From positions 89,068,765-89,132,764 of the forward strand of contig CM037588.1 of assembly GCA_021018995.1 (NCBI GenBank): 64,000 nt of DNA, written 5' to 3'. This document shows positions 1-64,000 of the stretch, piece after piece; position 1 is the stretch's first letter, and the number at the start of each line of letters is the position of its first letter. The notes under the pieces were generated by a model. The model saw only the letters and a program-made list of their open reading frames with translations. It was not told the DNA's origin and searched no databases. Position numbers and translations under genes: made by a program. The stretch comes from Chloranthus sessilifolius. Taxonomy: Eukaryota > Streptophyta > Magnoliopsida > Chloranthales > Chloranthaceae.

Positions 1-691
1 CATCTTAGGCATCACATAATTAGTTTTCGTGTGCATCTATACATATAGGAATACATTAGTTTGGGTTACTGGGCTCGGATTAGGCTCGGGCCTAGGGCGC
101 ACCTGGTCGCCTTTGATCACGTGTATGCCAATTTTCTCATTCTAATTTAGTCATTAAAATTAATTAACTAAGCCCATGCTATACTATAGTGTTTGAAAGT
201 GTGGGCTCGAACTTGGTCCGATCAAGGTTCGAGTCTTGTGCAACACACACTTCTCACTAGGATTCGGGTTTCGATTCAATGTTTGAGTTAGGAATTAGTT
301 CTCAGAATTCGGATATTGGGTGCGCTTGCCCAATCAAGGTGGATGGGCCAGAGGCCTCATTTTAGTTCCAATCAACCTCTTGACAAAAGTCAAATCGATC
401 AAGGCAATCGTGTCATCGTCAAAGGTCAACAATTCAATGCTAAACAAATCAGGGTTGTTACAGTTATGGGTCAATCTTTGACTCAATACATCTAAAAATC
501 TTGAGAAATTTTCTAAAATTCGTTCCGTTGGTGATGATCCTCTCATCACCCCAAGAGTCAGGCTTAATGCGGGTCAAACCTCAAGTCAAAACTTATCAGT
601 GCAATACTGGGCTAAATTTGAGGTATGAGATATGATGTGTGTCTCATTACTTTTTCTAGTGCAATCACCCAATTAAATGGGGTGCCCTATG
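1..691. other. Non-coding, no recognisable feature
   Basis: AT-rich intergenic sequence with scattered stops in all frames. The only long open stretch (334-549, minus) has no recognisable motif. I see no gene here. Confidence 0.5.
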
Positions 692-814
692 GGTGCCACT
701 AAAAATAATCAAATTTTTATTGCTTTAAGATAGGTGCCACTACCAATAATCAAATTTTCATTGATCTAAGATGGGTGCCACTACTAATAGCAACGTTTCT
801 ACCATTTTAAGGTG
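692..814. repeat. 41-bp minisatellite, three copies
   Basis: Three consecutive 41-bp units start at 692, 733 and 774, each opening with GGTGCCACTA and ending in a TTTAAGATGG-like string. A fourth truncated GGTGCC begins at 815. The first two units are closest; the third is more diverged. Confidence 0.8.
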
Positions 815-929
815 GGTGCCTCAAGGTTTTTCATAGACCTGGCCTCAAACAGTCACTTGGCACAGTTAGGTCTCACCAATGTTCAGTCAATAGTTTGTTC
901 AACACAGGGATCTAGGGGCAGGTGTTACA

Positions 930-1077
930 CATGGACCACCTATCAGACGGTCAAATGTTGATTTCACATGGTACACATCTCCAAAAGTGTCCCAAAAATT
1001 TTACGCAATGATCACACTCACTTTGGGGATGTGTGACAGATGAAATCAACATTTGACTGTCTAATATATGGACCATG
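930..1077. repeat. Foldback repeat copy 1
   Basis: Two ~60-bp arms (about 930-989 and 1018-1077) are imperfect inverted complements, starting CATGGACCAC and ending ATGGACCATG, around a ~28-bp loop. Two related copies lie at 3785-3940 and 4296-4430. All three are followed by a related ~60-100-bp tail (here about 1100-1160, with GGGACAAAAACGATCTCCAT), so the mobile unit may be larger than the hairpin. Confidence 0.75.
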
Positions 1078-1869
1078 GTCTAATGATCATTTATGTGAAA
1101 GAATGGGACAAAAACGATCTCCATCATCGTATTCGAGGCAGTTAATGATGTTAATGATGGAACCATTAGTTGCAAAGACATAATGTTCTATTGCAAAAGG
1201 CGGTGCCCTTATAAAAAGGAAAATCCAAGTTGGACGACCACCAAAAGAAGAGGCCTGGGACCATGCGCCCAGGTGTAGAGAAATCTCTACACCCACTATA
1301 AGTTGGCTATCATGTGGCGTCCATTATGAGGACCGGGCGCCACAATAACTTAGAAAAGGTCTATCAAATCCAAGCCAAAAAAAAATTGTTTTCATGACTT
1401 TTCTACCGTTAAAAATATGGTCAAAGTTGAAAAAAATTAATGCACCAAAGTTTTAGAGTGTTATCTTATCTTTGACCCATCAAATAGAGGGCAAAATAGT
1501 TAAATAATAATTATTTTTTTAATCATATCTCCAATGTCTAATCAACCCAAAATGGGATTTGTTTTGGATTGATTGGGCATGTGACTTAGCCACAGGGTAG
1601 GTCATATGTGCTCGGAGTATTCCCCCAACGCCCCAAAAGAATTAGGATGTCGTGTTTTATCTTCAATAATAGTAAAAAATAAGAAGAAATTATAAGGAGT
1701 GGATAGTGTAAAAGAGGATAGAAATAGGCTGAAACAATTAGGGTTGCCCCAAGAGATCTATAAAATTTAAGAAGAAAGACCCCATACAACTCTTCATGGA
1801 TGTGGAAAACAATTTATCTTTTCATGAAAAATTGGGATGGGGTTTAGAGCAAACCAAGCTACCGAAAAA
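1078..1869. other. Non-coding, no recognisable gene
   Basis: Contains the tail of foldback copy 1 and AT-rich sequence. No domain, repeat array or exon was recognised. Confidence 0.45.
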
Positions 1870-2229
1870 CTCCCAAAAATGGATGCACACCCTAAATCGA
1901 AACCCGAAATCAAACTAAAAATCGAGGACACCAAACCGGCCCTAACCGCACCGCAAACAGAAACGAACAGAACCCCAATTCGGTTCGATTTCGGTTTAGA
2001 GTGGCAAAAACTGAAAACCGTGGGGGTAGGATAAGTAAACCCAAATACCAAAAAATACATTAAAAAAAATAAGAAAAATAGGTAAAATACCCACACCGAA
2101 CCAAATCGGTTTCAGATAAAAAAAATACCGAACAAAATGGGTTTCAGTTCTGTTACGGTATGGGGGGTACCAAACTGAAAACTGATAAAATTGATTTCGG
2201 TAGACCGAATTTGCATCCCTACTCCCAAA
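1870..2229. mobile_element. hAT-like non-autonomous element with 8-bp TSD
   Basis: The element at 1878-2221 (344 bp) is bracketed by a perfect 8-bp direct repeat CTCCCAAA (1870-1877 and 2222-2229). Its ends form short imperfect terminal inverted repeats: AATGGATGCACA on the left against TAGGGATGCAAA read inward from the right (9 of 12 match). An 8-bp duplication and a ~12-bp TIR are hallmarks of the hAT superfamily. The interior is rich in ACCGAAC/GGTTCGG words and carries no transposase. Confidence 0.8.
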
Positions 2230-3660
2230 TAAGGATGTTGAGAAAGGTACTTAATCTCTCTAAAGTTGCACTCGATTTCAAAAAGGGTGCTCTTGTAGCA
2301 ACTGACGATGTTACAAGAGAATTGGGAATGACTCCTCTGTTGATATTTGGAAAGACCAATGGATTCCAAGGGAGTCGACTTTTCGGGTAATTTCACCAAA
2401 GATACATGGAGGGCCGAAGATGGTCGTTGATCTTATGCTGGATAATGGGAATGCGTGGAATACCGAACTAATCAACAATTGTTTTCTTCAAGACGATGCA
2501 GATGTGATTCTTAGTATTCAGCCGCCGAGAAACAAAAGGGATGACAAAATCGTGTGGGCATTTGATAAAAAAGGTAAATTCACTATCCGAAGTGCATATA
2601 AAGTGGCGTTGGATTCACTTCATCACCCCTGCAATCTGGCGTCTGACAGTTTTATGATAGAACAAAATTTCTGGAGGGATCTATGGTCTTTGCGGTTACC
2701 CAATAAGGTAAAGCTGTTTGCAATGAGAGCGTGCCAAAATATTCTTCCCGTAAAAAATTCTCTTCATAAAAGGAGTGAAAATATTTCCCCGATTTGTGAC
2801 CTATGTGGGGTAAGGTTGGAAAGTGTATCCCATGCACTACGTGACTGCCATATGGCCAAATGTTGCTGGTTTCTCTCTTTCATTAGGTGTGCGTGGAACT
2901 GCTCATCAAAATTTATCCTTCAAAGAGTGGACGAAGGTGTTTCACCAAGTTGATGGAAAAGCAGTTCTTGACAAATTATTTATCATTGGGCTGTTTGGAA
3001 CGAAGGGAACTTGATTGTCCATGGTGCTAAAGCGAAAGACCCAATCCATATTGTTCAAAGTGCGGAAAACTACCTCAATGACTATCGGAAGGCGATTAAT
3101 AAAACTATAGCTGCCTCACCGTTGATTCCTTCAACCGCAAATGGAAAATGGTCACCACCTCCCACTGACAGATTTAAGGTAAATTTTGATGGAGCGTGGT
3201 CTTCATCATCAAAGACAACAGGCTTAGGTGTCATCATTCGTGATCACAAAGGACTCATCATGGTCTCCATGGCAAAACATCTAAAGCACATTTCCTCGGC
3301 TGACTAGTGTGAAGCTCAAGTTTTTCTGCATGCTGTTCGGTTAGCCTTTGAATGCGGTTTCCAAAATGTCCATTTTTAAGGGGACTCCCTTCATGTTCTA
3401 AATGGTGTAGGTGACCTATATGATGAATCTAAGCTCTCCTTCCTTTTTGAGGATATCGAAGACAACCTTAATATGTTTGATACTAAACTATATTCTCATG
3501 TCAAGAGCTCAGCCAATTGTGCTAGTGATGCGTTAGCTAAATTAGGATTACAATGTGACTGTGATGAGATCTGGATGGAGGATGCTCCACCTCAGATTCA
3601 TGATGTCATTATGTTGGATTGTTCTACTTAATAAAAAGATGTTCTTATAAAAAAGAATAT
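2230..3660 (+). pseudogene. LINE (L1-type) 3' end: zf-RVT and RNase H, decayed
   Basis: This is the C-terminal part of a plant non-LTR retrotransposon polyprotein. From about 2320 the plus-strand reading gives the linker typical of these proteins (VDIWKDQWIP). A zf-RVT zinc-binding domain follows, within the open stretch 2420-2953 (ICDLCGVRLESVSHALRDC, with the Cys/His spacing of the family). After a frameshift near 2950 an RVT_3-type RNase H begins around 3150 (FKVNFDGAW, GVIIRDHKG) and runs past stops to about 3630. A TAATAAAAAG...TATAAAAAAG string near 3630-3656 resembles the A-rich LINE tail. The reverse transcriptase and endonuclease are absent, consistent with 5' truncation. The copy is non-functional. 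Confidence 0.85.
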
Positions 3661-3784
3661 GTTACTGGTTTATGCAATTGAAGATTCGGTCTCTGGCCTT
3701 GGTGTTTCGACTGTTAAAATTGTTGACTGCGTAGAATCTAATGATGAAGATTATCCCAATTTTCCAGGAAATAAATCTTGAGAT

Positions 3785-3940
3785 TATGGGCCCATCTATC
3801 AGACAGTGACGTGTTGATTTCACGTACCATGCATCCCCAAAGTGACCATAATCATGGGCATTCCATGAGAAGGGTTCCCTACTCTCTTTTTGGGATGCGT
3901 TTCAATTGGAATCAACTCCACCATGTGATAGGTGGACCAT
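3785..3940. repeat. Foldback repeat copy 2
   Basis: Arms of ~58 bp (about 3785-3844 and 3888-3944) are inverted complements related to copy 1; the shared core is CTATCAGACAGT...GTTGATTTCAC. It lies ~130 bp after the LINE tail and is followed by the same GGGACAAAAA-type tail (3969-4030). Confidence 0.7.
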
Positions 3941-4295
3941 GACCTCAAGATCTATTGTATGGAACATTGGGACAAAAAACTATCTCCATCATTTAATTCA
4001 AGATAGTCAATGATTTTAACCATGGAAACGTTAGGCTACAAAAACAGATATTCAGTTGCAAATACCCATCGGTACCTTTCAAAAATAGAGTGTACTATAA
4101 TGATGCTGAAAAAAGTAAGCGGCTCTCTTAAAGTTACACTCCATTCAAAAATAGAGTGGAGAAATTTCAGGGCTGAAAAATTTAGGACAGCGATTTTTTC
4201 AACTAAAGATTGTTGCCGCACAACTAATGGTTCTACTGGCCTTAGATGTTAGAGGTAGTTTTTCACTGGCCTTGAATAAGATGTTAGAGGTAATT

Positions 4296-4430
4296 TTTCA
4301 GACAGTTACATGTTGATTTCACATAACACACATCTGTGATCATGGTGTGCCATGATCACAGTACGTCATGATCACGACCACTTTTGGAATGTGTGCCATA
4401 TATAATCAACATTTGACCGTCTGATATATG
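4296..4430. repeat. Foldback repeat copy 3
   Basis: Third member of the family. The arms carry CAGACAGTTACATGTTGATT and, reversed, the CAGACGGTCAAATGTTGATT relative. The loop contains a second palindromic tract built from CATGATCAC words (about 4337-4376). The related tail follows at 4436-4510. Confidence 0.7.
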
Positions 4431-4510
4431 AGACGAAAAATAACCTCTATCAACTGATTCGAGGCACTAAACGGTGTGAGAAATAGAACCATTAATGGCG
4501 CTGCAAGAAT

Positions 4511-5569
4511 CTTTGGTTGCAAAAAATTGCTACCTCCCCAATAATTTATTTGTACAGCCATGAAATCTGTGAAATGTTATAAATGACATAATCCTGAGGC
4601 CAAAAGATATAAATTGCATTTTCCTGTGAGTGTCTCTAAAGCTAAATCAATATCTGAAGTGGAGTTTACTTCCAAAGATTTGTGTTAAAATTGTAGTTCC
4701 GCGCTAAGTCCTTTCTTATAAATTGGACTCAATGGTCGTAGTAGTAGAGACCATCGGTGTAGCATATAAGAGTGTTGGCCTCTTGTCCCATTTGACTTTG
4801 AAAAAGTGCATACAATGGGCTTTTGATATAGCCTTCTTATAGCTGCAAATCTACGTTGTAAAAGTCCTCAAATCTTCGGTAAAATAATTATTAAGATTTG
4901 CCTACCTTCAAATCTGCCGACCTCTGTAGGGGACATTGCCATTGCTTGAAAAAGTATGAAAGCAGATTCTGGCTTAGTGGTACAAATGGACGGGAGCACA
5001 TGTTAAATCTCAGCCGTATTAACCTCCAAAACTTGACTTAAATCCCACTTTAACCTATTAAAAATAGCTTGACCTACGTATAACTTTTACCTGGGTTTCG
5101 AGGGACAGCTCTTCACCAGTGAACTCCAAAGTCCTCGAGTGGCTCTTCAAATGAGTTCGGAGTGATTTGGAATGAGAGCGGAGGGGGAGGGTTATTTTTT
5201 GACACAACTTGAACGTCACTTGAACTTGTCATAATTGCATTTTAGGTTGGGACCCAACCTGTTGACTACTTATGTAACATATCTATTTATGTAACCGATG
5301 AGATTTTTGACCTGGCCGGGCCCTATAAGTCACAGTAGAAAGTGACTTGTAATCTTTTTAAACCGAAACCTGACCTGCAATCTTCCACTTCTTTATTAGT
5401 AGAAAGTGATTTTAAGCAAGCCTTAGCCCAGCCACTCTCTTTCGGCTCATCTGTCCATGACTCCATGCTTAGACAGGGGAAAAAGAGGGTTTAAATGGTT
5501 ACCCTGTACATACATTTATAGTAATCCTTGGGTTTAACTGATTATCCCATAGAAGTTAGGATTTTTTTA
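4511..5569. other. Non-coding, nothing recognised
   Basis: AT-rich sequence without a convincing exon, repeat or element end on either strand. Confidence 0.45.
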
Positions 5570-5816
5570 GTAAGAGCCCTCCATCAAATTCAAACTAATT
5601 AGTGATGGTGGGTTCTCAAAATAATTAGTGCTAGAAAGTTCTTTCAATCCCAAAGAACAGATTAAGAAGAGATTACCCTTATAAAATGGACGAAATGGAA
5701 GAGCATACATAGGACAGCCATATGATATTTTGGTAAGTTTAGGAGATTGAGAAATCATCAACACCAGCACTAATTATTTTCGGGAGAGCCCTCCGTCCCC
5801 TAATAGTGACTCTTAC
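5570..5816. mobile_element. 247-bp MITE with ~60-bp imperfect TIRs
   Basis: Outer ends are GTAAGAG (5570) and CTCTTAC (ending 5816). Deeper in the arms a perfect 15-bp inverted pair AAAATAATTAGTGCT lies at 5618-5632 and, as complement, 5766-5780; the outer arms differ by an indel. No coding capacity. I could not fix a target duplication, so the superfamily is undecided. Confidence 0.7.
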
Positions 5817-6162
5817 CAACTTAAAAACATCAGAAAAAAGGAAAAGAGGCTATGCATTAATAACCAATCTGCTTACACCACTCGAACAACAAACAAAAGA
5901 TAGAAAAAATAGATAAAAAACATGAATGACCGTGAGTGAACACGAAATGAGAGTTTTTGACTATAATGACCCATGACTCAGGCCCACTATCTTCCTCTGT
6001 CCACAAAAGGAAATTTGACTTTTGCCAAACATTTAAGAATATATTTATTTTCGATATTATAAATTTACTTATTTGCAAAAACGGCCTTATATTTAAAATT
6101 ATATAGAATAGGTCAGCTACAAGTCAAATCATTTTCACGTGAACATAAACCTATTTTTTCAT

Positions 6163-6184
6163 TATATATATATATATATATATA
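6163..6184. repeat. (TA)n microsatellite
   Basis: Eleven TA units inside the left TIR of the long-TIR element; a shorter TA tract lies at the mirrored position in the right TIR (about 7467-7475). Confidence 0.9.
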
Positions 6185-6329
6185 TGCTTATTTTTTATTA
6201 TTTTTTTGTTGTCCATTTTTTCAGTTCCGACTACAATAGATAGTTCAGTGAACAACATCCGAGCACTGGTAATCTAAAACCCTTCATAACAAATATAAGA
6301 TAAAACACAGAACATCAGAAATTAAGATA

Positions 6330-7345
6330 GCGCCACAAAATGTCGTACATGATTTTAAGATAGCACCCACTGCAAGCAGCTATCTTAAGAGTTGGTGTCC
6401 GCTATCTGCTATCTTAAGATATCGAGTGTTATTTTAGAGTGTACTTATTTGATAATCATCACATACATCAGTTATCTCAACCAAGTGTAATTATCTAAAT
6501 CAATTGTAATCGCTCACGGTAATATTTGCAATCTTATTTATACACCTTATCAAGATAGCGCCCATTGTCATACCATTACAGGTAACTATCTTAAAAGTTG
6601 GTGTCCGCTATCTTAAGATAACGGTAAGTTAGCGAGCCACTATCTTAAGATATCGGGTGATATTTTAGAGTGTACTTATTTGATAACTACTACACACATC
6701 AATTATTTCAACCAATTGTAATTATCTAAACCAATTATAACCGATTATATTTGCGGATAGCTATCTTAAAAGTTAGTGTTCGCTATCTTAAGATAGCTGG
6801 CTGCTATTTTAAGATAGCGGCCTGCTATCTTAAAATATTTGATGCTATTTTAGAGTGTATTTATTTGATAACTACCACACACATCAGTTATCTCAACCAA
6901 TTATAGTTATCCAAACCAATTATAATCGCTTAGAATTATATTTACAATCTTATTTATACACATTCTTATTAGATAACGCTTATTGTCTTATCATTGCAGA
7001 CAACTATCTTCAGACAGCGGGCGCTATCACACATCAATTATCTCAACTAATTATAATTATCTAAACCAATTGTAATCGCTTATGATTATATTTGTAATCT
7101 TATTTATACACCTTATCAGATAGGGCCCGCTTTTTGTTATTTTAAAGTGTACTTATTTGATAATTATCACACACATCAATTATCTCAACTAATTGTTAAT
7201 TGTAGTTATCTAAATCAATTGTAATTGCTCACAGTTATATTGGCAATCTTATTTATACACCTTATGAGATAGCATCCGCTATTTGATCATTGCGAGTAAC
7301 TATCTTAAGAGTTAGTGTCCGCTATTTTAAGATAGTTAGAATGCA
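6330..7345. repeat. Palindrome-rich tandem array inside the long-TIR element
   Basis: At least five degenerate copies of a 140-230-bp unit. One block (ACACATCAGTTATCTCAACC and relatives) recurs near 6465, 6696, 6890, 7027 and 7171. A second (CAATCTTATTTATACAC) recurs at 6529, 6945, 7095 (one mismatch) and 7244. Between them lie many copies of the palindromic word CTATCTTAAGATAG, so either strand could fold extensively. Confidence 0.85.
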
Positions 7346-7594
7346 CGTTATTTTATTGCGCTAATTTGCTATGAAAGATTTTAGATTATCAGTACTCAAT
7401 AGTTGTTCATTGGGCTACTTGCTGTAGTTGGAATTAGAAAAAGATACGATAAAAAATAATGAAATATATATATAATCAAATAAATTGGTACTAACGTGAA
7501 AATGGCTTAGCTTGGAGTTGACTAATTTTATTCTAAACAATAGAACCGTTTCTGCAAATACGAAAACTTATAAGGCAAAGAATGCAAATTTACC

Positions 7595-8116
7595 AAACAC
7601 TTTTTTTCAAACTTAAATATCCCTCACCATCCAAATCCAAGATCAGATGAAATGTCATATCAACTACCAATAAACATTATCCTAAAAGTAAAAAATAAAT
7701 AAATACCAACTCTGTCCGTCTAGTCGGTAGCTTTGATTTCTTTTTTAATTTTTTAATACGGTCATTCGATCGTGACATCGTCGAAAAACATACATACAAT
7801 ACGACAGGTAGGGAGCAGCGGGAGAGAGCAATAACTACACTGGTGGGAGTTAATTATCAAAATTAATCAACATATTTTAAAAACTAAGGGTGAGAAATAA
7901 TGTTGAGGAGGAGGATCCAACCCACTACAGGGAGTGTACCAAAGAAGGGATTTCTCCCATTTTACATATATATTTTTTTATTACATGTTATTTTGAAGGT
8001 AAAGGTAGATTGGAGCCTCAAGGCCCTCAGCTACTTAGATTAACTATTTTTAATATATATATATATTTTTTTACATATGATTTGTTTTCTTTCTTTTTTT
8101 TCTTTTTTTTAATAAA
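7595..8116. other. Non-coding gap before the host gene
   Basis: AT-rich, with a poly-T/TA tract at 8050-8115. This is the 3' flank of the minus-strand gene at 8117-9036 and probably holds its 3' UTR. No further feature was recognised. Confidence 0.5.
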
Positions 8117-9036
8117 TTAAGACGGTGATTGGTGGAAGAGTCTCCAAAAAAGTCGCTTCCGCTTTGGTGCGTTGTTAGAGAGCTCGATTTGTTCTGATGA
8201 TCTCCTTAGCATTTCCCACATCACTTGCACGTCTTCATATCCACACGTTTGAACGTCGTCTCTAAGCTTCAGAAGCGCTCCCCCTGACCAAAATCATAGA
8301 TCTTAAAATCAGAGGATATCAACCATCCGTATAAATACTTAAAAATTAGGAAGGGGAAAAGGAAATACTTCTGAAATTGAATTGCCTGGATCACTTTGAT
8401 CACTGATTCGAGGGTTAGAATTAATTATATGTAGCTTAAATACAAGAAAAAAAAATAGTGAAAAATCAAAATTGACAAGGGTAGATCTATTTGCACCCAC
8501 AGAAACTCTAGATGCACCCCACTCGAAAACCGCTTTGAATCAGATGATGGAGATCGTTTTCCTCCCAATCTTCTACACAATTTATCTTTTTTTTTTTTTT
8601 TTTTTATAATTATTGATATTTTACACAATTGATCTTAAGATCATGGGCGTATCATCAGACATCTCCCAAATTAGAGTTGCGTATTAATTTCAAGAATCAG
8701 AGAGAGAGAGAGGGTCCGCTGGAGTGTGGTGTATAATCAGAGTTGTGCGATCTTAAGTTGAGAACTCCGGATGTGGAGTGACAATTATAACCGTTAGATG
8801 AATACCAGAATTCACGATCTAACAGCACGCATCGCCTAGGTTCCAATTATGCTCCCAAACCCCAACTGAAATTCTCTCTCTCTCTCTCCCTCTCTCTACT
8901 ATATGCTCTACGAATTAAAAAATTGGAAACAAGCGTGGGTAAGAGAAATACCGCTCTTTCTGGCCTTGACGCGAGTGGCAACGGCCATCCAAGCTCTCCT
9001 CATCGGAAACATCATCTTCTGCCACAAATCCATCAT
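8117..9036 (-). CDS. Small conserved plant protein, two exons (83 aa)
   Basis: Two-exon minus-strand gene. Exon 1 is 8952-9036, starting MMDLWQKMMFPMRRAW and ending in KARKS plus one base. The intron is 8284-8951 (GT at 8951-8950, AG at 8285-8284, phase 1). Exon 2 is 8117-8283, continuing in frame as GGALLKLRDDVQTCGYE and DVQVMWEMLRRSSEQ, and ending KRKRLFWRLFHQSPS then TAA. The join restores an uninterrupted LLKL-DDVQTC-YEDVQVMWEML core that I recognise as a family of small plant proteins of unknown function; I assign no symbol. An Arg/Lys-rich N-terminus and a PKRKR patch suggest a basic, possibly nuclear, protein. There is no signal peptide or membrane segment. The start could be the second Met. 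Its (CT)n, (GA)n and poly-T tracts all lie in the intron. It is the only likely functional host gene in the window. Confidence 0.82.
8584..8897. repeat. Simple repeats in the intron: poly-T, (GA)n, (CT)n
   Basis: Poly-T near 8587-8606, (GA)n at about 8699-8713 and (CT)n at about 8874-8897. They lie within the intron of the minus-strand gene, so the CT tract is not a 5' UTR for a plus-strand gene. Confidence 0.85.
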
Positions 9037-9420
9037 CCGAACCCTATTCTTCTTCCGGCGACTCACTGCGAACCGGACCGCCAAAAAACGAAACCCGGCC
9101 AGAACTGAACCGGATTCAGATCTACTAGTTTTCAATCGTAAGACGAAAATGAAAGGGGTAGTATTAATAACCAACAGGAATAGACACGTTTTCACGGTGC
9201 TTGTGCCAAGCGGTTCCCCTCCTGTCTCTATTTTATCATCACCGGCAAAATGGATTTCCAGACCGCCACGTGTAGGTGGAGTCAGTTTTTTAACATTGAA
9301 CTGCGACACGAACCATTTCTGTCGTACAACCTTATCAAACCTTGGGATGAAGACGTTTCTTTACTTTAAGATGCGACACGTGGTAGAATCTTAGAGTCTA
9401 TATGTGTTTGGGCTTGAATT
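9037..9420 (-). promoter_or_regulatory. Probable promoter and 5' UTR of the small plant gene, two G-boxes
   Basis: Upstream flank of the minus-strand gene. Two perfect CACGTG palindromes occur at 9267-9272 and 9377-9382, each within an ACGTGG/ACGTGT context as in bZIP/ABRE-type sites. A TATA-like GATAAAATAG on the minus strand lies near 9230-9240, placing a 5' UTR of roughly 160-170 nt. The motifs are seen; regulation by light or abscisic acid is inference. Confidence 0.5.
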
Positions 9421-9617
9421 GACATGTCGCTTCGCCTCTTCCATTTGGGACGGCCATCGTTCGTTTCTCCTAATCGGCGTTGAGTCAAATGGTGGAGAAT
9501 TTAATTCTTTAAAAATATATAAATAAATCAAAATGATTAGTATCAAATATTAATTATTTCTATGGTAGCTTTATTAAAACTCTCAGTTGGAACTGTCGAG
9601 AGATTGGGAACTCCAGA

Positions 9618-12265
9618 ATTGTCACGACTCAGAATCCTAGTCGCTCTCAAGGGTATAGAATTCCGTGTTATGATACCGCACATTTGTTAAAGTGATAAAC
9701 AGACATACATATTTTACTAGATCTTATATAAAATTGGGCTCTCAAAAATCATGAACCAAAATCTTCTTTTTATATCAAAATTTTTTTCATTAAACTTACA
9801 TTGAATTTGAAGTGCACAACACTAAATAATCAGAAATAAAAGTACGATCAACTATCAGAAAGTCTTTCCAAATATTTAATATATCTTTGATGTCGTCTAA
9901 TTAGTCCTCCACGTCATCACCCTCATAAACCGCATAGTCTACAAGCGCATCAAGTCTATCAGGCAGTATAACCCATATTATCACCTGCAGCTGTTAGTTT
10001 TTGGGAGTGGGGTGAATTTACTCAGTCACGTAAACTCAGTGGGTTGCGCAACTGATCCACCACAATCTACCCAAGTGATCGTGGGCAGAATTTTGTGAGT
10101 GAAAGCGAATCCTTTACAATTTCATATAAATAGCATAATAACTATTCTTATAAGCATTTCATAACTATAAAACTATAAAATTGAAAGAATATAACATATT
10201 TCTGTACATATGATACCTCTAATACTTATTACTTTTCTTACTTGTCTTGTCAACTTAACTTATGTGACGTTTCGAAAGTCTTATTATTACTCTATATGCC
10301 TACACAACGTACTTCGTATTTTACTTATCTTGTTTAAACGATTTCTACCAAGATCGCTGCTTGAGCTTATCATGCGAGGTCTATATGTAGATAATCACCT
10401 AACCTCCATATCATAATATTAACCACCATCTAGCCCGATAAAGTTGCTCATATAAAAATTAGTATCCCCTTACGTCGAGACACTGTCATATCATATTGTC
10501 CTTAAGACCCATCTTGATGGCAAACGTTGAATCTTACGATGGCACGCAAGATATGGCACGTGTAGAAGCTTAATTCATGTTTAGCTGGCCTTCACAATGT
10601 ATCTTAATATATCATAACATTATTCAGTTCTGGGCTTAGGTTCCCGCCCAAATTTCATATTTACGTGAGTTTAAGTCATCACTTTCTTAATATCTCGTAG
10701 CTTAGCATATTCATGTCATTTTTTCTTAAACTTAATCAGAATGGGCCACGGTGGGATAAGCTTCACAAACCACGCTTTCCAAAGAACGGGTTCTGTAATA
10801 ACCTGAATGTACTTCTATGGCATCTCATACTACCATAGAGGAGTTGCATCCGTATATGGACACCAACATTTTAAGTTTCATATGACAATGAAAGAAACTC
10901 CACCGTGATGAAGGCTTAAAAGTCGTATGTCATATCTTATTCCTTTTTAACCTAACATATATATGCTCTAACGTATCATCTAAGTGATAAATGTCACAAT
11001 ATATAAATGGAGTATAAAATAAGAAAAATAATCAATCATAAGGAAGTTAATATTTCTCGTAATATTTTGAACGATGATCCAACCAACCAAATCAATCATA
11101 AGGAGTGGTTAGTGAACTGATTCAAGTCAGTCACAAGTTATAGCATAATTCAAACTTTGACTCGTGACGTTAGATGGAGACCTAAGGTCTTAACCAAGCA
11201 AGAAAGTTGGTTAGAGTCTCCTAGGTACACTCAAGGTCATAAGTAAATCGATACATGACCCTATGATGTGTGTCATAACATGATAATAGACTGTTCTCAT
11301 TAGATCGACTTGATGAAAATGGACTAGTCATTTACGTGTTTTCGATAAGATTTAGTCTCAGTATTACTGAATCACTTATAGACTATCGAATATTCGATAC
11401 ACATATTTTAAGGTGAGCATGATTGAGTTTAGAACATTCAAATTCTACCAATACCATCAGTATAATGGGTATTCGAGTTTTTCATGATTTTCACTATTGA
11501 TTTAATCATTTAGACCATTAACTGAACGTCACTCATTTCTGATCGAGATCATCACATTGTATGATCATCGATATACCACATGCTTCATAGCATGGATAGA
11601 TAATACATCTAATGAGTCCATTGAGACTTAGAAGGTGGGTTGGGCCTATCCTTGATGATTGCTCCACAATTTTTTAAAATGCACGTTTGGTTACATTGGA
11701 TATACGAACCCATTAAGGATCCATAAACTAGACGGGCCCAAGGTTTGGATTTCATCAATACTTAAACAAAATTTGAGGCGCACTTTAAGATCTTGAATAA
11801 ACGGGTTATAGGACATCGGGTTTGGTAACCATATAGTGTCCCAGAAAATGAGAGGAGTTTCTATTCAGACCTCTCATTGGTTTGACTCATTTCGAGATCT
11901 AACAGAGGGTCAAAGTGACCCCTTTTTCTAGATTCGTAAGGGCATTGATTTTTGGAGAATATTGAAAAATCTCTGAATCTGGACAAATATTATTTCATTC
12001 AATTTCGTTCGTTGGATGAGATGAGAGCTAAAAATTAAGGGGTATTTATCTTGATGGACCTTAGCTAAATTTATCCTTAAACCGGAGATCTAATAGGGTT
12101 AGTTTACACCCTCTGACTTAGGTACCACATGGAAGTGTAATATTTTTAATTGTGCATGTGCACCTCTTTAGGTGACACAAGCCACAATATATTCACTGTG
12201 GTGAAAATCTGACCACCACTTTGATAACGTCAAATGGTCGTTAAATTTAATTCATGGGTTTCGGC
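9618..12265 (+). mobile_element. Probable decayed LTR (Tekay/CRM-like), boundaries uncertain
   Basis: The block opens TGTCACGACTCAGAATCC and contains the ATCACCTGCAGCTGTTAG and ACTCAGTCACGTAAACTCAG words that I associate with long LTRs of plant chromovirus-type gypsy elements. No open reading frame, PBS or second LTR is visible. The right end is a guess. It may be a solo LTR remnant. Confidence 0.35.
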
Positions 12266-12989
12266 CTATGGTGTTGGTACGTATTTTTTTTGGGTCTCGG
12301 TCCCCATAAAGAGTGGCCCAACTCGGTCCAAGCGAACTCTGGCAAAGGCGGTGTTTTTAGAGGTAATTAAATACTGAAAATAAAGAGGTAAATCTCAAAA
12401 AAATATCTGGTTCATTGCGATCGCTAGCTGTAGATATTTATCGACGCTGCAATATATCACAGATTACGCCTTCCGGGGTGGAGGTATGAGTTGTTCTCTT
12501 TACTGAATCATCGGCCGGCCGATGTCAGCAGCACTGGGCCACTTATAAGTTTAGTTAAACTAGTTTTCCTAATTCTCTTCTAACTGCTTTATCTTTCCTA
12601 CTCTTACTGTGACTTTTGACAACTATATTTACTTAATATTACCAGGGAGCTAAATAATTTTAATCCTATTAGGAGTCTAATTAATGCCCTAGTTCCAACA
12701 AAAATCTAATTATAGCAAAATCTAATTAAGATTTAACTAACTTCCTAAACTTACTAGAAGTACTAATCTTCCAATTTTACTAAAAACTATACTTAAATAA
12801 ACTACGTAAATTCAATCAAAACTCTAATTAATCAAAGTATCCTAATTTTATCAGAATTCTAAAAAAAAGAGGTTTTGGGCTTGCTGTGCTAAGGAGGATT
12901 GACCCCATTCTCGGGTACCCTCCCTAAGCTCCCTTGGGCAAATCGGGTGGCTGGAGACTAAAAAAATGAATTTTAAATTTATTAATTAT
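12266..12989. other. Non-coding, AT-rich
   Basis: No exon or element end recognised. 12560-12870 is C/T-rich with repeated CTAATT words, roughly complementary in composition to the A/G-rich field that follows. Confidence 0.4.
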
Positions 12990-13505
12990 GGATTTACGGA
13001 TCGAAAATCGAGGATATTGAGAATCAAGTTAAAATTAAAACTAAAATTCTAGAACTAAAATTTAAGAACTAGAGTGTCGAAATTGATCTAAGAATAAGAA
13101 CCTAAGATTTAAAATTAGAGATTTAAAAATAAAATTAAAATTCTAAGACTGAATATATGACTAAATTTAAGGACTGAAATTAAAGACTAGTTCTAGCAAC
13201 TAAGAACTAGAATCAGAAAAACTAGAAATTCAGATTAAAACCTAAGATCTAAGATCTAGAATTTAAAAACTAGAAGGTTATAACATAAATCTAGAACTTA
13301 GAATAAAAAAAGGGCTAGTTCGAGAACCTAAGAACTAGAACCAGGAAAAAAAAGTAAAGATTAAGGACTAGAGAGATTTAAAATCTATGATCTAGAACTA
13401 AAGGCTTAAGAACCTAAAGTCTAGAACTAATGATCTAGAACTAAGAACTAGAATTAAGGACTAGAAGTAAGAACTAGAACTAGAAGAATTAAAAACTAGA
13501 AGGAA
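12990..13505. repeat. Degenerate AAGAACTAGAA repeat field
   Basis: About 500 bp built from variants of AAGAACTAGAA and AAAATTCTAGAACT at irregular 8-20-bp spacing. No single period holds, so this is a decayed minisatellite. No coding potential. Confidence 0.75.
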
Positions 13506-13600
13506 AGTATACCTGAGGCCAGGGTTGCAGAGAGGAATCTCGAAACCCTAACCTCGAAAGCGAGGAGCTCGAGAGAAAGAAATCTGTGTAACCTTCTAGT

Positions 13601-13908
13601 TCTAGCTCTGTCCGATACTATTGGATAGTTTGTGACCATTTAAATGGGCAGATTAAAGCCTTAAGATCAATCCACTCTCTTAGGTTAGGTCAGATTTCTG
13701 AGTTGATCAATGGGAATGGGATTTGATCATCTCTATTGGATAGTCTGTGACCATTTCAGTGGATAGATTATTGTTGTAAGTGCAGTCTAAATGGCATGGG
13801 TTTATTTGGATACATATAGCTTGCACTTGTGCTTGTAGCCAAGTGAAGGACTGCTGCATTTCCATTTCTAGACTTTAGGTTACAATCTAGCTCTGTCCGA
13901 TACTATTG
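13601..13908. repeat. Inverted copy of LTR segment, flanked by 23-bp direct repeats
   Basis: 13617-13867 reads as the exact reverse complement of 14337-14588 inside the adjacent LTR; I found no mismatch by eye over ~250 bp. The inserted segment is bracketed by a 23-bp direct repeat (13601-13623 and 13886-13908, starting TCTAGCTCTG), whose last bases are the first bases of the LTR end. It carries inverted copies of two of the 32-nt hairpins. Confidence 0.85.
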
Positions 13909-14433
13909 TAATATTTTTTAGTAGTATGCTTATTTTTATTAGTTTGAAAACAGATGTGAAAAGAATCACATATAAAAATCAAAAGATGGAATGAACACAC
14001 AAAAGCACAAAACCAAAACCCCCAGATCTGCAAGAATCCATGGTTTGTTGTATCAAGTTTTACGAAGTAAGAGTTTGTCCCACGAAGAGTATTGATCTGA
14101 AATCATAAGGGTCGTATAGTAAACTTCAGATCTAGCTATAGATCTAGCAACTCTAAACCTAAAAGGTGAAGAGAGGAAGTCTAGGTATCACAAAAATAAA
14201 AGAAAATACAACTAAAATAGAAATAAACTACAACTAAAAGAGAGGGAAACGGAATATGGATGTATTGTGAGAAAATAACATAAAATGATGAAGAAGTAGA
14301 CAACTAGGGTTAAATCAGCGATGCAACTCAGATCTAGAAATGGAAATGCAGCAGTCCTTCACTTGGCTACAAGCACAAGTGCAAGCTATATGTATCCAAA
14401 TAAACCCATGCCATTTAGACTGCACTTACAACA

Positions 14434-14972
14434 ATAATCTATCCACTGAAATGGTCACAGACTATCCAATAGAGATGATCAAATCCCATTCCCATTGATC
14501 AACTCAGAAATCTGACCTAACCTAAGAGAGTGGATTGATCTTAAGGCTTTAATCTGCCCATTTAAATGGTCACAAACTATCCAATAGATTTCCTCCATTC
14601 AATGGATCAAATCAACCATAAAAACCATTACAGATACTATGTTTGTAAGGCTACAAGCTTATGCATTCATAGGAACAAACAAATCTAGGATTTCAAGTGG
14701 GAACCACCGAAAATCCCAGGCTGAATAGGGACTTAAGCTCAGCTGGTCATTGCTACAAAAGGCCAGCAATGACCCAGCTCACAAGTCTGTAATCACTACA
14801 AAACTCAGATCTAATCTTTGATAATGGTAATGCAAAATAGATGAGAGTTTGGCTCTGCACAATCTCTCACAAGGCTACAAGCTCATGTGCAGAGAAGAAT
14901 AATTCATCTCAGATTTGTGAGAAAGACCTTCCTTAAGGTTATAGCCTGTCCACTCAAATTGTCACAAACTAT
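14434..14972 (-). promoter_or_regulatory. Three 32-nt leader hairpins, LTR A1
   Basis: Hairpins at 14941-14972, 14549-14580 and 14434-14465 (minus strand, in that transcript order). Arms: ATAGTTTGT/ACAGGCTAT, ATAGTTTGT/GCAGATTAA, ATAGTCTGT/ATAGATTAT. Each pair can form allowing G-U, with one end mismatch in the second. A 14-nt middle with CCA...TGG can extend the stem. Confidence 0.75.
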
Positions 14973-15443
14973 CCTAGAGGCTACCTTCCACACAAATGAT
15001 GAGACAGAGCAGTAAAACTATTTTTGCCACCAAGGTTGCAAGGCCACAAGCTCAGGCAACCATCGGGGCATCAAACCCATAAAGATCTGTGTGAAAAATA
15101 CAGGTAAAATATAGATTTAAATGAACATTAAAATCAGCAATGCATTAAACAAAAGAAACTTACAATGCTTGCCCTCAAGGCGGCATCCTGTGCAAACTCC
15201 AAAACAGATCTTCTATATATAAAAAAAACCCATTGCATTACATGAAAATAAACCTAGCTATTACATAGATCTAGCCCAACATTGTTTCTGTGCTAGAGCA
15301 AGAAGAAAGGGGAAAGAGAAAAAAAATTAAAACACTAAAAGAAACCCTAAAATAAAACCCTAAGTGAACCAGGCTATTTCTGGCTCCAACCCTAACTGAG
15401 CTCAAGATATTCCTAGCTAAAACACAAAACAGGAAAAATATTC

Positions 15444-15452
15444 TTTATATAC
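15444..15452 (-). promoter_or_regulatory. TATA box of family A LTR1
   Basis: TATATAAAG on the minus strand. The first hairpin lies 472 nt downstream. Copy 2 has the decayed form TACATAAAG at 23199-23207. Confidence 0.6.
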
Positions 15453-15719
15453 AATCCCTCAGCCTTGGTGTGCCCTAGCCAATCCGAAATGAAGGGGGAA
15501 GATGTGTGGAGTTGGTTTCGGAGCCAATCTGTGACCCTTGAATGCCTCGGGCAGTGTGAGCATTGATAAGTGTGCCCTAGATATGTGTGAAAATCCCAAA
15601 CAACCCCTAAGATTTGAAGTGTTGCTACTGGAACCCGAGGTTCGCGTAGTTGGATTAGCTTCAGGCAACATTCTCATGAAGATAAAATAATACAACACAT
15701 ATATGGAGCTTCAGAACTT

Positions 15720-16480
15720 CATATCTCGTGAGGATGGCAACTCCACAACAACTCATCTCGCGAAGGTTACATTCGCTGAAGGCAAGCTCGTGAGGATGGA
15801 GTTGCGAGGATAAAGTAGTACAGCTTGTAAGCTGCTCACAGGGCTAGGTATTTCAGCATCTTCATAACAATTCACGAGGCTAAAATTGTATAGCAGCTTT
15901 GCTGCTTGCGAAGATGGATATACTCAGCAAATTCAGCTCTTCCTCCTCACGGGGATGGGAGTATTAACGACATGTAAGCTGCTCTCGAGGAAGGGAATAT
16001 ACAACAACTTGTAAGCTGCTTGCGAGGATGACATTTAATGCATTCCAGAACCAGTATCTCATGGGGCTCCTCTTCAACAACTCCTTGCTCGCGAGGATGA
16101 AGATTGATGGAGCTTCAGAACCCCAGCTCACGAGGATTGCGCTGGGTTCAGTTCCTTTCTTACTTTGCATAGCTTCAACTCGTGTAGTTCTCATGCAATG
16201 CTCTTGGTGCTTGACAGGTTTGAAGGTCTACTGATGGACTGCTCGAGTTCACCTGTGTAGCAGCAATCAGCAGCTTGTGGAGTTGACATTAACTGCTCGA
16301 GCTCCAAGTCCCATCAGCAATTAACTCCAGAGGTCCATTCCTTGGATCAGAAACTGCTTGAGTTGCACCAGCTATAGCTCTCTAACATTGCAACAGGTCA
16401 AGTAGATGGCTGATCTGCTCGAGAGGATGGCATATAGCACTTTGAGTACTCGAGTGCATCTGTAGCTACACTGCAGCTGC
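15720..16480 (-). repeat. CpG-centred CTCGCGAGG/GCTCGAG motif cluster, LTR A1 U3
   Basis: Many degenerate copies of CTCGCGAGGATGG, grading into GCTCGAG words further right, on the upstream side of the TATA box. The equivalent cluster in LTR A2 is at about 23470-24230. Confidence 0.7.
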
Positions 16481-17430
16481 TTGTGTTTCATCAATATGGT
16501 ACTGGGGGTGGTTGCTGCAATGTTAAAATTGCTTGAAGGCCTGATGTACATGCCGCTACTTTGCTGCCTACTTCTCTTGAATACATGGTGCAATAGCTTG
16601 GAGGTGCCACATGGTGTAGCAGCTCCTTCTGATGATAGGCTGCAACACCTCAGCCTTTAGCTCATGGGTGTGCTCAATGTCTCGTGTGCTGCACACATGG
16701 TGTGCTTTGGAATAAAGATAGCAGCTGCTCGATCTCTTCATGATAGCAGCTCATTTGGTTATGGATCTCCTGGGGTTCAAACCTTCAACACAAGAGGATC
16801 CAAGGTGCAGCTCAGCAGGGTGTTACTCAAGTATATTAACTCCACCAACACTCCAGTTCGAGAGGTTCATATGCACAACTCCTAATCTGTTGAGGGCCTT
16901 AAATCTCAGCAGCTTTTTGTTGCTCACGAAGGTGCAATGTGTGTAGCTGCATGCATTTTGCTGTGGTGTTGAACTGCTTCGACAAGGGATCGCAACTCAA
17001 TTGATGGAGTGGCAACTATAAAAGTTCACCTTGAACTCATGGTGCAACAGCTGTCTACTTGGTGCAACAGCTATGCAGTAGTAGGCTCTAAAGCAGCAAC
17101 TTCTGCTTCAAGTCTTTATGTCTACAGCTCCGGTGCTTGGTTGTGAAGCTGCATGGCAGGTTGGTGGAATCCAGCAGCAGCTCATAAAGGTTGCTTTGAA
17201 GGGTGAATTGCTTGAGCTCTTTGTGGCAGCAAAGCATGATGGCTTGAAGTGCTAAATTGCAGTAGCTACACTCAAGGGGCTCTATTTTGCTGCAACATCT
17301 GCTAGAATGATGCTTCACATCTGCCTTGTCCACCTTGTTGCTGTACTCCAATAGGAATGGGCTACTTCTCATAAAAATTGCTCAAGGCCTTGAATGCATG
17401 AGGTGAAGTTTTCTCCTCAACTGTTCAATT

Positions 17431-17455
17431 CAGTAGCTTTTCTTCTCTTTACCAC
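17431..17455 (-). other. Deletion junction with templated filler
   Basis: Relative to copy 2, about 730 bp (25199-25930) is missing. The junction holds CAGTAGCTTTTCTTCTC..., which matches 18023-18047 in the adjacent internal region with two mismatches over 25 bp. This looks like end-joining that copied a nearby template. Confidence 0.7.
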
Positions 17456-17936
17456 CCCAATGACATTAAAATTTAGATCCAATCTTTATTGGGGCTATCT
17501 CTCACAATGAAAACATTAGGGTGTGCACATTCTCAACAGCTCAAGATCAGTCACAGTCCCCAAATGGGGCTGCAAGCATGAGCATGGGCATTGCATCTAA
17601 ATTCTAATATCCTCAAGTATTTTCACCATAGATTAGACAATTCCTCATCTCTACATGACAACTCATTTCACTTAGAATCATCAAGGCCTTTAGTGGGTTG
17701 TAATGTAGCTTATAACTGAGATTTATAAAGAATGAATGGGTGTAGAGTGGATCAAAATTGAGAAATCAACAAGGTAAGGAGTGATTCATGACTTCACAAC
17801 CTTCATTTCAGCACAACTTTATCTTCCTTGATATTTTCCAGAGTTAAAGTGGCCAGCTTCTTCTTCTTCTTCTTCTAATTTCTAGATGAAGTAGTTCTCT
17901 TGACTTCTCTTCTATATTTTTTTCTTTTCTTTTCAT

Positions 17937-17968
<32 letters not shown>

Positions 17969-18690
17969 TTTACATTTTGGCGATGGATTGCCACACATAG
18001 CCATTGCAGCACTATTGTTTTTCAGTAACTTTTCTTCTCTTTCCACCAAATGTTGAACCTAGCCTACCTATCTTCAACTTCTACTCCTTTACCTCTTGAA
18101 TTCTCAGAGTGAGGGTAAGGTTGAATTAGCTAAAATAGGTTTAGGTGCAAGTACTCTGGTGTTTATCAAAGAAAAATTGGATTTAAGGCTCAAAGAGTGT
18201 AAGCAAAGGGGAGTTTTAAAAAGGGTAGGAAAATTAAGCTCAAACTGTTCAATTGAAAGCCTTTATTCATTTCCTTAGTGCCCTGAGTGCTGTCAATCTG
18301 TTTTGATTTGGAGGTGCCTAACTTCTAGTAAAAAGTATTTGAATTATTTAGTCCTTAGAGCAGAAAAAATGCTAAAATACTCTTAAATAAGAATTGGATA
18401 GGCCCAAATCTCACTGTGTATGGTCCTCATAATAACTCATGGGGTGTATTTCTACCTTTTTCTTTCCTCTCTAGTTCACTATGTGCGAACTGAAATTTTT
18501 TTTGTTGATATTAGTTTCATGATGGAGCTAAAATTTTCAAAGAATTTCAGTTTTAAAAGTCTGCAAAATTTTTAAATTTTTACAAATTTCCTCATTTTCG
18601 GGTTAGGTGGGAATTGACTTTATTCATTCCAAGTAAACCACACACTGTTGAACTAGAGTTAACTATTCCATTGGCAGGTCTACTCTGCCA

Positions 18691-18704
18691 CACCCCCAAA
18701 TCTA
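18691..18704 (-). other. Internal polypurine tract, A1
   Basis: The minus strand reads TAGATTTGGGGGTG followed by TGGCA, the family A counterpart of the internal PPT copies in A2, B and P. Confidence 0.6.
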
Positions 18705-19639
18705 AGTTAAACAGTGTCTTCACCGTTTCATGCAACATGTGTATAGGGGCAGTAGGGTAAACAATAGACAGACACCCTAAATTACAGCAGAAAATTAAGA
18801 AAAAGCTAAACAAAAATTCAGCAAATTCAACTAGAAAGTGAAAAATAGATGGTATATACCAGTGTGACACTACGAGAATAACACTACGACACAAATTACT
18901 AAAAACAGAAAGTAAAAACAACAGAAATGAACTTCAAAACAGCAGATATAGACAACAAAAACTAACTAAACACCTAAAAACAGAGAAATCCTAAACCTAA
19001 CTACCTAACATGATCTGGGTATGAATCAAAATGATGAAAAAAAATTTCAGCATTGAAAGTACACATTGGAAAGAAAGATTCATACAAAAAATTAGATCAG
19101 ACCACACAATATATACAAACAGTCCAGATGGGGGGTACATGAATGACATAAATTTTAATTTTCCCATCTGGACTCAGCTGAATTTCAAAGAATAATGAAA
19201 TAAAAAAGGAAAGGCCATACCTTTGGATTTGCAACAAAACTGAATTCTTCCATTCAGCAGATATTCAGTTGCATGAGAGGTGGAGGGAGCAGTTTCAGCT
19301 CACAGCAGGGGGATAAGCAATAAAAAGGCCACAAAGGTGCCTTAGATATTCATTCTTTATTAAATTCATCAAATTCCCCACCCCAAGTGTGGAAATTTGA
19401 GTGAGGAATTTCCACTCTCTCATCAACACAACAACTGAACATGGTAAAAATTTTCTTTCATATATATTTTTTTAATTTTTTTATAGTTTTATGTTTTTTT
19501 TTTTTTTTTTTCCAATTGGGGCTCAACAACCTCGTTTTATTCAGCTTCTTTCCTTAGGCACACTCGCTTGGCATCACTACAGTCTTAGGTTGCTACCTCC
19601 TTTCTATTCCTCAAGGTATTGATTGACCTAGTTTCTTCA

Positions 19640-21147
19640 TGACTTGAAGAACCTCCATCAATCCAATGTACTCCTCGTGGGATGTTCACTGTTTGGCTTG
19701 GGAGCCGACCCTCTTCTCGTCACGTTTGAGCATTTGAAATATGACCAAGCTGTTCCTCAATTCTTTTGATGCTTTGCGTGTGGGATTCCACAATGTGTAA
19801 TGGAGTCTAGGTTTTGTAAAGAAGACAAAACCGGATCCTCAAAGGAGGGGGCTCTAGGGTATTGGGGTGCTACAACTAACTATCCTGGCATGGAGGGCAG
19901 ATGGGAACATTTTTGTCCTTGTGCATGACCTTGGTAAGACTGCTGGTTAGTATTGTAGGGCAAAGCCTGCTACTGCTGGGTATGAGGCGAATCAGCTTGT
20001 CTCCACCTCAGGTTTGGGTGGTTCCTCCAAGTGTACCCAGTAGGCTGCTATCCATATGACTGGACAACATTGGATTGCGCATGATAAAATTCAGGGGACA
20101 GGCCAGCAAAGGGACATTAAAGATGTGAGTGTGAGGGTGAGTGGCATATGGTGCACACCTCTCTAACTTGTGCAGCTACGTGGGGCTGCAACACACTCAA
20201 AACTTTATCGAACTTTTTCGACAATGTATCCACCTTTCTCTCTAGGTCACTATATACATTCAATTCATACAATTTACCGGAAGAGGTGGGTTCTCTAACA
20301 GCTCTAGCAGGTGACTCAATGCCACAACTGGGCAAAGCCTCCTACTGGAGAGAATTTACATTTATCAGCTCAAATAAATCCCATGCTTCCTCAGCGGTTT
20401 TGGTGAGGTATGTGCCACCACTTAATGCATCAATCATCGCTCTACTCCTGGCATCAAGTCCTTGGTAGAAGCTTTGTACAAGCTACCACATAGGGGTCTG
20501 GTGGTGCGGGCACTGCCTCAACAACTCCCTAAACCTATCCCATGCCTCATGCATTTGCTCAGTTGAGGATTGAGCAAAAGATATGATGCTCTTCCTCAAC
20601 TGGCTCATTTTACCGGTTGGAAAAAATTGGCCAGAAATTGGCATTGAAGATCGTTCCACGACTGTATGCTGTCTAGTGGGAGCAAGGAGAGCCATGTTTG
20701 GGCCTTATCCTTTAGTGAAAAAGGAAGAAGCCTAAGCTTGGTAGCTTCCTCTCCCAACCCAGCAGTATTAAAAGTAGTGCATAATGATAGAAAACGGCCT
20801 TTATTTTGGTGGGGGTCTTCCTTACTCAGCCCATGAAAACTTGGTAGCATTTCGATGGTTGAGGCTTTAATCTCGTAACTGCTCGCAGCATTAAGGAGCT
20901 GAATGTAAGAGAGGGATGCATATGCCCCCGGTGCATTGTGCTCCTTAAGTGTTTTAGATCGCGCTACCATCTTAGTTTCTACTAGATTTTTAGTCAGGGT
21001 GTGTGTTGCAGAACCAAGACTCAGAATTCTCTCAATTTCAGGATTTAACAGTGCAAGTTCGGGATTGAGAGACCTCTTCCTTGAATACAACACACACTCA
21101 GCTGGACAAGGGGTAGCTTTTAGCCCACAAATAAAAATTATAACCAC
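19640..21147 (-). pseudogene. Athila-type gag pseudogene (A1)
   Basis: Gag is the structural protein that forms the particle and binds element RNA. 21147-20605 is open and contains the conserved gag core: FHGLSKEDPH, LPFSLKDKAQTWL and SWNDLQCQFLANFF, as in the Retrotrans_gag family. A frameshift near 20600-20700 moves the reading into the next frame. There the coiled region DLERKVDTLSKKFDKVL and a CCHC-type knuckle (CTICHSPSHSHL, last Cys beyond a stop) occur at 20335-20117. Gag C-terminal sequence continues, with stops, to about 19640. No protease follows. It is the copy most diverged by frameshifts; its neighbours are the PBS on the right and the 3' non-coding block on the left. Confidence 0.85.
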
Positions 21148-21684
21148 TAACTACACAACTGCTGAAAAATAAAGACTGCAGAAATGAAAAGACAACAGAA
21201 TTGAAATAAAAATAGGGGAGATAGAGATGCAAACTGATGTAGGAATGCCCTAGCTGCAGCCAAGCTCTCCTATTTACTGCTGCTCCAATCCTACAAAAAT
21301 TCACAATATCAACAGGAATTTATTGAAACTTTAAATTAGTAAAAACAAAAAATAAATGGAAAGTAAAATGATGCTAGCTGTATATTATTCCCACGTACCT
21401 AAGACAATATAAAGTCCTACAAACAGAAAATAAACAGAGAAACTAGAAAACAAATCCCAGAAAAATACAGCTGGCATGTATTCAAACACTAAATCAACAT
21501 TAAAGACTACTAAGACACAACAAAGACACAAAATACCTAAAACAGAAAATGAAAATGAGAGCAAAAATCAGACTCAAAATACAGTTGTACTCATTCAAAC
21601 CCTACAAAGTAGAAAAACTAAACTCAAACCCGACATCTAGAAAGCGTAAAAAACTAAACTCAGTTTACTATAGTGGATCAAAAC

Positions 21685-21702
21685 TCCCTGACAGCAGAGC
21701 CA
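21685..21702 (-). other. Primer binding site, A1
   Basis: The minus strand reads TGGCTCTGCTGTCAGGGA, 6 bp inside the end of LTR2. It is a mutated form of the TGGCGCCGCTGTCGGGGA-type PBS of Athila elements. Confidence 0.75.
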
Positions 21703-21708
21703 AAAACT

Positions 21709-24700
21709 TGTTGTAATATTTTTTAGTAGTATGCTTATTTTTATTAGTTTGAAAATTGATGTGGAAAGAATCAGACATAAAAATCAAAAGATGGAATGAA
21801 CACACAAAAGCACAACAGGAAAACCCACGGAACTGTAAAAATCCTGGGTCTATTGTATCAAGTTTTATGAAGTAAGAGTTTATCCCATGGAGAGTATTGA
21901 TCTGAAACCACAAGGGTCGTATAGTAACCTCCAGATCTAGCTACAAACCTGGCAACTCTAAACCTAAATGGTGAAGAAAGGAAGTCTAGGTGTCATAAAA
22001 ATAAAAGAAAATATAACTAAATTAGAAATAAACTACAGCTAAAAGAGAAGGAAATGGAAGATGAATGTGGAGTGATAAAATAATATAAAATGATAAAGAA
22101 GTAGACAGCTAGGGTTAAATCAGTGATGCAACTCAGATCTAGAAATGAAAATGTAGCAATCCTTTACTTGGCTATAAGCACAAGTGCAAGGTATATGTAT
22201 CCAAATCAACCCATGCCATTTAGACTGCTCTTAAGGCTATAATCTGTCAACTTAAATGGTGACAGTCTATCCAATAGAGATGCTCAAATCCCATTGCTCA
22301 ACTAAAAAATCTTACCTAACCGAAGAGAGTGGATTGATCTTAAGGCTATAATCTATCCACTTAATTGGTCACAGCCTATCTAATAGATTTCCTCCATTCA
22401 ATGGATCAAATCAACCATGAAAATCATTGCATACACTATGTTTGCAAGGATACAAGCTCATGCATTCATAGGAGCAAACAAATCCAGGATTTCAAGTGAG
22501 ATACACCAGAAATCCTAGCTGAATGGGGACTTAAGCTCAGCTGGTCATTGCTACAAAATGCCTGCAATGACCCAACTTACAAGTCTGCAATCACTATAAA
22601 ACTTATATCTAATCTCTAATAATGGTAATGCAAAATAGAGAAGAGTTTGGCTCTGCACAATCTCTCACAAGGCTACAAGCTCATCTGCAGAGAAGAGGAA
22701 TCCATCTCAGATCTGTGAGAAAGACCTTCCTTAAGGTTATAGTCTGTCCACTCAAATGGTCATAGACTATCCTAGAGGCTACCTTCCACACAAATGATGA
22801 ACTGAGTAGTAAAACTGTTGCTGCCACCATAGTTGCAAGGCTACAAGCTTAGGCAACCATGGGGGCATCAAACCCATATAGATCTGTGTGAAAAACACTG
22901 GTAAAATATATATTTACATGAACATTAAAATCAACAATGCATTAAACAAAAGAAACTTACAATGCTTGCCCTCAAGGCAGTAGCCTGTGCAAACCCCAAA
23001 ACAGATCTTCTATTCATAAACAAAACCCGTTGCAATACATGAAAATAAGCCTTGCTATTACATAGATCTAGCACAACATTGCTATTGTGCTAGGGCAAGA
23101 AGAAAGGGGAAAGAGAAAAGAAACTAAAACCCTAAAAGAAACCCTAAAATAAAATAGGAAATATATTCTTGGGTAAAATACAAAATAGGAAAAATATTCT
23201 TTATGTACAATCCCTCATCCTTGGTGTGCCCTAGCCAATCTGAAATGAAGGGGGAAGATGTGTGGAGTTGATTTCGGAGCCAATATGTGACCCTTGAATG
23301 CCTCGGGCTGTGTGAGCATTGATAAGTGTGCCCTAGACATGTGTGAAAACCCCAAACAGCCCCTGAGATTTGAAGTGTTGCTGCTGGAACCGAGGTTCGC
23401 GTAGTTGGATTAGCTTCACGCAGCATTCTCGCGAATAAAAAATAATACAACACATATATGGAGCTTTAGAACTTCATATCTCGTGAGGATGGCAACTCCA
23501 CAACAGCTCATCTCGCAAAGGTTACATTTGTTGAAGGCAAGCTCTCGAGGATGGAGATATATACAATAGTTGGAACCAGCTTCTCCACTTTGTGAGGAAA
23601 AAATAGTACAGCTTGTAAGCTGCTCGCGGGGCTGGGTATTTCAGCATCTTCATAAGAATTCGTGAGGCTAAACTAGGATAGCAGCTTTGCTGCTCTCAAA
23701 GATGGATATACTCAGCAAATCCAGCTCTTCCTTCTCGCGAGAATGGGAGTATAAACATATTGTAAGCTTCTCACGAGGAAGGGAATATATAGTAGCTTGT
23801 AAGCTGCTCGCAAGGATCACATTTAATGCATTCCAGAACCAGCATCTCGCGGGGCTCCTCTTCAACAACTCCTTGCTCGTGAGGATGAAGATGGATGGAG
23901 CTTCAGTACCCCCAGTTCGCGAGAACCGCGCTGGGTTTTAGTTCCTTTCTTCATTTGCATAGCTTCAACTCGCGTGGTTCCCATGCAATGCTCTTGGTGC
24001 TTGACAGGTTTGAAGGTATGCTGATGGACTGCTTGAGTTCACTTGTGTAGCAACAATCAGCAGCTTGTGGAGTTGACATTAACTGCTCGAGCTCCAAGTC
24101 CCATCAGCAATTAACTCTAGAGGTCCATTCCATGGATCATAAACTGCTCGAGTTGCACCAGCTATAACTCTCTAACATTGCAACAGGTCAAGTGGATGGC
24201 TGATCTGCTTGAGAGGATGGCATATAGCACTTTTAGTACTCGAGTGCATCTGTGGCTACACTGCAGCTACTTGTGTTTCATCAATATGGTACTGGGGGTG
24301 ATTGCTACAATGTTAAAATTACTTGAAGGCCTGATGTGCATGCTGCTGCTTTGCAGCCTACTTCTCTTGAATACATGGTGCAATAGCTTGGAGGTGCCAC
24401 ATGGTGTAGCAGCTCCTTCTGATGACAGGCTGCAAAACCTTAGCCTTCAGCTCATGGGTGTGCTCAATTTCTAGTGTTCTGCACGCATGGTGTGCATTGG
24501 AATTAAGATAGCAGTTGCTCAATCTCTTCAAGATAGCAGCTCATTTGGTTGTGGATCTCCTTGGGTTCAAACCTTCAACACAAGAGGATCCAAGGTGCAG
24601 CTCAGCAGGGTGCTACTCAAGTATATTAGCTCCACCAGCACTTCAGTTTGAGAGGTTCATATGCAAAACTCCTAATCTGCTGAAGGGCCTTAAATCTCAA

Positions 24701-25501
24701 CAGCTTTCTATTGCTCATGAAGGTGCAGTGTGTGTAGCTACATGCAGTTTGTTGGGGTGTTGAATTGCTTCGACAAGGGAGTGCAGCTCAATTGATGGAG
24801 TGGCAGCTATAAAAGTTCACCTTGAACACATGGTGCAACAGCTATGCAGTAGCAGGCTCTAAAGCAGCAACTTCTGCTTCAAGTCTTCATGTCTACAGCT
24901 CCGGTGCTTGGTTGTGAAGCTGCATGGCAAGTTGGTGGAACCCAGCAACAACTCTTAAAGGTTGCTTTGAAGTGTGATTTGCCTGAGCTCTTTGTGGCAG
25001 CAAAGCATGATGGCTTGAAGTGCTAAATTGCAATTGCTACACTCAAGGGGCTCTATTTTGCAGCAACAACAGCTAGGATGATGCTTCACATCTGCCTTGT
25101 CCACCCTGTTGCTGTACTCCAATAGGAATGGGCTGCTTCTCATAAAAACTGCTCAAGGTCATGAATGTATGAGGTGAAGTTTTCTCCTTAGCTGTTAAAT
25201 TCAGCCCATTGCAGCAGCCCTCCATTGACTTTAACTTTTCACCTTTCTCTCTCTCAGCAAGCCTCCAAAGGTCCCACAACAAGCTAAATTGCCCTCAATA
25301 GTGTACACCATTATGGCACATTCAAAGTGAACCTATCAGCTCCACTAAATTCCTTCTTGGCTTGAAAAAGCGTGGATTGCATCATTAAGCTCTTATTTCC
25401 TGTTATCACAGAACTCACTAAAAACACATTATTTTATGTGCTCAAAGGTCCATCAAAGGCTAGGTTAAGGGGTGAAAAGTGGTACTTTTCAGAGATTAAC
25501 A
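21709..25501 (-). repeat. Family A LTR copy 2 (shared, 3793 bp)
   Basis: Complete: the minus strand starts TGTTAATCTCTGAAAAG at 25501 and ends AATATTACAACA at 21709. It serves as 5' LTR of the left unit and 3' LTR of the right unit. Decayed TATA at 23199-23207. The PPT for the right unit is just beyond 25501. Confidence 0.88.
22239..22770 (-). promoter_or_regulatory. Three 32-nt leader hairpins, LTR A2
   Basis: 22739-22770, 22348-22379 and 22239-22270. Arms: ATAGTCTAT/ACAGACTAT, ATAGGCTGT/ATAGATTAT, ATAGACTGT/ACAGATTAT. Each carries one mismatch, otherwise paired. Confidence 0.7.
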
Positions 25502-25690
25502 CATACCTAAACCTAATATTTGCTAGTCCTCGAGCAAAGGCAAAATTTAAAATAATTATGAAAAATAGAAAATTCCACTTTTGTAGGGAATACGGATGCA
25601 TTTAGTATCTGCACTAAGCCTTTTAAACCCCTAGGTGATCCCTAGAGGAGGAGTGAAGTCTCCTGAGGGTTTTCAGTGAAGGTACCCACA
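25502..25690 (-). promoter_or_regulatory. PPT and pre-PPT module, A2
   Basis: The minus strand reads TAGGTTTAGGTATG directly before the LTR. The conserved block at 25617-25688 lies 115 bp upstream and contains AAACCCT...AGGGGTTT, which can pair as a stem. Confidence 0.65.
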
Positions 25691-27147
25691 AACTTCATCA
25701 ATAAATAAGTTTACAATAGTGCAATCAATGACAAAACAGATTTTAATGAAGAAAACTTCATTCCACACCTATTCCATAAAAATCAAAGGAAATTATAGCA
25801 GTGATGCAGCCATTTAGAACTCAAAATCAGCATGTATGTGCATCACCACCATTCAATTCACATCAGAAATACAATATGAACAAATTAGCACTAAGCTCAC
25901 TAGTGATTCAAAAATGTGGTATATATACAACCCCAATGACATTAAAATTCAGATCCAATCTTTACTGGGGCTATCTCTCACAATGAAAACATAAGGGTGT
26001 GCACATTCTCAACAGCTCAAGATCAGTCACAGTCCCCAAATGGGACTGCAAGCATGAGCATGGGCATTGCATCTAAATTCTAACATCCTCAAGTATTTTC
26101 ACCATAGATTAAACAATTCCTCATCTCTACATGACAACTCATTTCACTTAGGATCATCAAGGCCTTTAGTGGCTTGTAATATAGCTTATACTGAGGTTTA
26201 TAAAGAATAAAGGGGGGTAGAGTGGATCAAAATTGAGAAATCAATAAGGTAAGGAGTGATTCATGACTTAACAACCTTCATTTCAGCACAACTTTATCTT
26301 CCTTGGTATTTTCTAGAGTTAAAGTGGCCAGCTTCTTCTCCTTCTTCTAATTTCTAGATGAAGTAGTTCTCTTGACTTCTCTTCTATATTTTTTTCTTCT
26401 CTTTTCTTTTATATATATTATTTCTTTTTTTACATTTTGGCGATGGGTTGCCACACATAACCACTACTACACTGCTGTTTTTCAGTAGCCTTTCTTCTCG
26501 TTCCACCAAATGTTGAACCTAGCCTACCTATCTTCAACTTCTACTCCTTTACCTATTGAATTCTTAGAGGGAGGTATGGTTGAATCAGGTTAAACAGGTT
26601 TAGGTGCAAGTACTCCGGTATTTGTCAAAGAAAAATAGGATTTACGGCTCAAAGAGTGTAAGCAAAGGGGAGTTTTGAAAAGGGTAGGAAAATTAAGCTC
26701 AATCTATCCAATTGAAGGCCTTAATTTATTTCCTTAGTGGCATGAGTGCTGTCAATCTATTTTGATTTGGAGGAGCCTAACTTCTAGTAAAAAGTATTTG
26801 AATTAATCAATCCTTAGAGTAGAAAATATGCCAAAACAATCTTAAAAAAATATTGGATAGGCCTAAATCTCACTGTGCATGGTCCTCATATTAACTCATA
26901 GGGTGTATTTCTACCTTTTTCTTTCCTCTCTAGTTCACTATGTGCTAACTGAAATTTTTTTTTGATATTAGTTTCATGATGGAGCTAAAATTTTCAAAGA
27001 ATTTCAATTTTAAAAGTCTACAAAATTTTTAAATTTTCACAAATTTCCTCATTTTCGGGTTAGGTGGGAATTGACTTAATTCATTCCAAGTAAACCACAC
27101 ATTGCTGCACTAGAGTTAACTATTCCTTTGGCAGGTCTACTTTGCCA

Positions 27148-27161
27148 CACTCCCAAACCTA
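27148..27161 (-). other. Internal polypurine tract, A2
   Basis: The minus strand reads TAGGTTTGGGAGTG followed by TGGCA, about 1.65 kb before the 3' LTR. Confidence 0.65.
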
Positions 27162-28074
27162 AGTTAAACAGTGTCCTCACTGTTTCATCCAATATTTGTA
27201 TAGGGGCAGCAGGGTAAACAACAGACAAACACCCTAAATTACGGCAGAAAATTAAGAAAATGCTAAACAAAAATTCAGCAATTTCAACTAGAAAGTGAAA
27301 AACATATGGTATATACAAGTGTGACACTACGAGAACAACACTACGACACAAATTACTAAAAACAGAAAGTAAAAATAGCAAAAATAAACTTCAAAACAGC
27401 AGATATAAACAAAACAAAAACTAACTAAACACCTAAAAATAGAGAAATTCTAAACCTAACTACCTAACATGATCTGGTTATGAATCAAAATGATGGCAAA
27501 AAATTTCAGCATTGAAAATACACATTAGAAAGCAGGATTCATACAAAAAATCAGATCAAACCACACAATATATACAAATAGTCCGGATGGGGGGTACATG
27601 AATGACAGAAATTTTAATTTCCCCATTTGGACTCAGCTGAATTTGAAAGAACTATGAAATAAAAAATGAAAGGTCATACCTTTTTATTTGTAACAAACCT
27701 GAATTCTTCCATTCAGTAGATATTCAGTTGCATGAGAGGTGCAGGGAGCAGTTCCAGCTCACAGCAGGTGGATAAGCAATAAAAAGGCAGCAAAGGTGCC
27801 TTAGATGTTCTTTCTTCATTAAATTCATCAAATTCCTCACCCCAAGTGTGGCAATTTGGGTGAGAAATTTCTACTCTCATCAACACAACAACTGAACATG
27901 GTAAAAATTTTCTGTCATTTTTTCATTTTTAATTTTTTATAGTTTTATGTTTTTTTTCTTTCAGTTGGGGCTTAACAACCCCATTTTATTTAGCTTCTTT
28001 CATTATGCACACTCGCTTGGCGTCACTACAGTCTTGGGTAGCCACCTCCTTTCCATTCCTCGAGGCATTGATTG

Positions 28075-29594
28075 ACCTAGTTTCATCATGACTTGAAGAA
28101 GCTCCATCAATCAAATGTACTCCTTGTGGGTTGTTCACTGTTTGGCTCGGGAGCCGACTCTATTCCCGTCGCGTTAGAGCATTTAAAATATGACCAAGCT
28201 GGTCCTCAATTCTTCAGATGCTCTGCGTGTGGGAATCCACAATTTGTCCAACGGAGTCTAGGTTTTGTAAAGAAGACAAAACCTGATCCTCAAAGGAGGG
28301 GGATCTAGGGTGCTGGGGTGCTACAACTAACTGTCCTAGCTAGGAGGGCTGATGAAAAAATTGTTGTCCTTGTGCATGACCTTGGTAAGAGAGCTATTTA
28401 TTATTATAGGGCAAAGCTTGCTGCTGCTGGGTATGAGGCGAATCAGCTTGTCTCCACCTTAGGTTTGGGTGGTTCTTCCAAGTGTATCTAGTAGGCGGCT
28501 GCCCATATGACTGGGCAACATTGGCTTGGTCATGAAAAAATTTAGGGGATAGGCCAGCAGAGAGACATTGAAGATGTGAGTGTGAGGGTGAGTGGTATAT
28601 GGTGCACACCTCTCTAACCTGTGCAGCCACGTGGGGCTGCAACACACTCAAAACATTATTGAACTTTTTCAACAATGTGTCCACCTTTCTCTCTAGGTCA
28701 CTAAATGCATTCAATTGATACAATTTATTGGAAGACGTGGGTTCTTTAACAGCTCTAGCAGGTGACTCAATGCCACAACTAGGTAAAGTCTCTTGCTGGA
28801 GAGAATTTTCACTTATCAGCTCAAATAAATCCCATGCTTCCTCAACGATTTTGGTGAGGTATGTGCCACCACTTGATGATCAATCATCGCTCTACTCCTG
28901 GCATTAAGTACTTGGTAGAAGCTTTGTACAAGTTACCACATAGGGATCTGGTGGTGCGGGCACTACCTCAACAACTCTCTAAATCTATCCCATGCCTCAT
29001 GCATTTGCTCAGTTGGGAATTGAGCAAAAGAGATGATGCTCTTCCTCAACTGTCTCGTTTTATCGGTTGGGAAAAATTTGGCCAAAAATTAGCATTGAAG
29101 ATCATTCCACGACTGTATGCTATCTGGTGGGAGCAAGGAGAGCCATGTTTTGGCCTTATCCTTTAGTGAAAAAGGAAAAAGCGTAAGCTTGGTGGCTTCC
29201 TCTCCCAAGCCAGCAATATTAAAAGTAGTGCACAATGATAGAAAACAGTCTATGTGCTGGTGGGGGTCTCCCTTAGCCCATGAAAACATGGTAGCATTTG
29301 GATGGTTGAGACTTTAATCTCGTAACTGCCCACAACATTAGGGAGCTGAATATAAGAGGGGGATGCATATGCTCCCGGTGCATTGTGCTCCTTAAGTTTT
29401 TTTTGTCGCTCTCCCATCTTAGTTTCTACCAGATTTTCATTCGGGGTGTGTATTGCAGAACCAGGATTCAGAATTCTCTCAATTTCAAGATTTAACGGTT
29501 CAAGATCGGGATTGAGAGACCTCTTCCTTACATACAACACACGCTTAGCTGGACAAGGGGTAGCTTTCAGCACACAGATAAAAATTAAAACCAC
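28075..29594 (-). pseudogene. Athila-type gag pseudogene (A2)
   Basis: Same gag-only organisation as A1. The N-terminal part (29594-29250) includes KRSLNPDLEPLNLEIERIL. The core LFPFSLKDKAKTWL is at 29289-29089 in another frame. The coiled region and CCHC knuckle (CTIYHSPSHSHLQC, second Cys replaced by Tyr) are at 28723-28394 in a third frame. Gag C-terminal readings (SFEDQVL...) continue to about 28075 and stop before any protease. Two frameshifts separate it from function. The frameshift positions differ from A1, so the absence of pol predates their separate decay. Confidence 0.85.
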
Positions 29595-30131
29595 TAACTA
29601 CACAACTACTGAAAAATAAAGATTACAGGAATGAAAAGATAATAGAATTGAAATAAAAATAGGGGAGATAGAGATGCAAACTGATGCAGGAATGCCCCAG
29701 CTGTAGCCAAGCTCTCCTATTTACTGCTGCTCCATTCCTGTAAAAATTCACAATATCAGCAGGAATTTATTGAAAATTTAAATAAGTAAAAACAAAAAAT
29801 ACATGGAAAGTATAATGATGCCAGCTGTATGTTATTCACACGTACCTAAGACAATATAAAGTCCTATAAACAGAAAATAAACAGAGAAACTACAAAAAAA
29901 ATCACCAAAAAATACAGCTGGCATGTATTCAAACTATAAATCAACATTAAAGGCTACTAAGACACAACTAAGACACAAAATACCTAAAACAGAAAATGAA
30001 AACAAGATAAAAAATTAGACTTGAAATACAACTGTACTTATTTAAACGCTACAAAGAATAAAAACTAAACTCAAACCTTACATCTACAAATCATAAAAAC
30101 CCAAACTCAGTTTACTATACTAGATCAAAAC

Positions 30132-30149
30132 TCCCCGACAGCGATGCCA
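30132..30149 (-). other. Primer binding site, A2
   Basis: The minus strand reads TGGCATCGCTGTCGGGGA, 6 bp from the LTR3 end, close to the Athila-type PBS. Confidence 0.8.
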
Positions 30150-30155
30150 AAAACT

Positions 30156-31624
30156 TGTTGTAATATTTTTTAGTAGTATGCTTATTTTGATTAGTTTGGA
30201 ATTAGATGTGGAAAGAATCACACATAAAAATCAAAAGATGGAATGAACACACAAAAGCACAAAACCAAAACCCACAGACCTGCAAGAATCCAGGGTCTGT
30301 TGTATCAAGATTTATGAAGTAAGAGTTTGTCCCACTGAGAGTATTGATCTAAAACAACAAGGGTCGTATAGTGATCTCCAGATCTAGCTACAGATTTGGA
30401 AACTTTAAACCTAAAAGGTGAAGGGAGGAAGTCTAGGTGTCATAAAAATAAAAGAAAATACAACTAAAATAGAAATAAACTACAGCTAAAAGAGTGGGAA
30501 ACAGAAGATGGATGTAGTGTGAGAAAATAACATAAAATGATGAAGAAGTAGACAACTATGGTTAAATCAGTGATGCAACTTAGATCTAAAAATGGAAATG
30601 TAGCAGTCCTTCACTTGGCTATAAGCACCAGTGCAAGGTATATGTATCCAAATCAACCCATGCCATTTAGACTGCTCTTAGGGCTATAATCTATCCACTT
30701 AAATGGTCATAGACTATCCAATAGGGATGGTCAAATCCCATTGATTAACTCAAAAATCTGACCTGACCCAAGAGAGTGGATTGATCTTAAGGCTATAAAT
30801 TATCCACTTAAATGGTCACAAACTATCCAATAGATTTCCTCCATTCAATGGATCAAATCAGCCATGAAAACTATTCAGATACCATGTTTACAAGGCTACA
30901 AGCTCATGCATTCCTAGGAGTAAACAAATCTAGGATTTCAAGTGGGAACCACCTGAAATCCTAGGCTGAATGGAGGCTTAAGCTCAGCTGGTCATTGCAA
31001 CAAAAGGCCTGCCACTACAAAACTCAGATCTAACCTCTGATAATGGTAATGCAAAACAGAGGATTGTTTTGCTCGGCACAATCTCTCACAAGGCTACAAG
31101 CTCATGTGCAGAGAAGAAAAATCTACCTCAGATCTGTGAAGAAGACCTTCTTTATGGTTATAGTCTGTTCACTCAAATGGTCACAGACTATCCTAGAGGC
31201 TACCTTCCACGCAAATGATGAGACAATGCAGTAAAACTGCTGCTGCCACCATGGTTGCAAGGCTACAAGATCAGGCAACCATGGGGGCATCAAACCCATA
31301 AAGTTCTGTGTGAAAATCATAGGTAAAATACAGATTTAAATGAACATTAAAATAAGCAATGCATTAAATATAAGAAACTTACAATGCTTGCCCTCAAGGC
31401 GGTAGCCCGTGCAAACCCTAAAATAGATCTTCTATTTATAAACAAAACCCATTGCATTACATGAAAATAAACCTAGCTATTACATAGATCTAGCCCAGCA
31501 TTTCTACTGTGCTAGGGCAAGAAGAAAGGGGAAAGAGAAAAGAAACTAAAACCCTAAAAGAGACCCTAAAATAAAACCCTAAGTGAACTTGGCTATTCCT
31601 GGCTCCAACCCTTACTGAGCTCAA
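30156..31624 (-). repeat. Family A LTR copy 3, truncated
   Basis: Starts at TGTTGTAATATT and follows copies 1 and 2 until 31624, just short of their TATA box, where it changes abruptly to Tat-like sequence. All of U3 is lost. Confidence 0.85.
30686..31191 (-). promoter_or_regulatory. Three 32-nt leader hairpins, LTR A3
   Basis: 31160-31191 (ATAGTCTGT/ACAGACTAT, perfect), 30795-30826 (ATAGTTTGT/ATAATTTAT, one mismatch) and 30686-30717 (ATAGTCTAT/ATAGATTAT, fully paired with one G-U). Confidence 0.75.
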
Positions 31625-31628
31625 TGAC

Positions 31629-32968
31629 TGGTTCATTCGTCGTATTGCTCTCACTCGATTTTTTTTGTATATATGTATTTTCTTTTCGAAATCAACCTGC
31701 TAACACAAGAATGGTGAATTTTGATTGAGTCTAGCATCTTAATTTTTTGGTGCTCTAACATCTCCTCCAATGACGGGGAAGGTGGATGAGAATCGGGTGT
31801 TACTTATGCTTTTGAAAAAGGTCAAGTATGCCACTTGTCCTTTGATCAAATTGCCCGAATAGGAAGGTGGGCAATAAATTGAAAGTCTTAAGTATATTCT
31901 GAGAATTGACGATGTACGACCGACGAATGGGTCATGACAACTACGGAGGTGATAGATATAAGTATTTAGCTACGGGATGTGATAATCACATGGTTAAGGG
32001 TAGTATTTTCTATGGTACATGGCGTTCCAAGGGCTAGGGAGTTCTTTTCCATATTGGTTCTCCAACTTGTATGCATTCCCCCAGATATGCGATTGCTATA
32101 ACATATGGGCCCTCCCAATTCGGTTTCAATTTTCCCTTTTGATGAGTGTTTGGAGGGCATGATTTTCTTCAAGACTAATTCTCCAATGTCGAAAGTTCGC
32201 TCGAGGACTTTCTTGTCGTAAGCCCTGACACTCTCCTCTTATATACTTGAGCATGATTAGCTTCCCTTAGACGCGTCTCATCAAATTACTCTAGCTCGAT
32301 GAGCAGAGAAATTCTCCTTTCATCTAAGGATAACTCATCATCGAGTTGAATTTACAAGGATGGTATCTGTAGCTCATAGGGTTGGACTGCTTCCATCCCG
32401 TATGTGAGGAGGTAAGGAGTTTGGCTAGTGGTCGTGCAAATAGAAATCCTATAGGCCCAGAGTGCTTCTGTTAGTTGTTCAGGCCAGTCGGCTCTGTTGC
32501 TTGTCTCCACTATTCATTTTAGAATTTGGATCAACATTTTATTTGTAGCTTCTGCTTATCCATTTCCTTGAGAGTAGAACGGTGATGAGTGGTGTAGGTC
32601 AATGCAGAATTTCTTGAATAGCTTCTTTGTCTTCTCTGCAATGAATTGTGGTCCATTATCAGTGACGAGCATCTTGGATACTCAAAACTGGGTGATAATG
32701 TTTTGAATGATAAACCTCATGAGTGTCGAAGCGGTGACTCTAAAGTAGTATTCGACTTCTGCCCATTTGGTGTCGTATTCGGTTGCAGTGAGTATGAACT
32801 CGTGCTTGTCTGTGTCACCAACTGTGTCCGTGAAGGGTCCGATGATGTCGAAGGCCCACATCGAGAATGACTACGGTGAGGTTATAGGATTCAATGCAAT
32901 TGACAAAGCTTTGATGAGCGTGGCATGTTCTTGGCATTGCTTGCAGCATTGGATGTAGAGGTGATAAT
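31629..32968 (-). pseudogene. Tat-type gypsy integrase fragment
   Basis: Integrase joins retrotransposon cDNA to chromosomal DNA. Reading the minus strand from 32960: a CCKQCQEHA zinc-finger remnant, then MWAFDIIGPF (first catalytic Asp), TDNGPQF (second Asp) and a SPFYSQGNG block where the catalytic Glu is expected. The C-terminal part is KVLERTFDIGELVLKKIMP then GKLKPNWEGPY after a frameshift near 32130. The sequence is clearly different from the Athila integrases in this window and closest to Tat/Ogre-type enzymes. Several stops and at least one frameshift. The right side is cut by the insertion of element C at 32968, with ATAAT as the candidate left target duplication. The left side meets truncated LTR A3. 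Confidence 0.8.
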
Positions 32969-33509
32969 TGTTGTCAGGCAACCTTGCACATCAAAATGGG
33001 GTTAAAACTTTGAAAATGAAAGGCCTATGGACTGCACACCAAGGTAAGCCTACACAAAGCCTACAAGTAAACAGGGCTGTTATAGTAAGTTTTAAAGAGT
33101 AAGTAAGGTTATATCAATAGGGAAATGTGTGCTAAAATTTAGTAAATCTCTAGATCTAAGACAGATCTAACACTCTACCTTATACTACTCAAAACAAAAA
33201 ATAGCAATAGGAAGAGGAGAGGTTTTAAAGGGTTGTCACTTTAAGCTAAACTACAAAAACAAAATAGAACTAATTGTAGAGATAAATTGGGATTAACCAA
33301 AAAGTTCAGATCTAGAAAATGAAGGGAAATGTGGTGAAAATAAAACAGTAAAATGGAGAAGAGCAACTCGGGATCTGGTCTCACTGTTACTTGGGTGCTT
33401 TGGCAGCATTATAAGGGTTCAATGTGCAACAATCCCCATCTGGCTACAAGCACAGCTGCAGGGTAGAATAATTTGATCTCAGCCAGAGAATTAGATTGCT
33501 CTTAAGGCT

Positions 33510-33541
33510 ATAATCTGTCCACTTTAATGGCCAGAGACCAT
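33510..33541 (-). promoter_or_regulatory. 32-nt leader hairpin, element C 3' LTR
   Basis: Arms ATGGTCTCT and ACAGATTAT, one mismatch and two G-U pairs, with a CCA...TGG inner stem. It lies 495 nt downstream of the TATA box. Confidence 0.65.
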
Positions 33542-34319
33542 CCAATAGAGTCCTCCATTCTAAAGCCTCTAGCAAAACATAATAACTACTACAAATGCTG
33601 TGAACGCCAGGCCACAGGCACAAGCACCCACAGAAGTATTAGATCTAGGAAGATCAAATGGCCTTCAAGAGATCTACCAGTTAAGTGGGTGGGCTAGTCC
33701 CATCTACACAAATCCGATCGAGAATCAAATGAAACAAGATGATCTATAGATTGAACTAAGCAATAAAATCAACAATTCATTGAATAAAACAAGAAGTACA
33801 ATGAAGTGCTCTCAGATTTATAGTCTATGCAACAATTGACCCACAATAATGCTCTCAAGTTCCCCAAGTTACAGATCAACCTCACCCTTACTGGTCAAAA
33901 GAGTTAAGACACTCATGATTGGCTAAAGAGAGAATGGAAGAAGGAAGAATGAATCTGAGCTCTGGTTTTTTCCCTTATTTTTGTCTATGGAATCCCTCCG
34001 GAAAGAACTCACCATTTTTGGATTGTTCTTCTCTTCTTATACCTTCCTCCTCTGTCTCAGATTCGTTTCAGCCAATCAGAGCTCAAGAGAATAATTCTGT
34101 TATTCTGGAATGCTGATGTGGTCGATTTCTCTTCTAGAAGCTCTTCTCCCATTGGTCCACAAGTAGCAAATGCATGTGAGGCCGTTAGAGTTTCCAATCG
34201 TGCATAGTTGAATACCAAAAATACCCTCAGGGGTCGTTAACATGCTTTGGGATGTGTGCACAAGCTTTTGAAATTTACAGCTACTGAAGGAACACGCTGA
34301 GAAGTTGCCAAAATGTTTG

Positions 34320-34920
34320 TTGAGAGGTTCAGGGAACCTCTCGACAAGTTCGATAGGATTGGATAGCCCTCGATAGGATATGGAAACATCTCGAGATGTT
34401 GATGTGCACTTGTCGATAGGATTGGTGACTCGTTGACAGGATCAGAAGTTCATTGCATTGTTCTGTCCAATTCCCCATTCATTCTCTCGACAGCATAAAA
34501 TCATCCTATCGACTGGTTATACAATTTAGCACTAAGCTCTTGACAGGTTGGCTCAATCCTCATGAGAATGAGTCTGACTTCTGGTGAGCTGTTGACAAGT
34601 TGACTTACGCTGTCGACGGGTTCAGTTGAACCTCGTGACAAGTATCTGGAACCTCTCGACACCTTCATGTTTCCATCTCCATTCCTCTCGATAGGTTTGC
34701 TTACTGAACCTGTCGATAAGTGTTTTTAGAACCTCGCGACTACTTAGCTGCTGTGTACCACAACCTCTCGATAGCTACTGCCATCCTCTCAAACACTTTA
34801 GTATTTCTCCTTAGAACCTCTCGACAGCTTCTGGACCTTCTCAAAATCTTAGTTTTTTGGGCATTAGACACTCTCGACAGCTCAGGCCAACCTCTCGACA
34901 GGTTTATCCTTATGCTTCCA
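34320..34920 (-). repeat. CCTCTCGACAGGTT motif cluster, element C U3
   Basis: About 15 degenerate copies centred on TCGA (CTCGATAGG, CTCGACAGC, TGTCGATAAG) at ~30-50-bp intervals, upstream of the TATA box. The same cluster lies at 43690-44340 in the other LTR. Confidence 0.75.
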
Positions 34921-35279
34921 CAGCTGGCGCACCTCTCACTTGTGCTGCTCTTCATTTGTTCAACATCCAGCAACCTCCTGGTGGGTTCAGTCTTCATTCT
35001 CTGCAACTGCACTTAGCCTCAAGCCTTCCCAGTTAAGCTTAAAACAATCTTATGCTCTTCTTGGGCTCTTGTGGTCTGATTGATTGGCTGGCCTTTGGTC
35101 TGTAAGGTCACATGTTGAGTAGCAAATTGCTTCTTGGGCCATTTTAAGTGGATATCTGCATTAAGCTTGCAATTTATTGCTTATCTACAAAATGCACTTA
35201 AAACACATTATTAGTCAGCTCAAAAGTCTATCAAAGGTCAGGTTAGGAGGTGAAAAATGGTATTTTTTACTATTTAACA

Positions 35280-35466
35280 CAGCCCCAAACCTAAGCCTTG
35301 CTAGTCCCTGAGCAAAGGAGAAAGTAAAAACAATTATTGGAAATAAAAATTACCACTTTTGTAGGGAACACAAATGCATTTAACATATACATAAAGCCTT
35401 TTAAACCCCTAGGTGATCCCGAGTGGAGGAGTGAAGTCTCCTGAGGGTTTACAGTGAAGTTACCCA
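35280..35466 (-). promoter_or_regulatory. PPT and pre-PPT module, element C
   Basis: The minus strand reads TTAGGTTTGGGGCTG directly before the LTR. The conserved block at 35395-35466 has the AAACCCT/AGGGGTTT stem, 115 bp from the LTR. Confidence 0.7.
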
Positions 35467-36835
35467 CAAACTTCTCCAATGCTTAGTTAATATTAGTGCA
35501 TCATATTAAAACAAAGTTCAAGTAGTATAAAATTCATTTCACACCTTGTCCATTCAGTTTTAGAGGATTCTCAGCAAAAATATGACAGTTTAAAACTAAA
35601 ATTCTGCTGTAATTCCCACACAATCAATCAGCTCATGTCAAGGCATTTTGTATGGAAATTAATGCAAAGCTTTCCCTCAAATTGAGAATCCTGTCTTGAT
35701 AATGCCCCCATCAGTCCTAATTTCAGACCAAAAAACTCACCAGGGCTGCCACTTCTCAATAAAAATGGAAGGGTTTATCAATTCACACAGCTCAAGAGCA
35801 GTTACAGCCCTCAAATAGGACTGCAAGCATGAGCATAGGCATTGCTCCAATTCCTGAAATTTTCTAACTCTTTTCACCATAGATTAAACAGATTCTCATC
35901 TACACATGACAACTCACTCAATTTTAGATCAGTAAGAACTTTTTATTGGGTTGTAATGTGGCTTATGTGTGAAGTTTACAAAGACAAAAAATGTGGAATA
36001 GGATTCAAGATTGAGAAATCAGTAAAGTAAGGAAATGATTTACAACTCATCCTTCCTCCTTTCAGCACAAGCTTCATATTTTTTTTGAATTTCCAAATGA
36101 AGTGACTTCTCTTTCTCATTCTTTTGTTTTTCTTTTCTCTTTTTTGTTTTTATTTTTTTTGTTTTTGTACTTTTTCTCTATTTTTCTCTTTTTTATGGGT
36201 TGGAACGCTACAACTGTACTTCTGGTACACAACTGCCTTTTGATGTGTTTTCTTCTTTTTCATCCAATTGTCAAACCCTGCTCCTTTAACCTCACTTCTC
36301 CTTTCATTTCCTGATTTATCAGATTGAGGGTGAACTGAAACAGGTTAAGAGGTTTTGGGTTCAAATTTTCTGGTTTTCATTAAAGAAAAACTGAGAATTT
36401 CAAGGCACAAAAGGTGTGTATCAAGGGCAGTTTAAAGGTGGGATGTTTTAAGCTCAAACTGTCCAAGGGATGACCTTACTTCATGTCTTCAATCTCATGA
36501 GTGCTGTCAAATTGTTTCAACTTGGATTTGCCTAACTTTTAGTGAGCAAAGGTAGATTCAATCAGTCCTTAGAGCAGAAAAAATTGCCAAGCACTCTTCA
36601 AAGAAAATTTTTTAGGCCCAAATCTCACTGGGTATAGTCTTTCATTAGACTTCTAGGGTATATCCTCACAATTTTCTCTCTTCTGAGGTTCACTAAGTAC
36701 TAATTTATGAAAAATTTCTGACATTTGCTTCATGAAAGTGTTAGAGCTATAGCATGTCTCAGTTTTAAAAAGTTTTTAATTTCCTCTATATCGGGTGTGA
36801 AATTATTTAATTTTTGATTTATGTTAAAACCTTGC

Positions 36836-37608
36836 TACGCTATCACAATTTAATGCCTTAATGGCCCAGTAAGCCTTGTGCTCTAACTCTACAGGTAGGT
36901 GACATGCCTTGCCATATACTAGCCTGAATGGGGAAATCCCTATTAGGGTCTTATAGGTAGTCCTATAAGCCCACAAGGCATCCAATAGATTTATGGCCCA
37001 ATCTTTCCTATCAGCATGCACAGTCTTCTCTAAAATGTGTTTGATTTCCCTGTTGAAAATCTCCATCTGCCCACTGGTTTGTGGGTGGTATGGAGTTGCA
37101 ACTCTGTGGGTCACAGAGTACTTTGCCAACTATTTGTCAAAATATATGTTGCAAAAGTGGCTTCCTCCATCACTAATTATAGCTTTGGGGGTGTCAAACC
37201 TAGAGAATATGTTGTCTTTTAAAAACTTAATGACAACTCTGTGATCATTTGTTCTTGTAGCTACGACCTCAACCCATTTGGACACATAGTTCACAACTAC
37301 AAGGATGAAATTGTTTCCATAGGAAGAAGGAAAAGGTCCCATAAAATCGATTCCCATATGTCAAATAATTCAACAACTAGCACAGGTTGCAAGGGCATGG
37401 AGTTTCTTCTAGAAATGTTTCCCATTTGCTGACATCTCAAACAAGATTTGCAATGCTCCATAGCATCTTTGAAAAGAGTGGGCCAGTAGAAGCCACTTTG
37501 CAGCACCTTTGTAGCAGTTTTGTTGCCACTGAAATGGCCCCTGCAAGCCTGTTCATGGCACATAGTTAAAATATTTTCAAATTCAGTTTCGAGCACACAT
37601 CTCCTCAT
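36836..37608 (-). pseudogene. Integrase of element C, C-terminus deleted
   Basis: The zinc-binding H2C2 region is complete (HEQACRGHFSG, then CKSC). The catalytic core shows GIDFMGPF (Asp), ISDGGSHF (Asp) and [17 protein letters not shown] (Glu), so D,D,E are all visible. A one-base frameshift between about 37300 and 37357 moves the core out of the frame used from gag to the zinc finger. The reading then continues through [12 protein letters not shown] and [23 protein letters not shown] and is cut at 36836, where a deletion fuses it to the 3' non-coding block. The C-terminal DNA-binding part seen in B and P is missing. Confidence 0.88.
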
Positions 37609-37665
37609 TACCTAGTCTGCACAAGTTTCAAGGAGGTAAGGATCCTCCCACATATAATGTCGAAT

Positions 37666-38139
37666 CTATGAGAAAAATAGATTCCTATCATCCTTATTCC
37701 AATGTGGGGGTATCCTTCCCACAACTAGGTAGTTTACTATGTTGGCAAACAAAGGTACACTCATCTCCACAGCAAACAACTGTTCATCTGGAAAGGACAC
37801 ATTGATAGGCAGGCTCTCTATATTAGCAGTTAGGATCCTTGATAGGTGGTCTGCAACCACATTTTCAGCCCCCTTCTAGTCTTTGATTTCCAAGTCGAAA
37901 TCTTGCAAAAGAAGAATCCATCTGATTAGTCTAGCTTTGGCTTCTTTCTAAGACAAGAGGTACTTCAAGGCTGAATGGTCAGTAAACACAATGATTTTGG
38001 ATCCTAATACTTATGATTAAAATTTCTCCAAGGCAAACACAATGGCCAACAACTCCTTTTCAGTTGTAGTGTAATTCAGTTGAGCATCAACCATTGATTT
38101 ACTAGCATATGCCACAACGCATGGTGCCTTATCTTTTCT
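37666..38139 (-). pseudogene. RNase H and tether of element C
   Basis: RNase H removes the RNA strand during reverse transcription. In the same frame as RT, with several stops: [21 protein letters not shown] (Glu), [13 protein letters not shown] (Asp) and VVADHLSRIL (terminal Asp). The first Asp (CDASDFAMG) lies just upstream in the RT feature. The stretch [16 protein letters not shown] links to the integrase zinc finger. Confidence 0.82.
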
Positions 38140-39333
38140 TTATCCTAGTACTGCACCCATAGCAAAGTCTGAAGCATCACACATCAGCTCAAATGGCATG
38201 GAGAAATAAGGAGCTTGAAATATAGGAGCAGTAGTCAAACAGGACTTCAAGAGTTCAAAAGCAGCTAGGCATTCATCATTGAACATAAATGGAACCCCTT
38301 GGCACAACAAGTGGCAAAGAGGCTTGGAGATTTTGCTAAAGTCTTTGATGAACCTCTTATAAAAACCAGCATGTCCTAAGAATGATCTGACTCGTTTGAC
38401 AGTTTTGGGTGGAGGAAGATGTGATATCAAATCAATTTTAGCCTGATCAACCTCTATCCCTCTTTGGGAAACAACATGTCCTAGGACAATGCCTTGAGTC
38501 ATCATAAAATGACTCTTTTCCCAGCACAAGACAAGGTTGGTCTCCTCACACCTTTGCAGCACAAGGCTGAGATGGTGCAGACATTGGCTAACATCATCTC
38601 TAAAAATAGAGAAATCATCCATGAAAATCTCTAGAAACTGGTCAATCATGTAAGAAAAAATTGCATACATATATCTTTGAAAGGTGGCAGGTGCATTACA
38701 TAAACCAAAAGGCATCCTTCTATATGCAAAGGTTCCAAATGGGCATGTAAATGTGGTTTTTTCTTGGTCTTGTGGGTATACCAGGATTTGGTTGTATCCC
38801 TAATAATCATCAAGAAAATAATAGAAAGCCTTACCTGCCAACTTATCTAAGACCTGATCTATGAAGGGCAATGGGAAATGATCCATGCTGGTTTTCTCAT
38901 TGAGCTTTCGATAATCAATACATACTCTCCAACCAATGGTCTGCCTGGTTGGAATCAGCTCACCTGAGTCTGCTTGAACTACTATGATCCCTGATTTCTT
39001 GGGCACCACCTGGGTAGATGCCACCCATTGAGAATTTGAGATAGGGTAAATGACCCTAGCATCCAAAAGTTTGACTACTTCCTTCATGACCACTTCCTGC
39101 ATGTGTGGGTTAAGTTTCCTCTGCATCACTCTAGAGGGTTTAGAGCCCTCTTCAAGATGAATTTTGTGCATGCACACAGCAAGATTTATCCCTCCCAAAT
39201 CAGGAATAGTCCACCCTATTACTCTTTTATGCCTTCTCAGTACACAAAGCAACTCTTCTTTCTGCTCAAGAGTGAGGGAAGAAGAGATTATAACTGACAA
39301 ATTTTTATTGGCTCCTAAGAAGGCATACTTCAA
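38140..39333 (-). pseudogene. Reverse transcriptase of element C
   Basis: Copies element RNA into DNA. In one frame with a single stop cluster near 38740-38800: VCIDYRKLNEKT, HFPLPFIDQVLDKLAG, FLDDY then stop (the normal FLDGYSGYNQI block), RMPFGLCNAPATFQRYM and the catalytic FMDD box in LEIFMDDFSIF. A connection domain follows ([18 protein letters not shown]). The Athila lineage typically has F-x-DD instead of YVDD, as here. At the FLDDY position the P copy has Gly. Confidence 0.9.
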
Positions 39334-39432
39334 AGACTTTGGGAGCTATTTCAACTCTACCTCTGGAGGAGTGATGAGTGAAGGCAAAAGTGGTGCCTTA
39401 GAGGGTGGTAGAAGAGGTAGCAAAGCTGGATT

Positions 39433-40347
39433 TCATGGGTGTTGCTTTGCTGGCCCCACGTCTGAATTTAAGGATTTAACTTGCTCAAGCCCAGGTGTAG
39501 GGGCTTTCTCTTCCACAGTTTCATTCCACACTTCTTCAAAAACATCAAACAAATCATCACCAGACAGCAGTTGGGGAAGAGTTTCTTCCACAAACTCATC
39601 CAACACATCAATGGACAGACAGTCCTCATTATTCAAATGAGGTTGATGGGTTGCATCATACACATTTAACCTGACCTTTATATTACCAAAAGTTACCTCC
39701 ATCTCCCCTGATTTACATTGTATAAATGCATTTGTAGTGGCCAAAAATGGCTTGCCCAAGATCACGGGGATGGAGGTAGCACACTTGCTTGGCTCTATAT
39801 CTAGCACCCAAAAATCAGCTGGGTAAAAGAATTTATCAACTCCAACTAACACATCCTCTATAATCCCCATTGGTTTCCTCTTAGACCTGTCAGCTAGTTG
39901 CAAGACCACATGTGTGGGCTTCAGCTTTGCTAGGCCCAGCTTCCCATAAACTGAGTATGGAAGCAAATTCACATTGTCTCCCAGGTCTAGTAAGGTTTTT
40001 TCAATGGAGTGATCCCCAATGATGCAGGGGATCATGGGAACTCCAGGGTCTTGTAGCTTAGTTGGGGTTACAATGGTCAGCGCTTGATTCACTTTTTCAG
40101 CTGAAAAGACCTTCTTGGATAAATGTATCCTTGACTGCCTTTTATGGGTGCAAAGATCCTTTAAAAATTTGGCATAGGCTGGCACAAGCTTTATTGCATC
40201 AAGTAGAGGTAAGTTGATCTTCACTTGTTTAAAAGTCTCCATCATTTCCTCTATTTTAGCATTCCCCATATCAAAAGGAGAAGGTTCTTGAAGTGCCCTT
40301 GGAAATGGCAAGTGAGGGATTGCTCCTTCGTTTGCTACCTTAACCAA
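39433..40347 (-). pseudogene. Aspartic protease region of element C
   Basis: Long open stretch (304 codons) in the gag-pol frame. The retropepsin-type site is LLDLGDNVNLLPYSVYGKLG: the catalytic Asp is in D-L-G, and the usual Ala-Ser after it have become Asp-Asn. The flap and second half are PVILGKPFLATTNAFI. Upstream, FKQVKINLPLLDAIK and FLKDLC belong to the gag-protease linker. It would process the polyprotein; the altered residues next to the active site suggest loss of activity even without the flanking stops. Confidence 0.85.
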
Positions 40348-40380
40348 TTCATCACTTTTCTTTTTATTTTCATTTTTTTA

Positions 40381-42042
40381 TTAGGAAGCATCAACATCTC
40401 CCTTATTCAAGCTATGTTGTTCCTGCTGCATATCTTTTTGGGCTATTTCTTTTTCTTTTTCTGCATTTTTTACAGGCTCAATACCAACTTGATTGTCAAA
40501 CGTCCTCCCACTTCTTAAGGTAGTAATAGATTTAGCTTCTTCATGTAAAGAAGAAACTTTACCTACCACATAGTTCCTCTTTGGATTATCCATGGGCTGA
40601 CTAGGCAGCCTCCCCTCTTCTCTCTTTGTCAAGGCATTAGATAGCTGACCAAGGTGGTCTTCTATCATTTTAATGCTTTGGCTGTGAGAGTGGACTGTTT
40701 GAGATAAAGAGCCCATGTTCTGCAATGAAACCAGAACTTGCTCTTCAAAAGAGGGTGATCTAGAAGTTGGGGCTTGTGTAGTTTGTCGCATAGGCTGAGC
40801 CACAGGCTGAGCCATGGTCTACTGCTATTGGGGCCTTGGGACAAAATTTTGTTGATAGGTCTGGGGAGCAGGTTTATAAGGCATTGGCTGCTGTGGATAG
40901 AACTACTACTGCTAGTTTTGGACATTGTCTTGTCTACATCTCAGATTACGGTGGTTTCTCCAAGAGTCACTAGCATTTGGCATCTGGCCAAAGGTTTGAG
41001 AACCCTGCACATGTTCCATCACTAGTTCTAAAAATTGAGCAGTAGAGGGACAATCCTGAATAGGATGAGTGGGAGATTGGCAGATGAGGCATGCCTCTTC
41101 CACATTGGCAGCCATTGGAGACTGCATTGTTCCCATCATTTTCTCCAACCTCTGGGTCAAGTTAGCTACCTTTCTTTTCAAGTCATTATACCCACTAATT
41201 TCATACATTCTACCTCTGGTTGTATTTTCCGTCAATATTCCTGTTGGAATCTAAATGTCCCTAGTGAGAGACTCCTGCTGTAAGGAGTTTTCACTAATAA
41301 CATCAAACAATTCCCAAGCTTTCTCAGCTGTTTTATGAAGGTATGTGCCTCCACAAGAAGCATCCACCATATTTCTACTTTTGGAGTCAATTCCTTGATA
41401 GAAACTTTTTACAAGTTTCCATTCAAGAACTTGGTGGTGCGGGCATTGCCTTAATAGCTCTCTGAATCTCTCCCATGCTTCATGGAACCCTTCAGTTTGG
41501 AGTTGAGAAAATGAGATGATACTTTTTCTCAATTGACTGGTTCTAGACATGGGGAAGAATTTAGCTAGGAATTGACATTGCAGGTCATTCCAAGAGTTGA
41601 TACTGTTAGGGGAAAGTGAGGACAACCAGGCCCTGGCTTTGTCCTTTAATGAAAAAGGAAATAGCCTAAGCTTTGTTTCTTCTAGCCCTAGTCCTGCAAT
41701 GTTGAAGGTAGTACACAAGCCAAGGAATTCACCAACATGTTTGCATGAGTCCTCTTTACTCAAACCATGGAAAGAAGATAACATCTGGATGGTTGAATAT
41801 TTAATTTCATAATTTTCCTCTTCAGCAGGAAATTGAATGCAAAATGGAGAGTTGTATGCACCAGGTGCATAGTAATCTCTCAACAGCCTTGGTTGCTCAC
41901 CCATTTTAACAGATTCAGGTGCAATAGATGTAGGTGGGGTTTGTTTAGGCCTAAGAATTCTCTCAACCTGTGGATTGATTGGCACAAGTTGAGGGTTGAG
42001 GTTTCTTCTTCCAAACATACACCACTCACAATCCCGATGCAC
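40381..42042 (-). pseudogene. gag of element C
   Basis: Three open stretches in one frame (42042-41251, 41235-40912, 40815-40381) separated only by stop codons. Gag core: STIQMLSSFHGLSKED, LRLFPFSLKDKARAWLSSL, SWNDLQCQFLAKFFP and ECHHQ-like RQCPHHQ. The coiled region DLKRKVANLTQRLEKM is followed by a perfect CCHC knuckle CLICQSPTHPIQDC, then SPSFEEQVLVSLQNMGSL and ITTLRSGRTFDNQ at the C-terminal end. This is the best-preserved gag of the window. The start is taken at the first Met after the leader, but MFGRRNLNP (24 nt downstream) aligns better with the other copies. Confidence 0.88.
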
Positions 42043-42345
42043 AAGTACACAAAGTACAACTAAAATTTAAAACGAACAGTCAGGAATTGCAACACAAGTA
42101 AAACAACTATTAGATCTAAAAATTCACAGATCTAGAAATGTAAAAGTGTAAGGAAATGCAAACTCGGCCTAGCTTGCTTCTCCTTTCAGTAAAATTGCTC
42201 CTCTAAGCACAACTCCCAAATATGTAAAAATTTAGAAAACTACCAAAAGAACTACAGAAGCAATTGATCAAACACTAAACAGACAACTAGAAATATAAAA
42301 TTAAAAATGATAAAAAGTTAGATCTACCAATTTTAGGCACATTGA

Positions 42346-42363
42346 TACCTGGCAGCGACGCCA
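42346..42363 (-). other. Primer binding site, element C
   Basis: The minus strand reads TGGCGTCGCTGCCAGGTA, 6 bp after the 5' LTR end. Athila-type. Confidence 0.82.
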
Positions 42364-42911
42364 AAAACATGTTGTCAGGCTACCTTGCGCTTCAAAAAGG
42401 GGTTAAAACTCAGAAAATTAAAGGTCTATGGAGTGCACACCGAGGTAAGCCTACACAAAGCCTGCAAGTAAACATGGCTATTGTAGCAAGTTTTAAAGAG
42501 TAAGTAAGGGTATGTCCACAGGGAAATGCGTGCTAAAATTCAGTAAATCTCCATATCTAAGACAGATCTGGCACTCTACCTTATACTATTCTAAATGAAA
42601 AATAGCAAAAGGAAGAGGAGAGGTTTTAAAGGGTTGCCACTTTAAGCTAAACTATAAAAACAAAATAAAACTAACTGTAGAGAAAAATTGGGATTAACGA
42701 AAAAGTTTAGATCTAGAAAATGAAGGAAAATATGGTGAAAATAAAATAATAAAATGGAGAAGAGCAACTCAGGATATATTCCCGCTGCTACTTGGGTGAT
42801 TTGACAGCATTATAAGGGTTCAATGTGCATCAATCCCCCATCTGGCTACAAGCACAACTGCAGGGTAAAATACTCTAATCTCAGCCAGAGAATTAGATTA
42901 TGCTTAAGGCT

Positions 42912-42943
42912 ATAATCTGTCCACTTTAATGGCCATAGACCAT
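42912..42943 (-). promoter_or_regulatory. 32-nt leader hairpin, shared C/B LTR
   Basis: Arms ATGGTCTAT and ACAGATTAT, one mismatch, two G-U. 498 nt downstream of the TATA box. Confidence 0.65.
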
Positions 42944-43689
42944 CCAATAGAGTCCCTCCATTCTAAGGCCTCTAGTAGAACATGATAACCACTACAAATG
43001 CTATGAACGCCAGGCCACAGGCAAAAGCACCCATAAGAGTATCAGATCTAGGAAGATCAAATGGCCTTCAAGAGATCTACCAGTTAAGTGGGTGGGCTGG
43101 TCCCATCTACACAAATCCGATCGAGAATCAAATGAAATAAGATGATCTATAGATCTAACTAAGCAATAAAATCAATAATTCATTGAATAAAACAAGAAGT
43201 ACCATGAAGTGCTCTCAGATTTATAGTCTATGCAACAATTGACCCCCAATAATACTCTCAAGTTCCCCAAGTTACAGATCAACCTCACCCTTACTGCTCA
43301 AAAGAGTTTAGCCACTCATGATTGGTTAAAGAGAGAATGGAAGAAGAAGGAAGAATGAATCTAAGCTCTGGTTTTTTCCCTTATTTTCATCTATGGAATC
43401 CCTCCAGAAAGAACTCCCTGTTTCAGGATTGTTCTTCTCTCTTTATACCTTCCTCCTCTGTCTTAGATCCATTTCAGCCAATCTGGGCTGCTGATGTGGC
43501 CGATTTCTCTTCTAGAAGCTCTTCTCCCATTGGTCCATAAGTAGCAAATACATGTGAGGCCGTTAGGGTTTCCAATCATGCACAATTCAATACCAAAAAT
43601 ACCCCTAGGGGTTGCTGACATGCTTTGGGATGTGTGCACAATCTTATGAAATTGGCATTTGCTGAAGGAACATGCTGAGAAGTTGCTAA

Positions 43690-44340
43690 AATGAATGTAG
43701 AGAGGTTCAGGGAACCTTTTGACAGGTTCTGAGTGTACTTGCTCTTCATTTTAATAGGATCTCCATGGCTTTCGATAGGATTGGATAGCCCTCGATAGGA
43801 TCTGGAAACATCTCAAGATGTTGATGTGCACTTGTCGATAGGATTGGTGACTCGTCGATAGGATTGAAAGCTCGTTGCATCGTTCTGTCCAATTCCCCAT
43901 TCATCCTCTCGACAACTTATAATCTTGTTGTCGGCTGGTTATACAACTTAGCACTGAGCTCTAGACAGGTTGGCTCAATCCTCGTGAGAATGAGTCTGGC
44001 TTCCGGTGAGCTATAGACAAGTTGACTTACGCTATCGACAAGTTTAGTTGAACCTTGCGACAAGTATCTGGAACCTCTCGACACCTTCCTATTTCCATCT
44101 CCATTCCTCTCAATAGGTTTGCTTATGGAACCTGTCGACAAGTGTTTTTAGAACCTCGCGACTGCTTAGCTCCTGTGTACCACAACCTCTCGATAGCTAC
44201 TGCCATCCTCTTGAACACTTTAATATTTCTCCTTAGAACCTCTCGACGACTTCTGGATCTTCTTGAAATCTTAGGTTTTTGGGCATCAGATCCTCTTGAT
44301 AGCTCAGGCCAACCACTCGACAGGTTTATCCTTATGCTTC
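43690..44340 (-). repeat. CCTCTCGACAGGTT motif cluster, shared C/B LTR U3
   Basis: Same degenerate TCGA-centred motif family as 34320-34920, with extra copies around 43726-43790. Confidence 0.75.
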
Positions 44341-44701
44341 CATAGCTGGCGTACCTCTCACTTGTGCTGCTCTTCATTTGTTCAACATCCAGCAACCTCT
44401 TGGTGGGTTCAATCTTCATTCTCTGCAACTGCACTTAGCCTCAAGCCTTCCTTGTTAAGCTTAAAACAATCTTATGCTCTTCTGGGGCTCTTGTGGATTG
44501 CTTGATTGGTTGGCCTTTGGTTTGTAATGTCACATGTCGAGCAGCAAATTACTTCTTGGGCCACATTAAGTGGATATCTGAATTAATCTTGTAATTTGTT
44601 GCTTGTCTACAAAATGCACTTAAAACACATTATTAGTCAGCTCAAAAGTCTATCAAAGGTCAGGTTAGGAGGTGAAAAATAGTATTTTTCACTATTTAAC
44701 A

Positions 44702-44890
44702 CACCCCCAAACCTATGATTTTCTAGTCCCTGAGCAAAGGAGAAAGTAAAAACAATTATTAGAAATAAAAATTACCACTTTTGTAGGGAACACAGATGCA
44801 TTTAGCATATGCATCAAGCCTTTTAAACCCCTAGGTGATCATCCCTAGTGGAGGAGTGAAGGCTCCTGAGGGTTTACAGTGAAGTTACCC
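44702..44890 (-). promoter_or_regulatory. PPT and pre-PPT module, element B
   Basis: The PPT reads CATAGGTTTGGGGGTG on the minus strand, directly before LTR TGTT. The conserved stem-capable block is at 44817-44890, 115 bp from the LTR. Confidence 0.72.
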
Positions 44891-46283
44891 ACAAACTTCT
44901 CCAATGCTTAGTTAATATTAGTGCATCATGTTAAAACCAAGTTCAAGTAGTATAAAATTCATTTCACACCTTATCCATTCAGTTTTAGAGGATTCTTGGC
45001 AAAAATATGATAGTTTAAAACTAAAATTTTACTGTAATTCCTGCACAATCAATCAGCTCATGTCAAGGCATTTTGTATGAAAATTAATGTAAAGCTTACC
45101 CTCAAATTGAGAATCCTGTCTTGATAATGCCCCTATCAGTCCTAATTTCAAACCAAAAAACTCACCAGGGCTATCACTTCTCAATAAAAATGGAAGGGTG
45201 TACCAATTCACCCAGCTCAAGAGCAGTTACAGCCCTCAAATAGGACTGCAAGCATGAGCATAGGCATTGCTCCACATGACAGCTCAATCAATTTTACCAT
45301 AGATTAAATAAATTCTCATCTTCACAAGACAACTCAATCAATTTTAGATTAGTAAGGACTTTTTATTGGGTTGTAATGTGGCTTATGGGTGAGTTTACAA
45401 AGACAAAAAATGTGGAATAGGATTCAAGATTGAGAAATCAGTAAAGGAAATGATTTGCAACTCATCCTTCCTCCTTTCAGCACAAGCTTCATTTTTTTTT
45501 TGAATTTCCAAATGAAGTGACTTCTCTTTCTCATTCATTTATTTTGTTTTTCTCTTTTTTTTTATATATATTATTTTTGTACTTTTTCTCCATTTTTCAC
45601 TTTTTTATGAGTTGGAATGCTACAACTGTACTTATGGTACACAACTGCCTTTTGATGTGTTTTCTTCTTTTTCAACCAACTGTCAAACCCTTCTCCTTTA
45701 ACCTCACTTTTCCTTTCATTTCCTGATTTCTCAGATTGAGGGTGAACTGAAACAGGTAAAGAGGTTTTGGGTTCAAATTTTCTGGTTTTCATTAAAGAAA
45801 AACTGGAAATTTAGAGGCTCAAAATGTGTGTATCAGGGGTAGTTTAAAGGTGGGATGTTTTAAGATCAAATTGTCCAAGGGATGGGCTTACTTCATGTCT
45901 TCAATGTCATGAGTGTTGTCAAACTGTTTCAACTTGGATTTGCCTAACTTTTAGTGAGCAAAGATAGATTCAATCAGTCCCTAGAGCAGAAAAAATTGCC
46001 AAGCACTCTTCCAAGAAAAATTTTTAGGCCCAAATCTCACTAGGTATGGTCTTTCATTAGACTTCTGGGGTATATCCTCACAATGTTCTCTATTCTTAGG
46101 TTCACTAAGCACTAATTTATGAAAAATTTCTGACATTTGCTTCATGAAAGTGTTAGAGCCATAGCATGTCTCAGTTTTAAAAAGTTTTAATTTCCTCTAA
46201 ATCAGGTGTGAAGTTATTTTATTTTTGATTTTTGTTAAAACCTTGCTGCACTACCATTAACTATCCATTGGCAAACCTTGCCA

Positions 46284-46297
46284 CACCCCCAAACCTA
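46284..46297 (-). other. Internal polypurine tract, element B
   Basis: The minus strand reads CATAGGTTTGGGGGTGTG, 18 nt identical to the terminal PPT plus the first TG of the LTR, 1.58 kb upstream of the 3' LTR. Confidence 0.8.
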
Positions 46298-46548
46298 TGA
46301 GGAGCAGCATCCTCACTACTTGAAAGGTATGTGCAACAGGAGAAAATAGATAAAAGCATACACAAAAGAAGGGAAGTGAAAGCATGAAAGAAGGTGCACA
46401 CAACAGGTAAAGCAAGCACGCTAGTGATGAGTATAAAGTACAGCAGACAGAACATAACAAAAAGGAATTTTATTAATGTAGCAAAGTTTTTTACATATTT
46501 ATATATACATATATATTTTAGATATATAAAAAAAAGAAAACAAGCATC

Positions 46549-46851
46549 CTAATTACTGCCGTCCTCTGGTGGCCCAGTCTTGACTGTGGGGCTTTTGCCC
46601 TCTTCTAGGGTGGCAGCAGGGGGGAGAGCATGGGGTGGATGGAGTGAAGGGGAAGATGATGCAGATGGTGCTATCTTTTGCTTCTTTTTCTTTCTCCGCT
46701 CCTTTTTCCTTTCCTCCTTGGCCAAATTCTTTTGTACTTCCTCATACTCATCAAACAAGAATTGTAGTGGGTCAGGTTCCTTTGGTGGGGGTGGGTCCTC
46801 CCAAACTGGATCAAATTTGTTTAGCAGATCAATCGGTTTGTTATCTGCCAT
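46549..46851 (-). CDS. ORF3: conserved ~100-aa accessory protein of element B
   Basis: Open reading frame of 100 codons downstream of integrase, where many Athila elements carry env-like sequence. Composition by region: acidic/proline N-terminus (DKP.DL..., then PPPPKEPDPLQFLFDEYEEV), a strongly charged helix (QKNLAKEERKKERRKKKKQK, possible coiled coil or nuclear signal), and a Ser/Pro/His-rich tail. There is no signal peptide or membrane segment, so it is not an envelope protein. The P element has a homologue at 57963-58250 that shares PLQFL.DEYEEVQ..LAKEE.KK and KQKI.P.ASS. Conservation between families with unrelated LTRs argues for selection on the protein. Function unknown. This copy is intact. 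Confidence 0.7.
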   Translation of the reverse strand: MADNKPIDLLNKFDPVWEDPPPPKEPDPLQFLFDEYEEVQKNLAKEERKKERRKKKKQKIAPSASSSPSLHPPHALPPAATLEEGKSPTVKTGPPEDGSN

Positions 46852-47080
46852 AGTTGTGGGTAGGGATGAAGTGATGAGGTCAAAAGAGAATGAAATGCGA
46901 TGGAGGTGAAGGGGCCTTGTATGTAAAATGCATGGGCGGTGGAATATGCAACGTCATATTAAAGTTTCTCCTTCCGAGGTTAATTGCCATAATGATATTA
47001 AAGAAAGTTAGTTGGCAACAAATATGTCGGCTGGGATAAACATAAGATGTTGTGCGATTTATTATGGTGGGACCAATGCC
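46852..47080 (-). promoter_or_regulatory. Promoter-like block before ORF3, element B
   Basis: Closely aligns with 57720-57962 of element P. Shared words on the sense strand include GCCAACTAAC, CGGAAGGAG and CATTTTACATACAAGG, a TATA-like string about 70-80 nt before the ORF3 ATG. Possible internal promoter; inference. Confidence 0.5.
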
Positions 47081-47154
47081 AAGGTGTGTGGAATAGCAAC
47101 CAGCAAAGTAGAGGAAGAACAAGGGAACGACAAAATGGAGGTGTCGCTAGGTTT

Positions 47155-47600
47155 TAATAGGAGGGAGATCGCGTGTCGGCTGGATTAGGGGAAAGGTGCC
47201 GACAGGCTGATGCAACCTGTCGAAGAGTGAAAAACGACTGATCCTCGTGAGAGGTTCAATCCATCCTGTCGACAGGTCCAAGAAGACATAAATAATCATT
47301 TTAAGTGGTTCACAAAATCTCTCGACGGGTTCTTTAAATTCATCATATAATCCTCTCGACAGGTTCCAATTTCCAAAGAAAATTACTTCGAGGGGCTCAT
47401 AGAACCTCTTGATGGGTACACTGAACCTATCAAAAATTTTAATCAAAAACTTTTAAAACCTATCGAAATGTTCCTGGATCCTATCGAGAGGTTGTTTTCA
47501 CCTATTGACAAGTTTCTGTACCTATAGACAACACCTAAATGGCCTTTAGGACCTGTCAAACTCTATGAACAACCTATCGACAGGTTCATTTGGGACTCCA
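47155..47600 (-). repeat. TCGACAGG motif cluster downstream of pol, element B
   Basis: About ten copies of the motif found in B's own LTR (CCTCTCGACAGGTTCC, CCTGTCGACAGGTCC, CTATCGACAGGTTC), here between integrase and ORF3. Confidence 0.78.
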
Positions 47601-47779
47601 TCCTGCCTTTTTACAGTGTATTCTCCCTCAGCACCCAGCATGGGTCCTTCCTGTGTTCCCATTCAATATTTTCAAAAATATTTCAACACTCCAAAGTTCC
47701 CTAAACTGCAGACAACAGTAAACTTGAGATGATACATATGGTACATATGATACAATCACTGGAAATCAATTACATGTTG

Positions 47780-48281
47780 AAGGGTGTTGAAGGTCAATGG
47801 TCTCCTCAGGCTCACTGATTTTTTCAACACAAATTTTCAGCCTTTGCCTATTGACTTTATGGACCTACCATCTTTTGGGTCCATAATTTCCACAGCCCCA
47901 GATGGGGAGACATGTAGAACTGTATAGGGCCCCTCCCATCTGGACTGTAATTTTCCTGGAAAGAATATCAACCTAGAGTTGAATAGCCATACCTTGTCAC
48001 CTATTGTGAATTCTTTCCTCAACAAGTGCCTATCATGAAAGGCTTTGGCTTTCTCCTTGTAAATCTGAGCATTTGAGTATGCTTCCAGCCTCAACTCCTC
48101 AAGCTCAGATAACTATAGCTTCCTGTGCAAACTAGAAAAAGTTAGGTCATAATTTAATGCCTTAATGGCCCAGTAAGCCTTGTGCTCTAACTCTACAGGT
48201 AGGTGACATGCCTTGCCATATACTAGCTTGAATTGGGACATCCCTATTGGGGTCTTATATCCTATAAGTCCACAAGGCATT
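47780..48281 (-). pseudogene. Integrase C-terminal part of element B
   Basis: 48281-48095 reads (with one frameshift) [19 protein letters not shown] and [17 protein letters not shown]. 48094-47837 is open: [38 protein letters not shown] and SGAVEIMDPKDG, the GPY/F-type module of gypsy integrases that contacts DNA. It is separated from the catalytic core (62884 onward) by the 14.6-kb element P. Confidence 0.88.
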
Positions 48282-48609
48282 TGTTATTCACTGAAAATTA
48301 CCACTTTTCACCTCTTAACCTAGCCTTTGGTAGACCTTGAAGCAAACTAATAATCAATTGTTAAGTGTATTTTATAGTTAGCGATAATCTATGCAGCTTA
48401 ATATAAAATCCATCCTTATTGGCCCAAAGAAGAGGAAGAAGACATGCAAAGATGACAGCTGAGTCAAATCCTAATGGAACACCCTAGTAGTGCTCACCAT
48501 GGTGACTCATTTACTGGTCATCATTGACCAAAAGCCTAGCAGATGGATGAAGTTGGCTTAGAATGGGGAAACTACAATAGCAGCAAGTGTAATACATCAG
48601 AGCATAGAA

Positions 48610-49170
48610 AGACAGATCTCACATAGTTTAGAAGCTCCCTTGTGAAGCTAAGGATGCAGTGGAAGATGCCCTTGCATAGATAGTATGCGTAGTCAAGAGG
48701 AGAGCTGTAAAGACATTGCGAAGATCTCACAAATTAATATCCTTAAAATTTATGGTCGCGAAGCTCTCGCGAAGATCAAGCCTTAAAGCAGCCGCATGAA
48801 GAACATAGCAAGTCCATGTGTGTACTGAACAAAATTTCACCTCGTGGAGTTCGTGCGTGGCCTTGGAAGAGAGAGACGCACAAATTCTCCTCGCACAAAT
48901 CTCATGTACTCTAAAGCCTTATCGATTTCTACGTGAGCGCAGGAGCATACCTGCGTGAGTACCCAACGAGAGAGAGAGAGCTTCTGAAGCTCTACTACAC
49001 GAGAAGTCTAGGCACTCTAGATCATCTTCGCGATAGCATTACAGCGTAAAGGAACTGCATGATTAACTGAAGATACACTGCACAAGTGAGCACTTCCTAC
49101 CAACCAAAAGTTACTCTGCGAAGGCTCTACAACTGTGTGAATGAATGAATGCATATGCTAACCTCGCGAA
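48610..49170 (+). repeat. CGCGAAG motif cluster, element P 5' LTR U3
   Basis: Repeated CTCGCGAAG, TGCGAAG, CTGCGTGAG and CTTCGCGA words upstream of the TATA box. Counterpart in the 3' LTR at about 60555-61100. Confidence 0.72.
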
Positions 49171-49354
49171 GCATGGGCTCCCTAATTCTTAGTTTTAACT
49201 CAAGGACCTTTCGAGAATTTCCCAAGGCTAGGGCACACATCTCAACGCATAAATTTTGAGGTGCACGTCTCAAAGAATTCAAGGGTTGTGACAGTGCCAT
49301 GTCTGCTAAAAAAATTAGGGTTAATATCTCAGAGCCAAGGCTGTATGGACAGAG

Positions 49355-49362
49355 TATATAAG
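49355..49362 (+). promoter_or_regulatory. TATA box, element P 5' LTR
   Basis: TATATAAG; the R region would begin ~30 nt downstream. The 3' LTR copy is at 61285-61292. Confidence 0.7.
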
Positions 49363-49896
49363 CTACACTTAGAGTTTAGTTTTAGGATCGACCCTTCTTT
49401 TCATCCTCTATCGGCTGAGAGCTCCAGTTGGCTAGGGATAGGGTTTGATCATCGCTTTTTCCCATTTTTCTTCTCTCTTATCCCAACACTTACTGGCTAA
49501 TCCCCCCGTAAGCAGTTAGGTTTAGTTTATTTCAATTTGTAATAGGTTTTGTATACATTGGGATCTTTGATGAGCAGCTGTGTATAGGCTGCAGCCTAGA
49601 GATAGTTTATTGTAAGTTTTGCTGTTATTAATGGATTGTTGTTTTAATGATTAATTAAATCTAAAGATCTTATGGTTTCTTTATATGTCTATAAGATACA
49701 TGTATTTGGGACGTGCCCATTTAGTTTCCAGTAGATCTATTATTTACCATCTAATTTCCCTTGGTTTGGTAGCCCCATGAAAAGCAATGCTGGATTTGTA
49801 GTGAGATCTGGGGAGCTCGGAGGCCTGTGGACCATGGTGGTTGCAATAGTTTTCATGCTCTTTCTCAGACCTCTGTGGTATGGACAGACTAATGGG

Positions 49897-50490
49897 ATAC
49901 CCTGTGACCATTTGAGTAGACAGAGTATAACCCTAAGGTGGTGTCCAACGACATGCTTGAGAAAGATTCTTCTCCCCTGCACATGAACTTCTAGAGCCTT
50001 GTGAGGAGAGGCTCCCCTCTATTTTAATGGATTGATATTTTGATCAGTAAACAAAGGGGAGAGGAACGGACTCCCCTCTATTTTACCTAACTGATATCAG
50101 ATGTTAGATTTGATGTCTCTGTAGTAGTTACAGCTTGAGGCTGAGTCATTGAAGGCCTTTTATAGTAATAACTAGCTGAATTTAGAGCCTTATTTAACCT
50201 GTTACATAGTACTTTTTATAGGCATTAGTGAGCTATTGGCCTTGGCAAAGCACTTAGGATTTTATGGATTAGAATACCTATGGATGTCAGCCAAATCTGT
50301 GCGTAGATATGGGGAGCTTATAACACTGGCATTACATAGTTGTATAATAGTATTCATGGCCTAGTCTAGTCCAGTGGTTGGAGAAATAATCAGTCCACTC
50401 CTTTGAATTAGATTAGCAACTTCTGACTTGAACGATGGGATTTGACAGACTCTATAGGATAGGCTGTGACCATTTGAGTGGACAGCCTAT
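49897..50490 (+). promoter_or_regulatory. Two 32-nt leader hairpins, element P 5' LTR
   Basis: 49897-49928 (ATACCCTGT/ACAGAGTAT, one mismatch) and 50459-50490 (ATAGGCTGT/ACAGCCTAT, perfect). The C-G and G-C pairs replace the G-U/G-C and T-A pairs found in family A. Confidence 0.78.
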
Positions 50491-51013
50491 AGCCTTAAGA
50501 GCACCCCAAATAGCATGGATTAAGTTGGACACTTCTACCTTGTTGAGGCTTTTGATAGCATCTCATCAAGGAGCACTGCAGAGACAGATTAAATATGAGT
50601 TGCATTGCTGCTTTAACTCTAAACTTAACCTGCTTCTCACCAATTTTTATATTTTATTTTGGCATACACCATCACCATCTTCTTCTTAACCCTTTCTTTA
50701 GAATAGGGCTATATTTTATTTCTCTTTTATTAGGATTAATTTAGTGTAGTCGTGACACCCAGCTCCCTTTCTTTAGGATTGTCAGATCTGTAGCCAGATC
50801 TAGAGGCCTATTATTATAGCCCATTTTGGGTTCTAGATCAATTTCTCTGTGGCACAAACTCTTACTTATCAAAACTTGCTACAATAGGCCCTGTATCTTG
50901 CAGGTCTAGGATTACTTTGGTTATGCTGAATTCATTCTTTTGTTTTACTTTATCTTTAAATTTGTTTCCACCACACAATAAACAAAGCACCAAGGGGTCT
51001 GATAACAAGTTTT

Positions 51014-51031
51014 TGGCGCCGCTGTCGAGGA
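51014..51031 (+). other. Primer binding site, element P
   Basis: TGGCGCCGCTGTCGAGGA, 6 bp after the LTR end; Athila-type. Confidence 0.88.
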
Positions 51032-51293
51032 ATATTGATCTTTTTAGTAGACCTGAGTTGTACTATAATTTAGATTTCAAAATTCTTTGTAGTTGTACCT
51101 AAACTAGAATAAAAGTACTACTGATTCTTTGTGGAATTTTACAAAAATGGACATCAGAAGAAGGGAAAAGCTAGAGTTGCAGTTGGAGTGAAGCTAGCTC
51201 TGTTTGCACTTACTTCCCCCTAAATCTCAGTCCATTTATGTTTACTTCCCTATTGTTTGTTTAGTTTAACTCTATGTAGTTGTTAATTTTTGT

Positions 51294-53034
51294 TTGAAAT
51301 GTTCTTTGTGTGTGCTTGTGAGCATTTTCTGTACTTACTGTGGGTGTGAGTATATGCATGCTAGAAGGTCTTTAAACCCTAAGCTAGAACTTTCAAATCT
51401 AGAGGTTGAAAGGATCCTTAGACCTAGACGCATCCCACAGGGCCCTGCTATTGAAACTGAACCAGCTATCATGGATGAGAGGCAGAGAGCATTAAAGAAG
51501 TACAATACACCTGGGGAGTACACCTCTCCCTTCTGCATTCAATTCTCCTATGTTGAAGGGAATTATGAGATTAAATCCTCCACCATAACTATGCTGCCTA
51601 TATTTCATGGGCTTAGTAAAGAAGATCCCTACAAGCATATAGACCAATTTTTAGTACTTTACACTACCTTCAATATTGCTGGCTTGGGACTTGAGGCCAC
51701 CAAACTGAGGCTTTTTCCTTTCTCACTAAAGGGTAATGCCAGCACATGGCTATCAAAACTTCTAGCCTACAACATATAGTCATGGAGTGACCTTCAAACT
51801 AAATTCCTGGCCAAATTCTTTCCCATGAATAAAACCAGCCAGATGAGGACAAATATTTTATCATTCACTCAGTCCTCAACTGAGGATTTTTATGAAGCTT
51901 GAGAAAGATTCCAGGAGATGTTAAAACAATGCCCCCACCACCAAATTCCAATGTGGCAGCTTGTCCAAGTGTTTTATCAAGGAATTAATTCTGAGAGCAG
52001 GGATATAGTGGATGCTTCCTATTGTGGTAGTTACCTTTACAAGACAGCTGAGGAAGCTTGAGAGCTGTTTGACATAATAGGAAAAATTCCATGCAGCAGG
52101 AGTCTTTGTCACGCAATGATAGCCAGACTCCAGCTAAGATGGTAAAAGAGGCCACCCTAGAGGTGGAATATTTGAAGTGAAGGTGCAAGGTGATTTGGAG
52201 AGGAAGGTGGACAACCTGAGCTTGAAATTTGACAAACTCATATATGTGAAGCAGCCCCGGGTGGTTGCACAGGTAGAGGAAGCATGTCTGATATGCCAAT
52301 CTCCCATACATTTTATTCATGATTGTCCACTTGCCACCCAATTTTCAGATTTTGTCATGGAGCAAGCTAATGCTGCTCAAACATTTGGGTAGCAGTCTGC
52401 TGGGTATTCTTAGAGGAACCACCCAAATCTGAGGTGGAGACAAGATTCATATCCTCAACCCCAGCAGTAGCAAATGGTAGCTCCTTACATACCCCAACAC
52501 CAGTTTAATCATGGTTACCTACTAAGGCAAAATTTTCTGTTACCTGCCCCACCGTCTAACCAGTTGCCCCCACAATAGCCCAGATCCTCTTCATTTGAAG
52601 AGCAGATGCTGGCTTCAATGCAAAAGTTGGGGAGCTTGGTGCAGACTGTCAATTCTCATGGACAGAGCATCAAGAAGATTGAGGACCAGCTGGACAAGAT
52701 TTATAATGCTCTGCATAGGAGGGAGGAAGGTAAATTGCTTGGTCAACCCTTGACCAAACCTAGAGGGCAGTATATGATTGACGAAGCACCCTCTACCAAT
52801 AAGGATGGCAATGCTATCACTACCCTTAGGAGTGGGAGAGTGGTTGATAATCTGGTGGGCAAGGTAACAGAAGAGGTCGCAGAAAATAAAAATGAAAATG
52901 AAAGGAGTGTTAGTGTTAAAGAGTCAAGGATTGTATCCCCTGCTGTGGATCAGCAAGGGCAACATAAGGGGGCTGATGCTAAGCCCCAACATAAAGAAAT
53001 AAATGAAGATAAAAGAAAAAGATAAAAATATGAC
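51294..53034 (+). pseudogene. gag of element P
   Basis: 51294-51779 is open and holds the core: RRSLNPKLELSNLEVERIL, STITMLPIFHGLSKEDPYK and LRLFPFSLKGNASTWLSKL. It continues past stops through FLAKFFPMNKTSQMR and CPHHQIPMWQLVQVFYQG. A frameshift near 52140-52177 leads to the coiled region LERKVDNLSLKFDKL and a perfect CCHC knuckle CLICQSPIHFIHDC (52285-52326). The C-terminal part (52606-53025) reads SSFEEQMLASMQKLGSLVQT and AITTLRSGRVVDNLVGK. At least six stops. Confidence 0.88.
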
Positions 53035-53889
53035 CATGAGATCAATGGGCATGCAGCAGTGGCACCAGCAGTGCCACAACTCCCATTTCCTCAAGCTCTA
53101 GCTGGTCCATCCCCTCCTGATAAAGGGAATGCTCAGATGGAGGAAATGTTGGAGACTTTTAAGCAGGTTAGAATCAATTTGCCTTTGCTTGATGCCATAA
53201 AATAAGTCCCTGCCTATACTAAGTTTTTAAAGGATCTCTGCACCCAAAAGAAGAAAGCAAGGGTGCAGTTATCTAAAAGAGTTTTCACTGTTGAGCATGT
53301 TGAGTCAGTCTTGTCCATTGCCACACCAGAAAAATTACAAGACCCAGGGGTACCTACTATCCCCTACATAATCAAAAACCACACCATTGGTAAAGCCCTT
53401 TTGGACTTAGGGGCCAGTGTGAACTTACTCCCCTATTTAGTGCGTGAGGAGCTAGGTTTGGGGGAGCTTAAACCTACATCAATTGTGCTCCAACTAGTTG
53501 ACAGGTCTGAGAGAAGGCCTGTGAGTGTAGTAGAGGATGTCTTGGTGGGGGTGGATAAATTCTATTATCCAGCTGATTTTCTTGTTTTAGACATGGACCT
53601 TTGCAAAAGTAAAACCCCAATCCTAGTTATCCTTGGCAGGCCATTCTTGGCTACTGCAAATGCTTGCATATAATGCAGGTCAGGGATAATGGAAGTTACC
53701 TTTGGGAACATGAAGGCCCATTTATATATGTACCATGCTACTACAGTGCCTTAGATTGATATTGAGGACTGCTGTGCAGTAGATGTACTAGATGGCCTGG
53801 TAGAAGGAGAATTATCCAATCTACTGGATTGGGATAATCTGACTGAAAGCCTAGAAAGTGTTTGGAGTATGGTTGTGAAGGAGGCCTAA
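53035..53889 (+). pseudogene. Aspartic protease region of element P
   Basis: ALLDLGASVNLLPYLVREEL carries the D-L-G-A-S site in its lineage-typical form. The second half is PILVILGRPFLATANACI, then stop. Upstream is the linker FKQVRINLPLLDAIK with a stop and FLKDLCTQKKKARVQLSKR. Better preserved at the active site than element C, but stops flank it on both sides. Confidence 0.85.
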
Positions 53890-53895
53890 ATTCTC

Positions 53896-55675
53896 ATGAC
53901 AGCAGACAACACAAATACTGAGTCTTTTGTGGGCCTAGTGCAGCACACATTGCTGCCCACTCCTCAAACCACTAAGGCACCCTTGTTGGCCTCAATTGAA
54001 AGTCCCCCTGAGTTGAAGCTGAAACAGCTCCCAGCCACATTGAAATATGTCTTCTTGGGGCAGGATAACAAGCTTCCTGTGATTATCTCCTCCTCTCTCA
54101 CTAGTGAGCAGGAGGAGGAACTATTGAATGTTCTTAAGAAGCACAAGAAAGCAATTGGGTGGACAATAGCTGACCTTGGAGGCATTGGTGCCTCAGTTTG
54201 CATGCACAAGATTCACCTGGATGAGGGTGTAAAACCCTCAAGAGAGATACAGAGGTAATTAAATCCTCACATGCAGGAGGTGGCCCTCAAAGAAATAGTG
54301 AAATTGCTAGATGCAGGGGTGATTTACCCATTTCAGATTTCGAATGGGTGTCACCTATCCAGGTGGTACCTAAAAAGTCAAGCATCACAGTTGTTGCTTC
54401 TGATTCTGGGGAGTTGATGCCAGCCAGAGAGACCATTGGCCGAAGAGTATGCATTGATTATAGGAAGCTCAACTCCAGAACTAGAAAGGACCATTTCCCT
54501 CTCCCTTTTATTGACCAAATTCTAGACAAGTTGGCTGGGAAGGCATATTACTGTTTTCTTGATGGATACTCAGGGTATAACCAAATCCCTGTGGATCCTC
54601 AAGATCAGGAGAAAACTACTTTCACATGTCCCTTTGGCACCTTTGCTTACAGAAGGATGCCTTTTGGACTGTGTAATGCCCTAGCCACTTTTTAGAGGTG
54701 CATGTATGCAATTTTTTCTGATATGATTGATAAATTTTTGGAAATCTTCATAGATGATTTCTCAGTGTATGGGGACAGCTTTAGCCAGTGTCTGATTCAC
54801 CTTGAAAGAGTTCTACAAAGATGTGAGGAGACTAACTTGGTCCTAAGTTGGGAAAAGAGTCACTTTATGGTGACACAAGGTATTGTACTAGGCCATGTGG
54901 TCTCTCACAAAGGAATTGAGGTTGACAAGGCTAAAGTAGACTTGATCTCACATCTGCCCCCACCCAGGACTGTCAAGCAAATAAGATCATTTCTTGGACA
55001 TGCTGGATTTTATAGGAGGTTCATCAAGGACTTCAGCAAGATTGCCAAACCATTGGCCCACCTACTTTGCCAGGATGTGCCATTTATATTTTTTGATGAA
55101 TGTCTTCAGGCCTTTGAGGCTTTGAAAAAGTACCTTACTACTGCCCCTATCATTCAGGCCCCAGATTACTCACTCCCCTTTGAGCTGACGTGTGATGTAT
55201 CAGACTTGGCCATAGGTGCTGTCTTAGGACAGAGGAGAGATAAGCTGCCTATAGTGATATATTATGCCAACAAAACACTAGCTGATGCTCAGTTGAACTA
55301 CACCATAACAGAGAAGGAGCTACTTACAGTAGTGTTTGCTGTGGACAAGTTTAGACCCTACTTGTTGGGGTCTAAGATTATAGTTTTTACAGATCACTCA
55401 GCTTTGAAATACCTACTGGCTAAGAAGGATGCAAAGCCTAGGTTGATCAGATGGATCCTCCACTTGCAGGAGTTTGATCTGGAGATAAAAGACAAGAAGG
55501 GAGTTGAGAATGTGGTGTCTGACCACCTCTCTAGGATTATTCTGGATGAATGTGCAACAGCACCTATTAATGAGTTGTTTCCTGATGAGCAGCTTTTTGC
55601 TTTACAATCTAGTGTGCCCTGGTTTACACACATTATCGATTTTCTTACTGCTGGTAGGATCCCTCCATACTAGTC
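53896..55675 (+). pseudogene. Reverse transcriptase and RNase H of element P
   Basis: The N-terminal extension (53896-54258) leads, through a stop and a frameshift near 54260-54348, to the RT core: VCIDYRKLNSRTRKDHFPLP, FLDGYSGYNQIPVDPQDQEK and RMPFGLCNALATF, then stop. From 54702: [12 protein letters not shown] (catalytic FIDD at 54747-54758), [20 protein letters not shown]. RNase H motifs follow in frame: [15 protein letters not shown] (Asp), YTITEKELL (Glu), [15 protein letters not shown] (Asp) and VVSDHLSRI (Asp). All catalytic residues are visible, but the chain is interrupted. Confidence 0.9.
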
Positions 55676-55679
55676 TAAG

Positions 55680-56912
55680 ATGGACAAAGACCTATTCTTC
55701 TCTCAGGTTAGACATTTTCTATGGGAGGATCCATACCTTTACAAGTATTGTGCATATCAGGTCATTAGGAGATGTGTGCCTGAAAGTGACTTCCACAACA
55801 TTCTTTCAATGTGCCATGAGCAAGCATGTGGAGGTCACTTTAGTGGTAGAAAAACTACAGCAAAAGTGCTCCAATGTGGTTTGTTTTGGCCTTCTTTGTT
55901 CAAAGAAGCATACTTACATTGCTAGGCCCGTGAGAGATGTCAAAGGATGGGGGGCAATTTCCAAGAGAGACTCCATGCCATTGCAGCCCATCCTAGTTAT
56001 TGAACTTTTTTACATTTGGGGCATTGATTTTATAGGCCCCTTTCGTTCATTTATGGGATTTAACTTCATACTTGTCGTAGTAGACTATGTGTCCAAATGG
56101 TTGGAAGCCATTGTCATAAGGACCAATGACCACACAGTTTTCCTTAACTTCTTAAAGGACAATATCTTCTCATGATTTGGCATCCCTAGAGCTATCATCA
56201 GTGATGGGGGAGCCACTTCTGTAATAGACCTTTTGAGAACTTGCTCAAGAAGTATTCTGTTAGACACATAATTGCAACTCCCTACCACCCACAGACCAGT
56301 AGGCAAGTTGAAATTTCCAATAGGGAGATTAAGCATATTCTGGAGAAGACTGTGAGGACTGATAGGAAGGATTGGGCATAAAAACTGATTGATACTTTGT
56401 GGGCTTATAGGACTGCCTACAAGACCCCTATTGGCATGTCCCCATTTAGGCTGGTGTATGGTAAGGCCTGCCACCTACCTGTGGAGTTAGAACATAGAGC
56501 CTATGGGGCTATCAAAGCAATGAATTTAAATCTAACTTCTGCTGGTTCTCACAGGAAGTTGCAAATGACAGAACTTGATGAAATGAGGCTAGAAGCCTAT
56601 GCAAATGCCAGAATGTACAAGGAGATATCAAAGGCATTCTTTGATAAGAAGCTGTTAAGGAAGGACTTAAATGCTGGCACTAAGGTTTGGCTTTTCAACT
56701 CCAGACTTAAATTTTTTCCAGGGAAGTTGAAATCCAGATGGGGTGGACCTTACACTGTCATCAAAGCTTCCCCATCTGGTGCTGTGAAAATCCTTGATCC
56801 AATGTCAGGGCAGATCATGAAAGTAAATGGTCAGAGGCTCAAGATTTTTGTAGAACAACCAGTGGAGCTTTCTCAGACCATTCACCTACATGAACCTCCC
56901 ACTGCTCAGTGA
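55680..56912 (+). pseudogene. Integrase of element P
   Basis: The zinc finger ([19 protein letters not shown]; its second half is interrupted by a stop) is followed, in another frame, by [11 protein letters not shown] (Asp) and KWLEAIVIRTNDH. A further frameshift near 56210 breaks the ISDGG block (Asp). The [15 protein letters not shown] block (Glu) follows with a shift. From 56397 it is open to the natural end: [40 protein letters not shown] and [20 protein letters not shown]. The stop at 56910-56912 probably marks the true end of pol. Confidence 0.88.
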
Positions 56913-57319
56913 TCCACAACTTTGTATTATGTGTGCCATATCTATTTAAAATTGTTGTATGTTTTTATTTGATTAGGAACATCTCATTTACTATTTTTAT
57001 CATGGAGATTTATTTCTTTTAATCTGCTTTATTTGCTCTATTTTGAGTACTTGCTCATTTATGTCCGTAACATGAGAGATGCATGCTTATTGCTGCTGGG
57101 TGATTGAAGTACTAGCACTGTAACTGTGCTGAATTTATTTTCATGAAGGAATTTTATCATTTTGAAATTTTGGTATGCATGTGCTGGTATGAGGGAGGTC
57201 ATCATCATTTGGGAAGGGGATACATGTAAAAGGGTGGATGCTGATGGCCGCTGAATGGGTGCAAGACACTGTACAAGCGTAGGCTAGGGCACAAATTGTG
57301 AAAAGAGGTTGAGTGTTGG

Positions 57320-57620
57320 TCTCTCGCGGGGATAAATGGCCTAATTTTCACAATTGCGAGCCATTTCAAAGCTTTCTTGCAAAGTCAAGAGGGCGTGAAA
57401 GCAGAATTCAAAATATTCTATTGCGCAAAATCATCAGTTAAGCCACACGAGAAATGTGACACTACTTCGCGCGCTCTGTCCCAATATCTACTCCGTGAAG
57501 TAACTTCGCGAGGCACACACAACTTCTTATTCTATACTCACAGAGCTATGTTCTTCTGTGTGATTTTCCTTCTCGCGAATGTACATCTGCTCTCTGCGAG
57601 AATTCTATGCCGCGAATACC
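57320..57620 (+). repeat. CGCGA motif cluster downstream of pol, element P
   Basis: Copies such as CTCTCGCGGGG, TTCGCGCGC, CTTCGCGAGGC, TTCTCGCGAATG and CTGCGAGAATTC, matching the motif of P's own LTR. Just upstream, AGGCTAGGGCACA (about 57281-57293) also occurs in the LTR U3 (about 49224). Confidence 0.75.
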
Positions 57621-57719
57621 AGTGGATAACTGCACAAACTACGGAAATAGTCCTTTTTACCTTGAGAAATTTTTTCAATTTCCTATCTCTTCACCTTAAT
57701 TCTCAGTGCTAAAAAAAGA

Positions 57720-57962
57720 CCAAAATTTATTGTGTGCTCCCATTCCCCATAATAAATTGTGCGATTTACCATTTCCCATAACAATCACAATTCATTGCCA
57801 ACTAACCTTCCTTAATTTCTTTTCGGCAATTGACCTTGGAAGGAGGCGATATTTAATTTGCCGATTCATATTCAACCATTCAAGCATTTTAAATACAAGG
57901 GTAGTTCATCTTCTTTGCATTCACTCTCCTCTAATCTCAACAGTCCTTCCCTTCTCTCAGCT
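57720..57962 (+). promoter_or_regulatory. Promoter-like block before ORF3, element P
   Basis: Aligns with 46852-47080 of element B. It contains TTGCCAACTAACCTTCC, TTGGAAGGAGG and the TATA-like CATTTTAAATACAAGG near 57886-57901, about 60-75 nt before the ORF3 ATG. Confidence 0.5.
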
Positions 57963-58250
57963 ATGGTGGACGACAAACCCACCGATCTACACAACATATT
58001 CTATCCCATGTGGTAGGGCCCCCCCACCTAAAGAGTTGAACCCACTACAATTCCTTTGGGATGAATATGAGGAGGTGCAGAGGATCCTCGCCAAGGAGGA
58101 GAAGAAAAAGAATAAGCAAAAGATCGAACCACCTGCATCTTCCCCCCATCCTCTTCAATCCCCCCACCACCTGCTCAGCATCCTTCTCCCTGATCCCCGT
58201 TCTCCCCCCCCCTCTTGGCGTGCAATTCCTCTTCCACATGTAGCTGGTTG
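57963..58250 (+). pseudogene. ORF3 of element P, frameshifted
   Basis: Starts MVDDKPTDLHNIFYPMW, then meets a stop. The homologous reading continues one frame away from about 58012: PPPPKELNPLQFLWDEYEEV, QRILAKEEKKKNKQKIEPPA, then a Ser/Pro/His-rich tail. It aligns over its length with the intact ORF3 of element B, including the PPPPKE block, the charged helix and the tail. No membrane or signal segments. Same position between the motif cluster and the internal PPT. Confidence 0.7.
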
Positions 58251-58542
58251 AGGATATCCCTGAGCCAGGAGGAAGAGCCATTTTATTTTTGATAGGATGT
58301 TTTGTTACTGTGTGTCTAGATTGTTCTTAGGTTTATAATTTTCTATCTCTTTGTAATCTTTTTGTTTTGCACTTATAATGAAATGTCTTTTTCTGATATT
58401 TTTACTTTATGTCTGTGTGTTTGTTTTTAAGTTGTTTGTTATGTGTTTTTCTCTGTTGTAGTTTCTGTTCCGTTAATGTTGATGTCTTGAGCTTACTGCA
58501 CATTCACATATAACTTTGAATAAGTGAGGACATTGCTCCTCA

Positions 58543-58556
58543 TAGGTTTGGGGGTG
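58543..58556 (+). other. Internal polypurine tract, element P
   Basis: CATAGGTTTGGGGGTG followed by AGGCA, 1.66 kb before the 3' LTR. Same flanking context (CTCCTCATAGG) as in B. Confidence 0.78.
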
Positions 58557-60031
58557 AGGCAGGCTTTGCCAATGAAGCAGTTAATCTAAGTGCAGTAGAA
58601 TCAAGTGAGTAAGATAGAAATGGATCCGTGTTCACTTAAAAATCATAAAAAAAAAAATTGAGAAATTTAAACAAAAAAAAATATATTTTGTAGACCTTGA
58701 GGCATCACAAGCTTTTAAATTTTAGCATTTCCATGATGTGAACACCAAGAAAACTCACTTGTATAAGTACTTAGTGAATCATTAAAGAAAGAAAAAGATA
58801 AGGACATGCCTAAGAGCTCAATGGAAGACCATAACTAGTGAGATTTGGGCCTACAAAAATTTTTCCTTTCTTTGAGGAGTAACTGAGGCAATTCTTCTAG
58901 CCCTAAGGACTGGCTGAGTCTGTTCCCTCACTAGAAGTTAGGCACCTCCAAGTTGAAACAACTGACATCACTCATGACACTTAGGAAAGGATGAAGGCCT
59001 TCTCTTGGACAATTTGAGCTTAAACAGATCAAACTTTAATTAACTGCCCTTGTGCACACACTTTTTGAGCCTTAATTTCTAATTTTCTTCAAAATACACC
59101 TGAGTACTTGTACCTGAATCTATGGACCTGATTCAAACCTACCCTCACTCTGAGAAATCAGAAGGCAAAGGAGAAGGAGCTGAAGATGGACAAGATAAGG
59201 TCGATATTGGGTGAATAGAGAAGGGATACGTAGAACTTAGCAGTGTAGCAGCTAAGGAGAGAAGTGGCAAGTCAGAAAAATAAAAATAAAAATAAAAATG
59301 TATCCAAAAAGAAAGAAAAATAATAATGAAGAGGAATAAGAGAAGAAATAAGAGAAAAAGTTTCTTGAAAAATCAAAAACAAGAGGAGAAGCTGGCCACT
59401 TTAAGTCTGAATAATTTTAAAGACATGGAAAGGTGTTGAACTAAAGAAGGTGAAGTCATGAATCACCTCCTTCACCTACTGATTTCTCAACTACCCATTC
59501 TTTATAACCTATCCCATAAGCCACATTACAACCCAGTTAAAAGTCCCTATGATCAAAGTTGAATGAGCTGTCATGCAGAGACAAAGAGCTGTCCAATCTA
59601 TGGTAAGGATTAGCCAATGATGGCAGAACTTAGATGCTATGTCTATGCTCATGCCTACATACCCATTTGGGGCCTGTAACTGCTCTTGAGCTTGAGAGAA
59701 AATGGAAACCCTCAAAGTTCCTTGTGAGAAGTATGCCCTGTTAAGCATTGGGGCTGGTGTTGAATGTATTGGGCATGAGCTAGAACCTAATTTTTAAATT
59801 AATGATAAACTCAGTACTGGCCTACATGTGATGTTTTTTCCCTGCTGTGAGCTAATTGGAAATGATGTGTATCTATGTAGAAGCTGTGATGAGTAATTGT
59901 TTGTGCATAATCATATGTTCAAATTCCTCATATATTTTCTTTTGTTGAATCAAAGGTGAACTAATGCTCTGTTTCTTGATAGCTAACTTGATAATTTCAC
60001 TTATGTTAACTGTTTTATTGAGAAGTTTGTC
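58557..60031 (+). other. Conserved 3' non-coding block, element P
   Basis: No ORF. Blocks shared with A and C/B in inverted genomic orientation include AGTGAGATTTGGGCC (about 58838-58852) and a string around GTAACTGCTCTTGAGC (59677-59692). Equivalent blocks: A2 25691-27147, C 35467-36835, B 44891-46283. Confidence 0.7.
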
Positions 60032-60216
60032 GGTATCTTCACTAAAAACCCTCAGGAAACTTCACTCGTCCTCTAGGGATCACCAAGGGGTTTAAAAGGC
60101 TTGATACATATGCTAAATGTATCCGTGCTCCCTACGAAAGTGGCATTTAAATTCTTAGAATAGTTGTTTTAAATTTTCCTTTGCTCAGGGACTAGCAAAG
60201 GTTAGGTTTGGGGTTG
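60032..60216 (+). promoter_or_regulatory. Pre-PPT module and PPT, element P
   Basis: 60032-60105 matches the modules of A2, C and B, including AAACCCTCAGGA and AGGGGTTTAAAAGGC that can pair. GTTAGGTTTGGGGTTG ends at 60216, directly before the LTR. Confidence 0.75.
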
Positions 60217-62883
60217 TGTTATTCGCTGAAAAGTATCACTTTTCATCTCTTAATCTAGCCTTTGATAGACCTTGAAGTAGACTAATAATCATTTGTTAAG
60301 TGTGTTTTGTAGTTAGCGATAATCTATGTAGCTTAATATAAAATCCATCCTTATTGGCCCAAAGAAGAGGAAGAAGACATGCAAAGATGACAGCTGAGCC
60401 AAAGCCTAATGAAACACCCTAGTAGTGCTCACCATGGTGACTCATTTGTTGGTCATCATTGACTAAAAACCTAGCAGATGGATGAAGTTGACTGAGCATG
60501 GAGAAACTGTAACAGTAGCATGTGCAATGCATCAGAGCATAGAAAGACAGATCTCGCAGAGTTGAGAAGCTCCCTCGCGAAGCTAAGGATGTAGTGGAAT
60601 ATGCCCTCGCACAGATAGGAGATGCAGTCAAGAGAGTTGTAAAGACATCACGAAGATCTCGTGGATTAAAATTCTCAGAATTTGTGGTTGCGAAGCTCTC
60701 GGGAAGATTAAGCCTTAAAGCAGCCGCGCGAAGAACATAGCGAGTCCATGTGTGTACTGAACAAAATCTCACCTCACGGAGTTCGTGCATGGCCCTGAAA
60801 GAGAGAGACGCCCAGAATTCTCCTCGCGTAAATTTCATGCACTCTAAAGCCTTACCAATTACTACGCGAGTGCAGGAGCATACCTGTGCGAGTAACGAAC
60901 GTGAGAGAGCTTCTGAACCTCTACTATGCGTTAAGCCTAGGCACTCAAGATCATCTCCGCGATAGCATTACAGCACAAAGGAACTGCGCGATTAATTGAA
61001 GATACACTATGCGAGTGAGCACTTCCCACCAACCAAAAGCTACTCTGCGAAGGCTCTACAATAGCGTGAATGAATGAATGCATATGCTAGCCCCACGAAG
61101 CACGAGCTCCCCACTTCTCAGTTTTAACTCAAGGACCTTTTGAGAATTTTCCAAGGCTAGGGCACACATCCTTAGGTGCTGATTTTGAGGCACACGTCTC
61201 AAGACATTCAAGGATTGTAACAGTGCCACATCTGCTAGAAAAATTAGAGTTAATCTCTTCAAAGCCAAGGCCGTATGGATAGAGTATATAAGCTACACTT
61301 AGAGTTTAGTTTTCGGATCGACCCTTCTTTTCATCCTCTATCGGCTGAGAGCTCCAGCAGGCTAGGGTTAGGGTTTGATCACCTCCATTTCTCATTTTTC
61401 TTCTCTCTTAGCCCAACACTTGCTGGCTAATCCCCCTATAAGCAGTTAGATTTAGTTTATTTCAATTTGTAATAGGTTTTGTATACATTAGAATCTTTAA
61501 TGAGCAGCTGTGTACAGGCTGCAGCCTGGAAATAGTTCATTATAAGTTTTGCTATTATTAATGGACTATTATTTTAATGATTAATTAAATCAAAAGATCT
61601 TATGGTTTTTATAGATGTCTATAGGATCCATATATTTAGGATGAGCCCATTCAGTTTCTAGTAGATCTATTGTTTACCATTCAATTTTCCTTGGTTTGAT
61701 AGCCCCATGGAAAGCAATGCTGAATTTGTAGTGAGAACTAGAAAGCACGGAGGCCTATGGACTATGGTGGTTGCAGCAGTTTTCATGCTCTTTCTCAGAC
61801 CTCTGTGGTATGGACAGACCAATGGGATATCCTGTGACTACTTGAGTGGATAGAGTATAGCCCTAAGGTGGTGTCCAGCCACATGCTTGAGAAAGATTCT
61901 TCTCCCCTGCTCATGAGCTTCTAGAGCCTTGTTGAGGAGGTTTGTACAGGAACTGGCTCCTCTCTGTTTTACCTAACCGATATCAGATGTTAGATTTAAT
62001 GTCACTGTAGTAGTTATAGCTTGAGGCTGAGTCATTGGAGGCCTTTTGTAGCAATGACCAGTTAAATTTAGAGCCTTATTCAACTTGTTACATGGTCCTT
62101 TTTATGGGTACCAGTGAGCCGTTGGTCTTAGCAAAACACTTAGGATTTTATGGGTTGGAATACCTATGGATGTCAGCCAGATCTGGGCAGCTTATAGCAC
62201 TGGCATTACATAGTGCTGCAATAGTATTCATGGCCTTGTCTCGTTCAATAGTTGGGGAAATGATCAGTCCACTCCTCTGGATTAGATTAGCAACTTCTGG
62301 CTTAATCAATGGGATTTGACACACTATAGGATAGGCTATGACCATTTGAGTGGACAGCCTATAGCCTTGAGAGCACCCCAAATGGCATGGGTTAAGTTGG
62401 ACACATATACCTTATTGACGCTTTTGATAGCGTCTCAGTAAGGAGCACTGCAGAGACAAACTAAATCTGAGTTACATTGCTGCTTTAACTCTGAACTTAA
62501 CCTGCTTACTTCTCACTAATTTTTATATTTTAGTTTGGCACACGCCATCACCATCTTTTTCTTAACCCTTTCTTTAGGATAGGGCTACATTTTATTTCTC
62601 TGTTGTTAGGATTAATTTACTGTAGTCGTGACACCCAACTCTCTTTCTTTAGGATTGTTAGATCGGTAACCAGATCTGGAGGCCTACTATTATAGCCCAT
62701 TTTGGGTTCTAGATCAATTTTTCTATGGGATAAACTCTTACTTATCAAAACTTGCTATAATAGGCCCAGTATCTTGCAGGTCTAGGATTACTTTGGTTAT
62801 GCTGAATCCGTTCTTTTGTTTTACTTTGTCTTTAAATTTGTTTCCACCACATAATAAACAAAGCACCAAGGAGTCCGACAACA
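60217..62883 (+). repeat. Element P 3' LTR (2667 bp)
   Basis: Starts TGTTATTCGCTG and ends GTCCGACAACA. TATATAAG at 61285-61292; motif cluster at about 60555-61100. Confidence 0.93.
61827..62362 (+). promoter_or_regulatory. Two 32-nt leader hairpins, element P 3' LTR
   Basis: 61827-61858 (ATATCCTGT/ATAGAGTAT: T-G and G-U pairs, one mismatch) and 62331-62362 (ATAGGCTAT/ACAGCCTAT, one mismatch). Confidence 0.7.
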
Positions 62884-63423
62884 ACATCCAACAGTTCTAT
62901 GGACCAATCTTTTCTATCAACACGCACAGTCTTCTCTAAAATGCATTTGATTTCCCTGCTGGAAATCTCCACCTGCCCACTGGTTTGTGGGTGGTATGGA
63001 GTTGCAACTTTGTGGGTGACAAAGTAACTTTGCCAACAGTTTGTCAAAATATTTGTTGTAAAAGTGGCTTCCTCCAATAATAATAGTTTTGGGGGTACCA
63101 AACCTAGAGAAGATGTTATCTTTTAAAAACTTAATGACAACTCTGTGATCGTTTGTTCTTGTAGCTATGGCCTCAACCCATTTGGACACATAGTCCACAA
63201 CTACAAGGATGTAATTGTTTCCATAGGAAGAAGGAAAAGGTCCTATAAAATCGATTCCCCATATATCAAATAATTCAAGAACTAGCACAGGTTGCAAGGG
63301 CATGGAGTTTCTTCTAGAAATGTTTCCCATTTGCTGACATCTCAAAAAAGCTTTGCAATGCCGCATAGCATCTTTGAAAAGAGTGGGCCAGTAGAAGCCA
63401 CTTTGCAGCAATTTTGTTGCCAC
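62884..63423 (-). pseudogene. Integrase core of element B
   Basis: [20 protein letters not shown] (first Asp), then TIIIGGSHF, where the second catalytic Asp (normally ISDGG) is lost. [17 protein letters not shown] (Glu) comes in another frame at 63101-62884. In the zinc finger the second Cys of CxxC is replaced (CKAFLRC). The gene is cut at 62884 by element P and resumes at 48281. Confidence 0.87.
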
Positions 63424-64000
63424 TGAAATGGCCCCCGCAAGCCTGTTTATGGCACATAGTTAAAATGTTTTCAAATTCAGTTTCGGGCACACATCTTCTT
63501 ATTACCTGGTCTGCACAAGTTTTAAAGAGGTAAGGATCCTCCCACATATAATGTCGAATCTGTGAGAAAAATAGATTCCTATCATCCTTATTCCAATGTG
63601 GGGGTATCCTTCCCACAACTAGGTAGTTTACTATGTTGGCAAACCAAGGTACACTCATCTCCACAACAAATAGCTGTTCATCTGGAAAGGACTCATTGAT
63701 AGGCAGGCTCACTATATCCGTAGTTAGGATCCTTGATAGGTGGTTTGCAACCACATTTTCAGCCCTCTTCTTGCCTTTGATTTCCAAGTCGAATTCCTGC
63801 AAAAGAAGAATCCATCTAATTAGTCAAGGTTTGACTTCTTTCTTTGACAAGAAGTACTTCAAGGCTGAATGGTAAGTAAACACAATGATTTTGGATCCCA
63901 ATACATATGATCGAAATTTCTCCAAGGCAAACACAATGGCCAACAACTCCTTTTTAGTTGGAGTGTAATTCTGTCGAGCATCAACCATTGATTTACTAGC
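63314..64000 (-). pseudogene. RNase H and integrase N-terminus of element B (runs off window)
   Basis: From the right edge: [39 protein letters not shown] (the catalytic Asp of TDHSAL has become Tyr) and VVANHLSRILT. Then FPDEQLFVVEMSVPWFANI and the zinc-finger half [16 protein letters not shown] before a frameshift near 63410. The RT, protease, gag and 5' LTR of B must lie to the right of the window. Confidence 0.87.

Follow-up and report, generated by a model that had tools for sequence, protein, structure and literature searches.

Several plant Ty3 retrotransposon families, which we take to belong to the Athila lineage, carry in their LTRs a structured RNA domain with compensatory changes beyond those expected from composition and phylogeny. 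We analysed a stretch of 64,000 nucleotides from Chloranthus sessilifolius (the window) and further copies from the same genome (2.17 Gb), from which all of the analysed copies were drawn. The domain, H1, is a stem-loop of approximately 118 nt with four tiers and 42 pairs; a 32-nt tip forms its top, and downstream of the domain come a linker and a further hairpin, H2. We consider that H1 may be a cis-acting recognition element for packaging or replication in the leader of the genomic RNA, with a putative function and a putative binding partner, and we assign this reading a probability of about 0.45.

The preliminary description of the window had reported 15 copies of a 32-nt hairpin with 9-nt arms, and a direct sequence check found all 15 at the claimed starts. 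A profile scan of both strands of the window recovered 17 tips (38.8-51.9 bits); the next-best site scored 5.0 bits and was the antisense shadow of one tip. The two tips beyond the 15, starting at 13625 and 13740 on the plus strand, both lie in a segment (13618-13872) that is an inverted duplicate of 14333-14587 (255 bp, 100% identical). Homology to gag and pol runs on the minus strand in the A elements (gag only) and the C/B elements and on the plus strand in the P element; thus, all 15 tips have an identical orientation relative to gag/pol and read alike in the sense RNA. Their sense consensus is AUAG-N-CUGU-GA-CCA-UUURAG-UGG-ACAG-N-CUAU, with variants, and many A-family pairs that would be A-C mismatches if read on the plus strand are G·U pairs in the sense RNA. 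The reported hairpin is therefore real, but it is not the whole unit: it is the tip of the larger domain with its companion hairpin, and the helix does not end with the 9-nt arms, continuing inward and, through three further tiers, outward. The inward helix consists of a GA bulge, CCA/UGG and then a U·G pair, as had been anticipated from the CCA...TGG motif. In a self-BLAST of the window (E<1e-20, rows of at least 150 nt), the threshold at which the A and P LTRs can be called otherwise poorly alignable, the sole mutual match between them (30635-30786 / 62262-62413) was the H1 domain.

Table 1. Positions of H1 copies and associated features within the window
Feature	Position	Strand	Evidence
H1, P 5' LTR copy 1 (tip 49897-49928)	49852..49970	+	CM R2 81.9 bits; tip profile match
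H1, P 5' LTR copy 2 (tip 50459-50490)	50415..50533	+	CM R2 88.9 bits
H1, P 3' LTR copy 1 (tip 61827-61858)	61782..61900	+	CM R2 83.3 bits
H1, P 3' LTR copy 2 (tip 62331-62362)	62289..62405	+	CM R2 72.1 bits
H1, A LTR 3, first in transcript order (tip 31160-31191)	31118..31234	-	CM R2 78.1 bits
H1, A LTR 3, second (tip 30795-30826)	30753..30869	-	CM R2 90.2 bits
H1, A LTR 3, third (tip 30686-30717), overlapping its neighbour by a few nt	30644..30761	-	aligned row in A2; tip profile, no separate CM score
H1, A LTR 2, first (tip 22739-22770)	22697..22813	-	CM R2 79.4 bits
H1, A LTR 2, second (tip 22348-22379)	22306..22421	-	CM R2 69.2 bits
H1 tip, A LTR 2, third	22239..22270	-	tip sequence and profile only
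H1, A LTR 1, first (tip 14941-14972)	14899..15015	-	CM R2 84.1 bits
H1, A LTR 1, second (tip 14549-14580)	14506..14624	-	CM R2 79.8 bits
H1 tip, A LTR 1, third	14434..14465	-	tip sequence and profile only
H1, inverted duplicate 13618-13872 (tip 13740-13771)	13695..13813	+	CM R2 60.3 bits; self-BLAST, tip profile
Second tip, at the duplicate's edge, no CM match	13625-13656	+	tip profile
H1, C/B LTR (tip 33510-33541)	33468..33583	-	CM R2 75.9 bits
H1, C/B LTR (tip 42912-42943)	42870..42986	-	CM R2 74.4 bits
Linker and H2 region after P copy 1	49964..50035	+	H2 analysis
Linker and H2 region after C/B copy	33403..33474	-	H2 analysis
TATA-like box, P 5' LTR, 542 nt upstream of first tip	49355..49361	+	
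PBS of P; initial TTTTTGG match 551 nt downstream of the last tip's start	51014..51030	+	
gag ORF piece, A element	20605..21147	-	Pfam PF03732; tblastn
gag ORF, C/B element	41251..42042	-	Pfam PF03732 2.4e-24
RT/RNase H piece, P element	54702..55673	+	Pfam PF17917, PF17919

The outer helices of H1 change freely in sequence while their pairing is kept, and the tip is conserved in sequence. The core of the tip forms a duplex with near two-fold symmetry, GG-AUAGNCUGU-GA-CC against GG-ACAGNCUAU-AR-CC, in which a 9-bp helix is flanked at each end by a 2-nt purine bulge; a UNNA loop closed by an almost invariant U·G pair caps it. Each strand of the core approximates GG-A-Y-AG-N-CU-R-U-RR-CC, a symmetry that follows in part from arms that are complementary and near-palindromic. 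The linker is close to GGAUUCUUCU, the H2 loop is near GCUUGUAGC, and the LTRs seen contain one to three H1 copies. The consensus loop (UUURAG) is complementary to the consensus 3' flank (CYUARG), with six pairs possible in 26 of 103 copies and five in 55 of 103. In class 3 xrRNAs and H-type pseudoknots, the hairpin loop base-pairs with a downstream (3') segment; this architecture fits H1 poorly because loop column 17 is pairable in only 54/103 copies and column 19 in 62/103, and the changes are uncompensated.

The arms had been said to change in a pair-preserving way, and the pairing did covary in shuffle, slide, tree-null and parsimony tests. Among 46 diverse copies from the host genome, standard pairs accounted for 82.9% of the pair cells versus 75.0±0.6% in shuffled controls (non-standard pairs, 17%), and double-sided changes were found in 231 cells versus 101±10 in controls. 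Parsimony yielded 63 compensatory events, compared with 9-25 when the partners were slid, and fewer pair-breaking events (221 vs. 263-350). Covariation beyond phylogeny, the test set in advance by the preliminary description, was found using a tree-based null (custom script, 69 rows): five column pairs passed at E<0.05, three in the structure and two outside it, while ten passed at E<0.5, seven of them in the structure. When the null was restricted to structure pairs, 12 of 42 passed. An alignment-free test comparing own with other pairing energies (33 representatives, 5000 permutations) gave -7.13 vs. -4.99±0.38 kcal/mol for the arms and -22.80 vs. -18.45±0.77 kcal/mol for the outer flanks, with 0/5000 permutations as low in either case; the short tier adjoining the tip is weak alone (-4.15 vs. 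-3.46±0.25, with permutations down to -4.38). H2 also covaries (77.6% paired vs. 68.7±1.05% in the control), and over 172 nt as a whole, stability is only slightly above that of shuffled sequences (mean z of -1.36 for sense and -1.11 for antisense).

The conserved pairing is RNA pairing, since G·U is more frequent than A·C in the sense strand: 20 vs. 7 in the 15 copies of the window, 92 vs. 32 when the arms of 91 distinct tips are counted and 172 vs. 60 across the outer helices in 46 rows. That part of the earlier proposal of an RNA-level signal is thus borne out for the sense RNA. The MFE was lower for sense than for antisense in 33/40, and CM scores were 53.1-108.5 bits for sense and at most 35.1 bits for antisense.

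In the host genome, the tip pattern had 56,143 matches and its reversed control 0. A chance origin of the tip repeats is excluded, because an exact 21-mer pattern occurred 21,759 times in this genome and its reversed pattern 0 times, and because neither a prokaryote genome collection nor IMG/VR contained any match. An Rfam search of the whole window gave no match in the domain at the gathering score, the P 5' LTR domain copies had no match at E up to 1, and nine whole loci yielded a single sub-threshold match, outside the domain. A microRNA precursor, a hammerhead retrozyme or another Rfam family fits poorly, as no Rfam covariance model matched in the domain in these scans. No earlier description of the domain was found in the open-access literature searched.

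Ty3-type gag and RT/RNase H were detected by Pfam and tblastn on the LTR strand, with pol for the C/B and P elements only, and the named protein relatives are from plants. A tblastn search that used 8 pol proteins and 6 gag proteins as queries found no pol homology in the A elements (15.8-30.1 kb of the window). The A family is dispersed in the genome, with 19 near-full-length matches, and in the two inspected, gag was present, pol was not found and each inspected LTR had three tips. The retention of the domain in a dispersed gag-bearing family without detected pol may point to a cis role. Coding-less tandem units at one locus (L011) also keep tips, and no dispersed copies of these units were found elsewhere in the genome. 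Since the A-family elements retain gag, a role in gag translation would be compatible with retention in the absence of pol.

H1 presumably sits in the leader of the genomic RNA, judging by the TATA-like boxes and the PBS. In 16 LTRs, taken from the window and from fetched loci, the first tip is preceded by a TATA-like site at a distance of 444-542 nt; no such site was found within 900 nt in loci L002 and L003 or, on the minus strand, in the LTR of L014. Several fetched loci were too short for this search. The distance of 429-535 nt given previously hinges on the site chosen, because A and C/B LTRs have TATA-like sites at 249 and 281-282 nt from the tip, and some also have one at 479-504 nt. 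A PBS near TGGCGCCGYTGYC follows the LTRs; in nine of them, it lies 517-576 nt downstream of the last tip, and that of P presumably fits tRNA-Asp. Where both landmarks were found, H1 lies between the TATA-like box and the PBS, in agreement with the proposed leader placement.

If H1 is a recognition element, its paired, freely evolving outer helices would be the scaffold and its sequence-conserved tip the recognition site. The tip would be bound by a protein acting on the genomic RNA, with the element's own Gag as the foremost candidate, and full-length RNA would thereby be selected for packaging and reverse transcription; the one to three copies might permit multivalent binding. A role in translation, in which H1 would let ribosomes cross a long AUG-rich leader by shunting or internal entry or would restrain translation, seems rather improbable. 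The length and AUG content of the leaders, measured between the presumed transcript start and the point where gag homology begins (P, 1969 nt with 30 AUGs; A LTR-3, 1881 nt with 28 AUGs), favour it, as do the long structured leaders with upstream ORFs described for plant pararetroviruses (PMC5902531). However, the stem base has no conserved upstream ORF (AUG within the initial 16 nt in only 17/46 copies, AUGUUC within the initial 20 nt in 8/46), a shunt scaffold would need no conserved tip sequence, and the copy number varies. The retroviral CTE recruits NXF1/TAP via symmetric bulges and exports unspliced RNA. That the two-fold symmetric purine bulges of H1 similarly recruit two copies of a single host RNA-binding factor for export or stability is unlikely: the core strands are alike (8.4/15 mean identity vs. 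3.9/15 shuffled, 103 copies), but the arms account for part of this symmetry, and although a plant LTR element with a structured stability element exists, this Evade ENE is described as lying in the 3' UTR and pairing with poly(A) (PMC12501189). We attach little probability to a host-facing hairpin, in which the folded LTR transcript would be diced and feed small-RNA silencing, as has been proposed for the palindromic Sirevirus LTRs of maize. Stems of approximately 40 bp would suit this role, and hairpin-like folding of Athila6 RNA is among the three possible siRNA triggers listed by McCue et al. (PMC3276544). However, selection for silencing would not preserve the loop, bulges and tip while the outer arms change pairwise, and the domain is without an Rfam microRNA match. 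In microRNA genes, the arms are conserved and the loop is not. Finally, a DNA-level element composed of inverted or palindromic transcription-factor sites, like the Sirevirus repeated motifs, is highly improbable, for although the 9-nt arms are each nearly palindromic (AYAGNCTRT) and recur at a fixed spacing, variants track the partner arm rather than the symmetry of the arm itself (at column 3/30, A-T in 64, G-C in 23, G-T in 3 and A-C in 1; at column 7, T in 90/91), the sense-strand excess of G·U holds even though pair 5/28 is balanced, covariation extends to the outer helices, and the site is downstream of the TATA-like box.

Beyond recognition in cis, we tentatively suggest, as a possibility that we still consider doubtful, a new RNA platform shared across the lineage of these plant Ty3 elements, in which the two-fold symmetric 15-nt duplex, crowning a long and evolving stem, would dock two copies of one protein. 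Repeated in the leader, it would form a multivalent array with H2 and would be used in trans by pol-less relatives. Such a platform would be a counterpart of retroviral packaging and export elements, with >56,000 sites in one genome. Plant Ty3 elements make up a large share of plant genomes, and to our knowledge, little is known about the recognition of their genomic RNA. A covarying domain with a fixed tip provides a covariance model for LTR classification and a defined RNA for probing and for use as bait, and it allows testing of whether pol-less families are mobilised via a common leader signal.

H1 resembles the retroviral CTE in its long stem and its two alike internal bulge motifs with two-fold symmetry, but the CTE is found in the 3' region, whereas H1 lies in the presumed leader with 2-nt bulges 9 bp apart; the comparison covered symmetry. 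Like the packaging and dimerisation structures of retroviral and Ty1/Ty3 leaders, as these are described (PMC4974528, PMC11381356, PMC8096270), it is a stem-loop in the presumed leader of a genomic RNA, near the 5' end; compared by description and not by sequence, it differs in that the leader is much longer and in that the domain occurs repeatedly, with the last tip inside the LTR approximately 550 nt upstream of the PBS. The Evade ENE of Arabidopsis is likewise a structured RNA element of a plant LTR retrotransposon, but according to its description, it belongs to a Ty1/copia element and forms a triple helix with poly(A) from the 3' UTR (PMC12501189). The LTR motifs of Sireviruses, as reported by Bousios et al. 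2010 (PMC2829016), are 10-20 nt palindromes of Ty1/copia elements, present in 8-32 copies per element upstream of the TATA box, with a CGG-CCG core in all but one; a connection with small RNAs was suggested subsequently, as recounted in PMC10760457. Identity with these motifs was rejected, as H1 has no CGG-CCG core, is downstream of the TATA-like box and accompanies Ty3-type proteins. Like them, the H1 tips are repeated, symmetric and sequence-conserved in the LTRs of otherwise divergent plant elements; unlike them, as far as their description extends, H1 is a multi-tier Ty3/Athila domain of approximately 118 nt with H2, seen one to three times per LTR and showing RNA-type covariation.

All 15 tips, the 32-nt hairpins of the preliminary description, were found exactly at the positions it gave when the window was checked directly. 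They share a single orientation once read in the sense of transcription (minus strand for the Athila LTR families A and C/B, plus strand for P). A profile scan of the window recovered 17 copies scoring at least 38.8 bits, the next best reaching only 5.0, and the two additional copies fall inside a 255-bp perfect inverted duplicate. The elements around this repeat otherwise differ by about 10%; either a fold-back event duplicated it recently or the assembly is at fault here. As had been stated, A and P LTRs are poorly alignable elsewhere at the threshold used, the domain being the only A-to-P LTR match listed in a self-BLAST of the window. Across the 32 contigs (2.17 Gb) of the host genome, 21,759 sites matched an exact tip pattern, a 21-mer, and 56,143 a looser 32-mer pattern; either pattern reversed gave 0. 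The 21-mer had 0 matches in both the prokaryote genome collection and IMG/VR, and no pol relatives were confirmed in IMG/VR. The looser pattern left arm columns 3-5, 8 and 28-30 free; because copies were picked by tip sequence and most of the loop was fixed in this pattern, tip conservation is partly due to the way the copies were selected. All copies come from one genome, and many are decayed.

The 32-nt hairpin had been proposed as the unit. It is present, but the unit is wider, since the flanks beyond the tip pair too: RNAalifold folded 46 copies below 82% identity into a stem-loop of 42 pairs, H1. The copies came from the 111 that score above 22 bits, 103 of them distinct and fully flanked; 91 of these 103 were kept after dropping tips less than 95 nt from another tip and two in the inverted duplicate. 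RNAalifold defaults showed little beyond the tip, and that structure of 13 pairs underlay a first model, R1, which was not used; the outer tiers emerged once tandem and broken copies had been removed and RIBOSUM scoring was applied, and controls tested them afterwards. In A2, where plain MAFFT aligned the 46 copies without fitting to the structure, 82.9% of 1915 cells were standard pairs, compared with 75.0±0.6% after shuffling and 30.6-45.3% with slid partners. Changes on both sides affected 231 cells (101±10 shuffled, at most 85 slid), and 30 of the 42 pairs showed at least one two-sided change, a value reached by 1 of 500 shuffles. Parsimony on the row tree counted 63 pair-keeping double events (56 between Watson-Crick pairs), 145 single and 221 pair-breaking events, versus 9-25, 47-92 and 263-350 with slid partners; among the 22 outer pairs 12 had at least 2 double events, and among the 20 inner pairs 6 did.

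The covariation described previously was supported beyond phylogeny under a tree-simulated null (a custom script instead of R-scape), in which 12 of the 42 structure pairs passed when tested alone. Over all column pairs 5 passed at E<0.05, 3 of them in the structure, and a smaller run passed 3 pairs, 2 in the structure. This alignment, unlike A2, was fitted to the structure; its rows were long ones from the first 94 of 116 covariance-model matches, excluding window:13695 and thinned to 69 below 90% identity, and the other 22 matches were antisense shadows of at most 35.1 bits. An alignment-free comparison of pairing with own versus other 3' arms, using 33 representatives below 75% identity, also supported the 9-nt arms and the outer flanks. 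In the short tier beside the tip the own-arm preference was weaker, and permutations reached its value. Antisense versions gave weaker energy, yet an own-arm preference too. Single 172-nt sequences (the first 40 of the 46 copies) exceeded their shuffles in stability only mildly (z -1.36 in sense and -1.11 in antisense); the bare tip did so clearly (z -3.2 to -5.0, three tips).

The strand whose pairing is kept can be identified by an excess of G·U, because each G·U is an A·C on the opposite strand. Counting the 9-bp arms and three inner pairs, the 15 copies of the window have 180 cells: Watson-Crick in 146, G·U in 20, A·C in 7 and something else in 7. In the same order, the 9-bp arms of 91 distinct tips (819 cells) contain 677, 92, 32 and 18, and the 22 outer pairs of A2 575, 172, 60 and 192. 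G·U exceeds A·C on the sense strand, which is therefore the one whose pairing is kept. Within the tip, column pairs 4/29 and 6/27 supply most of the excess; at pair 5/28 the two kinds are about equal (17 and 15), as expected from decay. A palindromic or symmetric DNA site was rejected: when column 3 changes from A to G, the matching change is found in the partner arm and not within the arm itself.

Read outward from the loop in the sense RNA, H1 comprises a UNNA loop, a U·G pair, CCA/UGG, a 5' GA bulge, the 9-bp helix, a 3' AR bulge, NGG/CCN, a 2x2 internal loop, a 4-bp helix and two longer outer helices. The loop is UNNA in 91/91 distinct tips, the closing U·G is present in 87/91 and the GA bulge in 78/91. 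The 4-bp helix varies among copies (for example CUCU/AGAG, AUCU/AGAU, CCCU/AGGG), and the outer helices differ among families and are mostly still paired (74.8% of cells). The tip holds sequence and the outer tiers mainly hold pairing. The two core strands (GG-9-RR-CC) resemble each other (8.4/15 identical, 3.9 shuffled), so the core is near two-fold symmetric, partly because the arms are complementary. By consensus the tip loop is complementary to the CYUARG flank, but a pseudoknot between the two was rejected because its changes are uncompensated.

H1 is followed by a linker near GGAUUCUUCU and a companion hairpin, H2, with a loop near GCUUGUAGC. Its stems change jointly (CAGAUG/CAUCUG, CACUUG/CAAGUG, CAUUUG/CAAAUG, CAGUGG/CCACUG). 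The linker matches GGATTCTTCT at 7/10 or better in 77 distinct rows (the exact linker occurs in only 11/103 copies), 44 of which are below 85% identity; 7 of the 44 were left out because another H1 starts immediately or an insertion is present. In the remaining 37, with a structure that includes three doubtful pairs within the linker, 77.6% of cells paired, compared with 68.7±1.05%, and 78 changed doubly, compared with 32±6. In loci L013 and L010 an H2-type loop, GAGCTTGTAGCC, with CCATGG-like arms also lies upstream of the first H1, so that such hairpins may stand on either side of H1. A MITE-like insertion does not explain the domain, as different LTR families share linker, orientation and position.

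Sixteen LTRs have a TATA-like box 444-542 nt before the first tip, and the primer-binding site (PBS) starts 517-576 nt downstream of the last tip in nine. A doubtful PBS stands at 583 nt in L002 and L003 and mismatched ones at 560 and 568 nt in L011; the remaining LTRs have none at the expected spacing. In the two one-tip LTRs that have both sites these distances are 444 and 560 nt (L017) and 504 or 282 and 576 nt (C/B 42912); we infer that extra tips arise by duplication of the stretch between. The A and C/B LTRs also have a TATA-like site at 249 or 281-282 nt; whichever box is used, the domain would stay inside the predicted transcript, in line with the suggestion that the hairpins sit in the RNA leader. 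Intron-like signals lie between the TATA-like box and the first tip in A LTRs and L013, where a short leader intron is possible.

Coordinates of features in the window and at two host-genome loci
Feature	Position	Strand	Content
Inverted repeat	13618-13872 and 14333-14587		255 bp, 100% identity; within and next to A LTR 1
A tandem	14000-31600		LTR-internal-LTR-internal-LTR, shared LTRs; both units gag, no detectable pol
gag homology, A units	19946-21081; 28436-29528		
Intron-like signals, A LTRs	~22885-22960	-	GTAAGT ... CACAG or CCATAG, roughly 75 nt apart (also L013)
snoR71 match (RF00097)	41429-41534	+	Score 43.2, gathering score 40; antisense to C/B gag ORF
L011	G000:C1:79312000-79321999		Tandem 4.91-kb units, ~90% alike; P-type LTRs, leader, both tips; without the stretch ~P 51345-58390 (gag + pol)
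L012	G000:C1:81490000-81499900		Two-tip LTR, then gag
L012 gag	6631-7794 of locus	minus	

The two A units of the window showed no pol homology to eight pol proteins; C/B and P have gag and pol. Beyond the window, a 1.4-kb A piece recurs at no fewer than 19 places distributed over ten contigs (at least 1300 nt, 86-89% identity; 40 scored of 4455 candidates). In two of the 19, examined downstream of gag, no pol was found before the LTR, and each LTR of both has three tips; a pol match at L070 is in the opposite strand and past the LTR match. These results suggest that the pol-less A family uses trans-supplied machinery through a shared cis signal. At L012 no pol match was found in the remaining 6.6 kb downstream of gag. 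A dispersed coding-less family derived from L011 was rejected: among the best 40 of 2308 candidates, the deletion junction is bridged by the two local units alone, and the others match one side only.

A variable scaffold with a conserved tip is, judged from sequence, the picture of a putative protein recognition site. Recognition of the genomic RNA would fit best (probability roughly 45%), because of the sense strand, the leader position, the repetition and the retention in pol-less elements. Translation control comes next, as a rather unlikely alternative; because gag remains in the A family, that family favours neither packaging nor gag translation over the other. An export or stability element seems still less probable.

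The domain had no Rfam match. The snoR71 match in the window exceeds its gathering score, and that family may include antisense gag sequence. We found no account of H1 in searches of the open-access literature, and a term search of the main text of a survey of new plant structured RNAs (PMC12218528) returned no mention of transposons, LTRs or Athila. The nearest published LTR motif found is the set of repeated motifs of Sireviruses (PMC2829016), which, as described there, differ from H1 in core, place and element class.
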